From Pseudofrankia sp. DC12 (lineage in GTDB: Bacteria > Actinomycetota > Actinomycetes > Frankiales > Frankiaceae), in the NCBI RefSeq assembly GCF_000966285.1, contig NZ_KQ031391.1, positions 5,766,430 through 5,830,429 on the forward strand: a stretch of 64,000 bases of DNA, written 5' to 3'. Shown in pieces: positions 1 through 64,000 of this stretch. Positions within the stretch are counted from its first letter, which is position 1. Each line of letters begins with the position of its first letter. Both the position numbers and the translations under genes were made by a program. The notes below the pieces were generated by a model. It was not told where the DNA came from, did no database searches, and was given only the letters and a program-made list of their open reading frames with translations.

Positions 1-32
1 CGGCGAGTCCGGACGACCTGGCGACCGGCGCC

Positions 33-2210
33 GTGCGCGAAGGCTTGGCGTTCCGTGCCGACGGGCCGACCCGGCCGAGCCCGCACCGCCCTGCCCCACT
101 AGGCGTGGCGCCGAGTTCTGCCCCGCCAACGGCGGCGGTCCCGAACGCGTCGGTTGGCTCGATCCCGTCGGTTGGCTCGACTCCGACGGCTGCGCCGGAC
201 CCGGGCGCGGTCGCTGGCCCGGTGGCCGTCCCACTGCCCCGGCCGATGGCCGCGGACTGGCCGACTCCGTCCGGGCCGGCCCGGACCCGGCCGGCCGCGC
301 CCCTGACCGTGACGGCGGCCGCGCTGCTGGCGGGCGGGCTCGGCGTGCTCGCCTGGCTGGCCGTGATCGGCTGGTTCGGCGCCGGCTGGACCGGGGGCGG
401 GCTCTTCGTCGCCTCGGTGCTGGTGGTGGCGGGCCTGTGTCTGCTGTCGACGCGGGTCCGGCCAGTGGGCGGCCGGTTCCGTGGCCGCGACGAGCTGACC
501 GGCCTGGCCGGCCGGCGCGCCTTCCTCGACGCCGTGGCCAGGGTGGTGGGCGGCGGCGAGCACCGGGTGCGTGAGGTCTCGCCGGCCGCGCTCGTCCTGG
601 TCAACCTGGACCGGTTCCGGGAGATCAACAGCGTTCTCGGCCACCAGAGCGGCGACCGGCTGCTGGTCGTCGTCGCGAGCCGGCTGCGGGAGCTGCTGCG
701 CCCGTCCGACCTGTTGGCCCGGATCGGCGGCGACGAGTTCGCCGTGCTGTTGCGCGACGCCGGCCCAGGCCGGGCCGAGCTGCTCGCGAGCCGGCTGCGG
801 GACGCGCTGCGGGCGCCGGTGCTGCTCGCCGACCTGCCGGTGCAGACCGAGGTGAGCGTCGGGATCGCCTACGCCCCCGCGCACGGCCGGGGCGCCGCGG
901 AGCTGCTGCGCCATGCGGAGGCCGCGATGTACGAGGCGAAGCTGACCCGCGTCGGCCAGAGCACCTATCAGCGCAACCGGCACCCACCGGCCGCGCCTGG
1001 GCGGGCCCGGCTGCGGCTGCGCGCGGAGCTGCGCAGCGCGCTGGAGGACAACCAGATCGAGTTGCGCTACCAGCCGAAGGCCGACCCGCGCACCGGCCGG
1101 GTCACCGGCGTCGAGGCGTTGGTGCGCTGGCAGCACCCGCGCGAGGGCCTGCGCGGCCCCGGGGTGTTCCTGCCGGAGATGGAGCAGGCCGGCCTCATGC
1201 CGGCGCTGACCCGCCGCGTGCTGGAGCTCGCTCTCGCGGACTGCGCGAGCTGGCGTGCGGCCGGGGCCGACCTGTCCGTCTCGGTCAACGTGCCACCGTT
1301 GGTGATCGACGACAACGGCTTCGCCGCGGTCGTCGAGGACGCGCTGTCCCGCCACCGGCTGGAGCCGAGCGTGCTGGTCGTCGAGGTGACCGAGGAGGCG
1401 CTGATCACCGTGCGGGAGCAGGCCCGGCGCACGCTGGCCGAGCTGCGCGCGCTCGGTGTGCGGGTCAGCCTGGACGACTACGGCACCGGCTTCTGCTCGC
1501 TGGCGTACCTGCGCGAGCTGCCGGCCGACGAGGTCAAGCTCGACCAGATGTTCCTGCGGGACATGCACCGAGACCCCTCTGCCGCCGAGATCGTGCGTTC
1601 GACGGTGGCGCTGGCGCACGCGCTCGACCTGAAGATCGTCGCCGAGGGCGTGGAGACCAAGGGGGCGTGGCTGGCGCTGGCCGGCTGGCGGTGCGACGAG
1701 GTGCAGGGCTACTTCGTCTCGCCGCCGCTGGCCGGCGGCCGGGTCGTCACCTGGCTGGAGGACTGGGCTCGGCGTGTCTCCCGGCAGAGCCAGAGCCAGC
1801 CGTCCCTGCCAGGTCCGGCGGCCCCGGCGCGGCCGGCCGCGACCAAGGGAGCCGAGGCCAAGCCGCAGCAGGCGAGACCGCAGCAGGTCAAGCCAGGTCA
1901 GCCGCGAGCTGGCGGGGCGAAGTCCGGCGCGGCGAAGACCGGCCTGGCCAAGGCGGATCCGGCCGTCGAGGCCGCGGCGAGCCTGGCCGAGCCGGTGCCG
2001 AGCCAGCCGGTTGGAGACCGCCGTCCGGCGGACGGCGACCCGGCGGCGCAGACCCGTGCCGCGCGGCCCGACCTGAAGGCGGCCACGCTGCGGACGGGCG
2101 CGCGACCTGGCGCGAACCTGGTCCCGGCGCAGCCTGGCGCCCGCCCCGCCGGTTCGGTGCGCACACCGGGCCACCGCCCGCGGGTCAGCCCACGCAGCCC
2201 GGGCGGATGA
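33..2210 (+). CDS. GGDEF-EAL cyclic-di-GMP turnover membrane protein (start may lie upstream of window)
   Basis: Bifunctional cyclic-di-GMP protein at the inner membrane. Two hydrophobic helices (about residues 90-115 and 122-140) anchor it. A GGDEF domain follows (about 150-310) with an intact GGDEF motif at 232-236 and an RxxD inhibitory site (R223-D226) exactly five residues before it, so diguanylate cyclase activity with product inhibition is plausible. The EAL domain (about 325-575) keeps EAL at 361-363, the DDYGTG loop near 481, VKLD near 501 and AEGVET near 537, so phosphodiesterase activity is also plausible. No sensory domain is seen before the membrane helices; the N-terminal 85 residues and the last 145 are low-complexity Ala/Pro/Lys-rich. 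The first start in the window is a GTG, but the frame is open upstream to the window edge, so the true N-terminus is not certain. It converges on the next gene. Confidence 0.88.
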   Translation: MREGLAFRADGPTRPSPHRPAPLGVAPSSAPPTAAVPNASVGSIPSVGSTPTAAPDPGAVAGPVAVPLPRPMAADWPTPSGPARTRPAAPLTVTAAALLAGGLGVLAWLAVIGWFGAGWTGGGLFVASVLVVAGLCLLSTRVRPVGGRFRGRDELTGLAGRRAFLDAVARVVGGGEHRVREVSPAALVLVNLDRFREINSVLGHQSGDRLLVVVASRLRELLRPSDLLARIGGDEFAVLLRDAGPGRAELLASRLRDALRAPVLLADLPVQTEVSVGIAYAPAHGRGAAELLRHAEAAMYEAKLTRVGQSTYQRNRHPPAAPGRARLRLRAELRSALEDNQIELRYQPKADPRTGRVTGVEALVRWQHPREGLRGPGVFLPEMEQAGLMPALTRRVLELALADCASWRAAGADLSVSVNVPPLVIDDNGFAAVVEDALSRHRLEPSVLVVEVTEEALITVREQARRTLAELRALGVRVSLDDYGTGFCSLAYLRELPADEVKLDQMFLRDMHRDPSAAEIVRSTVALAHALDLKIVAEGVETKGAWLALAGWRCDEVQGYFVSPPLAGGRVVTWLEDWARRVSRQSQSQPSLPGPAAPARPAATKGAEAKPQQARPQQVKPGQPRAGGAKSGAAKTGLAKADPAVEAAASLAEPVPSQPVGDRRPADGDPAAQTRAARPDLKAATLRTGARPGANLVPAQPGARPAGSVRTPGHRPRVSPRSPGG

Positions 2211-2222
2211 GCCGGTCCGCCC
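2201..2222. terminator. Candidate bidirectional terminator hairpin
   Basis: A perfect 7-bp inverted repeat, GGGCGGA and TCCGCCC with an 8-nt loop, sits at the junction of two convergent genes (the stop of the GGDEF-EAL gene falls in the loop). There is no T-tract, as is common in high-GC actinomycetes. Function is inferred from position and symmetry only. Confidence 0.4.
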
Positions 2223-2235
2223 GGCGCCGCGGCGG

Positions 2236-3792
2236 TCATCTGCCGGCCAGGTCGTCGATCTCGACGTCGTCGCTCCAGCCGCGGCTGGCCTCGAGGTAGT
2301 CGCTGGTCAGGTCGTCGCCGTCCTGGTCGGCGGCGCCCGGCAGGTCGGCCCGTTCGGGCCAGACCCGCGCGGCCGGGCGGCGGGGCGAAGGCGCGCCGGC
2401 CGCGGTCAGCCGCGGCTCCGTCGTGGCCAGCCAGGACGGCCGTGGCGGGGGAGCGGTCCAGCCGGTCGTCGACACCTCGGTGGGCCGGTTGACCGGGGCT
2501 CGCCCGAGGACCGCGCTGAAGACCGCGCGGGTGTGCTCCGCCGGCTCGGTCGCCATCCGGGCCCACTCGGCGGCGCGGCGGCGCATCCGGGCGAGGTGGG
2601 CCCGGTCGGCGAGCAGGCCGGCGAGCACCGCGGCGAGGGCCTCCGGCGACTCGTCGGCCGGCGTCGCGCCGGTCACGCCGTCGAGATAGGCGTCCCGGGC
2701 GCCCCCGGAGACGGGGCCGACCACGGGACAGCCGGCGAGCTGGGCCTCGGTCAGCACGATGCCGTAGCCCTCGCCGCTGCGGCCCGGGTGGGTCCTGGTG
2801 CACAGCACGAACAGGTCGGCGCTCGCGTACAGGGCGGCGAGTGCCGCGTCGTCCGGCGACTCGACCAGCTCGGCGTCCGGCACCGCGCCAACCGCCCGGC
2901 GCAGCCCGTCCGGGGCCGGCCCGCGGCCGGCGACCAGGAGGCGCACCGGGCCGACGGCGCGCCGCACTGACGGCAGCGCGGCGATCAGCTCGGGCAGGCC
3001 CTTACCGGCCCAGTTGGCGTCGGCCAGGCTGAAGACGGTCAGCAGCGTCGGCGGCTGTGGCTGCGCCACGGTTGCGTGCGCTGTGGCGCCCTGCGGGGCG
3101 GTCGTCGGCTGGGTCTGCGTCTGGCGCGTCTCGTTGGCCCGGGCGGCGCGGGCGCCCGCGGCCAGCAGCGTCGCGCGCCAGGCGGCGGCGAGGCCGGGCC
3201 GCAGCACGGGGGCCACGCCCAGCTCGGCCAGCGCCCCGGCGTTGTACGAGCTGATCGTCAACGGGTACAGCGCCGGGCGGCGGTTGAGCAGCGCCCGGCC
3301 GAGCCGGCGGGTCCGCCAGAGGTCGGTGCCGTAGAACAGCACCGGCCCGCGCTCGGCGCGGCCCGCGGCGAGCGCCGCCGCGGCCACCGGGATGAGGTCC
3401 GGATGGCCGGTGAGGACCGCGTCCAGCGGCGCCAGCCGGCGGGCGGCGCGCAGCGTGGCGGCGCCGAACCGCAGCCGGGACCCGGTGCCCCGCGGGCGTG
3501 TCGGCCCGTACAGGTCCAGCCGGTGCACCTCGGCGCCGCCGGCGCGCAGCCGCTCCTCGACAGTGCCGAGGTAGCGTTCGACGCCGCCGCCGAGACCTCC
3601 CGACGGGGCCAGCAGCAGCACACGCGGAGCCCCGGTCTCGGCCCCGATATCGAGACGATGTGTGGAGAGCACGGACGGTGACTCTAAGTGTCTGTTCGTA
3701 AGCAGGGTGGAGCCCGGCCCCGGCGCGCCGGCATCCCCCGGCCGAACCGGGCCGACCGGCCGCATCCGGTCAGTCGCCCCCACCACAGTCAC
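2236..3792 (-). CDS. GT4-family (GT-B fold) glycosyltransferase
   Basis: Retaining glycosyltransferase expected to act on a lipid-linked glycan at the cytoplasmic face. The Rossmann-like N-terminal half starts near residue 56 with a hydrophobic strand followed by a glycine-rich loop (GGLGGGVERY). The C-terminal Glycos_transf_1 half carries LLVAGRGP and then SGEGYGIVLTEAQLAGCPVV, the EX7E-type donor-binding motif of GT4 enzymes. The last 90 residues are polar and low-complexity. The first 40-55 residues look unlike the family, so an internal start such as the GTG at 3672 is possible; the longest frame is given. Donor and acceptor cannot be told from the sequence. It is the outermost gene of the glycan locus. 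Confidence 0.82.
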   Translation of the reverse strand: MTVVGATDRMRPVGPVRPGDAGAPGPGSTLLTNRHLESPSVLSTHRLDIGAETGAPRVLLLAPSGGLGGGVERYLGTVEERLRAGGAEVHRLDLYGPTRPRGTGSRLRFGAATLRAARRLAPLDAVLTGHPDLIPVAAAALAAGRAERGPVLFYGTDLWRTRRLGRALLNRRPALYPLTISSYNAGALAELGVAPVLRPGLAAAWRATLLAAGARAARANETRQTQTQPTTAPQGATAHATVAQPQPPTLLTVFSLADANWAGKGLPELIAALPSVRRAVGPVRLLVAGRGPAPDGLRRAVGAVPDAELVESPDDAALAALYASADLFVLCTRTHPGRSGEGYGIVLTEAQLAGCPVVGPVSGGARDAYLDGVTGATPADESPEALAAVLAGLLADRAHLARMRRRAAEWARMATEPAEHTRAVFSAVLGRAPVNRPTEVSTTGWTAPPPRPSWLATTEPRLTAAGAPSPRRPAARVWPERADLPGAADQDGDDLTSDYLEASRGWSDDVEIDDLAGR

Positions 3793-4009
3793 CGCCCGAG
3801 TCGCCCCCGCCTCCCGAGCTGGGCGAGGAGAAACCGAGGTGTCACGGGGCGACGGGGCGGCGGGGCGGCGGCGAGCGCCGGCCCGCTCGCGTGCGGGCCC
3901 GCCAGCCCGACGCCGAGAATCAACGTCACGGGCTGATCGTGACAGGCCGGTACCCGGCGCGACTACTGATCTTTTCGGCCGCCGTGGTCGCCTGGCCGGC
4001 AGCGGCTGC

Positions 4010-5755
4010 TCAGGGCGCCGTCGCGTATTGGGCTTCGAGGTCGCGCTTGAGGAGCTTCCCGGTCGCGTTGTACGGCAGTTCGGTGGCGAAGCGGACGTGG
4101 GCGGGGACCTTGAAGGACGCGAGGGCGGCGGCGACCCAGCCCTGGAGGTCCTCGGCCGTGACAGCGGCGCCGTCGCGCGGCACGACGACGGCCATCACCT
4201 CCTGGCCGAGCTCCCGGTGCGGGACGCCGATGACGGCCGCGTCGGCGAGGTCGGGATGCGCGGCCAGCCTGTTCTCGATCTCGATCGGGTAGATGTTCTC
4301 GCCACCGCGGATGATCAGATCGCGCAGCCGGCTCTCCAGGTAGAGCAGGCCGTCCCGGATCTGGCCGTAGTCGCCGGTTCGGTACCAGCCGTCGGCGTCC
4401 AGGACGGCGGCGGTCGCGTGCTCGTCAGCCCAGTAGCCCAGGAAGCCGCTCGGCCCGCGTACGCAGATCTCGCCGACCTCGCCGTCGGCCGGCTCGACGC
4501 CATCCGGGCCGACCACCTTGAGCTCGGCGGTCGGGGACGCGACGCCGACCGAGCCGGGCGCGCCCCGCAGCCGGCGGCCACCGGTGGTCGCGCCGATGCC
4601 GGTGGTCTCAGTCATGCCGTACCCGCCGCCGATCCCGCGACCGGGCAGGTTCCGGTCGATGATCCGGAGCACCTCCGGGGCGAGCGCGGCGCCGCCGCCG
4701 CCGAGCCCGCGCAACCGGGACAGGTCGTAGTCCGCCAGCCGCGGATGCTCGACGAGGCGCAGGAGCTGGGTCGGCACGCCCGACCAGTTCGTGACGCCGT
4801 AGCGGACGGTCAGGTCGAGGTGGACCGTCGGGTCCCACTTCCCGGGCGGCGCGAAGACCAGGGTCATGCCGGTGAACGGCGCGTTGGTCAGCAGCGGGCC
4901 GATGCCCGAGATGTGGAAGAAGGGCCCGGAGAGGATCGTCACCGGCGGCGTGGCCGGCGCGGGCGCGGCCGGGGCGGAACTGGCCGCCAGCTGGTCGATC
5001 AGCGCGCTCGCCGCGCCGCGCAACGCGGCGTCGGGGCTGAAGTTGACCAGCGCGCGGTGGGGGAGCAGCGCGCCCTTCGGCCGCCCGGTGGTGCCGCTGG
5101 TGAACAGGATCGTGACCGGGTCGTCCTCGGCCAGCTCGGGGCACAGCGCGAGCAGTGCGGCCGCCGCGGTCTGGGGGGTGTCGGCGGCCGGCTCGGCCAG
5201 GGCCAGTGCGGCGAACAGGTCGGCGAAGCGGACGACCGGCTGGCCGGAGGCCTCATGGAGCCCGTCGAGCCGGGCCAGCCGCCGGTCGTCCCCGAACACG
5301 GCGACGGGCTCGGTCAGCCGCAGCCCGTGGGCGAGCTCAGGACCGGTCCACCAGCCGTTGAGCCCGACGGTGATCGCCCCGATCGAGAGCGCGGCCCACA
5401 GCGTCACCGCGTACTCGGCGCTGTTCGCGGCGACGAAGCCGACCCGGTCGCCCTTCTTCACCCCGTACTCGGCGCGCAGCACTGCGGCGACCCGGACGGC
5501 CAACGCCGTGACGTCGGCGAACGTGAGAGTGGCCGCGTCCGCGCCGTCCTGCCCGGTGAAGATGAGGTAAGGCCGGTCCTGGAAGCGGGCGCAGGCGCTG
5601 GCGAGGACCGCCGGCAGGTGGGGCGCCCGGCGCGCGAAGACCGTCATCTCGACGCCGCGGACCTGCTCGCGGGTCAGCTCGAACGGTGCCCCGGGGCCGA
5701 GCAGGCGCTCCCGGACGGGCGCCGGGAGCAGGTCACCGTCGGGCCACCGCAGCAT
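4010..5755 (-). CDS. AMP-forming acyl-CoA synthetase / ligase
   Basis: ANL-superfamily enzyme that activates a carboxylic acid through an acyl-adenylate and transfers it to CoA. The 581-residue protein has the P-loop-like ILFTSGTTGRPKG motif, YGMTETTG, the hinge region YRTGDYGQ, the C-terminal RGGENIYPIEIE motif and the catalytic lysine in NATGKLLKRDL. The ATG at 5755 is chosen because AAGGAG lies about 8 nt before it, and the longer upstream frame is not conserved-looking. It is divergent from the FkbM gene at 5958. The substrate is unknown: a fatty or aromatic acid would fit. Nothing in the sequence ties it to glycan synthesis beyond its location. Confidence 0.88.
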   Translation of the reverse strand: MLRWPDGDLLPAPVRERLLGPGAPFELTREQVRGVEMTVFARRAPHLPAVLASACARFQDRPYLIFTGQDGADAATLTFADVTALAVRVAAVLRAEYGVKKGDRVGFVAANSAEYAVTLWAALSIGAITVGLNGWWTGPELAHGLRLTEPVAVFGDDRRLARLDGLHEASGQPVVRFADLFAALALAEPAADTPQTAAAALLALCPELAEDDPVTILFTSGTTGRPKGALLPHRALVNFSPDAALRGAASALIDQLAASSAPAAPAPATPPVTILSGPFFHISGIGPLLTNAPFTGMTLVFAPPGKWDPTVHLDLTVRYGVTNWSGVPTQLLRLVEHPRLADYDLSRLRGLGGGGAALAPEVLRIIDRNLPGRGIGGGYGMTETTGIGATTGGRRLRGAPGSVGVASPTAELKVVGPDGVEPADGEVGEICVRGPSGFLGYWADEHATAAVLDADGWYRTGDYGQIRDGLLYLESRLRDLIIRGGENIYPIEIENRLAAHPDLADAAVIGVPHRELGQEVMAVVVPRDGAAVTAEDLQGWVAAALASFKVPAHVRFATELPYNATGKLLKRDLEAQYATAP

Positions 5756-5957
5756 GGAGCGACTCCTTCTCCGTTCCGGCCGGCCCGCGGCGCACCGCGA
5801 ACCAAGACGCGAAATGGATACTTGATCCAATCCATTGTGGTCCCGCACGCACATCCAGGCAAACGATTCGTTGGCCGGCGGGCCAGGGCTGACCCGCGCG
5901 ACCGTCTCGCCGTTCGGTATGGCTACAGAGAGTGCTTGGCCTGATACAAAAGGCCGC

Positions 5958-6884
5958 ATGGCGCAGGGTGGGGTTGTGCTCGCCGGGCGGCGGGGACCGA
6001 TGCGGTGGCGGGTTGCCGGCCGGCTGGACGCGCGGCTGCCCGAGCTGTGGGGCCGCGACCAGGTCGTCGGGTGGGTGCGCGGGCCCGTGGACCGTTACGG
6101 CGGCCCGCTGGCCGGCCGCCTCGCCAACGGGATGTCGTTCGACCTGGCCAGCTGCCGGGACGGCTCGGCGCGGGCCCTCTCGGCGCTGCGGTACCGGGAG
6201 CCCGCGCTGGCCCCCGTGTTCGAGGCCGTGCTGCGGCCTGGCGACACCTGCTACGACGTCGGCGCGAACATCGGCGTCTACACCCTGTGGGCCGCCGGCC
6301 TGGTCGGCCCGTCCGGGCAGGTACACGCGTTCGAGCCGGTGCCGCCGACCATGGCGGTGCTGCGCGAGATGGTCCTGCGCAACGGCCTGGGCCAGGTGGT
6401 TCCGGTCGCCAGCGCGATCGGGGCGACGGTGGGCCAGACCGGCCTGCGCAGCTACCAGGGCGCCTCCGGCCGCGCGCACGCCGTCGCCGACCCGAGCCAC
6501 GCCGACCATCTCGCCCGCCTCGACACCCTCGACGCCTATGTGGCCCGGCACCGGCCGCCCGACCTCGTCAAGATCGACGTCGAGGGTGCGGAGATCGACG
6601 TGCTGCGGGGGGCGGTCGGACTGCTCGCCGCCCATGCCCCGGCGCTGCTGCTGGAGATGCTGCCCAGCCACCTGGTCCGCCACGGCGGCGGCCAGGGCCT
6701 GGAGGAGTTCGTCGGCCGGCTGCTCGACGCTGGCTACATGCTGTTCAACCTCACCCCGCGAGGCCTCGCCCCGAGCGGCGCGTACACGGCCAACGTCCTC
6801 GCGCTCGCCCCCCGCTCGGACCGTTTCACCGAGGTGGTCGACGCGCTGGCGCGCGTCCCGTTCGCGCGTAACCAGAGCACCTGA
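5958..6884 (+). CDS. FkbM-family SAM-dependent methyltransferase (copy 1)
   Basis: FkbM-type O-methyltransferase, cytoplasmic, 308 residues from the chosen ATG. It has the SAM-binding motif CYDVGANIGVYTLWAAG, the acidic strand-2 motif VHAFEPV and the family hallmark LVKIDVEGAEIDVLRG. FkbM domains methylate sugar or polyketide hydroxyls; in a glycan locus a sugar O-methylation is the natural guess. The longer frame (from 5835) begins with residues unlike the family and overlaps the promoter of the divergent acyl-CoA synthetase gene; the ATG at 5958 has only a weak AAAAGG upstream. It converges on a second FkbM gene, so the two are not co-transcribed. Confidence 0.85.
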   Translation: MAQGGVVLAGRRGPMRWRVAGRLDARLPELWGRDQVVGWVRGPVDRYGGPLAGRLANGMSFDLASCRDGSARALSALRYREPALAPVFEAVLRPGDTCYDVGANIGVYTLWAAGLVGPSGQVHAFEPVPPTMAVLREMVLRNGLGQVVPVASAIGATVGQTGLRSYQGASGRAHAVADPSHADHLARLDTLDAYVARHRPPDLVKIDVEGAEIDVLRGAVGLLAAHAPALLLEMLPSHLVRHGGGQGLEEFVGRLLDAGYMLFNLTPRGLAPSGAYTANVLALAPRSDRFTEVVDALARVPFARNQST

Positions 6885-6885
6885 C

Positions 6886-6917
6886 CCGGGCGGCGACACC
6901 GGCCCGGCCGCGCCCGG
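6886..6917. terminator. Candidate bidirectional terminator
   Basis: Inverted repeat CCGGGCG / CGCCCGG with an 18-nt loop in the 54-bp gap between two convergent FkbM genes. No U-tract. Assigned from position and symmetry. Confidence 0.35.
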
Positions 6918-6938
6918 CTCAGCCCCCGCCCGCCCTGC

Positions 6939-8042
6939 TCAGACCTCGCCCGACCGGGCCAGCCGCTGGCCGGTCCGGGCCGCGGCGGGCAGCCGCAGCT
7001 GGCCTACCCCGGCGCGCGGACCGACCGGGAGCGCGAGGGTGGTCGAGGGTGCCGCCGCAAGTGGGACGCGCTGGGCCGGCGCGAGCGCTCCGTCGAGCAC
7101 CCGGTAGCCGTGCCCGGCGAGCAGGGCCCGCACCGGGCGGGCGTTCGCCCGGGCCACCTCGCAGATGACGGTCGGCCTGGCCTGAGCGAGAAGCCGGTGG
7201 CCGCCCTCCAGCACCAGCCGCTCCGCGCCGCCGACGTCGATCCTCAGGAGGTCCGGTGCCGGTGCGTGTGCCAGCAGGTCGTCGAGGGTGAGGGTCGGGA
7301 TCGGCATCACCGCCCGCACCGTCGCGCGGCGCCCGAACCCGGCCCGGCGGCCGATCGCCCGGTTCCGGGTGGACCCGCAGAGACGGCTGACGCCGGTCGC
7401 GGCGCCGATCGCCGCCGCGAGCACCTCCACCGGCGCCCGGATGGCCGGCAGCGCCGCCGAGCGGCGCAGCAGGCCGACCAGCCAGACGTCCGGCTCGACC
7501 GCCAGCACGTGGCCGGCGGGGCCGGCCGCCGTCGCCGCGGCGAAGCTGAACAGGCCCGCGTTGGCCCCGACGTCCCACACCACGGCACCGGGCCAGACCG
7601 TCTCGCGGATGAGGCCGGTGGGCACCGGCTCGACCCGGGTCAGCGTGCGGCGCAGGTACTCCAGGCCGGCATCGCTGGACACGTAGATCCGGGTTCGCTG
7701 ATAGGGCGCCGGCAGCCGCCGCTGCACGACGAGCCGTTGGGTGGCCCGCTCGGCGACCGACCGGATGGCGCTGGGCGCGGGCGTGCCGAGGCCGGCCACC
7801 CGCCCGTCGGGACTGACGGAAAGCCCGCCGAGCCCACCGACGCCCACGCCGAGCTCCAGCGCTACCGGCGCGCGCAGCTCCGCCACCAGCGGCTCGACGA
7901 GCCGGGTGACGACCCGGAGCCGGTCTCGGAACGAGCCGCGCCGGGCCCGGCTGTCGACCCGCCCGGGCAGGACCCGCGCGAAGCCCGCCGCCGCGGCCGC
8001 GCGGGCGTCGTCGGGCGGGCGGGCTGGGTCGGTCATCGGCAT
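6939..8042 (-). CDS. FkbM-family methyltransferase (copy 2, atypical hallmark motif)
   Basis: 367-residue FkbM-type methyltransferase. The SAM motif VWDVGANAGLFSFAAA is intact and followed by VLAVEPDVW. The hallmark that usually reads IDVEGAE is here IDVGGAE (in LLRIDVGGAERLVLEGG): the first acidic residue is replaced by Gly, so activity or acceptor may differ from copy 1. The N-terminal about 130 residues have no recognised domain. It is the last gene of a probable three-gene unit (GT2-FkbM fusion, heparinase-like, this gene) with gaps of about 50 bp, so it is probably co-transcribed with them. Role in O-methylating the same glycan is inferred. Confidence 0.8.
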   Translation of the reverse strand: MPMTDPARPPDDARAAAAAGFARVLPGRVDSRARRGSFRDRLRVVTRLVEPLVAELRAPVALELGVGVGGLGGLSVSPDGRVAGLGTPAPSAIRSVAERATQRLVVQRRLPAPYQRTRIYVSSDAGLEYLRRTLTRVEPVPTGLIRETVWPGAVVWDVGANAGLFSFAAATAAGPAGHVLAVEPDVWLVGLLRRSAALPAIRAPVEVLAAAIGAATGVSRLCGSTRNRAIGRRAGFGRRATVRAVMPIPTLTLDDLLAHAPAPDLLRIDVGGAERLVLEGGHRLLAQARPTVICEVARANARPVRALLAGHGYRVLDGALAPAQRVPLAAAPSTTLALPVGPRAGVGQLRLPAAARTGQRLARSGEV

Positions 8043-8088
8043 GGCGCGGCTCCATCCTCGGGGCTGCTGGGTGGGTGGGCGGCCGGGC

Positions 8089-10125
8089 TCAGCCTGGCTG
8101 GCTGGCGCCAGGCACGACCGTCAGGACGGTGCGCACCCGCAGTGGCAGCCGGGCCCGCACCCGGAAGCGGGCCGTCGCCGCCGGGACCGTCCGCCGCCAG
8201 CCGGTGGCCCGCTCCGCGGTGACGATCTGCCAGGCGGCGGCCGCCGGGCCGGCCCAGGCGTCGGCACCCTCGGCGTCGGCCGGTTCGCACAGCGCACGCA
8301 GCGTGACGATCGTCCCGTCGGCCCGGACGAAACGAGCCACCGAGCCGGCCCCGGACCGGTCGAGGCGAGGCTCGGCCGTGAGCCCGAGGCCGGGGGCGAA
8401 CTGGAACAGCACGTCGATGACGTGGGCCCCGGCGCGCCGCGGGCTGGGACGCGTCGGCTCGACGGTGTCGATGATCTCGACCCGGTCCGGCCACAGCCGC
8501 AGGTCGCGCCGATGCGCCGGGCGGCCCCGCAGGTGGTGGAAGCCGGCGTGCTCGCCAGCCAGCAGCACGCCGGCGCCGTCGAAGCCCGCTTCGAGCAGCC
8601 GCGCCCGGGCCGCCCGGCCGGCCCGCAGCGGGCCGCGGGCCTCGACCGAGTCGGCGCCGTCCACGACGATGGTCGAGTGGGCCGCCGTGCCGCGCTCCCG
8701 GCCACGGACCGGGCCTGGCACGTCGGTCGACGTCCCGGTATCCACCAGGAGCGGGCGCCCCGCGTGCCAGAGCAGGAACGCGAGCGCGCTGGCGTGGGCC
8801 GGCGGGTGGGCCGTGCTCGGCGGCCCGAAGTCGGCGAGCACCCACAGCACGCCCGCGGTCGCGACCGCGAGCCCGCTGTCGGCGAGCACTCGCAGCGTCG
8901 GCTCGGCCGCGTCAGGCGCCCTCGCCGCACTTGTCGGCGTCACTCCCGGTGGCGTCGCCAGCGGGCTCGCTGCCGCGAGAACGAGCGCGGCCGACGCGGG
9001 TGCCGATCGCGCCAGGGACCGCGTCCGGCCGGCGGCGGGTCCGGTGGTGGCCGGGACGGGACCGCGCACCGGGGTGTCGACCGGGACGGGGCCGTCCGAA
9101 CCGCGCGCGGCGGGAATGGCCTCGGCCGGGTCGGCCAGCAGGAGAGCCACCATGGGCTCGGCGACGGGGAACCCGTCGTCGAGCGGGGAGACGGTCCCGT
9201 CGGGGGAGCGGACCGCGGCGAGCCAGCCGCGCATCCGGGTGACCGCGTCGGTTAGGTCGGGCGGAACCGGCCGGCCCGCCGCGGCGAGTAGGCCGGTCAC
9301 GTCGATCAGGTCCGCGAGCACCTGGCAGTGGGCGGCGGGTGCCCGCTCGGCGTGGCCGCCGTCGGGCCCCACCTGACGGTGCGCCGCCCGGCGCAGCGCC
9401 TGCGCCCAGCGGTCCGCGTCCGGGCCGTCCCCGGCGGCGACCGCGAGGCCGACCAGCGCCTTGAGGTTCCTGACCAGGTGCCGCCCGGCGACGTCCACCT
9501 CAAGGTGGACCCGCAGGAACGCGCGGTGGCGGGCGAGGTCGAGGGCAAGCGGCCCGTCGGCCGTCGTCCCGGCGGCCAGCGGCCGGTGCAGGGCACACAG
9601 CGACCACGCCCGCACCGAGGCGACGGACGCGGACCAGGCCGCCGCGCGCGCCGCCGGCACGGTCACCGCCCTCGGCGCGGGCACGCAGGCCGCCCGCCAG
9701 GACAGGTACAGCCCGCCGAACAGGTCCCGGTACCCGTCGGTCGTCAGCGCCCAGGCCCACTCCCAGCCATGCAGGTGGTCGTGCCAGCGCGCCGCGGCGT
9801 CCGGCTGGGCCCAGTCCGTGTCCGGGGCGCCTTCCGGGCCGGCGGGGTGCAGCGTCCTGGTGTGGCCGAGCAGGGTGAGCTGGCCCGCGGCGAGCCGGGC
9901 GGGGTCGGCCCACAGCGGCCGGCAGCGGCCGGCGAGTGGGACGAAGCCCGCCGGCCAGCCGTCCGCTCCCAGCGCCCGCTCGGCGCCGGTGAGCACCGTG
10001 AACAGGCCGGGGACGTGGGCCAGCGCCGCGCGCTGCCCGCGCAGCCGGGCCCGCGCGACTAGCTGCCCGGGACGCGAGCCGCGCGCGATCCACTCGTGGC
10101 GGCCCTGCCACGGCGGCGGGATCAC
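8089..10125 (-). CDS. Heparinase II/III family protein (polysaccharide lyase-like)
   Basis: 678-residue protein with the two-part layout of heparinase II/III-like proteins. An alpha-helical toroid-like N-terminal region (about 1-330) contains several Trp-rich helices, for example around HDHLHGWEWAWAL. The C-terminal beta-sandwich domain (about 430-660) holds GRPLLVDTGTSTD, GTAAHSTIVVDGADSVE and the region after it. Such proteins lyse uronic-acid polysaccharides, and relatives inside EPS loci may trim or modify the nascent glycan. No signal peptide is visible at the given N-terminus, so a cytoplasmic location is as likely as export by another route. It lies between an upstream GT2-FkbM fusion and a downstream FkbM gene on the same strand. 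About 60 residues between the two domains are low-complexity. Confidence 0.8.
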   Translation of the reverse strand: MIPPPWQGRHEWIARGSRPGQLVARARLRGQRAALAHVPGLFTVLTGAERALGADGWPAGFVPLAGRCRPLWADPARLAAGQLTLLGHTRTLHPAGPEGAPDTDWAQPDAAARWHDHLHGWEWAWALTTDGYRDLFGGLYLSWRAACVPAPRAVTVPAARAAAWSASVASVRAWSLCALHRPLAAGTTADGPLALDLARHRAFLRVHLEVDVAGRHLVRNLKALVGLAVAAGDGPDADRWAQALRRAAHRQVGPDGGHAERAPAAHCQVLADLIDVTGLLAAAGRPVPPDLTDAVTRMRGWLAAVRSPDGTVSPLDDGFPVAEPMVALLLADPAEAIPAARGSDGPVPVDTPVRGPVPATTGPAAGRTRSLARSAPASAALVLAAASPLATPPGVTPTSAARAPDAAEPTLRVLADSGLAVATAGVLWVLADFGPPSTAHPPAHASALAFLLWHAGRPLLVDTGTSTDVPGPVRGRERGTAAHSTIVVDGADSVEARGPLRAGRAARARLLEAGFDGAGVLLAGEHAGFHHLRGRPAHRRDLRLWPDRVEIIDTVEPTRPSPRRAGAHVIDVLFQFAPGLGLTAEPRLDRSGAGSVARFVRADGTIVTLRALCEPADAEGADAWAGPAAAAWQIVTAERATGWRRTVPAATARFRVRARLPLRVRTVLTVVPGASQPG

Positions 10126-10177
10126 CGCGTCGCCGGAGTCCGCGGTGCCGGCGCGCGCCGCGTGCGGCGCTCGCGGG

Positions 10178-12268
10178 TCACGCCGCGCCGCCGGACGTGT
10201 CGACGGCCGCCGACGGCCGGCGCTCGGCGCGCGGGCGGGGCGCGGTCAGGTGGCGGTGGGCGTACAGGTGACCCGACGGCGCGCGCAGCAGGGTGGGCGT
10301 CGGCGCGAGTTCGTCGTCGAGCAGGACCGAGCCGAAGCCGTGCTCGGCGAGCACCCGTTGCAGCCGGGCCGGGTCGCCCTGCTCGGGATGAAGCCGCATG
10401 ACGATCCGGCCGACGCGGTCCAGCCAGCCCGGCTGGTCGAACAGCGCGAACTCCGAGCCGTCGAGGTCGATCCTCAGGAGGTCGACATGCGGCAGGTCGT
10501 GCCGGTCGAGCAGCTCGGTGACGGTCAGCTCGGGCACCGGGCCGGGCCGGCCGATGCCCCGGCCTGTGGCGCCGGCGAGGACCGCGTCGCCACCCGCCCC
10601 GACCCGCGCGTGCACCAGCTCGATCCGGCCGGCCACGCCGTTGGCGCGGGCGAGGGAGGTGAGCAGGGCGCCGAGCCGAGGCTGTGCCTCGACCGCGACC
10701 ACCCGGCTCGCCCCTGCGGCGGCGGCGAGGACGCTGAACAGGCCCTGGTTCGCGCCGAGGTCGACGACGCTCTCGCCGCTGGCCGGGGCGAAGCCGGGGC
10801 GGGCGGCGTAGGCGCGCCGGCAGTACAGCTGCCGGGCATCGCCGAAGGCCGCCCCGGGCAGTCGGACGTGTACCCCCGGCTGCGGCCGGAACGTCCAGTC
10901 CCGGCCGGCCATGGCTCGGTCTGCCGCGTCGAGGCGGCGGGTCCGCGTCACGGTCGGGGCGTGCGCCGCCACCGCCGCCGCGAACCAGACGGCCGCGGCG
11001 GGACCGGCGACGGCCTTGATCCGGCGCAGCTCGGTGACGAGCTCCGCCGTGCGGGCGTACGTCGCCGCGGCGTTGTCGGCCCGTGCCGCGGCGCGCGTGG
11101 CCTCGGCCTCCGGGGACCGGGGGACGGTCGGGTCGCCCGTCTGGGCCAGCCCGCCCCGGCGGGGAGCCGTCTCGGGTGCGGGACGGGTGGCCCGGTTGGG
11201 AAGGGTGGGCCGCTCCCAGCGCTGCGGGCGCGGCTCGTCCGCGAAGGGCCGGCCGACCGGCGGCAGCGGCCCGAGCCCGTCGAGCAGGCCGTGCCAGGCG
11301 TACCGACAGCGCGCCACACCGCGAGCGCGCAGCAGGTCGGAGCCGGCGGACCGGGGCACCGTCACCAGGGCCAGCCAGAGGGCGACGGCGGCGCCACGCC
11401 GCCGTCCACCGTGCACCCGCGCGAACCAGATCCGGTTGCGCGCGGTGAAGTAGGCGAAGGTGTTGCCGGGAATCGTGCCGCCACCGGTGTGCCAGGCCTG
11501 ATGCTGGCTGACCATCACCCGCCAGCCGGCGGCTCTGGCCCGCCACGCGAGGTCGGCCTCCTCGTAGCCGAGGAAGAACCGGGTGTCCATGGGGACCCGC
11601 CGATGGCACTCGGCCCGGATCAGCAGGATCGCGCCCCGGACGAACGCGACCTCGGCCGGCTGCCCGGCGCGGGCGGCGCGGCGGCGCAGCGGGGCCGCGA
11701 ACAGCGCCGTCAGCCGGGCCGGGCCCGGGTGGATGCCGTCGGCGTTCAGCAGCGTCGGCCCGACGATCCCGACGCCGTCGGTGGCGAGCAGCTCCAGGCA
11801 TCCGTCGAGGGTGGCCTCCGGCAGCCGGACGTCGTTGTTCAGCAGCAGGTATGCGTCGCTGTCGGGGCGGGTGTCCGCGCCGTGGTGGAAGCCGCCGGCG
11901 AAGCCCAGGTTTGTGTCCGGCACGAGCCAGTCGGCACCGGGCGGCAGCCCGGGTGGGCGACCGGTGGCATCGTTCGCGACGACGACGACGGCGGTGAGCC
12001 GGCGCATCGTCACCAGCCGTTCCACCAGCCTGGCCGTCGGCTCGACCGGCCCCCAGTGCACGACGACCGCGGTCACCCGCGCGAGGTCGCCGGCCGTGCC
12101 GGCCGATCCGACGGGCGGCTCGGGCCGTCCCTCGCGCGAGGGAGCCGCCGGACTGGCGGCAGGCGGGAGCATCGCACGGGCCGGCGCAGGCAGCGTGCTG
12201 CTCGGTGGGCTCACGGGCAGGCCGCGTCGTGGTGTCGTCGGCCCCGGGATGTCACGTGGCTCGCTCAT
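10178..12268 (-). CDS. Fused GT2 glycosyltransferase - FkbM methyltransferase
   Basis: 696-residue two-domain enzyme. After a low-complexity N-terminus (about 1-60) comes a GT2 (GT-A fold) domain of the rhamnosyltransferase-like type: VTAVVVHWG, DTNLGFAGGFHHG, YLLLNNDVRLPEATLDG (NND as the metal-binding DxD equivalent) and GYEEADLAWRARAAGW (the ED motif). A linker follows, and the C-terminal FkbM domain (about 485-680) has VVDLGANQGLFSVLAA, VVAVEAQPR and the hallmark LLRIDLDGSEFALF. Sugar transfer and O-methylation of the same residue by one polypeptide is the natural inference. It leads a probable operon with the heparinase-like and FkbM genes downstream (gap 52 bp). The sugar donor cannot be predicted. 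Confidence 0.88.
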   Translation of the reverse strand: MSEPRDIPGPTTPRRGLPVSPPSSTLPAPARAMLPPAASPAAPSREGRPEPPVGSAGTAGDLARVTAVVVHWGPVEPTARLVERLVTMRRLTAVVVVANDATGRPPGLPPGADWLVPDTNLGFAGGFHHGADTRPDSDAYLLLNNDVRLPEATLDGCLELLATDGVGIVGPTLLNADGIHPGPARLTALFAAPLRRRAARAGQPAEVAFVRGAILLIRAECHRRVPMDTRFFLGYEEADLAWRARAAGWRVMVSQHQAWHTGGGTIPGNTFAYFTARNRIWFARVHGGRRRGAAVALWLALVTVPRSAGSDLLRARGVARCRYAWHGLLDGLGPLPPVGRPFADEPRPQRWERPTLPNRATRPAPETAPRRGGLAQTGDPTVPRSPEAEATRAAARADNAAATYARTAELVTELRRIKAVAGPAAAVWFAAAVAAHAPTVTRTRRLDAADRAMAGRDWTFRPQPGVHVRLPGAAFGDARQLYCRRAYAARPGFAPASGESVVDLGANQGLFSVLAAAAGASRVVAVEAQPRLGALLTSLARANGVAGRIELVHARVGAGGDAVLAGATGRGIGRPGPVPELTVTELLDRHDLPHVDLLRIDLDGSEFALFDQPGWLDRVGRIVMRLHPEQGDPARLQRVLAEHGFGSVLLDDELAPTPTLLRAPSGHLYAHRHLTAPRPRAERRPSAAVDTSGGAA

Positions 12269-12414
12269 CGCGCGGCTGACCTCCGGTCAGGAGCGTGCCT
12301 CAGGCTTCTTGATCGCATCGCTGCCCCGGGAACGCGTCACTGCCGGGTAGCCGCATCGTTACCACGGATTCCGATGTCGGGATGTAGCTGACGCGTTGCC
12401 ATCAGTGATGGACC

Positions 12415-13548
12415 TTATTCAGGCTGGACCGAGGCGGGAAGCTTCTGCTCCGCAGGCGTGTCGGCCGTACCGCGCTGGACCGGGACGGACACTTGCGTCC
12501 TGGCGGCATCCCCGATCGAGACGGTCGCCGCGGCCCGGCGGGCGGCGACCCGGCCAGGAGCGCCCAGATACCTCGCGACCAGAACGCACACGCCGAGGTC
12601 CGCGCATGCCCGGACCGGGGCGGCCGCCCGCGCGGCGGTGACGAGCCCAAGCATGGCGCACAGCGCGGCGAGCAGACCCGTGTAGCCGGCGGTCGCGGTG
12701 TGTGACCAGCCGGCCGCGACCAGCCGCTGGTAGGCGTGGCCGCCCTGCGGCCGGTACCAGCGCTCGCCGGCCCGTGCTCGGCGGCCGAGCGTGGTCGCTG
12801 TGTCCGCCAGGTAGAGGACCACAGGTGCCAGCACTGCCTCGACGCCGACGCCGGACAGCGCCGCCTGCAGCGCCAGCGCCGCGATCGCCGCGCCGAGTGC
12901 ACAGCTACCAGCATCGCCGAGGAACACCAGTGCCCTCGGCACGTTGAACGGCGCGAACCCGACCGCCGCGCCCGCAAGCACAGCGCCGCCGGTGACCAGC
13001 GGGGGGTTGTGGTGCAGCGTCCCGACCAGCGCGTATCCGGCGCCCGCGACGATTGCCTGCGCGGCCGAGATGCCGTTCACGCCGTCCATGAACTTGAAGG
13101 CGTTCACGAGACCGGTCAGCCAGACCGGCCCGACCAGGATGGCGGCGACGAGCAGTCCGGCGCCCGGCCGCCCGCCCGTCAGCGTCACGCTGACGATGGT
13201 CATCGCGGTCACCGCGAACGCGGCCATCACCTGCACCGCGAGGCGCCGCGGTGGCGTCATCCCGCCGATGTTGCCGGCCACGTCCTGGGCCAGCCCCAGC
13301 AGGCCGAACAAGGTGATCGCCAGCGTCATCGGCAGCAGATCGGGCGCGTTGGCACGCCCGCTGGTGAGCACCGTGAACATCACGCCGGCGAAGAGGCCCA
13401 GCACCACCGCGGCGCCGCTACCCCGCGGCGTCGGGTGCGGGGTGCGCTCGTCGGCGACGTCGAGCACCGACAGCCGGCGCAGGTAGGCGCTGACGACGGG
13501 CATCGCGGCCAGGGTGATGACGCAGGCCGCGAATCCGGCACCGACCAT
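12415..13548 (-). CDS. WecA/MraY-type polyprenyl-phosphate N-acetylhexosamine-1-phosphate transferase
   Basis: Integral membrane enzyme of the PNPT superfamily (PF00953), which transfers a sugar 1-phosphate from a UDP-sugar to undecaprenyl phosphate. It has about ten hydrophobic segments and the cytoplasmic-loop signatures DERTPHPTPRGSGA, KFMDGVNGIS (metal and uridine binding) and VFLGDAGS, and ends in a HAYQRL segment corresponding to the family His-rich loop. The 377 aa length is normal for WecA-like proteins. It may start a lipid-linked glycan in this locus; a second, unrelated initiating transferase (the PglC-type gene at 25097) is present. It reads divergently from the acetyltransferase at 13814. 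The last 40 residues are unconserved. Confidence 0.85.
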   Translation of the reverse strand: MVGAGFAACVITLAAMPVVSAYLRRLSVLDVADERTPHPTPRGSGAAVVLGLFAGVMFTVLTSGRANAPDLLPMTLAITLFGLLGLAQDVAGNIGGMTPPRRLAVQVMAAFAVTAMTIVSVTLTGGRPGAGLLVAAILVGPVWLTGLVNAFKFMDGVNGISAAQAIVAGAGYALVGTLHHNPPLVTGGAVLAGAAVGFAPFNVPRALVFLGDAGSCALGAAIAALALQAALSGVGVEAVLAPVVLYLADTATTLGRRARAGERWYRPQGGHAYQRLVAAGWSHTATAGYTGLLAALCAMLGLVTAARAAAPVRACADLGVCVLVARYLGAPGRVAARRAAATVSIGDAARTQVSVPVQRGTADTPAEQKLPASVQPE

Positions 13549-13813
13549 GTGTTCCTCCGTGCGGGGAAGCTGGACGGGATGGCACCGCGCTCGGGCCGCT
13601 GGTCGTCACACAATGTAGTCCTGTCTGGACGCCAGGCCGTGTGAGGTTATGGAAAGTGTCTGCTCGCGTGAAGGTAGCGCGACGGGCGCCGCCCGGGTGC
13701 TCTCGTGGCCGTGCCAGCCTGTCGGCTCGTCGCGCATGGTGACTGCGCTGCGGTTGGCGAGACTACTTCGCACGGACGTTGTGGCGACGCCGGAGAGAGG
13801 GGGCGACGCTGAG

Positions 13814-14473
13814 GTGAAGGCGCTGGTTGTCGTGGGTGGGGGCGGGCACGGACGGGAGCTGCTCGACGTCGTCGAGGCGGTGAACGCGGTTCGGCCGCAG
13901 TTTGATCTTCTGGGCGTGCTCGATGACGGCACGCCGGATCTCGAAGTGCTCGCCGCCTGCGGGGTTCGCCACTTGGGGCCGGTACGCCTGCTCGCCGAGC
14001 TGGACGCCCAGTACGTGCTGGGAATCGGTTCTCCTGACGCGCGGCGGGTGATCGATCTCGCGGCCACCGAGTGGGGACGAGTACCGGCGACGTTGGTCCA
14101 TCCGTCCGCCGTGGTCGGCCGCCGGGTCACGCTGGGGCCTGGCACCGTGGTGTGCGGGCTCGCCAGCATCACGACCAACGTGCGCACCGGCCGCCACGTC
14201 CATCTCAACATCGCGGCGACGGTCGCGCATGACTGCAGGCTCGGCGACTACGTCACGCTCGCTCCCGGTGCGCGCCTCAGCGGCGCCGTGACCGCGGGGG
14301 AGGGGTCGACCATCGGGACCGGGGCGGTCGTGATTCAGGGGTGCGCGGTCGGAGCCGGGACGATCGTCGGAGCCGGTGCGGTCGTGGTCCGGGACCTTCC
14401 CGCCGATGTCGTGGCGGTCGGGGTGCCCGCACGGCCTCGCCCGTCGGCGCGGAACGCCAGCGGCGTGCCGTGA
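13814..14473 (+). CDS. NeuD/PglD-type sugar O- or N-acetyltransferase
   Basis: Left-handed beta-helix acetyltransferase. The N-terminal Rossmann-like UDP-sugar-binding part begins VKALVVVGGGGHGRELLDVV (residues 1-20 from the GTG at 13814) and is followed by hexapeptide repeats (VHPSAVVGRRVTLGPGT ... IGTGAVVIQGCAVGAGTIVGAGAVVVRD). The His in NIAATVAHDCRLGDY matches the catalytic base of PglD. PglD acetylates the 4-amino group of a UDP-amino-sugar and NeuD acetylates sialic acid. With a DegT aminotransferase and a PglC-like transferase in the same locus, a bacillosamine-like amino sugar is a reasonable inference. The frame is open back to 13649, but the conserved fold begins at the GTG given. 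Confidence 0.82.
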   Translation: MKALVVVGGGGHGRELLDVVEAVNAVRPQFDLLGVLDDGTPDLEVLAACGVRHLGPVRLLAELDAQYVLGIGSPDARRVIDLAATEWGRVPATLVHPSAVVGRRVTLGPGTVVCGLASITTNVRTGRHVHLNIAATVAHDCRLGDYVTLAPGARLSGAVTAGEGSTIGTGAVVIQGCAVGAGTIVGAGAVVVRDLPADVVAVGVPARPRPSARNASGVP

Positions 14474-14529
14474 GAGGTCGCGGCGAGCGAACGCGTCGTC
14501 GCCGCCCGGATGGGGACGGGCCGGCGAGC

Positions 14530-15801
14530 TCAGCCATTCACGGATGTACGGCTCCGCAGGGTCTTGACCCTACTAGTCCCCCGCTGAAGAAGCTGCTGGA
14601 ACAGGGAATCGAGGTCGTTCCACATGTCCTCGGGCCTGAAATCGCGCTGTACTCGCTCCCGCCCGAGCTCCCCCATCCTCCGGCTGCGCCCGGGGTCGGA
14701 CAACAGCTGGCCGAGCGCCTCCGCAAGAGCCAACGGATCGCGCGGGGGGACGATGACTCCGGTGACCCCGTCGACCACAGCGTCGACGGCACCGGTCACC
14801 GAGGTCGTCACGACGGGGCGACCCGCAGCAGCAGCCTGAAGAGCGACGCCGGGAATTCCCTCACGATAGGTGGGCAGGGCAAGGATGTTCATCGCATGAT
14901 ACGCCGGCGTCGGGTCCTCCAGCCATCCCGTCCCGACGACACGAGGGAGCCCGGAGACGAGCGATTCGAACTCTATTGGCAGCGGATCCGCCGGATCCTC
15001 CGCGCCGACCAGTAGCAGGTAGAGATCGGGGAAGCTCGGTTGCAGCAGCCGGTACGCGGCAATCAGGTCGAGGATTCCCTTGTCCTGGGCAATCCGCCCG
15101 ACGAACCCGACGACAGAAGAATTCTGTGGAATCCCGAGCTGCGCGCGCAGTTCCCGGCCGGCGCCGATCCGGTCCTCGGTCTCGGCGAATCGGTCGTAGT
15201 CGACACCATTCAACGTCCCTTTGTGGAGGACAATTGACTTGCCCTTTCGGAGAAGTTGTAGCGACTCGGCTCGACGCAAAAGGCTCGGCCCGACGCAGAC
15301 GACGGTCTGCGCGCATCTGCATGCGATCCACTCGGCGGCCCAGAGGACCGATCTTCGCGGTCCCGAGACGGCCTCCAGGCGCAAGCCGTGCAGCACATAA
15401 ATCCGGCACGGAACGCCGGTCAGCAGAGCGGCAAGACCGCCGAGGAGGCCGGCTTTCGGGGTTCCCACGCTAGTGATCGTCGGCCGGATCTCGCGGAACA
15501 GCCTACAAAGGCCCAGCAGCGCGCGGACGTCCGCCGAGGGGGAGATCTCACGGCGCATCTCGACGGCCGCTGTGGCCACACCCTCTCGCCGAGAAACCAC
15601 CTCGAGAAGGCTGCCGGGAGAAGAGACCACGGTTACTTCATAGCCCCGTCGCCGGAACTCCCCGAGCTGGCCGCGCAGCAGGACGTCCGCGCTGAGCGGC
15701 ACCGTGGTCACAAAGACCAGCCTGGGCCGACCGGTGGGCGGCGCGCCAGCGTCACGGGAAGCAGTTCCCATCACTCCGGGAACGGTTTTCGACAATGCCA
15801 T
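14530..15801 (-). CDS. GT4-family glycosyltransferase
   Basis: Retaining GT-B glycosyltransferase. The N-terminal Glyco_trans_4-like domain starts at PRLVFVTTVPLSADVL; then come VGTPKAGLLGG, the inter-domain VVGFVGRIAQDKGILDLI, and the C-terminal ILALPTYREGIPGVALQAAA with E-x7-type spacing, followed by GRPVVTTSVTGAVDAVVDG. This looks like PglA- or CapM-type enzymes that add the second sugar to a lipid-linked oligosaccharide. The ATG at 15801 is chosen; an ATG at 15771 with GGAG close by is an alternative. It is on the same strand as the next two genes upstream, with gaps of about 200-270 bp. Codon usage is less extreme in GC than in the housekeeping block. Confidence 0.82.
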   Translation of the reverse strand: MALSKTVPGVMGTASRDAGAPPTGRPRLVFVTTVPLSADVLLRGQLGEFRRRGYEVTVVSSPGSLLEVVSRREGVATAAVEMRREISPSADVRALLGLCRLFREIRPTITSVGTPKAGLLGGLAALLTGVPCRIYVLHGLRLEAVSGPRRSVLWAAEWIACRCAQTVVCVGPSLLRRAESLQLLRKGKSIVLHKGTLNGVDYDRFAETEDRIGAGRELRAQLGIPQNSSVVGFVGRIAQDKGILDLIAAYRLLQPSFPDLYLLLVGAEDPADPLPIEFESLVSGLPRVVGTGWLEDPTPAYHAMNILALPTYREGIPGVALQAAAAGRPVVTTSVTGAVDAVVDGVTGVIVPPRDPLALAEALGQLLSDPGRSRRMGELGRERVQRDFRPEDMWNDLDSLFQQLLQRGTSRVKTLRSRTSVNG

Positions 15802-16016
15802 AGAAGACCACGCAATCAGATCGGTGTGCCGGCCGATGCCCCACCGCCGCGGCCACCTTCCCAAAGGGACATTTCGGCGCGTCTGTGTCGTGCCTTCGCG
15901 GCCACCGGCCGCGTGAGCCGGCCATGCCGCGCCGCGAAGAGGAGATCGAGGTCATGGCTCCCGCCCGTACGGACCAGTCCGCGAGAGATTGTCGACCGGG
16001 GCCGGCGTCAGGTGGG

Positions 16017-17132
16017 TCAGAATAGGCGATCTTCGATGCCCATCTGATCTGGGCCGCGCGCCCTGAAGTCACCGAGGCCGACGGCATCTGTCCAGGCGAT
16101 TGACCAGGACGAGAAGGAGTAATGCTCCTCGACCGCTCGCCGTGCCGCTTCTCCCATTTTTCGCCTGGCGTTCGCGGACATGGACACAAGGCTGTCAAGC
16201 GCGTCAGACCAGTCGTCGTGGACCGATGGCCCATACCCACCGAACCGTTTGAGCGCCAGTTCGTTCGCGCCAACCGGAGAGCCGATCACCGGAAGTCCGG
16301 TGGCGGCGTACTCAATGATCTTGTACGCGCACTTGCCGCGCTCGTAAGGGCCATCCGCCAGCGGAGCAATGGCGATGTCCGCACCCGCCAGCAGCCCTCC
16401 GACCCTGTCTCTACGCCACTGCACTCGATCGATCATCACGTCGAGCGGCCCCAGGGAGGCGTCAGCACCGCTGACCAGGCGCAGGCGAGCGCCCGAGCGG
16501 CGGTGGAAGTCCAGAAGCGGCGTCGAGATGAGCCGAAGGTACCGTTCGGTGCTCGGGCTGCCGACCCAGATGAGAAGGGGCGGGTCCGCGAGGGAATAGG
16601 ACGTCTTGCGTTGATACTTAGCCGGGTCGACGCAACTTGGAATGACGACGACGTCCGGGCAGAGTCCGGTTGCCCAGTCCGCCAGCGTGTCGTTCCCGGC
16701 GATAACTCGGTCAGCTGACCGGACGGCGGCGTGGCACTTGGGTGGTTTGGGCGCGACCCTGCGATGGAGGCCGCCCCCATCGTCCCACTGAAGGGCATCG
16801 TCAAAGTCGTACACAGCGAGTTCGGCGGCCGTCATCAGTCGCCGTTCCAACCCGCCTCGGCTCAGCGGGCTCGCCTCACGGTGCAGGAGAAGCCTCGGGA
16901 TCCGCCTACTAGCGAGCTTCCTGACGTGGCCCTCCGCCTGACGGACCTTCGCTGCGTTCCGAAGCAACGTGCCCGGGCTCGCATTCGCGGCACCGAGGTA
17001 GTCGTAGACGTTCGCGGTGACCCCCAGCCACCTCATCCAGTCATACACCCGAACCCGTGAGCTCGCCCCATCGGGCCCGTACGGAGTGACCGCGGTCAGC
17101 ACTGGGGCTCTAAACGCCTCGGTCAACCCGAC
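16017..17132 (-). CDS. Glycosyltransferase (GT4-like, GT-B fold)
   Basis: 371-residue putative glycosyltransferase. Features seen: ASSRVRVYDWMRWL near the N-terminus (start strand and acceptor loop), VYDFDDALQWDD, VIAGNDTLADWA, the inter-domain PLLIWVGSPSTERYL, then ADIAIAPLADGPYERGKCAYKIIEYAATGLPVI, where the K-IIEY stretch takes the place of the usual EX7E nucleotide-binding motif. This pattern is known from GT4-like enzymes of EPS loci. The start is set at the GTG (17132) before LTEAFRAPVLTAVTPYG because the preceding Arg-rich stretch is not family-like. Substrate unknown. Confidence 0.75.
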   Translation of the reverse strand, partial: VGLTEAFRAPVLTAVTPYGPDGASSRVRVYDWMRWLGVTANVYDYLGAANASPGTLLRNAAKVRQAEGHVRKLASRRIPRLLLHREASPLSRGGLERRLMTAAELAVYDFDDALQWDDGGGLHRRVAPKPPKCHAAVRSADRVIAGNDTLADWATGLCPDVVVIPSCVDPAKYQRKTSYSLADPPLLIWVGSPSTERYLRLISTPLLDFHRRSGARLRLVSGADASLGPLDVMIDRVQWRRDRVGGLLAGADIAIAPLADGPYERGKCAYKIIEYAATGLPVIGSPVGANELALKRFGGYGPSVHDDWSDALDSLVSMSANARRKMGEAARRAVEEHYSFSSWSIAWTDAVGLGDFRARGPDQMGIEDRLF

Positions 17133-17403
17133 CCCCTCTGTGTCAAGATACCTACACTGTGATAGGCATCGGCGAACGGCCGGATGACTAGGACGACGCC
17201 TACCGTGGCCAGAAGCGGATCGGAACCGGCGAAACGGTTCTGCTCGGCCACGGCCGCACTTCCGAGTCGTGTCATATCCACCGGAAGATGGACCTGCCGG
17301 CACCTCGCCCGATCAGGTAATCCTCGCTCCGCAAGGTCGACGAGGGCCGGCGGAGCCCGGTGTTCTTGGCGGCGACCATGAAACCTGTGGCGTCCCGAGA
17401 TCA

Positions 17404-18105
17404 CTAGTCTGCGGAGCGAAAAGCAAAACGCTCCCGGCGCCTCGAACGTACGGCGCCGACCACGCTCGGTGGAAGCCGGTGTCGTGCCGTGTCCCGAGCG
17501 GACGCTATACACCTGGATATGAAGACGTCGCGAGCGGTCGCATGGAGTACTTTCTTCCGCCTGATGACCGAGTACACGGCGTACTTGTCGAGGTCAGCCA
17601 GGCTGAATTCTGTCCCGCGTTTTGCCCTGACCATCACCCCAGGCGACTCGGGCCGATCCGACTCGAGCTCCAGAATTGAGAGATCGCTAAAGATCGTCGA
17701 CATGTCACCAAGATCAAATCTCCAGTAGTCGGCGGGATATCCGTGAAACTGGAACCCGCGGGACCGGGTTGTCAGGAGGAGTTCTGCTCCTGGACGCATC
17801 ACCCTTTTGAGATTCGTCACCGCGCCGCGCCAGTCTCGGACGTGCTCGAGCATTTCGGTCGTAATTACCACATCGAACGAGGATTCGCCGAAGCGGTCCG
17901 CCAGACCGCTAACGTCGCATATGACGTCGACGCCGGGGCCAGGGCTGATATCCACACCGATGTACTCGCTAGGAGAACGGGTCGCAATGATGCCCCGGAC
18001 GGAACCGTTCACATCGTATGATCCGACCTCGAGGATCCGCTTGTGAGACAAGTCAGCTTCGTTACTCCATCGTCGAACAAACTCGACACAACCTTCCGTG
18101 CACAT
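17404..18105 (-). CDS. Class I SAM-dependent methyltransferase (Methyltransf_11 type)
   Basis: 233-residue small-molecule methyltransferase. It has motif I as RILEVGSYDVNGSVRG, motif II acidic YIGVDISPGPGVDVICD, motif IV SFDVVITTEMLEHVRDW and the motif V region VMRPGAELLLTTRSRGFQFHG. It is not of the FkbM type and so makes the fourth methyltransferase activity of the locus. The substrate (a sugar in the same glycan) is inferred from context only. It is divergent from the flippase gene at 18272, with a 166-bp shared upstream region. The sequence has more A/T-ending codons than the flanking core genes. Confidence 0.8.
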   Translation of the reverse strand: MCTEGCVEFVRRWSNEADLSHKRILEVGSYDVNGSVRGIIATRSPSEYIGVDISPGPGVDVICDVSGLADRFGESSFDVVITTEMLEHVRDWRGAVTNLKRVMRPGAELLLTTRSRGFQFHGYPADYWRFDLGDMSTIFSDLSILELESDRPESPGVMVRAKRGTEFSLADLDKYAVYSVIRRKKVLHATARDVFISRCIASARDTARHRLPPSVVGAVRSRRRERFAFRSAD

Positions 18106-18271
18106 TTTTGGTCAACCTCACATTCTTCCTTGTGTGTTGTGATCGTCGCTGTGCCCATCGACCTCGACGCTCGCCATGAGTCCGGAGTGACGAAACGCGG
18201 TCGGGCACCCTTCGGTCGTAGCCACTATTACGCTACTGTGAGCGCATGAGCGGTCGCCCTGCATCGTCGGC

Positions 18272-19738
18272 GTGTCGTTCGATGTCAACACTTTCCGGCG
18301 GATTGGTATGATTGGCCTGGTCTCATGCCTGCGTCAGGTCAGGCTTCGAATCCCGAGTCGCACCGAACGGACGGATGCTCGCATCACGGGAATCCTGGAT
18401 CTGGTGGTTTCTCAAGCGGTTCCGGTTGCGACCGGGGTCATCGTCACGCTCTGTACGGCTGGAATCCTGGGACCGGCCGGCCGTGGCACATTGACCTTTG
18501 TGATGTCAAGTGCAAGTCTGCTCGGAATTCTGGTACAGGCAAGCGTGTACGTCGGTGCGGTGCACGGGCATCGGAAAGGTGATACCGAGTCGCTCCAGTC
18601 CGGTTTGGCGGTTTCAGTGCTGCTGGCCCTGTCCCTGGTTGCTGGCGCGGTGGTAGCTGTGCTTCTCGTGCCGCGTTTCCGAGTCGGCCAGCTTAATCCG
18701 GCCTCAGCCCTGATGGTCTGCGTCGGCGCGGCATTGAGCATCGTCGCTTGGTATCTGATCCGAAGCCTACAGGCCATCGGCGAAAGCCGGGCCTTCCGTG
18801 ACATCACGACGCTGCAGTCGGTTGTCTATCTCGTCGTCGCTGTCAGCGCGGCGGCCCTGTGGCGAAGATCGTCCCCGGTCGTCGCCGTGTGGCTGTTCGC
18901 GCAGTTCCTTCCGATCCCGCTCGCCGCTCGCAGACTGTCGCCCTGGATCTCCTGGCGTCTGTTCCGACGTGGCTGGCGAATCGATCTGCTGAAATCGGCT
19001 CTATCTGCTCATGTTGGGTTCGCCGGACAACAACTGCTGCTTCGAGCCGACCTATTTGTCCTAGGAATTTTCGGTACTGGGGCCGAAGTCGGCTACTATT
19101 CCGTAGCGGTATTCTTGGCGGAGGTCGTCCTGCGGCTCGCCGAGGCCTTCGCGCTCGCTGCGGCAGCGGAGGGAGCAAAGGCGTTTTCTGCCGAGACGCG
19201 TCGCGCCCTAAGAAGGTCCCTCATTCGGAAGTACCTTCGGGTCGCGATCGTCCTCGCGGTTCCTACCGCCGTCACGGCAATCTCGATCCTGCCGTGGGTG
19301 CTTCCGGCCTACAAGCCGTCGGTCCCGCTTGTCCTGCTTCTTCTTCCCGGTGCTGTCGCCTCCGGCGTCGCACGGATCGAGCTGTCGTCGATGACTGCCG
19401 GTGATGAACGGAGAAGGCTCGTTCTGGCGGGCGGAGTTTTTGCCGCTATGAGCCTTGCCTACGTACCCCTGGTGTTGCTGTGGCAAGCACTTGGCGCAGC
19501 CCTCGGATCAACCATCCTGTATAGCATACAATTGTGTTGCTGCGCGCTGTTGGTTCGTGGCGTCGATAGACACACCGCCGGTTGCGCGGCACCTGGGCCG
19601 GTGGACGGTCGGCCGAGTCTGCCCGAGGCAGTGGGGATTCCGGTGAGCAGAAACTCGGCGGCGGCGGGGGCTGGCATCGGCACCCCGCGGGCGGCGTACT
19701 CGCTGCCGGGAGACGACGGACGTGAGGTGTTGCGCTGA
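18272..19738 (+). CDS. Polysaccharide flippase (Wzx/MviN-like, MOP superfamily)
   Basis: 488-residue polytopic membrane protein with about twelve hydrophobic segments. The opening TM helix (ILDLVVSQAVPVATGVIVT) is followed by GILGPAGRGTL, the short A-G-RG motif after helix 1 typical of oligosaccharide flippases, and TM helices continue to about residue 430. The last 55 residues are polar. Expected role: moving an undecaprenyl-PP-linked oligosaccharide across the membrane. It is followed on the same strand by the polymerase candidate. The GTG at 18272 is the longest start; an ATG 36 nt further in is equally possible. Confidence 0.78.
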   Translation: MSFDVNTFRRIGMIGLVSCLRQVRLRIPSRTERTDARITGILDLVVSQAVPVATGVIVTLCTAGILGPAGRGTLTFVMSSASLLGILVQASVYVGAVHGHRKGDTESLQSGLAVSVLLALSLVAGAVVAVLLVPRFRVGQLNPASALMVCVGAALSIVAWYLIRSLQAIGESRAFRDITTLQSVVYLVVAVSAAALWRRSSPVVAVWLFAQFLPIPLAARRLSPWISWRLFRRGWRIDLLKSALSAHVGFAGQQLLLRADLFVLGIFGTGAEVGYYSVAVFLAEVVLRLAEAFALAAAAEGAKAFSAETRRALRRSLIRKYLRVAIVLAVPTAVTAISILPWVLPAYKPSVPLVLLLLPGAVASGVARIELSSMTAGDERRRLVLAGGVFAAMSLAYVPLVLLWQALGAALGSTILYSIQLCCCALLVRGVDRHTAGCAAPGPVDGRPSLPEAVGIPVSRNSAAAGAGIGTPRAAYSLPGDDGREVLR

Positions 19739-19867
19739 TCGACTTCTGCCGTTTGGGCAGGGCGCGGAGAGTCTCAGATGCGCGGGGGTCTGTTTGCCGT
19801 TCTCTCGCCACGCGACGCGGACGGGCCAAGCCACCTTGGGAGCCTTTCCGAGACCGGCTTGTACTGA

Positions 19868-21232
19868 ATGCGAATAATGGTCCGTCCGGCTGCCAATGTA
19901 TCGGCGGCCCGATCTCTCGAACGCAGCCAGTGGTTGATCGATGAGGTGGGGTTTATGTTCAATATATTCGTTCAGGCATGCGGTACCGCGCTGGTGGTTG
20001 GTTTCGGCGCCGTGATGTTGGCCGCTGTGCCCCCGACCTCGACCTGCCGGGGAGTCTTGCAAGCTGCGGCAGCGGGCTACGTAATATATATGGTCATATC
20101 ATGGATATTGTGGATCGGCCCCTCCAGGCTGGTCAGTCCCGACGCGGTCACATACGACAGGATTGCGTCCGAGGTTGCCAACTGGTGGTCGGGAGCATCG
20201 GCATCGCAACCGACGGTCCCGAGCGGAAAAGAACTATTTATCTATATCCTTGCGGTGCTCTACTTGCTGTTTGGTCATGCCCCACTAGCGGGCCTCGCAA
20301 TTAATTCATTGATGTTCTCCTGGGTAATTCTTCTGGTGGGCGATGCCACAGCTAAGTTGGCCGGGCATCGGGCGGCGACTGTGGCATCTCGCCTGGTACT
20401 CCTCCACCCGGCGATGCTGATCTGGGGGACCCAACTGATCCGGGAGCCAGCCGCCTGGCTCTGTATTGCGGCACTATTGAATGTCGGTGTCCGAATCATT
20501 ATCGGGGGGCTCACGAGACGTCGTTGTGTAGCCGTTCTTCTGGCGGGAAGCCTATTCGTGCCGACTCGCGCGACAATCGCAGTTTTTGTTCTGGCTGCTT
20601 TCATCTTTTCGTTGGTCGTGCTGGGCAGCGATCGACTTGTCCGAGGCTCGACGCGCCTACGTGGTATTGGAATGATGCTTGTCTGTGCTGCTCTCGTTGT
20701 GTTTCTGGCGCCGAGGTTCGGCGATCTCAATGTCTTCTCCCAACTCGATCCGTCCTCGATTGTTAACAGGCACAACGAATTGCGGACGACGGCCAGGACG
20801 GGTTTCGGAGGCGAAGTGGACCCAAGTTCAAGTTATGGTGGGATTCTTTCGCAGCTGCCTACGGCGCTTGCCATGGTCCTGTTCGGACCGTTCCCTTGGC
20901 AGTTTCCATCGACCCCTGTTTTCGCGGACGCCGATGCTCTGGCATGGTGGATCACCTGCGGAATGGCCGTTGCGGGGTGGCGTCACATTGGCCGGCCACG
21001 GTGGCTGTTTCTCGTCATGGCAATGACGATGACAATCATAATGGCCGGTACTCTGGCGAATATAGGAATAGTTATTCGGATGCGGGCCCAGCTGGTGGTG
21101 CTGGTGATCCCGCTCGCGGCGGTCGGCTTTACGCGAGCACGGGGTCAGGCCGGGGCGACAAGGCGGCGCGGTTACCTGGAACACCAGTCTCGGCGACCAG
21201 CGGTAGGGCTCCGTCGGGCGGGCGTGACCTAA
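19868..21232 (+). CDS. Polytopic membrane protein, candidate glycan polymerase (Wzy-like)
   Basis: 454-residue membrane protein with about ten hydrophobic helices between residues 28 and 425. There is a large extracytoplasmic-like segment near SRLVSPDAVTYDRIASEV and another near SSIVNRHNELRTTARTGFG. The short motif WGTQLIREPAAWL in the middle resembles a conserved RE motif of uncharacterised EPS-locus membrane proteins thought to be polymerases. There is no clear family match from reading alone, so the polymerase role rests on topology and on its place after the flippase. Codons are strikingly A/T-richer than in the core genes (ATA, AAT, TTT are common), suggesting transfer. A GT-C glycosyltransferase is an alternative. 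Confidence 0.55.
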   Translation: MRIMVRPAANVSAARSLERSQWLIDEVGFMFNIFVQACGTALVVGFGAVMLAAVPPTSTCRGVLQAAAAGYVIYMVISWILWIGPSRLVSPDAVTYDRIASEVANWWSGASASQPTVPSGKELFIYILAVLYLLFGHAPLAGLAINSLMFSWVILLVGDATAKLAGHRAATVASRLVLLHPAMLIWGTQLIREPAAWLCIAALLNVGVRIIIGGLTRRRCVAVLLAGSLFVPTRATIAVFVLAAFIFSLVVLGSDRLVRGSTRLRGIGMMLVCAALVVFLAPRFGDLNVFSQLDPSSIVNRHNELRTTARTGFGGEVDPSSSYGGILSQLPTALAMVLFGPFPWQFPSTPVFADADALAWWITCGMAVAGWRHIGRPRWLFLVMAMTMTIIMAGTLANIGIVIRMRAQLVVLVIPLAAVGFTRARGQAGATRRRGYLEHQSRRPAVGLRRAGVT

Positions 21233-21756
21233 AATCCGCGTGGAGACGGACGACCGAGTGGCCGGGCGACAGCGCACCTGTCCTGCGTGGAGACGCGGCC
21301 CCGCTGGGCCCGGTCTGGTTCGCCCGTGTTCATACGCGAGCGAGAGGAGCAGTCGCGTCCGAGTCCGCTGCGCGGTCGCGGGTTGGGTCCAGGCGAAGGG
21401 CCGACCTCCTCGACAGTGCGCGTCACCGGCCCGGGTGATCATTCAGGTCCCTCGCGGTGGGTGGTGATGTCGGGCTGATGGATGCGGTCCGTGAGGGCTC
21501 GGGGCCGAGTAGCCGGCTGCGTTGCCAAGTGTGATTGGCGCTGCGGCGCCGGCAGCCGATGTGATTGGTTCGCGGGATCCGGACGGTCCGCGGCGCGACG
21601 CGCAGCATGTGCTGTGACGCCAGTCTCGCTGCAGGCACGCCAGACCGTCGAGCCGAGGGCTGCGAACGCGCGGCTCGGGGAACGGCTGGCACGGATCGAG
21701 CACCTACGGTCGCGCGACTGCGTGACTCGTCGAGTCCGCTGTCCAAAGACCGTCTA
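21233..21756. other. Non-coding gap before IS5-type element
   Basis: About 520 bp without a convincing gene. Several short frames exist on both strands, but none shows a recognisable domain, membrane segment or ribosome-binding site. No repeat or hairpin stands out. It may be rearranged DNA next to the insertion sequences. Confidence 0.4.
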
Positions 21757-22731
21757 GGGCCTGTTTGGGAAGTCGGTCAGCGTAGCCATTCGTTGATCGC
21801 TGCGATGGTGACCGTTGCCTCGTAGCGGACGGCGAGTTTTTCATAGCGGGTGGCGACCGCGCGGTGCTGTTTGAGGCGGTTGATCCCGCACTCGACGGCG
21901 TGGCGCTGCTTGTAGGCCTGCTTGTCGAACGTCGGTGGCCGCCCGCCACGCGGCCCGCGGTTGCGGCGGTGGGCGGCCTGGTCGACCTTCTCCGGGATCG
22001 TGCACCGGATCCCACGGCGACGCAGGTGGGCCCGGTTCGCCTTGGAGCTGTAGGCCTTATCCGCGAGCACGCGGTCTGGCGTCGTGCGCGGCCGGCCGGC
22101 ACCGACCCGCGGCACCCGGATCGCAGCGAGGACGGCGGCGAACTGCGGGCTGTCCCCGCGCTGCCCTCCGGTGATCAGCAGTGAGAGCGGACGCTGACCC
22201 TGCTCCACCGCCAGGTGGATCTTCGTAGTGAACCCACCACGAGACCGCCCCAGCCCATGATCAGCCGGTTCGGTCTCTACGCCACCCGGGGACTCCCGTT
22301 GGAGATCCCCTTTTTCGACGCGCCCGCGGCGTGCTGATGAGCGCGGGCCACGGTCGAGTCCACCGACACATCCCAGGTAATCAGCCCCTCGGCGTCGGCC
22401 CGGGCCTGGAGCTCGGTGAGGATCTTCTTCCACGTGCCGTCGCGCTGCCAGTCCCGGAACAACCCGTACACGGTGCGCCAGTGGCCATAACGGTCCGGGA
22501 CATCACGCCACGGCGTCCCGGTCCGCGTCCGCCACCGAATCCCGTCGATCAACTGCCGCCGGGTCCACGTCGGTGGCCTACCCGGCTTCTTCTTCACGTT
22601 CGGCAGCAACGGCTCCAACACAGCCCACTGCGCGTTCGTGAGATCACCCCGAGACACACAACAGATCATCCGAGCCGGATCCCACCGCCCGATCCACAGC
22701 CGGCCAGCACCCGCACTTACCAAACAGGCCC
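21757..22731 (-). mobile_element. IS5-family (IS427-like) insertion sequence, 975 bp, apparently complete
   Basis: Ends are set by a 17-bp terminal inverted repeat: GGGCCTGTTTGGGAAGT at the left and the reverse complement GGGCCTGTTTGGTAAGT at the right (one mismatch). Both ends abut a CTAG context with TA immediately outside each end, which fits the short target duplication of this group. It encodes one DDE transposase in two overlapping frames. It separates the polymerase-candidate gene from the initiating-transferase operon. Confidence 0.85.
21777..22669 (-). CDS. IS5-family DDE transposase, made by -1 frameshift from two frames
   Basis: The N-terminal frame (22669 down to its stop at 22277) begins [20 protein letters not shown] and carries the DUF4096-like part ([20 protein letters not shown]) and the first catalytic Asp in [15 protein letters not shown]. 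The C-terminal frame (to 21777) carries [12 protein letters not shown], the second Asp region [11 protein letters not shown] and the Glu region [24 protein letters not shown]. The two join at G-AAA-AAG near 22312-22306, where a -1 slip passes from one frame to the other; this is the usual arrangement in the group, so the element need not be broken. The stop of the C-terminal frame lies 20 bp from the left end. Confidence 0.82.
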
Positions 22732-22998
22732 TAGGGCCCTGGAGTGATCTGGCCGGCCCGCCCGTGCGTAGACCTGGCTGTCGAGTGGTGCGGCTGCGGC
22801 GGTCCGGCCGGTTCGGTCCGGGGCCGCGTGACGCCCCGGTTCCGCAGTTCGTGGGCACACAGTGAAGATCGCTGACGTGAAGTCGCAGGTAGCGGGCTTG
22901 TCGACCACGGAAATTCGGGCTCGCGGTGCCGAAAGTGTGGTAACACGACTGGTCTGATCGTGGTTGCTCCACCTGGGTCTGTGTGGTTTGGTGTGGGC

Positions 22999-23246
22999 AT
23001 GTACCTGCGGTTCACGCAGCGGCGGAACGCCGACGGGTCGGTCGTGCGCTACGTCGCGCTGGCCCACAACCACCGCGTCGATGGGGCGGTCAAGCCCCAG
23101 GTGCTGATGAACCTGGGCCGGGTCGAGGCGGTCGACGTCGGCGGGCTGCGCCGGTGACGACCGCCCTCAGCCCGACCCAGAAGGCCATCTACCAGGACGT
23201 CTCCATCGCACCACCCGCCCGGGTCACCGCCTTCGACCCCAGCTGA
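22999..23246 (+). pseudogene. Internally deleted IS1634-family transposase remnant
   Basis: The first part (22999-23157) reads MYLRFTQRRNADGSVVRYVA and continues to NLGRVEAVDVGGLRR, the conserved N-terminus of IS1634-type transposases. It then stops. In another frame the next 90 bp read LSPTQKAIYQDVSIAPPARV and then TAFDPS with a stop, which resembles the C-terminal end of the same family. The catalytic core (over 400 residues) is missing. It lies just outside the IS5-type element. Confidence 0.6.
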
Positions 23247-23343
23247 TCACCCCGCAGCAGCCCTGCCAGGGCCGGCCAGGGCGTGGACACACGCCCTCTC
23301 CCGGCCCCAGGGCTCCGGCGTGATCGCGTTCTGACCGGTGTTG

Positions 23344-24578
23344 TCAGGGGAAGCCGTGGAGATCGAGTGCGGCGGTCGGGGTGGTGTGATCGCGGCGGCC
23401 GTGTGGGATGAAGCGGTAGCCGGTCCGCCGCAGCCTGTTGATCACTGCGGAGCGGATCGTGGCGAGGTTCGCTGGGCTGTTGGCGGTGCGCAGGGTGGAG
23501 GCGTCTTCGCCGAAGCTGACGTCCCGGACGTAGTGGACCTTGTTCTCGATGGTCCAGTGCCGGCGGGCGTGGGCGGCGAGGGCCGCGGGGCTGGCGGTCC
23601 GGGCGGGTTGGTCTGTGATCGCGTAGACGGTTTCGCGGCTGGGTTTCTTTCCCTTCGGGCGGCGCCAGCGGGTGATCCGGACCGCCTGGGTGGCGTGCGG
23701 GAAGGCCAGGAACCCGGCGGTGGCTGCCTTCAGGACGCGGGTCTCGTCGCGGCCGTGTCCGTGGTCGCGACAGGTGTCGGCGACCGGGATGTCGGCCCAG
23801 GGCAGCCCGGCGAGCTGGGCGTACAGGGTCGGCTGGTTGCGCTTCACGACCGCGACGTAGTGGGCGTTCTTCTCGGTGACGAGCCAGTCGAGGTTGGCTC
23901 GCACGGTATGCATCGCGTCGAACGTGACCGTCACCCCGGCCAGGTCGAGTCCGGCCAGCAGCGGCTGGAAGGCGCTGGTCTCGTTGCTTTTCTGATCGAC
24001 CTCGACCTGGCCGACGAGCAGCCCGCCCTCGTGGGTCGCGGCCCCGAGCAGGTGCACCCGGGTGCCGTCGGGCCGTCGGGCACCGCGGCTTGTCTTCCCG
24101 TCCACCGCCACCGCCGGCCCCGGCCCCTCCTTCTTCTCAAGGTTCGCGGGTAGTGGCTCGTCACCGAGCAGCGCGGCGGCCAGCGCGTCCCGGTCCAGGC
24201 GGGCCAGCAGCCGTCGTAGCGTCGTCTCGTCCGGCACGAGATACGCCCGGTGAACGGGTCGAACGGCAACCGCAGCCGGCCCAGCTCCGCCGGGCCCGCC
24301 CGCGCGGCCCACTGCCCCACAGCGCACACGGCGTCATGGCCCGCGGCGGTCAGCGCGCACGGCAGCACCGCCAGCAGACACGGCAGCACCGCCAGCAGAC
24401 ACGGCAGCACCGCCAGCAGACACGGCAGCACCGCCAGCAGACACGGCAGCGGGTAGACCCGCCCCCGCGCCGAGCGCGGGTCCGGCACCTTCGCCAGCCG
24501 CTCCCAGATTTCCTCCCGCAACACGCCACCGGCTCCCACCATGCCGGCCGCGGCGCGGGACAATGCCACCACAGGCAC
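23344..24578 (-). pseudogene. ISAs1-family transposase, frameshifted
   Basis: The N-terminal frame contains the DDE_Tnp_1-associated domain (REEIWERLAKVPDPRSARGR ... GHDAVCAVGQWAARAGPAEL ... LPFDPFTG). The rest of the protein continues in a different frame from near 24250 (YLVPDETTLRRLLARLDRDA) and holds the catalytic regions AVAVDGKTSRGARRPDGT, VTFDAMHTVRANLDWLV and HWTIENKVHYVRDVSFGED. The frame change falls at FDPFTGR/YLVPDE, where the protein would otherwise be continuous, so a single indel has split it. The N-terminal domain also carries four copies of PCLLAVL that are not normal for the family. Probably inactive. Confidence 0.75.
24360..24443 (-). repeat. 21-bp tandem repeat, four copies
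   Basis: Four identical head-to-tail copies of a 21-bp unit beginning CGGCAGCACCGCCAGCAGAC, plus a partial fifth (to about 24450). On the minus strand each copy encodes PCLLAVL in the transposase N-terminal frame, so the array keeps that frame. It probably arose by slippage. It has no spacers and is not a CRISPR. Confidence 0.9.
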
Positions 24579-24691
24579 GCCGCACCCCAGACCACGAAGA
24601 CGTCAGACATCTCCGTGATCTACAAGCGGCGTGCCTCTTCCTTTGCCACCGACACGTGCCCCAGCCGTGTCCCCCACGCACCGAAGCCCTG

Positions 24692-25096
24692 ATCACCAGA
24701 CCGAGGGGATCAACCGGTCAAATCGCGAGCACGCCGGAGCCCTGCTCCCGGCCCTACACGTGTTTCCCCAGGTCAAAGCCGTGATCAGCAGATTCGTGTG
24801 ACCACCAACTGCGGAACTCGGGTGACGGTGCCTGGCCGCCGGTCCCTCGCCACTGCGTACAGAGCTGGCGGAAGGTAGGAGATTGATTCACAGAGGGTAA
24901 TCGCTAGTGGCGTGTGCGACCTCTGTTCTCCTGGTTCGTATACCCGGTGCGGCCAGGAATGGCCGCAGGCTTCCATATGCGATCGGTCGGGCTCCGTCGC
25001 GTTTGGCGCGAATCATTCTTGATCGAATGCGCGACACGGCAATCACCCGGCGGCTACTTAGTGTAGTGATGATCTTACCTGAAGTAGATTCTGGGC
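24692..25096. other. Gap upstream of the sugar-transferase operon
   Basis: About 400 bp without a supported gene. It should hold the promoter of the five-gene operon starting at 25097, but no clear -35/-10 pair can be fixed by eye. The stretch 24960-25095 is less GC-rich than the surroundings, which fits a promoter region. Confidence 0.4.
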
Positions 25097-26065
25097 ATGG
25101 GCACTGCGACGCTAGTGAACTCTCGGCAGCGGTCGATCCCTCGTGCGGCCGCGCTGACAGACCCGTCCGCGCGGCCGCCTGTCAGCGAGGCGTGGTCCGT
25201 TGAACAGGTACATCTCGCCGGCATGAAACGGGCGGCCGATGTCGCCGGGGCCCTCGCGGGCCTGGCCTTGACAGCGCCGGTACTGGCGGCCGCCGCCGTC
25301 GCCATCAAGGTGGACGACGGCGGGCCGATGCTGTTCCGCCATGAGCGGGTCGGTGCTGGCGGTGAGCCGTTCACGATGCTCAAGCTACGGACGATGACCG
25401 TCGGGGCTGAGCGCCTGGGGCTGGGCCTGGTTGCTGCGCACGACGATGCGAGAACGACCCGGGTTGGGCGGGTGCTCCGCCGGACCAGCGTTGACGAGTT
25501 GCCACAGTTGGTCAACGTGCTGGCCGGGCAGATGAGCCTCGTCGGACCACGGCCGACGGTCCGAAGCCAGGTAGAGCAATACTCCCACCGCCAGCGGCGC
25601 CGGCTCGCGGTACGACCGGGCCTCGCCGGCTGGGCCCAGGTCAACGGCCGTAACCGGATCTGCTGGGCGCGCCGCATCGAGCTGGACCTGTGGTACATCG
25701 AGAACTGGAGCCTCTGGCTCGATCTGAGGATCATGGCCCGGGCGCTGGTGGCGGCGCTGGCCGGTGCCGGCACGTACGGCGCCGGCGGCGTGACCCAGGA
25801 CTTCGGGAGCTGCGGAGACGGTGACGGGGATTGCCGCTGCGCGCCGTCGGCGGACCTCTCCGGGCACCGGAGCAGACGAGCCGGCTGGGGTCTCCCGCGG
25901 CGCCGCCCGGAGATCGACCGGGGCGACATCGCGCCGTCGCACTTCGTCCCACGTCAGCGCGAAAGTGAGGACGGGCTGAGTCCCGCCCCGGCGAGCCCCG
26001 CATACGCCGACGCCGCCAGCCGGCAGGAGCGGCCGCGGCTGGTGCTGTCGGGGAGCTCGGAATGA
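25097..26065 (+). CDS. Monotopic phosphoglycosyl transferase (PglC/bacterial sugar transferase family)
   Basis: Initiating enzyme that transfers a sugar 1-phosphate to polyprenyl phosphate (PF02397). It lacks the multi-helix N-terminal extension of WbaP and so is of the small PglC type. Motifs: MKRAADVAGALAGLALTAPV (re-entrant membrane helix), FTMLKLRTM, the catalytic Asp-Glu dyad in RRTSVDELPQLVNVL, GQMSLVGPRP, RPGLAGWAQVNGR and ELDLWYIENWSLWLDLRI. The C-terminal 95 residues are unconserved and polar. The conserved part begins at the internal Met at 25223, so the first 42 residues may not be translated. It overlaps the aminotransferase gene by 4 bp (ATGA), showing translational coupling. Confidence 0.88.
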   Translation: MGTATLVNSRQRSIPRAAALTDPSARPPVSEAWSVEQVHLAGMKRAADVAGALAGLALTAPVLAAAAVAIKVDDGGPMLFRHERVGAGGEPFTMLKLRTMTVGAERLGLGLVAAHDDARTTRVGRVLRRTSVDELPQLVNVLAGQMSLVGPRPTVRSQVEQYSHRQRRRLAVRPGLAGWAQVNGRNRICWARRIELDLWYIENWSLWLDLRIMARALVAALAGAGTYGAGGVTQDFGSCGDGDGDCRCAPSADLSGHRSRRAGWGLPRRRPEIDRGDIAPSHFVPRQRESEDGLSPAPASPAYADAASRQERPRLVLSGSSE

Positions 26066-27333
26066 CCGAGTCCGGGCCCGCGGCGGCCCGTAGTGTTACT
26101 GTGCCGCCGGCCGCCGCTCTCCCCCTCCCGCGCGGCGGCGACGTGCGCGAGGCCGGGAGGCCAGCCGCGGCGGCGCCCTCCTGGCCTGTCTTCGGCCCCG
26201 AGGAGGTCGCCGCCGCGGTCGAGGCGCTCAACAGCGGCGCGGTGAACTATTGGACGGGTACCCACGGACGCCGGTTCGAGCAGGAGTTCGCGGCGGCTGT
26301 CGGATGTCAACATGGTGTGGCCGTGGCCAACGGGACGGTGGCGTTGGAGATCGGGCTGCGGGTCCTCGGTATCGGGCCGGGTGACGAGGTGATAGTGCCA
26401 AGCCGGACCTTCTTCGCGTCCGCGAGTGCCGTCGTCGCGCTCGGTGCGCGCCCGGTCGTGGTCGATGTGGATCCCGACTCTCAGAACCTCACCGCCCGGA
26501 CGGTCGCGGCCGGACTCACCTCTCGTACCAGGGCCATCGTCGCGGTGCACCTCGCCGGGTGGCCCGTCGAGATGCCGAGCCTGCTGGAGCTCGCGCGTCG
26601 GCACAGGCTTGCCGTCATCGAAGACTGCGCGCAGGCCCACGGCGCGCGCCTGCACGGACGCCCCGTCGGTTCCTGGGGCGACGTGGCGGCCTGGTCCTTC
26701 TGCCAGGACAAGATCCTCACCACGGCGGGCGAGGGGGGGATGATCACAACAAACGACGCGGCTCTTCACCGAGAGGCGTGGTCCTACAAGGACCATGGCA
26801 AGAGCTGGAGCAAGACCCGCACGGCTCCCAGCGGTGTTGGGTTCCGCTGGCTGCACGACTCCTTCGGCACGAATGCCCGGATGCACGAACTCGCCGCCGC
26901 GGTAGGCCGCGCCGCTCTGCCGCGGCTGCCGGCCGACCTCGTGGCACGCCGCCGGAACGCGGCGATCCTCGCCGAACGGCTCGCCGGGCTGCCGGCCCTG
27001 CGCGCGACCGCACCGCCGCCATGGGCCGAGCACGCCTACTACCGCTGGTACGCGTTCGTCCGGCCGGAACAACTGCGGGACGGATGGGATCGGGACCGCG
27101 TACTCGCCTCCCTTGTCGCCGCAGGCGTGCCGTGCAGCGTCGGATCCTGCGGCGAGATCTACCGGGAAGCGGCCTTCCCGGCCGCCTGGCGGCCAGCACG
27201 GGAACTGCCGGTCGCCGCGGCGCTGGCCCGCACGTCGCTGGCCTTTCTCGTCCACCCGACCCTCGAACCCGAGGACATGCACCACTGCGCGGACCTCATC
27301 GTCAGCGTCCTGTCTGAAGCGAGCACGTGCTAG
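26062..27333 (+). CDS. DegT/DnrJ/EryC1-family sugar aminotransferase
   Basis: PLP-dependent aminotransferase that converts a nucleotide-linked keto sugar to an amino sugar. Seen: the N-terminal GAVNYWTGTHGRRFEQEFA, VANGTVALEIGLRVLGIGPG, IVPSRTFFASASAVVALGA, IEDCAQAHGA (Asp contacting PLP) and WSFCQDKILTTAGEGGM with the Schiff-base lysine. The 423 aa length is normal once the 40-residue low-complexity N-terminus is allowed for. The 4-bp overlap with the PglC-type gene and the following epimerase and dehydrogenase genes place it in nucleotide-sugar synthesis for the glycan. A PglE/PseC-like role (UDP-4-amino sugar) is inferred; no 4,6-dehydratase of the PglF type was seen in the window. Confidence 0.87.
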   Translation: MTESGPAAARSVTVPPAAALPLPRGGDVREAGRPAAAAPSWPVFGPEEVAAAVEALNSGAVNYWTGTHGRRFEQEFAAAVGCQHGVAVANGTVALEIGLRVLGIGPGDEVIVPSRTFFASASAVVALGARPVVVDVDPDSQNLTARTVAAGLTSRTRAIVAVHLAGWPVEMPSLLELARRHRLAVIEDCAQAHGARLHGRPVGSWGDVAAWSFCQDKILTTAGEGGMITTNDAALHREAWSYKDHGKSWSKTRTAPSGVGFRWLHDSFGTNARMHELAAAVGRAALPRLPADLVARRRNAAILAERLAGLPALRATAPPPWAEHAYYRWYAFVRPEQLRDGWDRDRVLASLVAAGVPCSVGSCGEIYREAAFPAAWRPARELPVAAALARTSLAFLVHPTLEPEDMHHCADLIVSVLSEASTC

Positions 27334-27353
27334 CCAGCCATGAGGAGCCAACT

Positions 27354-28352
27354 ATGAAAGTCGTCGTCACCGGCGGCGCCGGTTTCATCGGTTCGCACGT
27401 GTGCGAGGGACTCGTCCGACGGGGTGTCGCCGAGGTCGTGGCCTTCGACGACCTCAGCACCGGCAGCGCGGCCAACGTGGCCGGCACCGGTGTCGACCTG
27501 GTCGAGGGCAGCCTCTTGGACTGGTCTGCCGTAGCCGCCGTCGTAGCCGGCGCGAGTAGCGTCGTCCACCTCGCCGCGTTGCCCTCGGTGCCCCGCTCGC
27601 TGGCCGACCCACTGGCCTCCCACGAAGTCAATGTGACTGGCACGGTGCACGTACTCGAGGCGGCCCGTGCGTGTGGGGCGCACGTCGTCATGGCTTCGTC
27701 GTCGTCCGTGTACGGCGCGCAGAGCGCGCTGCCCAAGACCGAGGACATGGCGCCGCGGCCGGTCAGTCCCTACGCCGCGAGCAAGCTCGCCGCCGAGAGC
27801 TACACCCTGGCCTACGCCCGCTCGTTCGCCGTGCCCGCGCTCGCCGTCCGGCTGTTCAACGTGTTCGGGCCGCGGCAGCGGGCGGACAGCGCCTACGCGG
27901 CGGTCATCCCCCGGTTCATCCAGGCCGCCATCGCGGGCACGCCGCTGCAGGTCCACGGAGACGGAAGACAGACTCGGGACTTCACCTTCGTCGGATCCGT
28001 GGCCGACCGGCTCTGCGAGGCGGCCATCCGCCGGATCGTCCATGACGGGCCGGTGAACCTCGCCTTCGGGTCGCGCACCAGCCTGCTGGCGATCGTCGGC
28101 CTGCTGGGCGAGATCCTCGGCCGGTCGCCGGACATCGCCCATGTCGCGGCGCGGCCTGGTGACGTGCGTGACTCCCAAGCTGGCACAGAGATCCTGAACC
28201 AGCTGTTCCCGGGAGCGGAACCGCACGACCTGCGAGGCGCGCTGGCCGAGACCGTCGCCTGGCACGTCCACCGGGCGGCCTCCTGCGCGCCGTCCGCCAT
28301 GGTCGGATCCACGGGGGCGTCGCTGGTGCCTGCGCAAGCCCCGGTCGGGTGA
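27354..28352 (+). CDS. NAD-dependent nucleotide-sugar epimerase/dehydratase (extended SDR)
   Basis: 332-residue extended short-chain dehydrogenase. MKVVVTGGAGFIGSHVCEGL gives the GxxGxxG NAD site; HLAALPSVPRS, the catalytic Ser in MASSSSVYG and the YxxxK dyad in SPYAASKLAAE follow. NVFGPRQ and GDGRQTRDFTFV place it near UDP-glucose or UDP-GlcNAc 4-epimerases. The ATG at 27354 is chosen because GAGGAG precedes it by about 8 nt; the longer frame overlaps the previous gene. It is the third gene of the operon. Epimerase is preferred over dehydratase, but the substrate is not fixed by the sequence. Confidence 0.87.
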   Translation: MKVVVTGGAGFIGSHVCEGLVRRGVAEVVAFDDLSTGSAANVAGTGVDLVEGSLLDWSAVAAVVAGASSVVHLAALPSVPRSLADPLASHEVNVTGTVHVLEAARACGAHVVMASSSSVYGAQSALPKTEDMAPRPVSPYAASKLAAESYTLAYARSFAVPALAVRLFNVFGPRQRADSAYAAVIPRFIQAAIAGTPLQVHGDGRQTRDFTFVGSVADRLCEAAIRRIVHDGPVNLAFGSRTSLLAIVGLLGEILGRSPDIAHVAARPGDVRDSQAGTEILNQLFPGAEPHDLRGALAETVAWHVHRAASCAPSAMVGSTGASLVPAQAPVG

Positions 28353-28374
28353 CCAGCGCGGCTCGGACGCTGTC

Positions 28375-28399
28375 ACGTTAAGTATTTGACTGATAACGT
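28375..28399. promoter_or_regulatory. Short inverted repeat before the sugar dehydrogenase gene
   Basis: ACGTTA and TAACGT form a perfect 6-bp inverted repeat separated by 13 bp, ending 7 bp before the ATG. It lies in a locally A/T-rich spacer and also contains TTGACT. It could be an operator or an internal promoter of the operon; nothing else supports this. Confidence 0.25.
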
Positions 28400-28406
28400 T
28401 GAGTGC

Positions 28407-29735
28407 ATGAGTGATCTCGGGAAGCTCGTCGTCGTCGGGCAGGGCTACGTGGGCCTGCCGCTGACCATGCGGTCGGTCGCGGCGGGCTGGCACGTCGTCG
28501 GCGTCGACGTCGACGAGTACCGGGTGAAGCGGCTGGCCGTCGGCGAGTCCTACATCGACGACGTCACCGATGGGGACCTGCGGGCGGCGTTGGCCACCGG
28601 TCGTTATGAGCCGGTTGCCGATTACGGCCCGGCGGCTGGATTCGACGTCGCCGTGGTCACCGTGCCGACCCCGCTGCGTGACGGTGTCCCTGACGTGCTG
28701 CATGTCGGCGAGGCTGGCCGCCGCCTCGCCCCGCTGGTGCGGCCGGGAGTGACGGTGGTGCTCGAGTCCACCACCTACCCCGGCACCACCGAGGAACTGT
28801 TCGGCCCGCTGCTGGAGGCGGGCTCCGGCCTGGTCGCCGGCCGGGACTTCCGGCTTGGCTACTCGCCGGAGCGCATCGACCCTGGCAACCGAACCTGGAA
28901 CCTGGGAAACACCCCGAAGGTCGTCTGCGGGGTCGACGAGGCGTCGCTCGCCGCGGTGCGCGCCTTCTACGACACGATCGTCACCCAGACCGTCCCGGTC
29001 AGCTCCACCCGGACCGGCGAGCTCACCAAGCTGCTGGAGAACACCTTCCGGCACGTCAACATCGCGCTGGTCAACGAGCTGGCCATGGTCGCGGGCCAGC
29101 TCGGCGTCGACGTCTGGGAGGCGATCGACGCCGCCGCCACCAAGCCATACGGGTTCATGCGGTTCACCCCCGGCCCGGGCGTCGGCGGGCACTGCCTGCC
29201 GATCGACCCGTCCTACCTGTCCTGGCGGGTCGAGCGCAGCGTCGGACGCCCGTTCCGGTTCGTGGAGCTCGCCAACGACATCAACGACCACATGCCCGAC
29301 CATGTCGTCGCCCGGGTGGGCCTGATGCTCAACGACCGCGGCCGGCCGGTGCGTGGCAGCCGGATCTTGCTGCTCGGCCTGTCGTACAAGAAGAACAGTG
29401 GCGATGCCAGGGAGTCGCCGGCGGTGCGGGTCGCCACGCTGCTCGCGGGGCTCGGCGCGGACGTCCGGGCCACCGACCCGCACGTCGACCCGGCGCAGGT
29501 CCGCGCCCCGGTCCGGCTCGTCGAGCTGGACGAGGCGGAGCTCGCCGCCGCCGACCTCGTCGTCGTCCTCGTCGACCACGACCTGTTCCCGCGCGGCCTG
29601 GTCACCCGGTTCGCCCGCGTGGTACTCGACACCCGACGCTGGCTGCCGCCGGCCCCGGTCGTCCCGGCCCAGCGCCGCGCCCCGGACGCGGAGAGCCTGA
29701 TCGTCCCGGCGGCCGCGCGGGTGGAGTCGCTCTGA
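28407..29735 (+). CDS. UDP-glucose/UDP-N-acetylhexosamine 6-dehydrogenase family
   Basis: Nucleotide-sugar dehydrogenase (442 aa) that oxidises C6 to give a UDP-uronic acid, using two NAD. The N-terminal NAD domain has VVVGQGYVGLPLTMRSVAAG; VVTVPTPL and VLESTTYPGTTEEL follow; the central helix region reads ELTKLLENTFRHVNIALVNE. The catalytic cysteine is in GPGVGGHCLPIDPSYLSW. The C-terminal domain has LLLGLSYKKNSGDARESPAV. The GHCLPIDP form is that of the WecC/WbpA group (UDP-ManNAc or UDP-GlcNAc dehydrogenases). Start at the ATG 28407; the track-longest TTG start 21 bp upstream has no support. Gap to the epimerase is 54 bp. Confidence 0.88.
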   Translation: MSDLGKLVVVGQGYVGLPLTMRSVAAGWHVVGVDVDEYRVKRLAVGESYIDDVTDGDLRAALATGRYEPVADYGPAAGFDVAVVTVPTPLRDGVPDVLHVGEAGRRLAPLVRPGVTVVLESTTYPGTTEELFGPLLEAGSGLVAGRDFRLGYSPERIDPGNRTWNLGNTPKVVCGVDEASLAAVRAFYDTIVTQTVPVSSTRTGELTKLLENTFRHVNIALVNELAMVAGQLGVDVWEAIDAAATKPYGFMRFTPGPGVGGHCLPIDPSYLSWRVERSVGRPFRFVELANDINDHMPDHVVARVGLMLNDRGRPVRGSRILLLGLSYKKNSGDARESPAVRVATLLAGLGADVRATDPHVDPAQVRAPVRLVELDEAELAAADLVVVLVDHDLFPRGLVTRFARVVLDTRRWLPPAPVVPAQRRAPDAESLIVPAAARVESL

Positions 29736-29794
29736 AACCCGCCGACCGCCGGCCGGATGCCGCCTCGGTCCCCCCGCCCGCTGATGCTTCCGCT

Positions 29795-30625
29795 ATGGCG
29801 GCGTCCCCCGACGCCGCGCGGGCCTCGGCCGTCCCGCGCCCGTCGGCGCCCGGGGCTCCCGGTGGCGTGCCGGCCGCGGAGCCGCCCGTTCAGGCGGCCG
29901 CGCGGCCTTCGCACCCAGGTGTCGCGCCGCCCATCGATCTCGCCCTGTTCGGGGTGGCGATCGCCGCGCGTGGCCGTCCCGGCCGGACCGGCGCGCAGGA
30001 GGCGGCCTGGACCGTGCTGCACCTGGGCGCGGCCGACGACGAGCACGGCCGGGCCAGTGCGGTCGACCTGCTCGCCGGCCTGCGCCACGCTGGCCAGCCG
30101 GCCCGGCTGCGCCTCGTCGGCCCGCTGCCGCAGGCGCAGCGCGGCCGACTGCTGGAGCGGGCCACCGACGAGGGAGTGGTCGGCGCCCTCGACCTTCTCG
30201 GTGCGCGCGCGCCGCACGAGATCGCGCGGCTGCTCGTCGAGGCCGCGCTGCTGGTCGTTCCCGTCCCGGCCGGCCTCGTGGCGCGGCCACGCCGTGACGT
30301 GGCGGGGGCGGGCCACGCGCTTGACGACGGGGCCCTCGTCGCCGTCGCGCTGGCCGGGTGCGCCGCCGGCACGCCCGTGCTCGCTCCGGATCTGCCCGGG
30401 ATGCGCGCCCTGGCCGCCGAGCTGCCCGAGGTCACGCTGATGGCGCCGAAGGCACCGGCCGAGGCCTGGGCGCGGGCCGCCGCCGGCCCACTGCCCGTCC
30501 CGCCGACGCCGGACGAGCGCTGGACCGCGCTGCGGCGCCTGCGCCGCTCGTCCTTCTGCCAGGACCGCCCCGCGCTGGGCGCCGCCGCCGCCGGGGGCCC
30601 GGCCAGCCAGCCACCGCGCGGCTGA
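29795..30625 (+). CDS. Half-size GT-B glycosyltransferase-like protein (C-terminal domain only)
   Basis: 276-residue protein whose central part (about 70-230) resembles only the C-terminal Glycos_transf_1 half of GT4 enzymes: WTVLHLGAADDEHGRASAVD, ARLRLVGPLPQ, GALDLLGARAPHEIARLLVEAALLVVPVP, then ALAGCAAGTPVLAPDLPGMRAL. The N-terminal acceptor half is absent, replaced by 45 low-complexity residues, and the usual glutamates of EX7E are not visible (the region reads ALDDGALVAVALAG). It may be inactive, a partner of another GT, or a degenerate gene. It ends the five-gene operon, 59 bp after the dehydrogenase gene. Confidence 0.5.
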   Translation: MAASPDAARASAVPRPSAPGAPGGVPAAEPPVQAAARPSHPGVAPPIDLALFGVAIAARGRPGRTGAQEAAWTVLHLGAADDEHGRASAVDLLAGLRHAGQPARLRLVGPLPQAQRGRLLERATDEGVVGALDLLGARAPHEIARLLVEAALLVVPVPAGLVARPRRDVAGAGHALDDGALVAVALAGCAAGTPVLAPDLPGMRALAAELPEVTLMAPKAPAEAWARAAAGPLPVPPTPDERWTALRRLRRSSFCQDRPALGAAAAGGPASQPPRG

Positions 30626-30927
30626 CCGGCGCCCTCCTCCAGATCTGTGAGCTTTCTGATAGCCCTGGGGTTCCGCGACGCCTGGGCCGACACGGCCTCT
30701 CATCAGCGCTATAGTTAGCAAAGCTAAGTAACTCGCTGGCGATGCGACCGTCACCGCGTCCGCCGAGGTGTGGGCGGCCGGGTTGGGAGTGCCAGGATTG
30801 GGGCGGGGCGGCGACCGACCGACCGACCCGTGTTTGACCGTGCCCTCCGCTGGGCTAACCAGGCCGGGCGGGTGCGCCGAGTCGACGGAACGCGGCGCGT
30901 TGGGTGTGACAGAAGGAGACGACGAGC
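30626..30927. other. Upstream region of acnA
   Basis: About 300 bp without a gene. It contains the 13-bp palindrome at 30715-30727 next to a GCTATAGTT stretch that could be a -10 element, and AGAAGGAG about 10 nt before the acnA ATG as a strong ribosome-binding site. No terminator for the preceding glycan operon was recognised. Confidence 0.5.
30715..30727. promoter_or_regulatory. Palindrome TTAGCAAAGCTAA, candidate operator upstream of acnA
   Basis: Perfect 5-bp inverted repeat around AAA in a short AT-rich island, directly beside TATAGT. In actinobacteria acnA is often under a dedicated repressor, so a repressor site here is plausible, but the matching regulator was not identified in the window. 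Confidence 0.4.
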
Positions 30928-33720
<2,793 letters not shown>

Positions 33721-33746
33721 CGATCCAGCCACGCGTGACTGCTCTA

Positions 33747-33778
33747 CCAGGGGCCCGGGGCTACTCCCGGGCCCCTGG
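33747..33778 (+). terminator. Strong hairpin terminator after acnA
   Basis: A perfect 13-bp stem, CCAGGGGCCCGGG and CCCGGGCCCCTGG, with loop GCTACT begins 26 bp after the acnA stop. It lacks a T-tract, as is usual for high-GC actinomycetes. Confidence 0.85.
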
Positions 33779-33900
33779 CCGTGCGTGGGTTTCCGTACCA
33801 TGGGCTGATGGGTCAGGCACTGATGGATCGGACACCCTTCGATGAGAGACCTAGATCGACGGCCGGCTGGTATCAGCGGCGATACCGTGTGGGAGTGGCT

Positions 33901-34098
33901 ATGACGCTGAGACTTACCGATGAGGAGACAGAGGCGCTGCGGCGCCGCTCCGAGGTAGAGCAGCGTTCGATGCAGGAGATTGCACGTCAGGCGATCCGGG
34001 AGTACACAGAGGCGCACGGTCGCGCAGAGCTACTCGACCAGGTGCTCGACGACGAACTGCCGCGTTATTCAGAGGCGTTGCGCCGGCTCGGCGAATGA
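33901..34098 (+). CDS. Ribbon-helix-helix-type antitoxin
   Basis: 65-residue small protein starting MTLRLTDEETEALRRRSEVE: a beta-strand followed by two helices as in RHH/CopG/Arc-type DNA-binding antitoxins, with a C-terminal acidic helix (ELLDQVLDDELPRYSEALRR) that would cap the toxin. The ATG at 33901 has GGGAG before it; the longer frame is not RHH-like. It sits 15 bp before a Doc-type toxin gene, the normal antitoxin-first order. Autoregulation of the pair is expected for this family but no operator is pinpointed. Confidence 0.8.
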   Translation: MTLRLTDEETEALRRRSEVEQRSMQEIARQAIREYTEAHGRAELLDQVLDDELPRYSEALRRLGE

Positions 34099-34113
34099 AC
34101 CGGTCGGACCGCG

Positions 34114-34491
34114 ATGCTCTACCTGACCCTTCCTGAGCTGCTCCACGTCGCTGGGCGCATGCTCGGCGCCAGGCCCCTCGTCCGCGACCACGGCCTGCTG
34201 GCCTCTGCGCTTGCGCGCCCGCGTTCTACCGTGCCTGGGCGGGACGCCCACCCATCGCTCGACCTCAAGGCCGCCGCTCTGGTGCATTCCCTGGCCCGTG
34301 ACCACGCCTTGGTGGATGGGAACAAGCGTTTGGCGCTTGCCGCCGCCATGGCCTTCTACGGCTTCAACGGTCGCCGTCTGTCCCTGACGAACGACGAGGC
34401 ATACGACCTGGTGATCAGCATCGCTGAGGGGAAGCTGGACACGGTTGAAGAGATCGCGGCGGTCCTTGCCGGTGGCACCGAACCACGGTGA
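34114..34491 (+). CDS. Doc-family (Fic fold) toxin
   Basis: 125-residue Doc-type toxin. The Fic motif is H64-ALVDGNKR, matching HxFx[D]GNKR with Leu in the Phe position. Doc toxins phosphorylate EF-Tu (they use ATP in the inverted orientation compared with AMPylating Fic proteins) and so stop translation; that is family knowledge. The helical core LKAAALVHSLARDHALVDGN and NKRLALAAAMAFYGFNGRRL is complete, so the toxin looks functional. It is co-transcribed with the RHH antitoxin upstream. Confidence 0.85.
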   Translation: MLYLTLPELLHVAGRMLGARPLVRDHGLLASALARPRSTVPGRDAHPSLDLKAAALVHSLARDHALVDGNKRLALAAAMAFYGFNGRRLSLTNDEAYDLVISIAEGKLDTVEEIAAVLAGGTEPR

Positions 34492-34657
34492 CGTGACTGG
34501 AGCGGGACCAGCCCCAGTCGTGGGCGGGCTCACAGCAGCCCAGTGAGCCGCCACCGGCGGCGATTGAGGCCGGGTTGGCAGGATGACGGCGTGAGGACCT
34601 TTGCACGCGCCTTCCCGGCGTCCGATGCCCGCGTCACCCGAGGCGAGGAGTGGCGAG

Positions 34658-35464
34658 ATGGCTGATCGGCCGGGGGCTGAGGAACTGCTCGGGCTGGCGG
34701 TGGACGTCGCGACTGAGGCGGGGCAGCTGGCACTGCGCGGGCGCGCCGGGACAGTGGCGGCCGAGTCGACCAAGTCGTCGCCGACAGACGTCGTCACCGC
34801 GCTCGACCGGGCGTCCGAGGAGCTGGTGGCCAGGCGCTTGCTGGAGGCCCGGCCGGACGACGGGATCCTCGGGGAGGAGGGGGCCGACGCGACCGGGACG
34901 TCCGGGGTGCGCTGGATCGTTGACCCGATTGACGGGACGGTCAACTTCCTCTACAACCTGCCGAACTGGGCCGTGTCCCTGGCCGCCGAGGTCGATGGCG
35001 AGGTCGTCGCGGGGGTCGTCTACGCGCCGGCGCTCGGCCGGACCTATACGGCACTACGCGGGGGTGGCGCGGCCATCGACGGCAGGCCCCTGCACGTCTC
35101 GGCGGTCGACAGCCTCGCCATGGCCCTGATCGCCACCGGGTTCGGCTACACCGTCGAGCGCCGTACCGCCCAGATCAACGTGCTGACGAGGGTGATCCCG
35201 AAGGTCCGGGACATCCGCCGGATGGGCGCCGCGTCGCTGGACCTGTGTGCCGTCGCCGCCGGCACCCTGGACGGCTACTACGAGCGTGGCCTGAAGCCCT
35301 GGGACCACGCCGCCGGTGGCCTGATCGCCGCCGAGGCCGGTGCCGTCACAGGCGGCCTCGACGGAGCACCCGGCAGCGAGGCCCTCTACATCGCCGCCCC
35401 GCGGGCGATCTTCACCGCGCTCGCGTCCCTGCTCGCGGAGGAGCCCCGCGCCGACCGTGACTAG
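34658..35464 (+). CDS. Inositol-1-monophosphatase family protein
   Basis: 268-residue Mg-dependent, Li-sensitive-type phosphatase. Motifs: the metal ligands GEEGA (loop), DPIDGTVNFLYNLPNWAVS and the C-terminal WDHAAGGLIAAEAGAVTGG. It dephosphorylates inositol-1-phosphate or related sugar phosphates; in actinobacteria one paralogue feeds phosphatidylinositol and mycothiol synthesis. The ATG at 34658 is preferred because GAGGAG ends 7 nt before it, over a GTG 57 bp upstream. It follows the toxin-antitoxin pair on the same strand, with a 166-bp gap. Confidence 0.9.
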   Translation: MADRPGAEELLGLAVDVATEAGQLALRGRAGTVAAESTKSSPTDVVTALDRASEELVARRLLEARPDDGILGEEGADATGTSGVRWIVDPIDGTVNFLYNLPNWAVSLAAEVDGEVVAGVVYAPALGRTYTALRGGGAAIDGRPLHVSAVDSLAMALIATGFGYTVERRTAQINVLTRVIPKVRDIRRMGAASLDLCAVAAGTLDGYYERGLKPWDHAAGGLIAAEAGAVTGGLDGAPGSEALYIAAPRAIFTALASLLAEEPRADRD

Positions 35465-35774
35465 GGCCGCCTCCCCAATCTTGGGTGCTCGGCCGTCCAG
35501 CAGCACCTTCGTGCCCGTGATCACCCTTTGGGCCCTCAAGCGGTCGCAGAAACGCCCTGGTCACAACCACGCAGGGGCCGAGGCGGCGATCAACGGGCTG
35601 GCAGGCGGTGCCGTAGGCGCTGGCCTGGTCAGGGCCGGGTGGGTTTCGGGTCGCCGTGGCGCGGTCAGACACCGCCAGAATCGGCCGATCGGCTTGGGGA
35701 GGCGTTGGCGGCCGGCGACCGCCACGCCGTGCACCGTTGGATTAGCAGTTTGCGATCACCCGTAGGATTTAAGG
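35465..35774. other. Gap before valS
   Basis: About 310 bp with no gene I can support. No T-box stem or specifier loop was recognised upstream of valS. A/T-rich TTGGATTAGCAG and TAGGATTTAAGG near 35735-35775 may be promoter and ribosome-binding parts. Confidence 0.4.
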
Positions 35775-38450
35775 GTGGTGTCAACAGACGAGGGCGCGGC
35801 GACGCAGCCGGCGGCCCGGACGATTCCAGCGAAGCCGACTCTCGACGGGGTCGAGGGGCGCTGGTCGGCGGTATGGCGGGATGAGCAGACGTACCGGTTC
35901 GACCGCACGGCCGACCGCGAGCGGGTCTACTCGATCGACACGCCGCCGCCGACCGTGTCCGGCTCGCTGCACGTCGGCCACGTCTTCTCGTACACGCATA
36001 CCGACCTGATCGCCCGCTATCAGCGGATGCGCGGCCGTGAGGTCTTCTACCCGATGGGGTTCGACGACAACGGCCTGCCGACCGAGCGGCGGGTGCAGAA
36101 CTACTACGGGGTGCGATGCGACCCGTCGGTCGGCTACGACCCCGAGTTCACGCCGCCGGCGAAGCCGGGCAAGGACCAGATCCCGATCAGCCGGCGCAAC
36201 TTCGTCGAGCTGTGCGAGAAGCTGACGATCGAGGACGAGAAGGGGTTCGAGGACCTCTGGCGCCGGCTCGGCCTGTCCGTCGACTGGACGCACACCTACG
36301 CGACGATCGACGCGCGCTCGCGCGCCGTCGCCCAGCGGGCGTTCCTGCGTAACCTCGCCCGCGGCAACGCCTACCTGTCGGAGGCGCCGACGCTGTGGGA
36401 CGTGACGTTCCGGACCGCGGTCGCGCAGGCGGAGCTGGAGGACCGCGAGCGGCCCGGCGCGTACCACACGCTCGGCTTCGCGAAGTCGTCCGGTGACGGT
36501 GAAGTGGCCATCGAGACGACCCGCCCGGAGCTGCTGGCGGCCTGCGTCGCCCTGGTCGCGCACCCGGAGGACGCCCGCTACCAGGCGCTGTTCGGCAAGA
36601 CGGTGCGGACGCCGCTGTTCGGTGTCGAGGTGCCCGTCGTCGCGCACCGGCTCGCGGACCCGGAGAAGGGCTCCGGCATCGCGATGATCTGTACCTTCGG
36701 TGACCTCACCGACGTCATCTGGTGGCGTGAGCTGAACCTGCCCGCCCGCGCGGTGATCGGTCGTGATGGCCGGCTGCTCGCCGACCCGCCGGCGGCCATC
36801 GACAGTGACGCGGGCAAGGCCGCCTACGCCGAGCTCGCCGGCAAGGCGGTCAACGCCGCGCGCACCCGGACCGTCGAGCTGCTCACCGAGTCCGGCGCCC
36901 TCAAGGGCGAGCCGCGGCCGATCAGCCACCCGGTGAAGTTCTACGAGAAGGGCGACCGGCCGCTGGAGATCGTCTCCACGCGGCAGTGGTACATCCGCAA
37001 CGGTGGCCGCGACGAGGAGCTGCGGGCCGCCCTGCGTGCGCGCGGCGGCCAGCTCAACTGGCACCCGGCGCACATGCGGGTCCGCTACGAGAACTGGGTC
37101 GACGGCCTCAACGGCGACTGGCTGGTCTCCCGGCAGCGGTTCTTCGGAGTGCCCTTCCCGCTCTGGTACCCGCTCGACGCCGACGGCGAGCCGCGGTACG
37201 ACGCACCGATCGTGGCGGCCGAGGCGACGCTCCCGGTCGACCCGTCGACCGACATACCGCCCGGCTACACGGCCGAGCAGCGCGGGGTGCCCGGCGGGTT
37301 CGAGGGCGACCCGGATGTCATGGACACCTGGGCGACGTCGTCACTGACCCCGCAGATCGCCGCCGGCTGGATCGACGACCCGGACCTGTTCGCCAAGGTC
37401 TTCCCGATGGACCTGCGCCCGCAGGCGCACGAGATCATCCGTACCTGGCTGTTCTCGACCGTGGTGCGCAGCCACGAGGAGCACGACTGCCTGCCGTGGT
37501 CGGACGCGGCGATCTCCGGGTGGATCCTCGACCCGGACCGCAAGAAGATGTCGAAGTCCAAGGGCAACGTCGTCACGCCGATGGGGCTGCTCGAGGAGCA
37601 TGGCTCCGACGCGGTCCGGTACTGGGCGGCATCAGGCCGGCCGGGTACCGACACGGCGTTCGACGTCGGCCAGATGAAGATCGGCCGGCGGCTGGCCATC
37701 AAGATCCTCAATGCCAGCCGGTTCGCGCTCGGCATCGCCGCCGGCGCGGACCTGGCCGCCGGCGGTGCGGCCGGGGCCGGCGCCGTGTTCGCCGGCCACG
37801 CCCGCGGGGACGCGTCCGCCGAGGCGACGGGGGCCGCGGTGACCGAGCCGCTCGACCGGGCACTGCTGGCGACGCTGGCCGACGTGGTCGACCAGGCGAC
37901 GGCGGCCTTCGACGGCTACGACTACGCCCGCGCGCTCGAGATCACCGAGTCGTTCTTCTGGACGTTCTGTGACGACTATGTCGAGCTGGTGAAGGGCCGG
38001 GCCTACGGCGGGGCGGGGGAGACCGGGGCGGCGTCCGCTCAGGCGACGCTCGCGGTGGCGCTCTCGACCCTGCTGCGGCTGTTCGCGCCGTTCCTGCCGT
38101 TCGTCACCGAGGAGGTCTGGTCCTGGTGGCAGGCCGGCTCGGTGCATCGTGCCCGCTGGCCGCTGGCTCCGGAGCTGCGCAAGCTGGCCGAGTCGGCACC
38201 CGCGCGCCAGCTTGAGGTCGTCGGCGTGGTCCTGTCCGCGGTGCGGCGGGCCAAGTCCGAGGCGAAGGTGTCGATGAAGGCCGAGGTCGCGTCGAGCCGG
38301 GTCACCGCCGAGCCCGACGTGCTGGCTCTGCTGGGGCCGGTCGCCGCCGACCTGTGCAACGCCGGCAGCATCGCCGACCTGTCGCTGGTCGCGGGCTCCG
38401 GCGAGCTCGCCGTCGCCGTCGACCTGGCGCCCAAGCCCGCCGCGGTCTGA
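35775..38450 (+). CDS. valS: Valyl-tRNA synthetase (archaeal/Rickettsia-like form)
   Basis: Class I aminoacyl-tRNA synthetase of 891 residues. HIGH appears as SGSLHVGHVFSYTHTD and KMSKS as KKMSKSKGNVVTPMG. The region after HIGH is FYPMGFDDNGLPTERRVQN, the form seen in archaeal and some actinobacterial or Rickettsia-type ValRS, not the GTDHAGIATQ form of most bacteria. The editing domain carries AIETTRPELLAACVALV. The usual C-terminal coiled coil is not evident: the protein ends after a short anticodon-binding domain (AKSEAKVSMKAEVASSRVTA). The GTG start at 35775 follows AAGG. Confidence 0.93.
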   Translation: MVSTDEGAATQPAARTIPAKPTLDGVEGRWSAVWRDEQTYRFDRTADRERVYSIDTPPPTVSGSLHVGHVFSYTHTDLIARYQRMRGREVFYPMGFDDNGLPTERRVQNYYGVRCDPSVGYDPEFTPPAKPGKDQIPISRRNFVELCEKLTIEDEKGFEDLWRRLGLSVDWTHTYATIDARSRAVAQRAFLRNLARGNAYLSEAPTLWDVTFRTAVAQAELEDRERPGAYHTLGFAKSSGDGEVAIETTRPELLAACVALVAHPEDARYQALFGKTVRTPLFGVEVPVVAHRLADPEKGSGIAMICTFGDLTDVIWWRELNLPARAVIGRDGRLLADPPAAIDSDAGKAAYAELAGKAVNAARTRTVELLTESGALKGEPRPISHPVKFYEKGDRPLEIVSTRQWYIRNGGRDEELRAALRARGGQLNWHPAHMRVRYENWVDGLNGDWLVSRQRFFGVPFPLWYPLDADGEPRYDAPIVAAEATLPVDPSTDIPPGYTAEQRGVPGGFEGDPDVMDTWATSSLTPQIAAGWIDDPDLFAKVFPMDLRPQAHEIIRTWLFSTVVRSHEEHDCLPWSDAAISGWILDPDRKKMSKSKGNVVTPMGLLEEHGSDAVRYWAASGRPGTDTAFDVGQMKIGRRLAIKILNASRFALGIAAGADLAAGGAAGAGAVFAGHARGDASAEATGAAVTEPLDRALLATLADVVDQATAAFDGYDYARALEITESFFWTFCDDYVELVKGRAYGGAGETGAASAQATLAVALSTLLRLFAPFLPFVTEEVWSWWQAGSVHRARWPLAPELRKLAESAPARQLEVVGVVLSAVRRAKSEAKVSMKAEVASSRVTAEPDVLALLGPVAADLCNAGSIADLSLVAGSGELAVAVDLAPKPAAV

Positions 38451-38795
38451 CCGCCGGCCGTCCCTCGACTGGCGGATGACCGGAGCCTGACGCCCGTCGC
38501 GGGTCCCGGACTCGGGGCCCGCGGCGGCCAAAGCCAGTGATCATGGGTGTCGACGGGCGCGGCTGAGGGCCGGCGTGGTGCACACACCGCGTCACCTCGG
38601 CGGCGCAGCCCGTCGCTGTGACCGGCGTCGCGGTCGGGAACCGCGCAGCGAGAGCGGCATCGGGCCCACCGTTCGCGGGAAGATGACCGGGGACGCCAGG
38701 TCCCGGCAGTTCACCGTCAGCAATCGCGCCGCCGGGCCGCCGGCGAGCGGCAGTGCCGCGGCCCGCGGTCCGGGCAGGTCTGGGAGGCAGCAGCC
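38451..38795. other. Gap between valS and the gamma-carbonic anhydrase gene
   Basis: About 345 bp without a supported gene. GGGAGG at 38782-38787 is the ribosome-binding site of the next gene. No strong hairpin was found after valS. Confidence 0.4.
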
Positions 38796-39317
38796 TTGGC
38801 TATCTACGCGCTCGGGGACCGGGTTCCCGACATCGACCCGTCGGCGTACGTGCATCCGGACGCCACTGTGATCGGGTCGGTGACGATTGGCCCCGAGTCG
38901 TCGATCTGGCCGCGGGCGGTCCTGCGCGGGGACACCGGGCTGATCATCATCGGCGCCCGGACGTCGATCCAGGACGGCACCGTCGTGCACACCACCGCCC
39001 TGCACCCGACCACCGTCGGCGATGACTGCGTGGTCGGCCACCTCGCCCACCTGGAGGGCTGCACGGTGGACGACGGGGCACTGATCGGCTCGGGCTCGAT
39101 CGTGCTGCACAACGCCAAGGTCGGCACCGGTGCCATCGTCGGCGCCGGGGCGGTCGTCAGCAACAACGGCGTCGTGCCGCCCGGCGCGATGGCACTCGGC
39201 GTCCCGGCGAAGATCCGGGAGGGCGCGGCGAACGCGGCGGGCATCGCCCTGGCCGCCGAGCACTACGTCGAGAACGGCAAGCTCTTCCGCGCGGAGATGC
39301 GCCGCCTCGACGCCTGA
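38796..39317 (+). CDS. Gamma-class carbonic anhydrase family protein
   Basis: 173-residue left-handed beta-helix protein. Hexapeptide repeats run through DATVIGSVTIGPESSIWPRA, IIIGARTSIQDGTVVHTTAL and VGHLAHLEGCTVDDGALIGSGS. The three putative zinc-binding histidines are in VVHTT and GHLAHLE, as in the YrdA/CaiE/gamma-CA family. It may hydrate CO2 or act on a small acyl substrate. The TTG start is supported by GGGAGG 9 nt upstream. It converges on DUF3710 with a strong hairpin between them. Confidence 0.87.
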   Translation: MAIYALGDRVPDIDPSAYVHPDATVIGSVTIGPESSIWPRAVLRGDTGLIIIGARTSIQDGTVVHTTALHPTTVGDDCVVGHLAHLEGCTVDDGALIGSGSIVLHNAKVGTGAIVGAGAVVSNNGVVPPGAMALGVPAKIREGAANAAGIALAAEHYVENGKLFRAEMRRLDA

Positions 39318-39339
39318 TCTACGCCCCGGCGGGGCCGGC

Positions 39340-39388
39340 TCCCACGCCGTGGCGCCGAAGCGGTCTGATTTCGCGCCACGGTGTGGGA
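39340..39388. terminator. Bidirectional terminator between converging genes
   Basis: A 16-bp stem, TCCCACGCCGTGGCGC and GCGCCACGGTGTGGGA, with 17-nt loop. The single non-Watson-Crick position is a G-U wobble in RNA, and the convergent setting supports termination in both directions. Confidence 0.75.
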
Positions 39389-39492
39389 CTGAGGCGGCTC
39401 GCCGAGGCACCTCGGCGCGTCACACTGGCCCCCGCGAGGCGTCGGACCTTTACGGCCAGTGCGGCTCGGGCGGCGGGGCCGGTGCGGCGCGG

Positions 39493-40221
39493 TCAGCGCA
39501 GCTCGGCGATCCGGGCGCCGGGAACCGGCATCTGGGGACGGCCGGACGTCGAGTCGGTGCCGGTGCCCTGCGGGTCGTCGGAAGCCTCGCCGCCCTCGAC
39601 GTGGTCGGTGACCTCCTTGGGCAGCTTCAGCGGCAGTGGGTCGCGCACGGGCATCGCCTCGTCGCCGCGCACGACGACCAGCCGGCGCAGTGTCTCCTCC
39701 AGCAGCGGTGCCTCGCGCGGGTCCATCGCGCCTGGCCCGGTCATCACGGCCCGCACGAACCAGCGCGGCCCGTCGACGCCGATCATCCGGCCCGGCACGA
39801 GCTGCCCGGGCACCGGGGTCGGCAGCGCGAGCTCCAGCTCGCGGCCGTAGCGGCCGTCCACCGTCCGCGGCGCGCCGCCGCTGGACTCCAGCTGCTCGAC
39901 GATCTCGGCGCGGACGTCCTCCCAGAGGCCTCGGGTCTTCGGCGCGGCGAACACGGCGAGCTCCATGGCGCTCTGGCCGTCGGCGATGACGACGCTCATC
40001 GGCCGGCCGGTGGCCTCCTCGACCTGGAACTGGATCTGGACGCCTTCCAGCGCCGGCACCCGCAGGGCGCCGACGTCGAGGCGCTGCACGTCGTCGCGCG
40101 GTGCCTTGGCGACGTCGTAGGGGCCCTCCGGCTCGCCGGTGAAGTGCTCCTCGGACTCCAGCTCGTCGTCGTGGAACGCGGCCTCGTCGGCCTCCTGCCT
40201 GCGGCGGCGCCCGAATGCCAT
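39493..40221 (-). CDS. DUF3710 protein
   Basis: 242-residue conserved actinobacterial protein of unknown function (DUF3710). The first 45 residues are charged (ESEEHFTGEPEGPYD), then a compact domain from RLDVGALRVPALEGVQIQF to about VRAVMTGPGAMD. No membrane helix or catalytic motif is seen. It lies next to dut, as in many actinobacteria, and the two share a strand with a gap of about 160 bp. A role linked to nucleotide or DNA metabolism is only guessed from the neighbours. Confidence 0.85.
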   Translation of the reverse strand: MAFGRRRRQEADEAAFHDDELESEEHFTGEPEGPYDVAKAPRDDVQRLDVGALRVPALEGVQIQFQVEEATGRPMSVVIADGQSAMELAVFAAPKTRGLWEDVRAEIVEQLESSGGAPRTVDGRYGRELELALPTPVPGQLVPGRMIGVDGPRWFVRAVMTGPGAMDPREAPLLEETLRRLVVVRGDEAMPVRDPLPLKLPKEVTDHVEGGEASDDPQGTGTDSTSGRPQMPVPGARIAELR

Positions 40222-40378
40222 GGCCTTTCCTTTCCTGCCTGCCTGGGTAGCCGAGCCGGTCAGCCCGGGTCAGTGAGCCACCTTGGAGCCGATCCCCACC
40301 GAGCTGCTCCGGTGTCCTCGGGAGGGCCACGGACCTCGCCCGTGCGCCCGCCGGGGCCGCTGGTAAGCGGCCCGCGGA

Positions 40379-40900
40379 TCAACGGCCAGGGCGACCCGAC
40401 GCGAATCCTCCGGTCGACCCGAATCCTCCGGCGCCGCGTGACGACGCCGGCAGCTCGTCGACCTCGCGGAAGGCGGCGTGCTCCACCCGCTGCACGACGA
40501 GCTGGGCGATCCGGTCGCCTCGCGACAATCGGATCGGCTCGGTCCGATCCGTGTTGATGAGGATCACTTTGATCTCTCCACGGTAGCCGGCATCGACGGT
40601 ACCGGGTGCATTGACCACGGAGAGCCCATGCCGCGCGGCCAGCCCGCTGCGGGGGTGCACGAAGGCCGCATACCCAGCCGGGAGCGCGATGCTCACGCCG
40701 GTGCCGACGATCGCGCGCTCGCCGGGGGCGAGCGTCACGTCGGTGGCGGTCAGGAGGTCGGCTCCCGCGTCCAGGGGCTGCGCGTAGGCCGGCAGTGGCA
40801 GCCCGGGGTCGAGCCGGCGGACCAGCACCTCGACCGTCGGCCGCCCGGCGCCGTCGGCCGGCTCGGCCGCCGGGGCGGGGGAGGGGTCGAGGGCGGTCAT
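40379..40900 (-). CDS. dut: dUTP diphosphatase
   Basis: Hydrolyses dUTP to dUMP and PPi, keeping uracil out of DNA and supplying dUMP for thymidylate. The 173-residue protein carries all five trimeric dUTPase motifs: [11 protein letters not shown] (I), [11 protein letters not shown] (II), [20 protein letters not shown] (III), [13 protein letters not shown] (IV) and [11 protein letters not shown] (V). The 22 residues before [10 protein letters not shown] are low-complexity. It is divergent from the DUF4235 gene across a repeat-bearing 312-bp spacer. Confidence 0.96.
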
Positions 40901-41212
40901 GGCGGCTCCTGGGAGACGGCGAGGTCGGCGGCTGGGACGATACTGGTGGTGCGGACCGTGACCAGTTGGGCGTGACCAGTTGGGGATGGTCAGCTGACAG
41001 TGATCAGCTCACGATGATCAGCTCACGATGATCAGCTCACGATGGCCGGCTGGTGAGGACCAGCTGGCGATCGCCGGTCGGCCATGATCGTATAGGCGAG
41101 ACCGGCTGGGAAGGTAACGCGACGGCGTGGCCGTCGTCGCGGCGGTCGGACGGGTGAGATCGCCGCGAACGGGCACAGCGGATGACAGACACTGCGGACA
41201 GAGGGGTGTGCG
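40901..41212. other. dut / DUF4235 divergent intergenic region
   Basis: 312 bp without a gene. It contains the 14-bp repeats given separately, and CATGATCGTATAGG near 41083, which may be a -10 for the rightward gene. The region is the only place for the two divergent promoters. Confidence 0.5.
40958..41042. repeat. 14-bp periodic repeat array (2 + 3 copies) with shared core TGAYCAGYT
   Basis: Two tandem copies of GTGACCAGTTGGGC/G (40958-40985), then a short spacer, then three perfect tandem copies of TGATCAGCTCACGA (41001-41042). Both sets have a 14-bp period and share TGAYCAGYT. Iteron-like binding sites in a divergent promoter region are an attractive reading; simple slippage is the alternative. 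Confidence 0.85.
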
Positions 41213-41515
41213 TTGCCTGGACCGGTTTCCAAGGTCGGCTGGAAGATCGTCGGAGGGGCGGCAACCGCCGCGGGAGGCGCCGCGGCGAGCAGGAGTGTCG
41301 ACCTCGCCTATCGGAAGATCCGTCGTGGCGAGCCGCGGCTGGACCCGGCACACCCGGACACGACCTGGCGCGAGGCGATGGTCTGGGCCCTCGTCACCGC
41401 CATAGCGGTCACTGTGGGCCGGCTCGCCGCCGAGCGGCTCGCGGCCACCGGCTGGGTCCGCGCGACCGGCGCGCTGCCGCCGGGAATGGAGGCGGCGGCC
41501 GAGTCCCTCGACTGA
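41213..41515 (+). CDS. DUF4235 small membrane protein
   Basis: 100-residue conserved actinobacterial protein. A first helix at about 6-28 (VSKVGWKIVGGAATAAGGAA) and a second at about 55-72 (REAMVWALVTAIAVTVGRLA) are followed by ERLAATGWVRATGALP. This layout matches DUF4235. It is probably a two-helix inner-membrane protein of unknown role. It reads away from dut. Confidence 0.82.
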   Translation: MPGPVSKVGWKIVGGAATAAGGAAASRSVDLAYRKIRRGEPRLDPAHPDTTWREAMVWALVTAIAVTVGRLAAERLAATGWVRATGALPPGMEAAAESLD

Positions 41516-41756
41516 CATCAGATCTGGCGCGGAGCCGAGTCGCCGCGCTGGCCACACGCGGTCGGCGGGAGGACACGTTCGCCGCTCGCCTGACCGCGCT
41601 GCGTGGTGTTCCTGGACGGACCGAGATCAGGGTCGCAAAACACACGGCCCGACCCCCCCTCGACGGGGCAGACTTCTCTACGCGGGTGTTTCAGACCGAT
41701 GTCGCGGACTCGGCGAGAGGCCCGATCCCGTGCTGGCGGGTCAGATCGGAGGAGCC

Positions 41757-42137
41757 GTGGCTGAGCGGACAGGCTGGTGGGGCAGGGTGCTGCACCGGCT
41801 CGCGGCTGATGACGACGAGCTGCAGGCAGAGGATCTGCAGCGAGCGGCCGCCGCCGAGGGTGCGGTGCCGATCGGCGGCTGCCGGGACCACGACGAGGCT
41901 TGCGTGGCCGGCACGATTCGTTCGGTCACGGTACGCAACCAGTCCGGGGCGCCCAACCTGGAGGTCGAGGTCTACGACGGCAGCGGCTGCGTCACCCTGG
42001 TCTTCCTCGGCCGCCGCCAGATCCCGGGGCTCGACGCCGGCCGCTCGCTGAAGGCCTCCGGCCGGGTCAACCGCGACGACCGGCGTACGACCATCTTCAA
42101 CCCGCGCTACGAACTGCTGCCAGCGCCGAGCCACTGA
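41757..42137 (+). CDS. OB-fold nucleic-acid-binding domain protein
   Basis: 126-residue protein. After a short N-terminus (ERTGWWGRVLHRLAADDDEL) an OB-fold of the tRNA_anti type covers about 45-120: ACVAGTIRSVTVRNQS, NLEVEVYDGSGCVTLVFLGR and LKASGRVNRDDRRTTIFNPR. The protein is conserved between DUF4235/DUF3710 and DUF3159 in many actinobacteria. The GTG at 41757 is preferred because GGAGG ends 5 nt before it. No target nucleic acid is known. Confidence 0.85.
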   Translation: MAERTGWWGRVLHRLAADDDELQAEDLQRAAAAEGAVPIGGCRDHDEACVAGTIRSVTVRNQSGAPNLEVEVYDGSGCVTLVFLGRRQIPGLDAGRSLKASGRVNRDDRRTTIFNPRYELLPAPSH

Positions 42138-42284
42138 CGCGGCGGTCCGCCCGGTCGCCCGGTTGGTTGTGGTGTGCCCGGTCAGGGCGCCGGCGGCGGC
42201 CGGTGAACCGGCGGCGGACGACCCCGTGCACGCCCGCTGCGGGCATACTGGCGACAGCCGTCGTCTGCCCGGGAGAGTGGTTCC

Positions 42285-43097
42285 ATCAGCCTGACGCCAG
42301 CCTCTGCCCCGCGGGGGACCGAAGAGCCCGAGATCCGCGCCGCCGAGCCCGGTTCCGGGCCGTCCGGCGCTGACCCGTCCGGCGGGTGGCCCGATCCGCC
42401 ACCAGCCGGCGACGACAAGCGGGCCGAGCTCTCGGTCTCGCTGTCCGAGGCGATCGGCGGCCCGCGAGGCATCGTTGACAGCACACTGCCGACGATCGCG
42501 TTCGTCCTGGTCAACAGCGCCGCCGGGCTGCTGTCCGGGATCATCGCCGCGGCGGTGGTCGCGGTGGCGCTCTTCGTCATGCGGCTGGTCCGCGGCGAGC
42601 CCAAGCAGCAGGCGGTGTCCGGGCTGTTCGCCGTCGCGGTGGCGGGCTTCGTCGCGTCGCGGACGAAGTCGACCAAGGGCTACTTCCTGCCGAGCATCCT
42701 GAAGAACGCGGCCGCGATCGTCGTCGGGGTCGTCTCGCTGGTGCTGCGCCGGCCGCTGGCCGGCTACGTGATGGCCGGTTTCGACCGGCGCTACACGAAC
42801 TGGCGTGACCACCGCGACACGATGCGCGCCGCGAACTGGGCGACCTGCGTCTGGATCATCGTCTACGTCCTGCGCTTCGGCATTCAGGGCATCCTGTACT
42901 GGGCCGGGGAGACGGGCTGGCTGGAGGCCGCGAACCTGGCGCTCGGCCTGCCGCTGTTTGGTCTCGGGGTGCTGGCGACGCTCGCGATCGTGCGCAGGAT
43001 GGCCCCGGCGGCCCAGTTCGCCCCGCCCGGGGACGTCCCGGCGGACGAGCCTGCCCAGGCCGGTCAGCCGGTCCGGGTGGACGCCGCCGACGAGTAG
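42285..43097 (+). CDS. DUF3159 membrane protein, apparently using an ATC start
   Basis: Conserved actinobacterial membrane protein with about six hydrophobic helices (IVDSTLPTIAFVLVNSAAGL, GIIAAAVVAVALFVMRLV, ILKNAAAIVVGVVSLVLRRP, WATCVWIIVYVLRFGIQGIL, LALGLPLFGLGVLATLAIV). The conserved part LSVSLSEAIGGPRGIVDSTL begins near 42427, well upstream of the first in-frame GTG (42555), which would cut off the family N-terminus. Upstream to the previous stop (42204) there is no ATG, GTG or TTG; GGGAGAG lies 7 nt before an ATC at 42285, which is therefore the best start, giving 270 aa. It is followed by the trkA pair on the other strand. Function unknown. Confidence 0.75.
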   Translation: MSLTPASAPRGTEEPEIRAAEPGSGPSGADPSGGWPDPPPAGDDKRAELSVSLSEAIGGPRGIVDSTLPTIAFVLVNSAAGLLSGIIAAAVVAVALFVMRLVRGEPKQQAVSGLFAVAVAGFVASRTKSTKGYFLPSILKNAAAIVVGVVSLVLRRPLAGYVMAGFDRRYTNWRDHRDTMRAANWATCVWIIVYVLRFGIQGILYWAGETGWLEAANLALGLPLFGLGVLATLAIVRRMAPAAQFAPPGDVPADEPAQAGQPVRVDAADE

Positions 43098-43134
43098 CGG
43101 GGCTTTCGCGGTCTCCTGACCGGGCGGCGAGCCG

Positions 43135-43836
43135 CTACAGCCCGTCTCCCGTGCGGACGGCCGCGGACGAGGCGCCGAGCAGCGCGCCGAGCGCCACCTC
43201 CGCCTCGCTGGTGACCGCGATCGCGAGCACCTCGTCGCCGGGCTCGAACGTGCTGTCCGGCGACGGGACGACGGCCTGCCCACCGCGCAGGATCATGACC
43301 AGGGCGCAGTCCTGCGGCAGCGTCACCGACCCGATCGCCTGACCGGCCACCGGCGAGTCCGTCGGCAGGGTCAGCTCGACCAACGACGCGTCCGACTGGC
43401 GGAACTTCATCAGCCGGACCAGGTCGCCGACGCTGACCGCCTCCTCGACGAGCGCGGTCAGCATCCGCGGCGCGGACACCGCGACGTCGACGCCCCAGCT
43501 CTCGGTGAACAGCCACTCGTTCTTGGGATGGTTCACCCGGGCGACCACCCGCGGCACCCCGAACTCGGTCTTGGCCAGCAGCGACACGACCAGGTTGACC
43601 TTGTCGTCACCGGTCGCCGCGACCATCACCGCGCAGTCGCCCAGGCCGGCGGACTCCAGCGAGGACAGCTCGCACGCGTCGGCCTGCAGCCAGCGGGCCT
43701 TCGGCAGCGCCGTCGGCCTGATCTTGGCGGCGTCGCGCTCGATCAGCAGCACGTCGGTGCCGTTCTCGAGCAGCTCGGCCGCGATCGACCGGCCGACCTT
43801 GCCCGCGCCGGCGATGGTCACCAACTGACGAGTCAA
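43135..43836 (-). CDS. TrkA-type K+ uptake regulator (RCK domains), copy 1
   Basis: 233-residue cytoplasmic RCK protein controlling a potassium transporter. The N-terminal Rossmann domain begins MTRQLVTIAGAGKVGRSIAA (residues 1-20) and has an ERDAAKIRPTAL adenine loop and VAATGDDKVNLVVSLLAK. A TrkA-C domain follows at about 150-225 (VELTLPTDSPVAGQAIGSVT). It gates the channel in response to NAD(H), ATP/ADP or c-di-AMP in relatives. The second copy lies 76 bp upstream on the same strand and a KimA-like permease diverges from it. Confidence 0.9.
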   Translation of the reverse strand: MTRQLVTIAGAGKVGRSIAAELLENGTDVLLIERDAAKIRPTALPKARWLQADACELSSLESAGLGDCAVMVAATGDDKVNLVVSLLAKTEFGVPRVVARVNHPKNEWLFTESWGVDVAVSAPRMLTALVEEAVSVGDLVRLMKFRQSDASLVELTLPTDSPVAGQAIGSVTLPQDCALVMILRGGQAVVPSPDSTFEPGDEVLAIAVTSEAEVALGALLGASSAAVRTGDGL

Positions 43837-43912
43837 CGGAGCACGTCCCCTCTGCCGCCGCGAACAACGATCGGCGGCGCCGAGACCACGGCCACCACCA
43901 GCCTGGCCACCA

Positions 43913-44578
43913 CTACGCGCCGGGCTTCGGGTCGGCGCGCACGATCGCGTCGGCCTCGGCGGCCCGCTTGCGGGCGGCCACGATGTGCAGGATGTCGCCG
44001 TCCTGCACCATCGTGCGAGCCTCCGGCACGAGGCCGTCGCCGTACCTGGTCACGCAGGCGACCCGAACCCCGGCCTCCTGCTCGATCTCCTTCACCGGCC
44101 GGCCGATCCACCCCTTGCTCGGGCTGACCTGGGTCATCACGACCTGGCCGGACTGGTGGGCCCACTCCGGGGTGACGGCGTCGGGCAGCAGCCGGGTGAG
44201 GATCTGGTCCCGCGTCCAGCGCACGGTGGCGACGGTCGGGATGCCGAGGCGCTCGTACACCTCGGCCCGGCGTGGGTCGTAGATCCGGGCGACCACCCGC
44301 TGGACGCCGAACATCTCCCGGGCGACCCGGGCTGAGATGATGTTGGAGTTGTCCCCGCTCGACACCGAGGCGAAGGCGTCGGCCCGCTCGATCCCGGCCT
44401 CGACCAGGGTGTCACGGTCGAAGCCGACACCGGTCACCTTGACGCCGGTGAACGACGGCGGCAGCCGGTGGAAGGCCTGGGGGTCCTGGTCGATGACGGC
44501 GACGCTGTGCCCGTGCTTCTCCACCTGGAGCGCGAGCGCCGAGCCGACCCGGCCGCAGCCGAGGATCACGACGTGCAT
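43913..44578 (-). CDS. TrkA-type K+ uptake regulator (RCK domains), copy 2
   Basis: 221-residue RCK protein beginning MHVVILGCGRVGSALALQVE with the classic NAD-binding glycine pattern, then VAVIDQDPQAFHRLPPSF and the SVSSGDNSNIISARVA loop. TrkA-C domain from about 135 (MTQVSPSKGWIGRPVKEIEQ). The ATG at 44578 is used because the longer frame adds unrelated Arg-rich residues. It pairs with copy 1, as in Ceo/Trk systems where two RCK subunits form one gating ring. It is divergent from the KimA-like permease gene at 44734. Confidence 0.9.
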   Translation of the reverse strand: MHVVILGCGRVGSALALQVEKHGHSVAVIDQDPQAFHRLPPSFTGVKVTGVGFDRDTLVEAGIERADAFASVSSGDNSNIISARVAREMFGVQRVVARIYDPRRAEVYERLGIPTVATVRWTRDQILTRLLPDAVTPEWAHQSGQVVMTQVSPSKGWIGRPVKEIEQEAGVRVACVTRYGDGLVPEARTMVQDGDILHIVAARKRAAEADAIVRADPKPGA

Positions 44579-44733
44579 GGGGCGAGAGCGTAACCGCGTC
44601 GGGGTCCGCCGGTCGACGGCAAGCGGGGCCGTAACCGTGCGAGATCGGAAATCACACGCTCTGCGCACCCGTTGGGCTATGGCGCAGCTCACATGCTGAT
44701 GGGTGGCCGCGAGGGCGTCGATACCATCTGCGC

Positions 44734-46899
44734 GTGGCGCTCACGGACTGGCTGAAGCGCGGTTTCGTCGGCCGCCCCCTCGACAACAGCCAGTTGGGCG
44801 AGACGTTGCTGCCGAAGCGGGTCGCGCTACCCGTCTTCGCCAGTGACGCGCTCTCCTCGGTGTCCTACGCGACCGAGGAGATCCTGCTCGTCCTGTCTCT
44901 CGGCGGTCTCGCCTTCTACCACTTCACGCCGTGGATCGCGCTCGTCGTCGTCCTCCTGATGCTGACGGTCGTCGCGAGCTACCGGCAGAACGTGCACGCC
45001 TACCCGAGCGGCGGCGGCGACTACGAGGTGGCGACGACCAACCTGGGCGACTCGGCCGGCCTCACGGTCGCCAGTGCCCTGCTGGTCGACTACGTGCTGA
45101 CGGTCGCGGTGTCGGTCTCCGCCGGCGTCGCGAACCTGACCTCGGCGGTCACGAGCCTCGCGCCGCACCGGGTGCTGATCGCGGTCGTGCTGATCGTTTT
45201 GTTGACCATGATGAACCTGCGCGGGGTGCGTGAGTCGGGGACGGCATTCTCGATCCCGACCTACGGCTTCATCCTCGGCGTCTTCGTAATGATCGTCATT
45301 GGTGTGGTGAAGATTCTCGTCGGCCACACGCCACGGGCCGAGAGCGCCTCGTACCACGTCGCCGCATCTGGTCACTACTCAGGTGTAGCACTTGCCTTCC
45401 TCGCGCTGCGAGCGTTTTCCTCCGGCTGTACGGCGCTCACCGGGGTCGAGGCGATCAGCAACGGCGTGCCGGCATTCCGGAAGCCCAAGAGCAAGAACGC
45501 GGCCACCACGCTGCTCCTGATGGGCGTCATCGCGGCATTGATGTTCGGCGGCGTCACCCTGCTTGCCATGGCCAGCCACGTGCGTGTCGCGGCGGACCCG
45601 AGCAGGCTCATCGGCGCGCACGGCGACCAGCCGACCGTGATCGCCCAGGTCGCGGCGAGCGTCTTCGGCCACGGCTCGATCGGGTTCGTCTACATCGCCA
45701 CGGTGACCGCGCTGATCCTCGTGCTGGCCGCGAACACCGCGTTCAACGGCTTCCCGGTGCTCGGCTCGATCCTCGCCCGCGACGGCTACCTGCCCCGCCA
45801 GCTGCACACCCGCGGCGACCGGCTCGCGTACTCCAACGGCATCCTGCTGCTCGCCGGCTTCGCCACCCTGCTGGTCGTCGTGTTCAAGGCGGAGACGACC
45901 CGGCTGATCCAGCTCTACATCGTCGGCGTGTTCGTCTCGTTCACCCTCAGCCAGACCGGCATGGTCCGCCACTGGCAGCGGATCCTGCGGTCCCAGGAGG
46001 GCGAGGCGGCGAGCCCGGCGGGCCGGCGGGTCATCCGCCGCCGCCAGACGATCAACTTCTTCGGCGGCTGCATGACCGGCCTGGTGCTGATCCTGGTGCT
46101 GGCGACCAAGTTCGTGCACGGCGCCTTCATCGTCGTCATCGCGATGCCGCTGATCTTCATGCTGATGAAGTTCATCCGCCGGCACTACGACCGGGTCGCC
46201 GCGGAGCTGCGCGCCGAGCCGGGCGCCCCGCTGCTGCCGTCCCGGGTGCACGCCGTCGTCCTGGTCAGCAGGATCCACAAGCCGGCCCTGCGCGCCCTCG
46301 CGTACGCCAAGGCGACCCGGCCGTTCAGCCTGGTCGCGCTGACCGCCGCGGTCGACGCGGCCGACGCCGAGCGGCTGCGCGACGAGTGGCACGAACGCGG
46401 CATCAGCATCGACCTCGTCACGCTGGCTTCGCCCTACCGGGAGATCAGCGGCCCGGTGCTCAAGTACGTCGCCCAGATCCGCCGGGAGAGCCCGCGCGAC
46501 GTCGTCGCCGTCTTCCTGCCCGAGTACGTCGTCGGGCACTGGTGGGAGCACCTGCTGCACAACCAGAGCGCGTTGCGGCTGAAGGCCAGGCTGCTCTTCC
46601 AGCCCGGTGTGATGGTGACGAGCGTGCCCTGGCAGCTGGAGTCGTCGAACCGGGCCGGTGACCGGCCGGAGCGCGAGGGCGCCGGCGCGGTCCGCGGCGG
46701 CTGGGCCGGCCCGCGCAGCTCGGTGGCCGTCGGTGTCGGCCTGCCGTCCGGGCCAGGTGCGGTCGCGTCCGGGTCCAGGTCCGCCGAGGGCGGCCTGCCG
46801 GTCGGGCCCGCGGTCGGTCCGCCCACCGCCGCCCCGCCCGCCGTCTCGGCCACCCCGCCGGCCGCTGGCTCCGGCCAGGGCGACGAGCCGAAGGACTAG
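44734..46899 (+). CDS. KimA-like K+ / APC-superfamily permease
   Basis: 721-residue permease with about twelve TM helices, and a cytoplasmic tail from about residue 465. The N-terminus (LPKRVALPVFASDALSSVSY, then TEEILLVLS and YRQNVHAYPSGGGDYEVATT) closely resembles Bacillus KimA, which binds K+ with the A-SSDALSSV-Y and YPxGGG-Y motifs; LVDYVLTVAVSVSAG and MNLRGVRESG continue the match. The tail has a USP-like region (VVLVSRIHKPALRALAYAKA) that in KimA binds c-di-AMP. Annotated databases may call it an amino acid permease. Two divergent trkA genes strengthen a K+ role. The last 90 residues are Pro/Ala-rich. Confidence 0.8.
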   Translation: MALTDWLKRGFVGRPLDNSQLGETLLPKRVALPVFASDALSSVSYATEEILLVLSLGGLAFYHFTPWIALVVVLLMLTVVASYRQNVHAYPSGGGDYEVATTNLGDSAGLTVASALLVDYVLTVAVSVSAGVANLTSAVTSLAPHRVLIAVVLIVLLTMMNLRGVRESGTAFSIPTYGFILGVFVMIVIGVVKILVGHTPRAESASYHVAASGHYSGVALAFLALRAFSSGCTALTGVEAISNGVPAFRKPKSKNAATTLLLMGVIAALMFGGVTLLAMASHVRVAADPSRLIGAHGDQPTVIAQVAASVFGHGSIGFVYIATVTALILVLAANTAFNGFPVLGSILARDGYLPRQLHTRGDRLAYSNGILLLAGFATLLVVVFKAETTRLIQLYIVGVFVSFTLSQTGMVRHWQRILRSQEGEAASPAGRRVIRRRQTINFFGGCMTGLVLILVLATKFVHGAFIVVIAMPLIFMLMKFIRRHYDRVAAELRAEPGAPLLPSRVHAVVLVSRIHKPALRALAYAKATRPFSLVALTAAVDAADAERLRDEWHERGISIDLVTLASPYREISGPVLKYVAQIRRESPRDVVAVFLPEYVVGHWWEHLLHNQSALRLKARLLFQPGVMVTSVPWQLESSNRAGDRPEREGAGAVRGGWAGPRSSVAVGVGLPSGPGAVASGSRSAEGGLPVGPAVGPPTAAPPAVSATPPAAGSGQGDEPKD

Positions 46900-46905
46900 C
46901 CGGCT

Positions 46906-48432
46906 GTGCCCGACGACCCAGCCGACCGTGGTGACGCCGCCGCGGCCGGGACGGCGTCCGCTGTCACCGGCTCGCGGTCCGCGGTCGCCGGCGCGGCGTC
47001 CCCGGCCGAGCCTGCCGAGGCGCTGGTCGAGCTCGAGGTTGGCCGGGTGGCCCACGGCGGGTCCTGTGTGGCGCGTACCGATGGCCGGGTGGTGTTCGTC
47101 CGCCACGCGCTGCCGGGCGAGCGGGTGCGAGCCCGGGTCACGGACCGTTCCCATGACCGGTACTGGCGCGCAGACGCCGTCGAGATCCTCGACGCGTCGC
47201 CCGACCGCGTCGTGCCGCCGTGCCCGCACGCCGGGCCACGCCGCCCGGACGGCGCGGGCGGGCCGGCCAGCCTGGGCGGCTGCGGCGGCTGCGACTGGCA
47301 GCACGCCACCCTGGCCGTGCAGCGCCAGCTGAAGGCCCAGGTCGTCGCGGAGGCGCTGCGCCGTCAGGGCGGCCTCGCCGCGCACGTCGCCGGCGAGGCC
47401 GAGAAGGACCAGTCGGACGAAACCGGGCTCGCCATCGCCGTCGAGCCGCTGCCCGGACCCGGCCTGGGCGACGGGCTCGGCTGGCGCACCCGGATGCGGT
47501 TCGCCGTCACGGCGACGGGCGAGGTCGGCCTGCGGGCGCACCGCTCCCACGAGGTCCTGGCCACGCCCGACTGCCGGATCGCGCACCCACTCGCCATGGC
47601 GGCCGTGGCCGGGCGGCGGTTCGAGGACGCCGAGGCCGTCGAGGTCGCCGTGAGCATCAGCTCGGGGCACGCGCTCGCCCGGCCCACCGGCCGCGGACCG
47701 ACGGCGAGCCCGCAGGCGGCGCCCGACGGGGCCGCCGGCCAGGAACTGGTCGAACGGGTGCGTGGCCGGGAGTTCCAGGTCGACGCCGGGGCCTTCTGGC
47801 AGGTGCACCCCGCGGCCGGGGGAACCCTCGTCGACGCGGTGCTGGACGCCCTGGCGCCCCGGCCGGGCGAGCGCGCCCTGGATCTCTACTCCGGCGCCGG
47901 GCTGTTCGCCGCCTTCCTGGCCGAGGCCGTCGGCCCGGACGGCCAGGTGATCGCGCTGGAGTCCGACGCCGCCGCCGTCGCCTCGGCGGCGCGGAGCATG
48001 GCCGACCTGCCCTGGGTCTCGGTCCGGCCGGTGCGGGTGACGGCCAAGACCGTCCAGGGCGCTCTGGGTCTCGCGGGCCGCGCCGGCCCGGCGCGCGGAA
48101 CTGGCCGGTCCGGTCCGGTCCGCGGGAAGGGGCTGGGCGACCGGACCGGTCCAGGCGACCGGGCGGGACAGGTTGGCCTCGACGGTGGCCGCGCGATCGA
48201 CGTCGCGGTGCTCGACCCGCCGCGCGCGGGTGCCGGGGTGGACGTGCTGACGGCGTTGCTGGCGTTGCGGCCGCGCGCGGTGGCCTATGTGGCCTGCGAC
48301 CCGGTCGCGCTCGGCCGCGACCTCGCCGTGGCGGTGTCCTGCGGCTACCGGGTCAGCGGGGTGCGCGCGTTCGACCTCTTCCCGATGACGGCGCACGTCG
48401 AGTGCGTCGCCCGGCTCGAACCGGCGACCTGA
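46906..48432 (+). CDS. TrmA/RumA-family RNA (uracil-5-)-methyltransferase
   Basis: 508-residue class I RNA methyltransferase. An N-terminal TRAM-like domain (ELEVGRVAHGGSCVARTDGR) is followed by Fe-S-type cysteines (PPCPH ... LGGCGGCDW). Methyltransferase motif I is ALDLYSGAGLFAAFLAEAVG. The catalytic cysteine is in YVACDPVALGRDLA, and the C-terminal Glu base in HVECVARL. A low-complexity insertion (about 380-430) separates motif regions. It starts at a GTG 6 bp after the permease stop, so the two are probably co-transcribed. Whether it acts on tRNA U54 or rRNA cannot be told. Confidence 0.88.
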   Translation: MPDDPADRGDAAAAGTASAVTGSRSAVAGAASPAEPAEALVELEVGRVAHGGSCVARTDGRVVFVRHALPGERVRARVTDRSHDRYWRADAVEILDASPDRVVPPCPHAGPRRPDGAGGPASLGGCGGCDWQHATLAVQRQLKAQVVAEALRRQGGLAAHVAGEAEKDQSDETGLAIAVEPLPGPGLGDGLGWRTRMRFAVTATGEVGLRAHRSHEVLATPDCRIAHPLAMAAVAGRRFEDAEAVEVAVSISSGHALARPTGRGPTASPQAAPDGAAGQELVERVRGREFQVDAGAFWQVHPAAGGTLVDAVLDALAPRPGERALDLYSGAGLFAAFLAEAVGPDGQVIALESDAAAVASAARSMADLPWVSVRPVRVTAKTVQGALGLAGRAGPARGTGRSGPVRGKGLGDRTGPGDRAGQVGLDGGRAIDVAVLDPPRAGAGVDVLTALLALRPRAVAYVACDPVALGRDLAVAVSCGYRVSGVRAFDLFPMTAHVECVARLEPAT

Positions 48433-48705
48433 CCGCGGCGCGCGCCGCGGTGGCCAGACGGCTCCACGGGGTAGTCGCTTGACCGACATGGCGTGGTGGC
48501 CGAACGGCGGTAGGTTCGGATGAGTGCCGGCGCGCCGACGAAATGTTGCCGCGGCGGGGTGTGGATTCTACCGCCAGGGGTGTGAATTGACCCGCGAGTG
48601 TGGCGATCTCACATGTCGGGTGCCGGTCCCATGGCCGTCATCTGGTCAGGCTAGGCTTTCCCGGACCCCGGGACCAAACCCCAGTCGGGGGAGGGAGTGC
48701 ACGCC

Positions 48706-50694
48706 GTGACGTTGTTGTCGACGATCAACAGCCCACAGGACGTCAAACGCCTCGACCCCGAGGAGCTGCCCGCTCTGGCCGCGGAGATCCGTGATTTCCT
48801 GATCCACGCGGTTGCGCGCACAGGCGGCCACCTCGGCCCTAATTTGGGCGCGGTCGAGCTGACGTTGGCAATTCATCGGGTATTCGACTCGCCTTTTGAC
48901 CGCATCCTCTGGGATACCGGTCATCAGGCCTATGTGCACAAGCTGCTGACTGGACGCGCCGGTGCGTTCGACAAGCTGCGCCAGCGCGGCGGCATGTCCG
49001 GCTACCCGAGCCAGAGCGAGTCCGAGCACGACATCATCGAGAACTCGCACGCCTCGACCGCGCTCTCGTACGCCGACGGGCTCTCCCGCGCCTACGCCCT
49101 GCGCGGCGAGGACCGGCACGTCGTGGCCGTCGTCGGCGACGGCGCCCTGACCGGCGGGATGTGCTGGGAGGCGATCAACAACATCGCCGCCGGCGACCGC
49201 CGCGTCGTGATCATCGTTAACGACAACGGCCGCTCCTACGCGCCGACGATCGGCGGCCTCGCCGACCACCTGGCGGCGCTGCGGCTGGCGCCCGAGTACG
49301 AGCAGGTGCTCGACGTCGTCAAGCAGGTCCTCGGCCGCACCCCTCTGGTCGGGGCTCCGCTGTTCGACGCGCTGCACGGCATCAAGCGCGGCATCAAGGA
49401 CGTCGTCCAGCCGCAGGGCATGTTCGAGGACCTCGGCCTGAAGTACGTCGGCCCGGTCGACGGTCACGACCCCGCGGCGATGGAGCAGGCGCTGCGCCGG
49501 GCGAAGGACTACCACCGCCCGGTCATCGTCCACGCCGTGACCCGCAAGGGCTTCGGCTACCCCGCCGCCGAGCAGGACGAGGCAGACCAGTTCCACGCCG
49601 TCGGCATCATCGATCCGAAGACCGGCAAGCCGGCGCCGACCGCCGCGAAGAAGGGCCAGTCCTGGACGGGCGTCTTCTCCGAGGAGATCGTCCGGATCGG
49701 CGCCGAGCGGCCGGACGTGGTCACGATGACCGCCGCGATGCTCCAGCCCGTCGGCCTGCACGCCTTCGCCAAGGCGTACCCGGATCGGGTCTTCGACGTC
49801 GGCATCGCCGAGCAGCACGCCACCACCTCGGCAGCGGGCCTCGCGATGGGCGGCCTCAAGCCGGTCGTCTGCATCTACGCGACGTTCCTCAACCGGGCGT
49901 TCGACCAGGTCCTCATGGACGTCGCCCTGCACCGCCAGGCGGTCACGTTCGTCCTGGACCGGGCCGGTGTCACCGGCGAGGACGGGGCGTCGCATAACGG
50001 CATGTGGGACATGTCGATCATGCAGATAGTCCCCGGCCTGGCGATCGCCGCGCCGCGCGACGAGCCGACGCTGCGCGCCCTGCTGCGCGAGGCGGTCGCG
50101 GAGACCGAGCGGCCCAACGTCGTGCGCTTCCCGAAGGGCTCCGTGTGCGCGGAGATCCCGGCGATCGACACGGTGGGCCCGGTCGACGTGCTGTTCCGCG
50201 AGCCGGCGGTCGCCCGCCACCGTGAGGTGCTGCTCGTCTCGATCGGCGCGATGGGCACCACCTGCCTGGAGGTCGCCCGCCGGGTGGCCAGCCAGGGCAT
50301 CGGGATCACCGTCGTCGACCCGCGCTGGGTCAAGCCGGTGCCGGGCGAGATCGTCGAGCTCGCCCGCGACCACGACCTGGTCGTCACGGTCGAGGACAAC
50401 GGCCGCGTCGGCGGGGTCGGAGCGGCGATCGCGCAGGCGCTGCGTGACGCCGACGTGGACGTCCCGCTGCGAGACTTCGGTATCGCCCAGCGCTTCCTCG
50501 ATCACGGCAAGCGCGACGAGGTGCTCGCCGAGGTCGGCCTCGCCCCGCAGGACCTGGCCCGTAAGGTCGTCGAGGCGGTGGCCCGGCGCCAGCCCGCGCT
50601 CACCGACGGCGCGGACGTCCCGACGCCGGCCACCGAGCTGAACGCCGTGAGGGCCGCGAAGTCCTCGCCGCGGCAGCGGGGCGCCTCGGAGTAG
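48706..50694 (+). CDS. dxs: 1-deoxy-D-xylulose-5-phosphate synthase
   Basis: TPP enzyme joining pyruvate and glyceraldehyde 3-phosphate in the first step of the MEP isoprenoid pathway; relevant here because it feeds undecaprenyl phosphate. The 662-residue form starts [20 protein letters not shown] at the GTG 48706, with GGGGAGGGA about 9 nt upstream; an earlier in-frame GTG is too close to that site. It has [18 protein letters not shown], the TPP motif [35 protein letters not shown] and the C-terminal transketolase domain. A candidate hairpin terminator follows. Confidence 0.96.
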
Positions 50695-50725
50695 GGCCGC
50701 GTAGGAAAAGCACGACCGGACGATC

Positions 50726-50768
50726 CCGGCCGCGCCGCTCGGGTCACCCGCCTGGGCTGCGCGGCCGG
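50726..50768 (+). terminator. Candidate terminator after dxs
   Basis: A perfect 10-bp inverted repeat CCGGCCGCGC / GCGCGGCCGG with a 23-nt loop, 31 bp after the dxs stop. The long loop lowers confidence. Confidence 0.45.
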
Positions 50769-50789
50769 ACCGGCTTCTAGGCTTGCCCG

Positions 50790-51941
50790 GTGGACTCCAA
50801 CCCGACCCCGCCGGCGCAGACCGATCCGACCGTGCGGTCGGGCGAGGCCGTGCGGTCGGGCGAGGCCGTGCGGTCGGGCGAGGCCGTGCGGTCGGGCGAG
50901 GCCGTGCGGTCGGGCGAGGCCGTGCCGGCCGACGGCTCAGGGCGGCCCGCCCGGGGTGGTGTGCGGGCCTGGCTGGTCCGCGGCGCGCTGCTCGTGGCCG
51001 GCGTCCTGCTGGTCGTGGCGCTGGTCCGCGGCTGGCACGACGTGTCGACGTCGATCGGGCGGCTGAGTATCGGGGGCGTGGTCGGCTCGGCGGTGGCGAC
51101 CGTTCTCGCCGTCGGGCTGACCGTGCTGTCCTGGCGGGCCGTGCTCGCCGGGCTGGGCGCCCGCCTGCCGGTGCGGGCCGCGACCAGGATCTTCTTCGTC
51201 GGGCAGGTCGGCAAGTACATCCCCGGCAGCGTGTGGCCGGTGCTCGCGCAGATGGAGCTTTCCCGCGGCTACGGGGTGTCCCGGCCGCGCTCGGGCGCGG
51301 CGAGCCTCATCGTGCTGGCCCTCGCCGTTCCCTGTGGTGGCCTGGCCGCCGCGATGACGCTGCCGTTCGCGTCCCGGGCCGCCTTCACGCACTACTGGTG
51401 GGCGTTCGCCGCCGTGCCCGTGTTCATGGTGGTCCTCACGCCGCCGGTGCTCGGTCGGCTGCTCGGCGTCGCGTTCCGGCTGCTGCGTCGTCCACCGCTG
51501 ACCGGCCCGCTGACGACGCGGGCGGTGCTCGCCGGAGCCGGCTGGCTGCTGGTCAGCTTCGGCTGCTACGGCGTGGCCGCCTTCCTGCTGGCCCGCGACC
51601 TGGCGCCCGCCGTCGGCGGCCCCCGGCTGCTGGCGCTGTCCGTCGGCGCGTACGCGCTGGCGTGGACGGCGGGTTTCCTCGTCCTGGTGGTGCCCGCCGG
51701 GGCGGGCGTCCGGGAGGGTGTGCTGCTCCTGGCGCTGGCTCCGGCGCTGACCCACGAGGCGGCCGGGGTGCTCGCGGTCGTGGCCCGCCTGCTGGCGACC
51801 GTCGCCGACCTTGTCTGGGCCGGTGTCGGGGTCGCACTGCGGCCCCGGGGCGCGGCCCAGGGGCCGCTGCCGGACGGCGCCGAACAGCCGGAGCCTCCCG
51901 CGGCGCTGGCTGCCCGGCATCGGCTCGCCGGCCGTCGCTGA
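50790..51941 (+). CDS. Flippase-like membrane protein (LPG_synthase_TM / UPF0104 domain)
   Basis: 383-residue protein with about eight TM helices from residue 57 (AWLVRGALLVAGVLLVVALV). It carries the family motifs FFVGQVGKYIPGSVWPVLAQ (G-K-PG-W) and FLVLVVPAGAGVREGVLLLA (P-GAGVREG). This is the flippase half of MprF-like lysyl-phosphatidylglycerol synthases, and of free-standing UPF0104 proteins that move lipids. The N-terminus holds five tandem VRSGEA copies. It converges, 26 bp away, on a DUF2156 protein, the other half of an MprF. Start at GTG 50790; the ribosome-binding site is weak. Confidence 0.83.
   Translation: MDSNPTPPAQTDPTVRSGEAVRSGEAVRSGEAVRSGEAVRSGEAVPADGSGRPARGGVRAWLVRGALLVAGVLLVVALVRGWHDVSTSIGRLSIGGVVGSAVATVLAVGLTVLSWRAVLAGLGARLPVRAATRIFFVGQVGKYIPGSVWPVLAQMELSRGYGVSRPRSGAASLIVLALAVPCGGLAAAMTLPFASRAAFTHYWWAFAAVPVFMVVLTPPVLGRLLGVAFRLLRRPPLTGPLTTRAVLAGAGWLLVSFGCYGVAAFLLARDLAPAVGGPRLLALSVGAYALAWTAGFLVLVVPAGAGVREGVLLLALAPALTHEAAGVLAVVARLLATVADLVWAGVGVALRPRGAAQGPLPDGAEQPEPPAALAARHRLAGRR
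50832..50921 (+). repeat. 18-bp tandem repeat, five copies, inside the flippase-like gene
   Basis: Five perfect copies of GTGCGGTCGGGCGAGGCC encode VRSGEA five times in the cytoplasmic N-terminal tail. The copy number is likely to vary between strains and would not shift the frame. Confidence 0.92.
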
Positions 51942-51967
51942 CGGCCCCGGACCCGCGAGCCTCTGCC

Positions 51968-54067
51968 CTACTCGTCGTCCGGCGCCTGCTGTGGGCCCTT
52001 GGAACGGCGCCAGGGCTTGGTGAGGAAGGCCTCGGCCTCCGCCATCGCGACGGCCACCCTGGGCAGGTCGCGGTTGGTCGGAAAGCAGACGTAACGAGGC
52101 TCCCAGGCCGGCCGGAACCGGGAGTTGAACCGGTAGAGGCTCTCGATCTGGAACCAGCGCGACATGAACACCAGCAGCCACTTGGTGCCGCGCGCGACCG
52201 GGCCGGCGCCGAGCCGGCCGCCGTGCTCCAGCAACTGGCGGAACGCGGCGAAGTTCAGCGAGATCCGCCGGATGCCCAGCTCCTTGCCGGACCGGACGGC
52301 GGCGACGATGAGCAGCTCCGTCACGCCGTTGTCGGCCTGCGGGTCGCGCAGCATCAGGTCGAGTGACATCCCGTCGCGGCCCCACGGCACGAACAGCAGC
52401 ATCCCGCGAGGCTCGCCGGCGCCAGGCTCGGTCATGGTCTTAGCCGAGGTCGTGGCGGGGCCCGGGGCCGTCGCCTGGTCCGGGCTGGCTCCGGCGGCTG
52501 GTCCAGCCTCGGTGGTATCCGCCGGCTCGGCCCGGCTGGAGGCGGTGACCAGGACGCATTCCGCGGCCCAGGGGGCGACCTGGTCCGGCGCTTCCGGGTC
52601 GGCGGAGTCCTCGGAGAAACGGCCGAGGGCCATCGAGAAGCCCCGTTCCGGCTCCGAGCCACGCCAGGTCCGGGCCATCCGGCGCAGCGCGGCCCGCTCG
52701 GCGGCGGGCACGTCCTTCAGCCGCCGGGCGGCCGCGGTGTAGCCGGCCCGTTCGACCCGGGCCACCGCCTGGCGGACGCCGCGCATCGGCCGGCCCTCCA
52801 GGCTGAACTCCTCGACCGACAGCACGGCCTCGTCGCCGAGCTCCAGCGCGGTCAGGCCGGCCCTCGTCCAGGCGGTGCCGCCATGGGCCGAGCAGCCGAT
52901 CACGGCCGGGACCCAGGCGTGGCTGGCGGCGACACGTAGGAACTCGGCGATCGCGCCGGGCCACGCCTCCCGGTCGCCGATCGGGTCACCGCTGGCGAGC
53001 ATCACCCCGGACAGGACCCGGTAGGCGATCGCGGACTTCCCAGACGGCGACCAGATCACCGCCTTGTCCCGGCGCAGGGCGAACCAGCCGAGCGAGTCGT
53101 CCGCTCCGTGCCGGGCCAGCAGCGCGATCAGCCCGGCCTCGTCGTCGGTGTTGTGCCGCGGGAACGGGTGCGCCGGGCGCAGCGCCATCCAGGTCGGCAC
53201 CGCCGCCGTCAGCAGCCCCATCCCGGCGAGCGTGCGGCTGACCACCCGGTCGGCCCGCGGCGACGGGATGCTCACCGGGCCGTGCGCGCCGACGAGCCCG
53301 AGCACAACGTGCTCAAGCTGCTCGGACAGCGGGTAGTGGCCGATCAGATGGCGGGCCCAGCCGATCCGCAGCATCGCGATCCCGGTGAGCAGGGACATCG
53401 TGAACAGCGCGGTCAGCGCGCCCAATGCGCGCCACCGGCTGGACGGGTCGGGCTCGGCGTGGAAGTCGCGGTAGCGGTACACCAGCCACAGGCCGAAGAT
53501 CGCCGAGCCGGTCGCGTCGTCGTAGTCGAGGCCCTTGAGCACATGCAGCACGGTGCTGGCCGCGGTCAGCGCGAGCACGAGCTGCCAGGCGCGCCGTTTG
53601 CGGCGGGCCAGCCCGTGCGCGAGCAGGATCAGCAGGACGCCGACGAGGACCGTCAGCGTCCGGGCGTGCTCCGGGATGTAGCCGGGCAGGACGCTGCGCA
53701 GCTCGACCACCCGGCCGTGGCCCGGCGGGGTGACGGCGGACACGATGTCGAGCAGACCGATCGCGTAGGCGAGCAGCGCGGCGATCCGCGGCGTCGCGCC
53801 GCGCCGCCAGCCCTCGGGCGGCGTCTTGCCGGAGCCTTTGACGCCGCCGCGGGGGCCGCCAGGGAGCCGCTCAGCCAGCCATCCGCGAATGTGACGTCTA
53901 CCCCCTTCGGACCGCGCCTCGCGGTCGCCCGCGCCGGCCGGCGCGGCACCGTTCGCGGGCGCGCCACCGACCGGGCCGCCGCGCGGGCTGCGGCCCGAGG
54001 AACTGTCGACCCGCGCCACGGTGTGTACCGCGGAGGCCCGTCGAGACGACGTCGTCTGGTCGGTCAT
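51968..54067 (-). CDS. DUF2156 (phosphatidylglycerol lysyltransferase C-terminal-like) membrane protein
   Basis: 699-residue protein. The N-terminal about 85 residues are low-complexity; six or seven hydrophobic helices follow (IAALLAYAIGLLDIVSAVTP, LTVLVGVLLILLAHGLA, WQLVLALTAASTVLHVLKGL, and so on), then the soluble GNAT-like DUF2156 domain: DDSLGWFALRRDKAVIWSPS, SGVMLASGDPIGDREAWPGA, GMSLDLMLRDPQADNGVTEL and RISLNFAAFRQLLEHG ... FQIESLYRFNSRFRPAWEPR, the end motif of LPG synthases. It could transfer an aminoacyl group from tRNA to a membrane lipid. A Pro/Ala-rich linker interrupts the acyltransferase part near 590-625. It is convergent with the flippase-like gene. Confidence 0.83.
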   Translation of the reverse strand: MTDQTTSSRRASAVHTVARVDSSSGRSPRGGPVGGAPANGAAPAGAGDREARSEGGRRHIRGWLAERLPGGPRGGVKGSGKTPPEGWRRGATPRIAALLAYAIGLLDIVSAVTPPGHGRVVELRSVLPGYIPEHARTLTVLVGVLLILLAHGLARRKRRAWQLVLALTAASTVLHVLKGLDYDDATGSAIFGLWLVYRYRDFHAEPDPSSRWRALGALTALFTMSLLTGIAMLRIGWARHLIGHYPLSEQLEHVVLGLVGAHGPVSIPSPRADRVVSRTLAGMGLLTAAVPTWMALRPAHPFPRHNTDDEAGLIALLARHGADDSLGWFALRRDKAVIWSPSGKSAIAYRVLSGVMLASGDPIGDREAWPGAIAEFLRVAASHAWVPAVIGCSAHGGTAWTRAGLTALELGDEAVLSVEEFSLEGRPMRGVRQAVARVERAGYTAAARRLKDVPAAERAALRRMARTWRGSEPERGFSMALGRFSEDSADPEAPDQVAPWAAECVLVTASSRAEPADTTEAGPAAGASPDQATAPGPATTSAKTMTEPGAGEPRGMLLFVPWGRDGMSLDLMLRDPQADNGVTELLIVAAVRSGKELGIRRISLNFAAFRQLLEHGGRLGAGPVARGTKWLLVFMSRWFQIESLYRFNSRFRPAWEPRYVCFPTNRDLPRVAVAMAEAEAFLTKPWRRSKGPQQAPDDE

Positions 54068-54430
54068 GAACCCATTCTGGCCCGGTCCCGCGATGTCGGA
54101 CTCCACCGCCCGGCCACTGGCCCGCGCGCGAAGTGACTGATTGTGCGTGGATGGCGGCGTGGCGTGCGATCTGATTGCCGAGTGTCGCGCGCTCATGACA
54201 GGATGGCGGCCCGCCGTCTTGGGCGTGTCTCGCGGTAGCCGCCCGGCTGCGTCACGACCCGTCGTGCCCCGGCGGGTGCAGCCCCGGGGGGGGGGCTGCT
54301 TGACGACACCCCGCCCGGCTGGCCTCGGAACGTCGTCGGGACCGGCTCGCGTCGCTGCTGGCCGCGCCGTCTGTGGGACGGCAGAGGCCCCGGCCGAAGA
54401 TCCAGCCGGGGCCCCGACAGCCACCAGGAG
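54068..54430. other. Gap between DUF2156 gene and fadB
   Basis: About 360 bp without a gene. It has a G10 tract inside a small hairpin (GCAGCCCC at 54278 and GGGGCTGC at 54292) and the fadB terminator hairpin near its right end. The promoter of the DUF2156 gene should lie at its left edge. Confidence 0.5.
54386..54413 (-). terminator. Terminator of the fadA-fadB operon
   Basis: A perfect 9-bp stem GGCCCCGGC / GCCGGGGCC with a 10-nt loop, 17 bp past the fadB stop on the minus strand. Confidence 0.7.
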
Positions 54431-56593
54431 TCAGCCGACGGTGGCGACGCCCGGAGGGGAGAAGCGGGCGCCGGTCACCCGGTCGCTGATCCCGGTGCGG
54501 TCCAGGTACGGGGTGATGCCGCCCAGGTGGAACGGCCAGCCGGCGCCGAGGATCATGCAGAGATCGACGTCGGGAGCCTCGGCGACGACTCCCTGGTCGA
54601 GCAGCAGCCGGATCTCCCGGGCGAGCGCCGCCAGCGCGTTCTCGCGCACCTCGGCGCTGCTCGGGGCGACGGCCGACCCCGCGCCGGCACCGTCGCCGGT
54701 GCCCGCGCGGGCGAGCGCCGCGGCCTCCTCGTCGACGACCGGGGTGCCGTCGGGGCCGGTGGTGTAGATGCTGGTCTTGCCGGCGGCGACGACCCGGGCG
54801 AGCCCGGCGGGGGAGCGGAACCGGTCCGGCCAGGCCTCGTGCAGCGTCTCGGCCACGTGCAGCGCCACCGCCGGGCCCACCAGGGCCAGCAGCGTCAGCG
54901 GCGACATCGGCAGGCCGAGCGAGTCCAGTGCGGCGTCGGCCTCCGCCACGGGCGTGCCCGCCTCGATCGCGCCGAGGACCTCGCCGAGGAAGCGGGTCAG
55001 CAGCCGGTTCACGACGAACGCCGGGGCGTCCTTCACCAGCACCGCGTTCTTGCCGAGCTTCCTCGCGACCGCCAGCGTCGTCGCGACGGAGGCGTCGTCC
55101 GTGCGCGCGGCCCGGACCACCTCGACCAGCGGCAGCACGGCCACCGGGTTGAAGAAGTGCAGCCCGGCGACCCGTTCCGGATGGGCCAGGCCGGCGGCCA
55201 TCTCGGTCACCGACAGCGCCGAGGTGTTCGTCAGCAGCAGGGCGTCCGGGCGCACCACCGCCTCCAGCTCGGCGAGCACCGTCTGCTTGACCTTCAGGTC
55301 CTCGAAGACGGCCTCGATGACGAGGTCGGCGTCGGAGAACGCGTCCTTGGTCAGCGACCCGGTGACCAGCGCCTTCAGGCGGTTGGCCTTGTCGGGGGAG
55401 ACCCGGCCGCGCAGCAGCAGGTTGTCGATCTCGCCGTGGACGTAGGTGACGCCCTTGTCCAGGCGAGCCCTGTCGAGGTCGGTGAGCACCACCGGTACCT
55501 CCAGCCGCTGGGCGAACAGCAGCGCGAGCTGGCTGGCCATCAGACCGGCGCCGACGACGCCGACCTTGGCCACTGGCCGGGCGAGCTTCGAGTCGGGCCC
55601 GCCGACGGGCTTGCGGGCCCGCTTCTGGGTCAGGTCGAAGGCGTAGAGGCTGGCGGCGAGCTCGTCGGAGACCGACAGGTCAGCCAGCGCCGCCGTCTCG
55701 GCGGCGTAGCCCGTGTCGCGGTCGGCCGTCTCGGCGAGGGCCATCAGGTCGAGTGCCCGGTAGGCTGCCGGGGCGGCGCCGTGCAGCTTCGCGTCGGCGA
55801 GTGCCCGGCCGCGGGCCAGCGCGTCCGCCCAGGCGGCGCCCCGCTCGACCGCGGGCCTGCTGGCCGCCGGGTCAAGCTCACCGCGCAGCACCCGGCCTAC
55901 CCAGCCGAGCGCCTCCTCCAGGAAGTCGGCCGGCTCCAGCAGGACGTCGGCGAGGCCCAGCTTCGCGGCCTGCGGGCCCTTGAGGGTCCGGTTGGTGTTC
56001 AGCGGGTTCTCGATCGCGACCCGGACGGCCTTCTCGGCGCCGACCAGGTTCGGGAGCAGCTGGGTGCCGCCCCAGCCTGGTACCAGGCCGAGGAACACCT
56101 CCGGCAGTGCGAGCACCGGGATGCCGGCGGAGAAGGCCCGGTAGTCGCAATGCAGCGCGAGCTCCAGGCCGCCGCCCATCGCCGCGCCGTTCACCAGCGC
56201 GAACGTCGGCACCTTGCGGCCGTTCAGCCGGCCCTCACCGACCCGGCGCAGTGCCGCGTGGCCGAGCTCGCCCAAGGCCTCGATCGCCGGTCGGATCGCG
56301 TCCGGGTCGGTGATCGACGACCGGAACGACAGGTCCGCGCCGACGCAGAAGATGAACGGCTTGCCGGCCACCGCGACGGCCGCGACCGCCGGGGTGTGCG
56401 CCTCGATCTCGTCGACCGCGGCGAGCAGCTCGCGCAGCCCGGCCGGGCCGAAGGTGTTCGGGCGGGTGTGGTCGTGCCCGTTGTCCAGGGTGATCAGCGC
56501 AACCGGGCCGTCGACCCCGGGAAGCTGTGCGTAGCGGACGTAGGCGTGCGTGACGACCTCGTCCGGGAAGTCCAGCGCGACGTTCGCGCCCAT
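54431..56593 (-). CDS. fadB: Fatty-acid oxidation complex alpha subunit (enoyl-CoA hydratase / 3-hydroxyacyl-CoA dehydrogenase)
   Basis: Bifunctional beta-oxidation enzyme (720 aa). N-terminal crotonase domain: oxyanion-hole residues in AGKPFIFCVGADLSF and NGAAMGGGLELALHCDYR, and LPEVFLGLVPGWGGTQLLPN, with glutamates as in FadB. C-terminal 3-hydroxyacyl-CoA dehydrogenase: NAD motif VGVVGAGLMASQLALLFAQR, the catalytic His in LHFFNPVAVLPLVEVV and KDAPAFVVNRLLTRFLGEVL. It should bind thiolase as partner. It follows fadA on the same strand across a 188-bp gap that contains a large inverted repeat. Confidence 0.94.
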   Translation of the reverse strand: MGANVALDFPDEVVTHAYVRYAQLPGVDGPVALITLDNGHDHTRPNTFGPAGLRELLAAVDEIEAHTPAVAAVAVAGKPFIFCVGADLSFRSSITDPDAIRPAIEALGELGHAALRRVGEGRLNGRKVPTFALVNGAAMGGGLELALHCDYRAFSAGIPVLALPEVFLGLVPGWGGTQLLPNLVGAEKAVRVAIENPLNTNRTLKGPQAAKLGLADVLLEPADFLEEALGWVGRVLRGELDPAASRPAVERGAAWADALARGRALADAKLHGAAPAAYRALDLMALAETADRDTGYAAETAALADLSVSDELAASLYAFDLTQKRARKPVGGPDSKLARPVAKVGVVGAGLMASQLALLFAQRLEVPVVLTDLDRARLDKGVTYVHGEIDNLLLRGRVSPDKANRLKALVTGSLTKDAFSDADLVIEAVFEDLKVKQTVLAELEAVVRPDALLLTNTSALSVTEMAAGLAHPERVAGLHFFNPVAVLPLVEVVRAARTDDASVATTLAVARKLGKNAVLVKDAPAFVVNRLLTRFLGEVLGAIEAGTPVAEADAALDSLGLPMSPLTLLALVGPAVALHVAETLHEAWPDRFRSPAGLARVVAAGKTSIYTTGPDGTPVVDEEAAALARAGTGDGAGAGSAVAPSSAEVRENALAALAREIRLLLDQGVVAEAPDVDLCMILGAGWPFHLGGITPYLDRTGISDRVTGARFSPPGVATVG

Positions 56594-56667
56594 GCGGTGG
56601 CTCCTCTACGTGGTCAGGCCGTCAGAGATGGGAAGATCCGGGCTTACGCGCCCCGGGCTGGAGCGGA

Positions 56668-56737
56668 CCTGTCGGATCGCCGACCTCCCAGATCGACTCC
56701 GTCGATCCGGCAGGAACCCTGTCGCCGATCCGACAGG
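56668..56737 (-). other. Large intercistronic stem-loop between fadA and fadB
   Basis: CCTGTCGGATCGCCGAC and GTCGCCGATCCGACAGG form 17-bp arms with one mismatch and a 36-nt loop, in the 188-bp space between the two operon genes. It may protect or attenuate the message. It shares a sequence block with the spacer upstream of hemE. Confidence 0.55.
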
Positions 56738-56781
56738 AACCCCGGCGCGACGATGGCGAAGCCTCGCGCGGCCGGAGGCTG

Positions 56782-57984
56782 TTACTCCGCATGGTGGGGG
56801 TTCTCCCAGATCGTGGTGGCGCCCATGCCGAAGCCGACGCACATCGCGGTCATGCCGTAGCGGACCTCCGGGTGCTCCTCGAACTCCCGGGCGAGCTGGG
56901 TCATCAGCCGCACCCCGGAGCTGGCCAGCGGGTGGCCCAGAGCGATCGCGCCGCCGAAGGGGTTGACCCGCGGGTCGTCGTCGTCGATCCCGAAGTGGTC
57001 GAGGAACGCGAGCACCTGCACGGCGAACGCCTCGTTGAGCTCGAACAGGCCGATGTCGTCGATGCTCAGGCCGGTTCGGGCGAGCGCCTTCTCGGTCGAC
57101 GGGATCGGGCCGACGCCCATCACCTCGGGTGCCACCCCGGCGAAACCGAAGCCGACCAGCGTCATCTTCTTGGCGAGGCCCAGCTCGTCGGCCACCTCGC
57201 CAGCCGCCAGGATGCAGCCGGTGGCGCCGTCGTTGATCCCGGCGGAGTTGCCGGCGGTGACCTTGCCGTGCGGGCGGAACGGCGTCTTCAGCCCGGCCAG
57301 GCCCTCGACGGTCGTGCCGGGCCGCGGTGGCTCGTCGACCGTCACGTACTCCCAGCCGGACTCGGCGTGCCGCGCGGCGACGGGGACGAGGTCGGGCTGG
57401 ATCCGGCCGTCCGCGTAGGCCTTCGCGACCTTCTCCTGGGAGCGGACGGCGTAGGCGTCGGCACGGGCCTTGGTGATCGCCGGGTAGCGGTCGTGCACGT
57501 TCTCGGCGGTCATGCCCATGACCAGCGCGGACGGGTCGACCAGCTTCTCGGACACGAACCGGGGGTTCGGGTCGACGCCCTCGCCCATCGGATGGCGGCC
57601 CATGTGCTCGACGCCGCCGGCGATGGCCACGTCGTACGCGCCGACGCCGATCGCGGACGCGGTGGTGGTGACGGCGGTGACCGCGCCGGCGCACATCCGG
57701 TCGATCGCGTAGCCGGGCACCGACTCGGGCAGCCCGGACAGGATTCCGGCGACCCGGCCGATGGTCAGGCCCTGGTCGCCGATCTGGGTGGTGGCGGCGA
57801 TGGCGACGTCGTCGACCCGCTCAGGCGGCAGCGACGGGTTGCGCCGCAGCAGCTCGCGGATGACCCGGACGACCAGGTCATCGGCCCGGGTCTCGGCGTA
57901 CACCCCCTTGGCCTTGCCGAACGGCGTGCGTACCCCGTCGACGAAAACGACGTCGCGGACGGCACCGCGGGATGCCTTGAACAC
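56782..57984 (-). CDS. fadA: Acetyl-CoA acyltransferase (thiolase)
   Basis: Thiolase of the beta-oxidation cycle, 400 aa. The active-site cysteine that takes the acyl group is in IDRMCAGAVTAVTTTA; NEAFAVQVLAFLDHFG, GGAIALGHPLASSG (His of GHP) and the C-terminal CVGFGMG (second Cys) complete the catalytic set. It begins the fadA-fadB pair. The substrate chain length cannot be fixed by reading. Confidence 0.94.
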   Translation of the reverse strand: MFKASRGAVRDVVFVDGVRTPFGKAKGVYAETRADDLVVRVIRELLRRNPSLPPERVDDVAIAATTQIGDQGLTIGRVAGILSGLPESVPGYAIDRMCAGAVTAVTTTASAIGVGAYDVAIAGGVEHMGRHPMGEGVDPNPRFVSEKLVDPSALVMGMTAENVHDRYPAITKARADAYAVRSQEKVAKAYADGRIQPDLVPVAARHAESGWEYVTVDEPPRPGTTVEGLAGLKTPFRPHGKVTAGNSAGINDGATGCILAAGEVADELGLAKKMTLVGFGFAGVAPEVMGVGPIPSTEKALARTGLSIDDIGLFELNEAFAVQVLAFLDHFGIDDDDPRVNPFGGAIALGHPLASSGVRLMTQLAREFEEHPEVRYGMTAMCVGFGMGATTIWENPHHAE

Positions 57985-58198
57985 AGGGTCCTCCCCGGCG
58001 AGGAACGGCTGGTCGGCGCGCTACCGCGGCGCCCGGCCCAGCTTCGGGCCGGGCCACCGGTCGGCGGCCACACCGCCAGCCTACGACAGAGTTACCGATG
58101 AGTAGGTAACGTCCGCTACGTCGTTTCCATGCCGGGTGCGCATCGGTGCCCAGCCGCCGTCGGTGCCCGGCCGCCCGGCCGGGCACCGACGAGGGAGA

Positions 58199-58397
58199 TC
58201 AGGTCGACAGCAGGCAGTAGGCCTTGCCGACCTTGCCGACCTTGTAGCCGACGTTGTAAGCGAGGCTCTGGGCCCGGCCGCCCCTGGTCAGGGCCACCGT
58301 GACCACCCGGCTCGTCGTGGCCGTTGACGGAGCTGACCCGGTAGCCGTTGGTCTTGAACCGCGTGATCGCGCCCTCCGAGGCGTCCCGCTGCTTCAT
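58199..58397 (-). pseudogene. Small hypothetical protein gene split by a frameshift
   Basis: One frame gives MKQRDASEGAITRFKTNGYR and VSSVNGHDE; the next frame continues SRVVTVALTRGGRAQSLAYN and VGYKVGKVGKAYCLLST before a stop at 58199. The two parts read as one coherent protein of about 65 residues with a charged start and a basic C-terminal half, joined by one extra or missing base near 58320. No family is recognised. It could be a real gene with a sequencing error, or a decayed one. Confidence 0.45.
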
Positions 58398-58530
58398 CGG
58401 GCGGGGTGGTCACGATCCCTGCGGGCGTTGTAGGGACGGGAGGAGGGCCTCGAACCAGGATTGTCAGGCCGCTGACTGTCGGTCGGTGGACCTGGAGGTC
58501 ACCCGCCCGGCCGCGCAGCGCCGGCCGGGC

Positions 58531-59523
58531 TCAGGCGTCGGTGAGCTCGCGGGGGACGGCGACGACGTCCACGAGGGCGCCGTTGCGCCAGACGGTGATC
58601 TCCAGCCGGCGCCCGATCGCGTGCTCGACCATGAGGCGCTGGATGGCGGTGCTGGTGTCGATCTGCTGGCCGTCGACCGTCAGCACGATGTCGCCGCGGC
58701 GCAGGCCGGCGCTCTCCGCGGGGCTGCCCTCGACGACCTGGGCGACCCGCAGCCCGGTCCGGCGGCCGGCCTTCGCGGCCAGCGGCGGCGGCAGCGGTGA
58801 CTGGCCGCCGGCGATCCCGAGCCAGGCCCGCCGGACCCGGCCGTGCCGGACCAGCGTGGCGATCAGCCCGCGGGTGGTCTCGTTGATCGGGACGGCGAGT
58901 CCGAGGCCGACGCCGGCGACGGCGGTGTTCACGCCGACCATCCGGCCGCGGCTGTCCGCGAGCACCCCGCCGCTGTTGCCCGGGTTGAGCGCGGCGTCCG
59001 TCTGGATCACCTCGTCGACGACGCGGCCGGCCTTCGTCGGCAGCGAGCGGCCCAGCGCCGAGACGATGCCGGCGGTGACGCTGCCGGCCAGGCCCAGTGG
59101 GTTGCCCAGCGCGACGACCAGCTGCCCGACCCGCAGCCTGCTGGCGTCACCCAGCGGTACTGCCGGCGGCACGTCGCCCCGGGCCCGCAGCACCGCCAGG
59201 TCCGACAGCGGGTCGCGGCCGATCACGTCAGCGGTCACCTCCGCGCCGTCGGCGAAGGTCGCCTCGGCCACCTCGGCGCCTTCCACGACGTGCGCGCTGG
59301 TGAGCAGGAAGCCGTCCGGCGTCAGCACGCTCGCGCTGCCCGCCCCCGCTCCGCGCCGGCCCCGTACCCGCAGGCTGGCGACGCTGGGCAGCACGGTGCG
59401 GGCGACGTGCACCACCGCGGCCGAGTAGGCGTCCAGGGGCTCGGACGGGTCGTCGTGCTGGTCGCCGTCTGGGGGATCGTCACGGGTGTCGTCGGATGGC
59501 TGTGGCCGGGCCTCGTCGCTCAT
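58531..59523 (-). CDS. HtrA/DegP-type trypsin-like serine protease with PDZ domain
   Basis: 330-residue S1C protease. The triad is visible as His in LTSAHVV, Asp in SDLAVLRARG and Ser in NPGNSGGVLAD. The PDZ domain at the end begins GLRVAQVVEGSPAESAGLRR and GDIVLTVDG. Unlike most HtrA proteins there is no signal peptide or membrane helix between the start and the protease domain, so it may be cytoplasmic. Start at the ATG 59523; the longer frame adds 19 unlike residues. It is followed by the degenerate small gene. Confidence 0.9.
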   Translation of the reverse strand: MSDEARPQPSDDTRDDPPDGDQHDDPSEPLDAYSAAVVHVARTVLPSVASLRVRGRRGAGAGSASVLTPDGFLLTSAHVVEGAEVAEATFADGAEVTADVIGRDPLSDLAVLRARGDVPPAVPLGDASRLRVGQLVVALGNPLGLAGSVTAGIVSALGRSLPTKAGRVVDEVIQTDAALNPGNSGGVLADSRGRMVGVNTAVAGVGLGLAVPINETTRGLIATLVRHGRVRRAWLGIAGGQSPLPPPLAAKAGRRTGLRVAQVVEGSPAESAGLRRGDIVLTVDGQQIDTSTAIQRLMVEHAIGRRLEITVWRNGALVDVVAVPRELTDA

Positions 59524-59728
59524 GTCGCCAGCAACCGACGATGACCACGGAACGTGCCCAGGTTCGCCGATGGCGGACATCCGGTAGCGGGCTGGGCAGG
59601 CCGGGCGGCGCGGTGCGGCCGGTGGTGGCCGATGGTGATCGGGCCTCGGCTCACCATGACGCCCCTGGCGTCTCCTGACGGCGCCGCGGCCAGCCAGCCA
59701 CGGCGTCGTCAGAGAGCGTCGCGGGACC

Positions 59729-61129
59729 TCAGGGGGCGTCGACCGCCGGCCGGGATGGCGCGGGTCCCGCTGGGTCCGGCTCCGCCGAGCTCGGTCCCGG
59801 CTCGGTGGCAGCGCGCTCGGCGGTGGCCGGTGCGGCGACGGCCCGCTCGGTTGCGGACTGCCCGGTTGCGGACTGCCCGGTTGCGGACTGCCCGGTGGCC
59901 GGGCGCTCGGGCAGGGCGCCGGCGATCGCGGTCGCGGTCAGGGCGACCTGCCAGGCGCGGGCGCCGCCAGCGCGCAGTGCGTCGGCGACGCTCGCCTCGG
60001 CCGGCTCGCCGGGCGGCGACCAGGCGACCCGGCGGGTGAGCGCCGGCTCGACCAGGTTCTCGACCGGCATGTGGTGCGCGGTGGCGATCGCGTTCACGCT
60101 CGCCCGGACCCGGGCCAGCCGTGCCGCCGCGATCGGGTCGCGCTCGGCCCACCGGTTCGGCGGCGGCAGCCCGTCGCCGCCGGTCGACGCGGTCGCCGGT
60201 GGGAGGTCGCTGTCCGGCAGCGCCGCAGCCTCCGCCAGCGCGGCCATCCACACGGCCGCGCTGCGGCGCAGCCTGGGCCCGGAGAACACCGGCAGCTTGA
60301 CCAGCTCGGTCGCGTCGGCCGGCGCGTTCAGCACCGCGTCGATGATCGCGCTGTCCGGGAGCACCCGGCCGGGCGCGATGTCCCGGGTCCGCGCGATCTT
60401 GTCCCGGGCGGTCCACATCGCGCGGACCGAGGCGAGCTGCCGGCGGCTGCGGGCCCGGTGGATGCCGCTGGTGCGCCGCCAGGGCTCGGCCCGCGGCTCG
60501 CGCGGCGGGGCGGCGACGATCGCCGCGAACTCCTGGTGCGCGAACCCGAGCTTGCCCGTCTGGGCGAGCTCGATGGCCAGTGCGTCACGCAGCTCGACCA
60601 GCAGCTCGACGTCGAGCGCCGCGTACCGCAGCCAGGGCTCGGGCAGCGGGCGGGTCGACCAGTCGGCCGCCGAGTGGCCCTTCTCCAGGCCGAAGCCGAG
60701 CACCCGCTCGACCATCATCCCGAGCCCGACCCGCTCGTAGCCGAGCAGCCGGCCGGCGAGCTCGGTGTCGAACAGGGTGGCCGGGCGCAGTCCCAGCTCG
60801 GCGAGACAGGGCAGATCCTGGCTCGCGGCGTGCAGCACCCACTCGATGCCGCCGACCTTCTCCTGGATGACGCTCAGGTCGGGCAGCGCGATGGGGTCGA
60901 TGAGCGCCGTCCCGGAGCCGCGGCGGCGGACCTGGACCAGGTAGGCGCGCTGGCTGTACCGGTAGCCGGAGGCCCGCTCGGCGTCGAACGCGACCGGCCC
61001 CTCACCGGCAGCGAGCCGTACCGCGACGTCGGCGAGCGCCCGGGCGTCGGAGATGACAGGTGGCGTGCCCTCGACCGGTTCCAGGAGGGGGGTGACGGCG
61101 GGCGACACCGGCTCTGCCGCGTCGGTCAC
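59729..61129 (-). CDS. rnd: Ribonuclease D (DEDDy exonuclease with HRDC domain)
   Basis: 3'-5' exonuclease for tRNA maturation. The DEDD residues are in VAFDAERASGYRYSQRAYLV (D and E), HAASQDLPCLAELG (D) and YAALDVELLVEL (D plus Tyr of DEDDy). An HRDC domain follows at SRRQLASVRAMWTARDKIAR and continues through a second, less clear HRDC-like stretch near AARLARVRASVNA. The C-terminal about 65 residues are low-complexity and carry three copies of TGQSA. Length is longer than E. coli Rnd because of this tail. The GTG at 61129 is used; the frame runs 37 residues further up without family similarity. Confidence 0.9.
   Translation of the reverse strand: MTDAAEPVSPAVTPLLEPVEGTPPVISDARALADVAVRLAAGEGPVAFDAERASGYRYSQRAYLVQVRRRGSGTALIDPIALPDLSVIQEKVGGIEWVLHAASQDLPCLAELGLRPATLFDTELAGRLLGYERVGLGMMVERVLGFGLEKGHSAADWSTRPLPEPWLRYAALDVELLVELRDALAIELAQTGKLGFAHQEFAAIVAAPPREPRAEPWRRTSGIHRARSRRQLASVRAMWTARDKIARTRDIAPGRVLPDSAIIDAVLNAPADATELVKLPVFSGPRLRRSAAVWMAALAEAAALPDSDLPPATASTGGDGLPPPNRWAERDPIAAARLARVRASVNAIATAHHMPVENLVEPALTRRVAWSPPGEPAEASVADALRAGGARAWQVALTATAIAGALPERPATGQSATGQSATGQSATERAVAAPATAERAATEPGPSSAEPDPAGPAPSRPAVDAP
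59850..59894 (-). repeat. 15-bp tandem repeat, three copies, in the RNase D tail
   Basis: Three perfect copies of GTTGCGGACTGCCCG (plus-strand reading) encode TGQSA repeats in the C-terminal tail of RNase D. Frame-neutral. Confidence 0.9.
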
Positions 61130-61424
61130 GTCTGGTCTGACACCCCCGCTGAACTGCTGTGTTGAGTTCGGAACCGTCGACGTCACGATCGGCGATGGTA
61201 CGTGTGAAAGCCGCTGTTGGCAGGTCGCTCGGCGGATCAATCGTACCGTTTATACGCTTCGTAGCGAGGCTACCGGGCTGAGTGACCGACGTCCGGCCCA
61301 TATGTGCGCGGCTCGCGCTGTTCGCCGCGCGGGTCCCGGCCCTTCCCCGCCGACCCGCTGGCCTGGAACGGCGGGGAGCGCAGCCTCCGTGCGGAGTTGC
61401 GAGTTGGCCGCGGCGCAGTGCTCG

Positions 61425-62123
61425 CTAGAAGCGGCGACCCGGCAACGGCACGACGCCGGCGAGCCGCGGCGGAAGCCCGGCCATCGCCGCGAGCAGGTCG
61501 GCGAAGGCATGCAGGTGCGCCGTCGTGTCCACCGCCGTCCACGGCCGGCCATGGTCATCGCCGCCGGGCCGCCGCGCCGCCTGGGCGGTCTCGGCCCAGT
61601 CGGGCGACCAGGAGCAGCGCACCTCCACGTCGAAGCTGTCGCCGTCCGGAGCCAGCACGCCGAACCGCCGCGAGGTCGTCGTGGTCACCGTGCCGCCCAG
61701 CGCGCGCACGCCGGCGCCGTGCGCGGCCAACGCCTCGACCAGCCACGACCACGCCACCTCGGGCAGCATCGGGTCGGCGGCGACCTCCGGCTCGACGGTG
61801 GCCCGCGCGTAGCAGACGAGCCGGGCGCTGCCCTCCCAGGCGGCGTGCCCCGCCTCGTCGAACAACAGCACGAACCGCCCGGAGGCGGCGTCGTCCTCGT
61901 CTGCGGTGAGGCTGGCGGCCAGCGCGAACGCATGCGGCGCCACCCGGGCCGGCGCGGTGGTCTCCCGCACCGTCACCTCCGGGCGGACGGTGGTGAGCCC
62001 GTGCCGCAGTGCCGCCGTGGCGGTGCCGAAGACGACCGGACCTGCCAGCGTCGGGACGGCGCCGGCGAGCGCGGCACTGGCCCCGGTGGCGGCCCCGGAG
62101 CCGGGTGACAGCGGGGCGCCCAT
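61425..62123 (-). CDS. DUF3000 protein
   Basis: 232-residue conserved actinobacterial protein (DUF3000) beginning MGAPLSP at the ATG 62123. Recognisable blocks are RETTAPARVAPHAFALAASL, RFVLLFDEAGHAAWEGSARL, LVCYARATVEPEVAADPMLP and RFGVLAPDGDSFDVEVRCSW. It lies between a small Cys-rich gene and RNase D, the usual neighbours of hemE. No catalytic motif is recognised, so the function is unknown. Confidence 0.87.
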   Translation of the reverse strand: MGAPLSPGSGAATGASAALAGAVPTLAGPVVFGTATAALRHGLTTVRPEVTVRETTAPARVAPHAFALAASLTADEDDAASGRFVLLFDEAGHAAWEGSARLVCYARATVEPEVAADPMLPEVAWSWLVEALAAHGAGVRALGGTVTTTTSRRFGVLAPDGDSFDVEVRCSWSPDWAETAQAARRPGGDDHGRPWTAVDTTAHLHAFADLLAAMAGLPPRLAGVVPLPGRRF

Positions 62124-62269
62124 GGCGGCCACGTTAGGACGTGGCCGCAGATCACGCTGACCGGACGCCGGAGCGTGCTGCTTCGGCCCCGCTGGGTACG
62201 CCCAGTGCCCGCCGGCCCGGTGTGGCCCGCCGGATCCCTGATCGAACGGCTCCGGGGCCGGGTGCAGGC

Positions 62270-62674
62270 TCACGCCAGGGACCGCGGGGTACGCCCGGCG
62301 CCGACTCTGCGGCGCGTCTCAGGCTGCGGCGGCACGGTCTGCACCGGCTGGCTCTGCGCTGGATCGCTCTGTGTTCGCTGAGCGGGTGCCAGCTGGGCCT
62401 GGGCCGCGTGCGCCGGAACTGGCTGGGCCGGTACACCGAGATCCGTGGCTGGGCGGACCACCCGCCGGCCGCGCCGGTCCGGGCCGGCCGCAGAAGCGCC
62501 TTCGGGCTGGGTGAGGGGACCGGCCAGGACGGCGGCGCCGCACTCCACGCAGGCCCGTTCGGGGCAGTCCGCTCCGTGCCCGTCGAGGCACTCCGGCCGC
62601 TCGAACGGCCGCTCGTCCGCGCACTGGGGGCAGAACATGCGAACGAGCTGATCAAGCTCGCCTCCGGGGAGCAT
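62270..62674 (-). CDS. Small Cys-rich (zinc-ribbon-like) actinobacterial protein
   Basis: 134-residue protein starting MLPGGELDQLVRMFCPQCAD. Four Cys pairs or near-pairs follow (FCPQCADERPFERPECLDGH, then GADCPERACVECGAAVL), which suggests one or two zinc-binding ribbons in the first 50 residues; the rest is Pro/Gln/Ala-rich and unordered. The ATG at 62674 has GAGGAGG 8 nt upstream, the best ribosome-binding site in the region, although most of the enclosing open frame is non-coding. Similar small proteins occur near DUF3000 and hemE in actinomycetes; function unknown. Confidence 0.7.
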   Translation of the reverse strand: MLPGGELDQLVRMFCPQCADERPFERPECLDGHGADCPERACVECGAAVLAGPLTQPEGASAAGPDRRGRRVVRPATDLGVPAQPVPAHAAQAQLAPAQRTQSDPAQSQPVQTVPPQPETRRRVGAGRTPRSLA

Positions 62675-63379
62675 GACCGCACCTCCTCGACATCGGGGGC
62701 TGGGGCAGGTCCCCGGACAGTACGTACGGCTCCCGCGAAGCCGCCCGAGCCACGCACAAGCGAGGCCAGCTCGGACAACGCATGCCCTCTGGGGCCCTTT
62801 CGGACGGCACAGACGGTGCCACGACGATGGCTCATCTCCACGCATTCCCCCCGGCGTGTCGGCACCCGCTTCGCGGGCCTGGCCGGGCTTCGGGCCCCTT
62901 TGGCCGTCCGGTAGCGGGCCGGACGCGCTGGTGGTGCGCCGGGCACGGCCGCCAGCTGAGCCAGTGGGAGCTGGCGGGCCCCCGGCGTCGGCGCGGGGGT
63001 GTTTCGGGCGGTCGTGAGACCACGGCCGCTGCGACGAGGTCATCCGGGGAGTAATTTCTACGGAACGTAGAAATAGCTGCCGTGGTCCCTGGCCCGGGCC
63101 AGCCGCCGACTCGTCATGTGCCGGTACCGACTCCGGACAGGAAGCGGTTCGGCGCCCGACGGCGGCGCGTGTCACGATCGGAGCATGGGCGTGAGCCGAA
63201 CCTCCAGGATCGCCGACCTCCCGGATCGGCTTCGCCGGTCCGGCCGGGACGCTGCCGTCGATCCAGCCGGAGCCCCGGAACCGGGCGAGCGGAACGGCCG
63301 GCCGAGCCACACCTCCCGGACCGAGCCGGCCGTGACGACGGGGACCTCGCGCGCCGGTCTCGGTCAGGAGGCCTCGATC
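62675..63379. other. Divergent spacer between the Cys-rich gene and hemE
   Basis: About 700 bp with no gene that can be supported, unusually long for this region. It holds the 21-bp palindrome at 63054-63074 and, at 63207-63228, a block shared with the fadA-fadB spacer. The hemE ribosome-binding site AGGAGG ends 8 nt before its GTG. Confidence 0.5.
63054..63074. promoter_or_regulatory. 21-bp perfect palindrome ATTTCTACG-GAA-CGTAGAAAT
   Basis: Two 9-bp arms around GAA form a perfect inverted repeat in an AT-rich patch of the divergent spacer. Size and symmetry fit an operator for a dimeric repressor acting on one or both flanking genes. The regulator is not in the window. Confidence 0.55.
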
Positions 63380-64000
63380 GTGCGTGCGGCCACGGCCGGG
63401 GACGCGCCGCGCCAGCAGGCCGCGCCCGCCCGCGGCACCTCCGCCGCGGGCGTCGGGCCGCGCCGGCCTGGGCTGGCCGAGCGCGCGCCGCTGCTGCGTG
63501 CCGCCCGCGGCGAGCCGACCGACGTCGCGCCAGTGTGGTTCATGCGGCAGGCCGGCCGGGCGCTGCCCGAGTACCGGGCGCTGCGCGCCGGCGTCCCGAT
63601 GCTGGAGTCCTGCCAGGACGCCGCGCTGGTCACCGAGATCACCCTGCAGCCAGTCCGCCGCTTCGGCACCGACGCGGCGATCTTCTTCTCGGACATCGTC
63701 GTGCCGCTGGTGGCGATCGGCGTAGGCGTGGACATCGTCGCCGGCGTGGGCCCAGTGGTCGCCGAGCCGATCAGGGACTCCGCCGGCCTGGAGGCACTGC
63801 GGCCGGTCGAGCCCGACGACATCCCGTACATCCACGACGCGGTGCGGCTGCTGCTCGCCGAGCTCGGCGACACTCCGCTGATCGGCTTCGCCGGCGCGCC
63901 GTTCACGCTGGCCAGCTACCTCGTCGAGGGCGGCCCGAGCAAGACCCACGCCAAGACCAAGCGGCTCATGTACACCGCTCCGGGCCTCTGGCACAGCCTG
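63380..64000 (+). CDS. hemE: Uroporphyrinogen decarboxylase (5' part; runs off the window)
   Basis: Decarboxylates the four acetate groups of uroporphyrinogen III to coproporphyrinogen III in haem synthesis. The N-terminal 207 residues are visible. After a 40-residue low-complexity leader come the active-site loop [20 protein letters not shown], then [20 protein letters not shown] with the catalytic Asp, and [20 protein letters not shown]. The GTG at 63380 is chosen because AGGAGG precedes it by 8 nt. The 3' part lies beyond the window. Confidence 0.93.

Follow-up and report, generated by a model that had tools for sequence, protein, structure and literature searches.

The glycan locus described here is a composite, in which an older, acnA-linked locus of the Frankiaceae has been split by a newer, inserted cassette. 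It lies within a 64,000-nucleotide stretch of Pseudofrankia sp. DC12 (contig NZ_KQ031391.1), hereafter the window, from a species represented by one genome; the host, which is related to the plant symbiont Frankia, belongs to the Frankiaceae. Mosaic glycan loci are already a known kind, and we found no paper on the acnA-linked Frankiaceae locus among the matches listed from open-licence literature. We favor, with a probability of about 0.62, an explanation in which the cassette inserted, the old initiating transferase and a lyase came under relaxed constraint and are probably inactive, and FkbM1, GT4a, the dehydrogenase and GTx were kept (Table 1).

Table 1. Features of the composite locus, in window coordinates.
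Feature	Position	Strand	Basis and remarks
GGDEF-EAL protein	222..2210	+	Pfam; left edge; G001 neighbour 86% identical; conserved neighbour, membership in locus only putative
GT4a, GT4 glycosyltransferase	2236..3621	-	Pfam; older module
AMP-binding acyl-CoA-ligase-type protein	4010..5755	-	Profile match
FkbM1, FkbM methyltransferase	6000..6884	+	PF05050/TIGR01444
FkbM2, FkbM methyltransferase	6939..8042	-	PF05050/TIGR01444; altered motif
Heparinase II/III-family protein, probable pseudo-lyase	8089..10125	-	PF07940; N216R, Y266A
GT2-FkbM3 fusion	10178..12268	-	C-terminal FkbM domain (PF05050/TIGR01444)
WecA/MraY-type initiator, Frankiaceae clade	12415..13548	-	Glycos_transf_4 (PF00953)
Inserted block	13661..28412	none	blastn; 14,752 bp vs G001, 14,770 bp vs G002
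NeuD/PglD-type acetyltransferase, insert	13814..14473	+	TIGR03570, 183.6 bits, cut-off 160.8
GT4b glycosyltransferase, insert	14530..15864	-	Pfam
GT4c glycosyltransferase, insert	16017..17303	-	Just above one cut-off
SAM methyltransferase, non-FkbM, insert	17404..18105	-	Profile match
Wzx-like membrane protein, insert	18272..19738	+	Hydropathy
Wzy-like membrane protein, insert	19868..21232	+	Hydropathy
IS element 1, DUF4096 and DDE transposase frames, insert	21754..22734	-	20-nt terminal inverted repeats
IS element 2, DDE transposase over more than one frame, insert	23301..24751	-	39-nt terminal inverted repeats
PglC-type (Bac_transf) initiating phosphoglycosyl transferase, insert	25097..26065	+	PF02397; DELPQL motif
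DegT-family aminotransferase, insert	26062..27333	+	Profile match
SDR related to TviC, GalE, LegB, insert	27354..28352	+	Profile match
Nucleotide-sugar 6-dehydrogenase, older module	28407..29735	+	TIGR03026
GTx, weak GT-B-like protein, older module	29795..30625	+	Below Pfam cut-offs; position conserved between dehydrogenase and acnA
acnA, aconitase, right-hand chromosomal anchor	30928..33720	+	97% identity to G001

By blastn, window positions 12526-13660 and 28413-33722 map to sites only 123 bp apart in G001, and 141 bp separate the flanks at the counterpart of the insert site in G002. A block of ~14.75 kb between the WecA-type initiator and the dehydrogenase is absent from both of these same-genus relatives. 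It holds the NeuD gene, two GT4 genes, a methyltransferase, the Wzx- and Wzy-like proteins, two IS elements, and the PglC, DegT and SDR genes. To its left lie GT4a, three FkbM domains, the heparinase II/III gene and the WecA/MraY-type initiator of the older module, and to its right the dehydrogenase and GTx beside acnA. Composition follows this division only in part: GC3 is 0.64-0.76 from GT4b to the Wzy-like gene, compared with 0.89-0.98 in the flanking genes, and gene G+C is ~59-66% across 14.5-21.2 kb, but NeuD, PglC, DegT and SDR have near-native GC3 (0.84-0.88), and the foreign signal thus does not extend over the whole insert. IS element 1 occurs in full only once in the genome. Between the two junction regions (13548-13860 and 28250-28480), direct or inverted repeats of 10 nt or longer are absent.

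The two initiators also differ in their distribution. The WecA-like clade (E ≤ 1e-60) occurs in 28 of the 35 Frankiaceae genomes and the PglC orthologue (E ≤ 1e-70) in six of them, with neither in any of 82 other genomes. G014 and G026 carry the PglC orthologue together with NeuD and DegT and have no WecA-like gene; these three genes are adjacent to one another there and in G020. Because the initiators are found apart in other genomes, they belong to separable modules. A first-pass annotation of the window had correctly named the three FkbM-type domains, the additional methyltransferase, both initiators and the NeuD/PglD-like, DegT and NDP-sugar dehydrogenase genes, all of which have profile matches. 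It was right that the two initiators are unrelated, and they do mark two systems, but their origin in one locus fails, the PglC part being an insertion. Its reading of the block as a single system fails too: relatives have just a portion of these genes, in different surroundings, which is an outcome that the annotation had itself named as refuting. One locus making one heavily methylated glycan from two initiators would draw on physical adjacency; with an empty site in G001 and G002, and each initiator occurring without the other, we regard it as extremely improbable. That annotation did not mention the heparinase II/III protein, the acyl-CoA-ligase-type protein, the two IS elements, the low G+C or the two-module structure. 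The ligase-type gene keeps its position in several genomes of the genus, and a role for it in glycan synthesis is doubtful.

Several proteins of the older module have lost residues that their orthologues retain. The WecA-like protein is a clear family member (PF00953, 92.9 bits against a gathering score of 27), and it does not match the acidic pair and the NxxNxxDG motif of its orthologues, both of functional importance in WecA-type enzymes. The changes E89Q, D94N, N153K, H269Q and R270G fall in columns that are invariant, gaps aside, in the 25 other aligned copies (26 of 28 carriers were aligned, all but G027 and G030). Overall, seven of 70 otherwise invariant columns are changed in the window, compared with none of 63 in six same-genus copies. 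Rates are less uniform: relative-rate p values range from 0.007 to 0.72 over six comparisons, and the terminal branch of the window copy (0.36) ranks only fourth longest in the tree. G011, which has no PglC orthologue, likewise violates 7/70 WecA and 11/86 FkbM2 columns. The protein is not the housekeeping WecA, as it forms a separate clade; its one other genomic match, at 32% identity, lies at 2.02 Mb.

The heparinase II/III protein (PF07940, 113.7 bits, gathering score 24) has changed as well. In heparinase III (4MMH), the counterparts of its positions N216 and Y266 are Asn240 and Tyr294, which with His424 are given as catalytic in PMC12088678. The window copy keeps the histidine and has N216R and Y266A, so that two of the three aligned catalytic residues are replaced. 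In an alignment of 22 of the 25 carriers (all but G011, G018 and G027), 29 of 127 otherwise invariant columns are changed in the window, and 20 of the 21 other copies show 0-6 such changes. Against G007, a same-genus sister with which it groups at support 1.0, the window protein has 100 unique residues to the sister's 38 (p=1.3e-7), compared with 35:31 at fourfold sites. Judged from these residues, the protein is probably a pseudo-lyase. The insertion need not be the cause of lyase loss, because G001, G002, G004 and G006, of the same genus and with intact WecA motifs, have no heparinase match. Among the four genomes with both modules, the heparinases of G008 and G023 are normal, and G020 has the only other strongly diverged copy among the 21.

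The host genome has four FkbM matches, three in this locus and one unlinked. FkbM1 has an intact KIDVEGAE motif and violates none of 79 invariant columns. FkbM2 has RIDVGGAE in place of K-I-D-[VI]-E-G-A-E, with 13 of 88 columns changed, and FkbM3 has RIDLDGSE, with 40 of 148 columns diverged (domain only, compared with just five copies, all of other genera). FkbM2 shows a significant relative-rate excess against G007 (p 0.0005, 0.027) and none against G001 (p 0.3, 0.21). For the GT2-FkbM3 fusion, none of six comparisons, some of them between differing GT2 domains, gives an excess on the window side. The earlier proposal of heavy O-methylation is thereby weakened, with two of its three enzymes altered in the D-x-E-G motif and only FkbM1 violating no invariant column. 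Nor are FkbM genes rare, being present in 32/35 Frankiaceae and 11/23 other sampled genomes of the class. By the title of a 1983 paper of Mort et al., 2-O-methyl-D-mannose is reportedly a key sugar in Frankia taxonomy, and the conserved FkbM1 is a possible candidate for its source. This link is only a lead, given the unlinked FkbM gene and the cell-wall sugar table of PMC9680954, in which 2-O-methylmannose does not appear.

These alterations could instead have been imported, if recombination exchanged the stretch from FkbM2 to the WecA-like gene for that of an unsampled lineage whose enzymes are unusual. Similarity to G001 does vary along the locus by blastn, from 93% to unaligned, and within the fusion the GT2 part is similar to the G001 GT2 (70%), the FkbM part to Frankia/Parafrankia-like copies (52-55%). 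However, the window heparinase groups with G007, as above, and its FkbM2 groups with G001 and G002 (support 0.90), and we consider such a replacement quite improbable.

FkbM1, GT4a (2/80 violated), the dehydrogenase (3/182) and acnA (3/735) look normal in their conserved columns, as judged from copies within the retrieved genome stretches only (FkbM1 13, FkbM2 9, GT4a 16, dehydrogenase 17, GTx 6 and acnA 10 sequences). Moreover, the reading frames of the heparinase, WecA-like, FkbM2 and GT2-FkbM3 genes are open over ~2,100 codons, with no stop or frameshift and a GC3 of 0.89-0.93, which is compatible with retained function. This absence of stops favors the alternative that the WecA-like protein, heparinase and FkbM2 were adapted by selection to the new glycan or to binding: had every window-only substitution in these three been neutral, ~8 nonsense changes should have arisen, or ~2 when just the excess over the sister is counted. 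Nevertheless, two of the lost residues align with catalytic ones and several unrelated genes are hit together, and we judge changed specificity unlikely. Somewhat less likely still is that two independent glycans are both made by modules that are functional and merely neighbors. The open frames, the occurrence of each module on its own elsewhere, and PglC, DegT and NeuD sequences within the range of their orthologues would all fit such an arrangement, but not the altered WecA-like motifs or the heparinase replacements.

Within the cassette, the PglC-type protein (PF02397, 212.9 bits, cut-off 27) carries the motif DELPQL, which includes the D-E pair that has a role in such proteins. The earlier suggestion that NeuD, PglC and DegT together point to an N-acylated amino sugar gains support from their adjacency in three other genomes. 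Three members of a bacillosamine-type set of four (aminotransferase, acetyltransferase and PglC) are linked here, and the only strong PglF/WbpM-type 4,6-dehydratase in the genome lies ~0.95 Mb from the block. The proposed Wzx- and Wzy-like proteins have 11 and 9 membrane segments by hydropathy. Neither has a relevant Pfam or NCBIfam match (the single hit, to B12D at E 0.29, carries no weight), and AlphaFold predictions from the single sequences are too poor for fold comparison (mean pLDDT 43.9 and 47.6). Among 196 genomes, hits to the Wzx-like protein come from its own genome and from five genomes in other families, and from no further member of the same family. We infer both identities.

Our preferred explanation, relaxed constraint after insertion, could operate as follows. 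The older locus (GT4a, FkbM1, FkbM2, heparinase II/III, GT2-FkbM3, WecA-type initiator, dehydrogenase and GTx) would have made an undecaprenyl-linked, partly O-methylated glycan containing, plausibly, a hexuronate, at which the lyase would trim it. ManNAcA by the usual WecB/WecC route is unlikely, since the genome has no match to UDP-GlcNAc 2-epimerase (PF02350). The cassette would make its own lipid-linked unit: the unlinked dehydratase, DegT and NeuD may supply a di-N-acetylated amino sugar, PglC would transfer it to undecaprenyl phosphate, GT4b and GT4c would extend it, and Wzx would flip and Wzy polymerize the product. The retained FkbM1, GT4a, dehydrogenase and GTx might perhaps serve the new glycan. 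In this account the composite makeup, the separability of the modules, the residue losses and the faster change of the heparinase protein are observations, whereas the products, the inactivity and the causal chain are our inference. It is possible, and we suggest it tentatively, that a takeover is seen midway, the PglC cassette having displaced the WecA-type initiator, with this initiator and a polymer-specific lyase becoming pseudoenzymes and the dehydrogenase, FkbM1 and glycosyltransferases recruited. For a surface glycan of the Frankiaceae, the acnA-linked locus makes a good genetic candidate, and the strain offers a test case for a change of product through cassette gain and decay of an old initiator.

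Several parts of the region have known counterparts. The older initiator shares the PF00953 domain and ~8 hydropathy segments with the polytopic WecA/WbpL/MraY transferases, and is presumably WbpL-like. The Frankiaceae clade differs in having E-D where the host's two paralogues have D-D, and the window copy alters further motif residues. The lyase belongs with PL12 heparinase III and related enzymes, the family profile also matching 4MMI, 5JMD and 4FNV, except that it lacks the residues aligned to Asn240 and Tyr294. The PglC-type initiator, NeuD/PglD-type acetyltransferase and DegT aminotransferase recall the PglC/PglD/PglE start of bacillosamine-type pathways; in contrast to those, the block has no PglF, and its DegT and SDR do not reach the cut-off of any NCBIfam family listed for them. 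Wzx/Wzy-dependent loci differ from this one in family-level proof of Wzx and Wzy and in Wzz, absent from the scanned block proteins (the genome encodes a Wzz/P-loop protein near 4.82 Mb). Otherwise the region has the makeup of such capsule and EPS loci: an initiator, glycosyltransferases, two large membrane proteins, a low-G+C stretch with IS elements, and a chromosomal anchor.

Comparison with relatives firmly establishes that the glycan locus is composite. The window covers bases 5,766,430-5,830,429 of a single-contig genome of 6,884,336 bp in the family Frankiaceae, where the acnA-linked locus recurs. In the relative G001 the genes run GGDEF-EAL, GT4a, ligase, FkbM1, FkbM2, GT2, further genes, WecA-like initiator, dehydrogenase, GTx and acnA. 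By blastn, window 13,661-28,412 (14,752 bp) has no counterpart in this G001 stretch, where its flanks lie 123 bp apart; in G002 the flanks are 141 bp apart and the missing part is window 13,622-28,391. This insert holds NeuD, GT4b, GT4c, a methyltransferase, Wzx- and Wzy-like proteins, IS elements, PglC, DegT and an SDR. G004, G005 and G006 have neither insert nor dehydrogenase at this place; GTx and acnA come after the WecA-like gene. A second stretch unaligned to G001 by blastn, window 7797-11209, contains the heparinase gene and the FkbM3 half of the GT2-FkbM3 fusion. The first-pass annotation took the whole block (2236-30625) for a single system, which was a misreading: the insert is missing from G001 and G002, and the two modules occur apart. 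Window 3852-6912 (ligase and FkbM1) shares 93% nucleotide identity with G001, versus 88% in the dehydrogenase-to-acnA stretch, which hints at recent recombination. In G001 a further copy each of GT4a and FkbM1 (59% and 69% to the window) adjoins the first, after which come a Polysacc_synt-type protein and a two-component system.

Most of the gene list drawn up in that annotation stands. Profile matches were obtained for three FkbM domains and one other methyltransferase in the block, and for each of the WecA/MraY-type and PglC-type initiators, NeuD, DegT and the nucleotide-sugar dehydrogenase; the Wzx- and Wzy-like proteins are named from hydropathy only (11 and 9 segments, respectively). Four features had been overlooked (see table). 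Within the second IS element, window 24358-24450 is a perfect 21-bp tandem repeat of 4.4 copies, in a transposase region with a split reading frame.

Coordinates of locus features in the window
Feature	Position	Missing from first-pass annotation
Acyl-CoA-ligase-type protein	4010-5755	yes
FkbM1	6000-6884	
FkbM2	6939-8042	
Heparinase II/III-family protein	8089-10125	yes
GT2-FkbM3 fusion	10178-12268	
WecA-like initiator	12415-13548	
IS element	21754-22734	yes
IS element, second	23301-24751	yes
PglC initiator	25097-26065	

The two initiators are separable. A search of 117 genomes (35 Frankiaceae and 82 others) places the WecA-like clade (E<=1e-60) in 28/35 Frankiaceae, counting the window's genome, and in 0/82 others, and the PglC orthologue (E<=1e-70) in 6/35 and 0/82. 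Four genomes have both (the window's own, G000, with G008, G020 and G023), 24 Frankiaceae have the WecA-like gene without the PglC orthologue, two (G014 and G026) the reverse, and five neither. G014, G020 and G026 have NeuD, PglC and DegT in one tight cluster. Heparinase relatives are found in 25/35 Frankiaceae, with two weak matches outside the family, and FkbM domains in 32/35 Frankiaceae and 11/23 others. Since the whole genome yields four Bac_transf-type and three Glycos_transf_4-type matches, initiators also exist outside this locus; a full-length Bac_transf protein with a CoA_binding_3 domain lies about 4 kb past the window end (L006:4004-5377, window coordinates 68004-69377).

Because GC3 differs between its parts (0.64-0.76 from GT4b to Wzy and 0.84-0.88 in NeuD, PglC, DegT and SDR; flanking genes 0.89-0.98) and its DegT shares 83% identity with the G008 protein, the insert is in turn mixed, combining an amino-sugar unit that circulates in the family with a low-G+C stretch from further away. 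Among 196 genomes, the Wzx-like protein matches only its own genome and five from other families.

Several genes of the older module show signs of decay. We counted, for each gene, columns identical in all other orthologues yet different in one sequence. The window heparinase violates 29/127, and the other 21 copies 0-6 except that of G020 (19/117). For the WecA-like protein the window copy violates 7/70 and six same-genus copies 0/63, although G011, sole member of its genus here, also reaches 7/70. FkbM2 gives 13/88 for the window, 11/86 for G011, 6/81 for G017 and 0-2 for the remaining copies. The FkbM3 domain gives 40/148 versus at most 12/120 in five copies from other genera, partly an effect of distance. 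Controls from the window genome give FkbM1 0/79, GT4a 2/80, dehydrogenase 3/182, GTx 8/142 (the G006 copy likewise has 8) and acnA 3/735; insert PglC (6/106), DegT (7/209) and NeuD (4/116) fall inside the range of their orthologues.

Several changes fall at conserved residues. A heparinase profile of 11 family members, the window copy included, matches heparinase III structures 5JMD, 4FNV, 4MMI and 4MMH. In the alignment to 4MMH, the conserved GGN, PAY and leading His of HAHAD correspond to chain positions 216, 270 and 400 (counted by hand), which a constant offset of 24 converts to Asn240, Tyr294 and His424, the heparinase III catalytic residues according to PMC12088678. The window protein has Arg and Ala at the positions aligned with Asn240 and Tyr294, and retains the His. 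The WecA-like copy carries E89Q and D94N within the acidic motif, N153K within NxFNFMDG, and H269Q and R270G in the motif preceding HxYQ; FkbM2 reads RIDVGGAE versus K-I-D-[VI]-E-G-A-E in eight others.

Relative rates were scored as residues private to the window or to its sister, G007, taking F. alni as the outgroup. For the heparinase they give 100 versus 38, with 35 versus 31 at fourfold-degenerate sites; three more comparisons concur (p 1.2e-9 to 4.4e-4). The heparinase tree groups window and G007 with support 1.0, with terminal branches of 0.93 versus 0.40 (G020, 1.59). Six WecA-like comparisons give 28-42 for the window versus 17-33 (p 0.007 to 0.72), and in the tree of this protein the window's terminal branch of 0.36 is only the fourth longest. 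Two of four FkbM2 comparisons are significant. A window excess is absent in six comparisons of the GT2-FkbM3 fusion (in several, the paired proteins have different GT2 domains) and in FkbM1 (one comparison reversed, 2:10), acnA and GT4a against G001. The dehydrogenase is slower than that of G001 (18:52, 22:53), and scores 28:15 against G005 (p 0.066).

The old lyase is likely inactive; the case for an inactive WecA-like initiator is weaker, and the insertion as the cause of this is a hypothesis. With a stop-generating share of substitutions of 1.3-1.8%, neutrality of every window-only change in three genes predicts about 8 stops, and neutrality of just the surplus relative to the sister about 2. 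The frames are open, which argues against long neutral decay; recent relaxation and altered function both fit the data. Four same-genus genomes have intact WecA motifs and no heparinase match, so lyase loss is possible without initiator decay.

As for the chemistry, the dehydrogenase belongs to TIGR03026 (kin of TviB, WecC and UDP-glucose dehydrogenase) and scores below every equivalog cut-off; a UDP-GlcNAc 2-epimerase has no match anywhere in the genome, which favours UDP-glucose or UDP-GlcNAc as the substrate. The only strong 4,6-dehydratase in the genome, an activity that the insert's amino-sugar route requires, lies at 4.82 Mb and adjoins a NeuD paralogue and a Wzz/P-loop protein. An unlinked set (L092:6967-16153) comprises a PF02719 dehydratase, an SDR with 52% identity to that of the window, a NeuD paralogue, a tyrosine phosphatase, and Wzz/P-loop and DUF4012 proteins. 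A fourth FkbM match, also unlinked (G000:C1:6025266-6025796), has the top score of the four; several Frankiaceae carry FkbM genes that score similarly, so this gene is a competing candidate for 2-O-methylmannose.

What is unusual here is the sign of degeneration in the lyase, and possibly in the initiator, which is open to bench testing. Otherwise the locus, correctly spotted at first pass, is a mosaic glycan locus of an ordinary kind.
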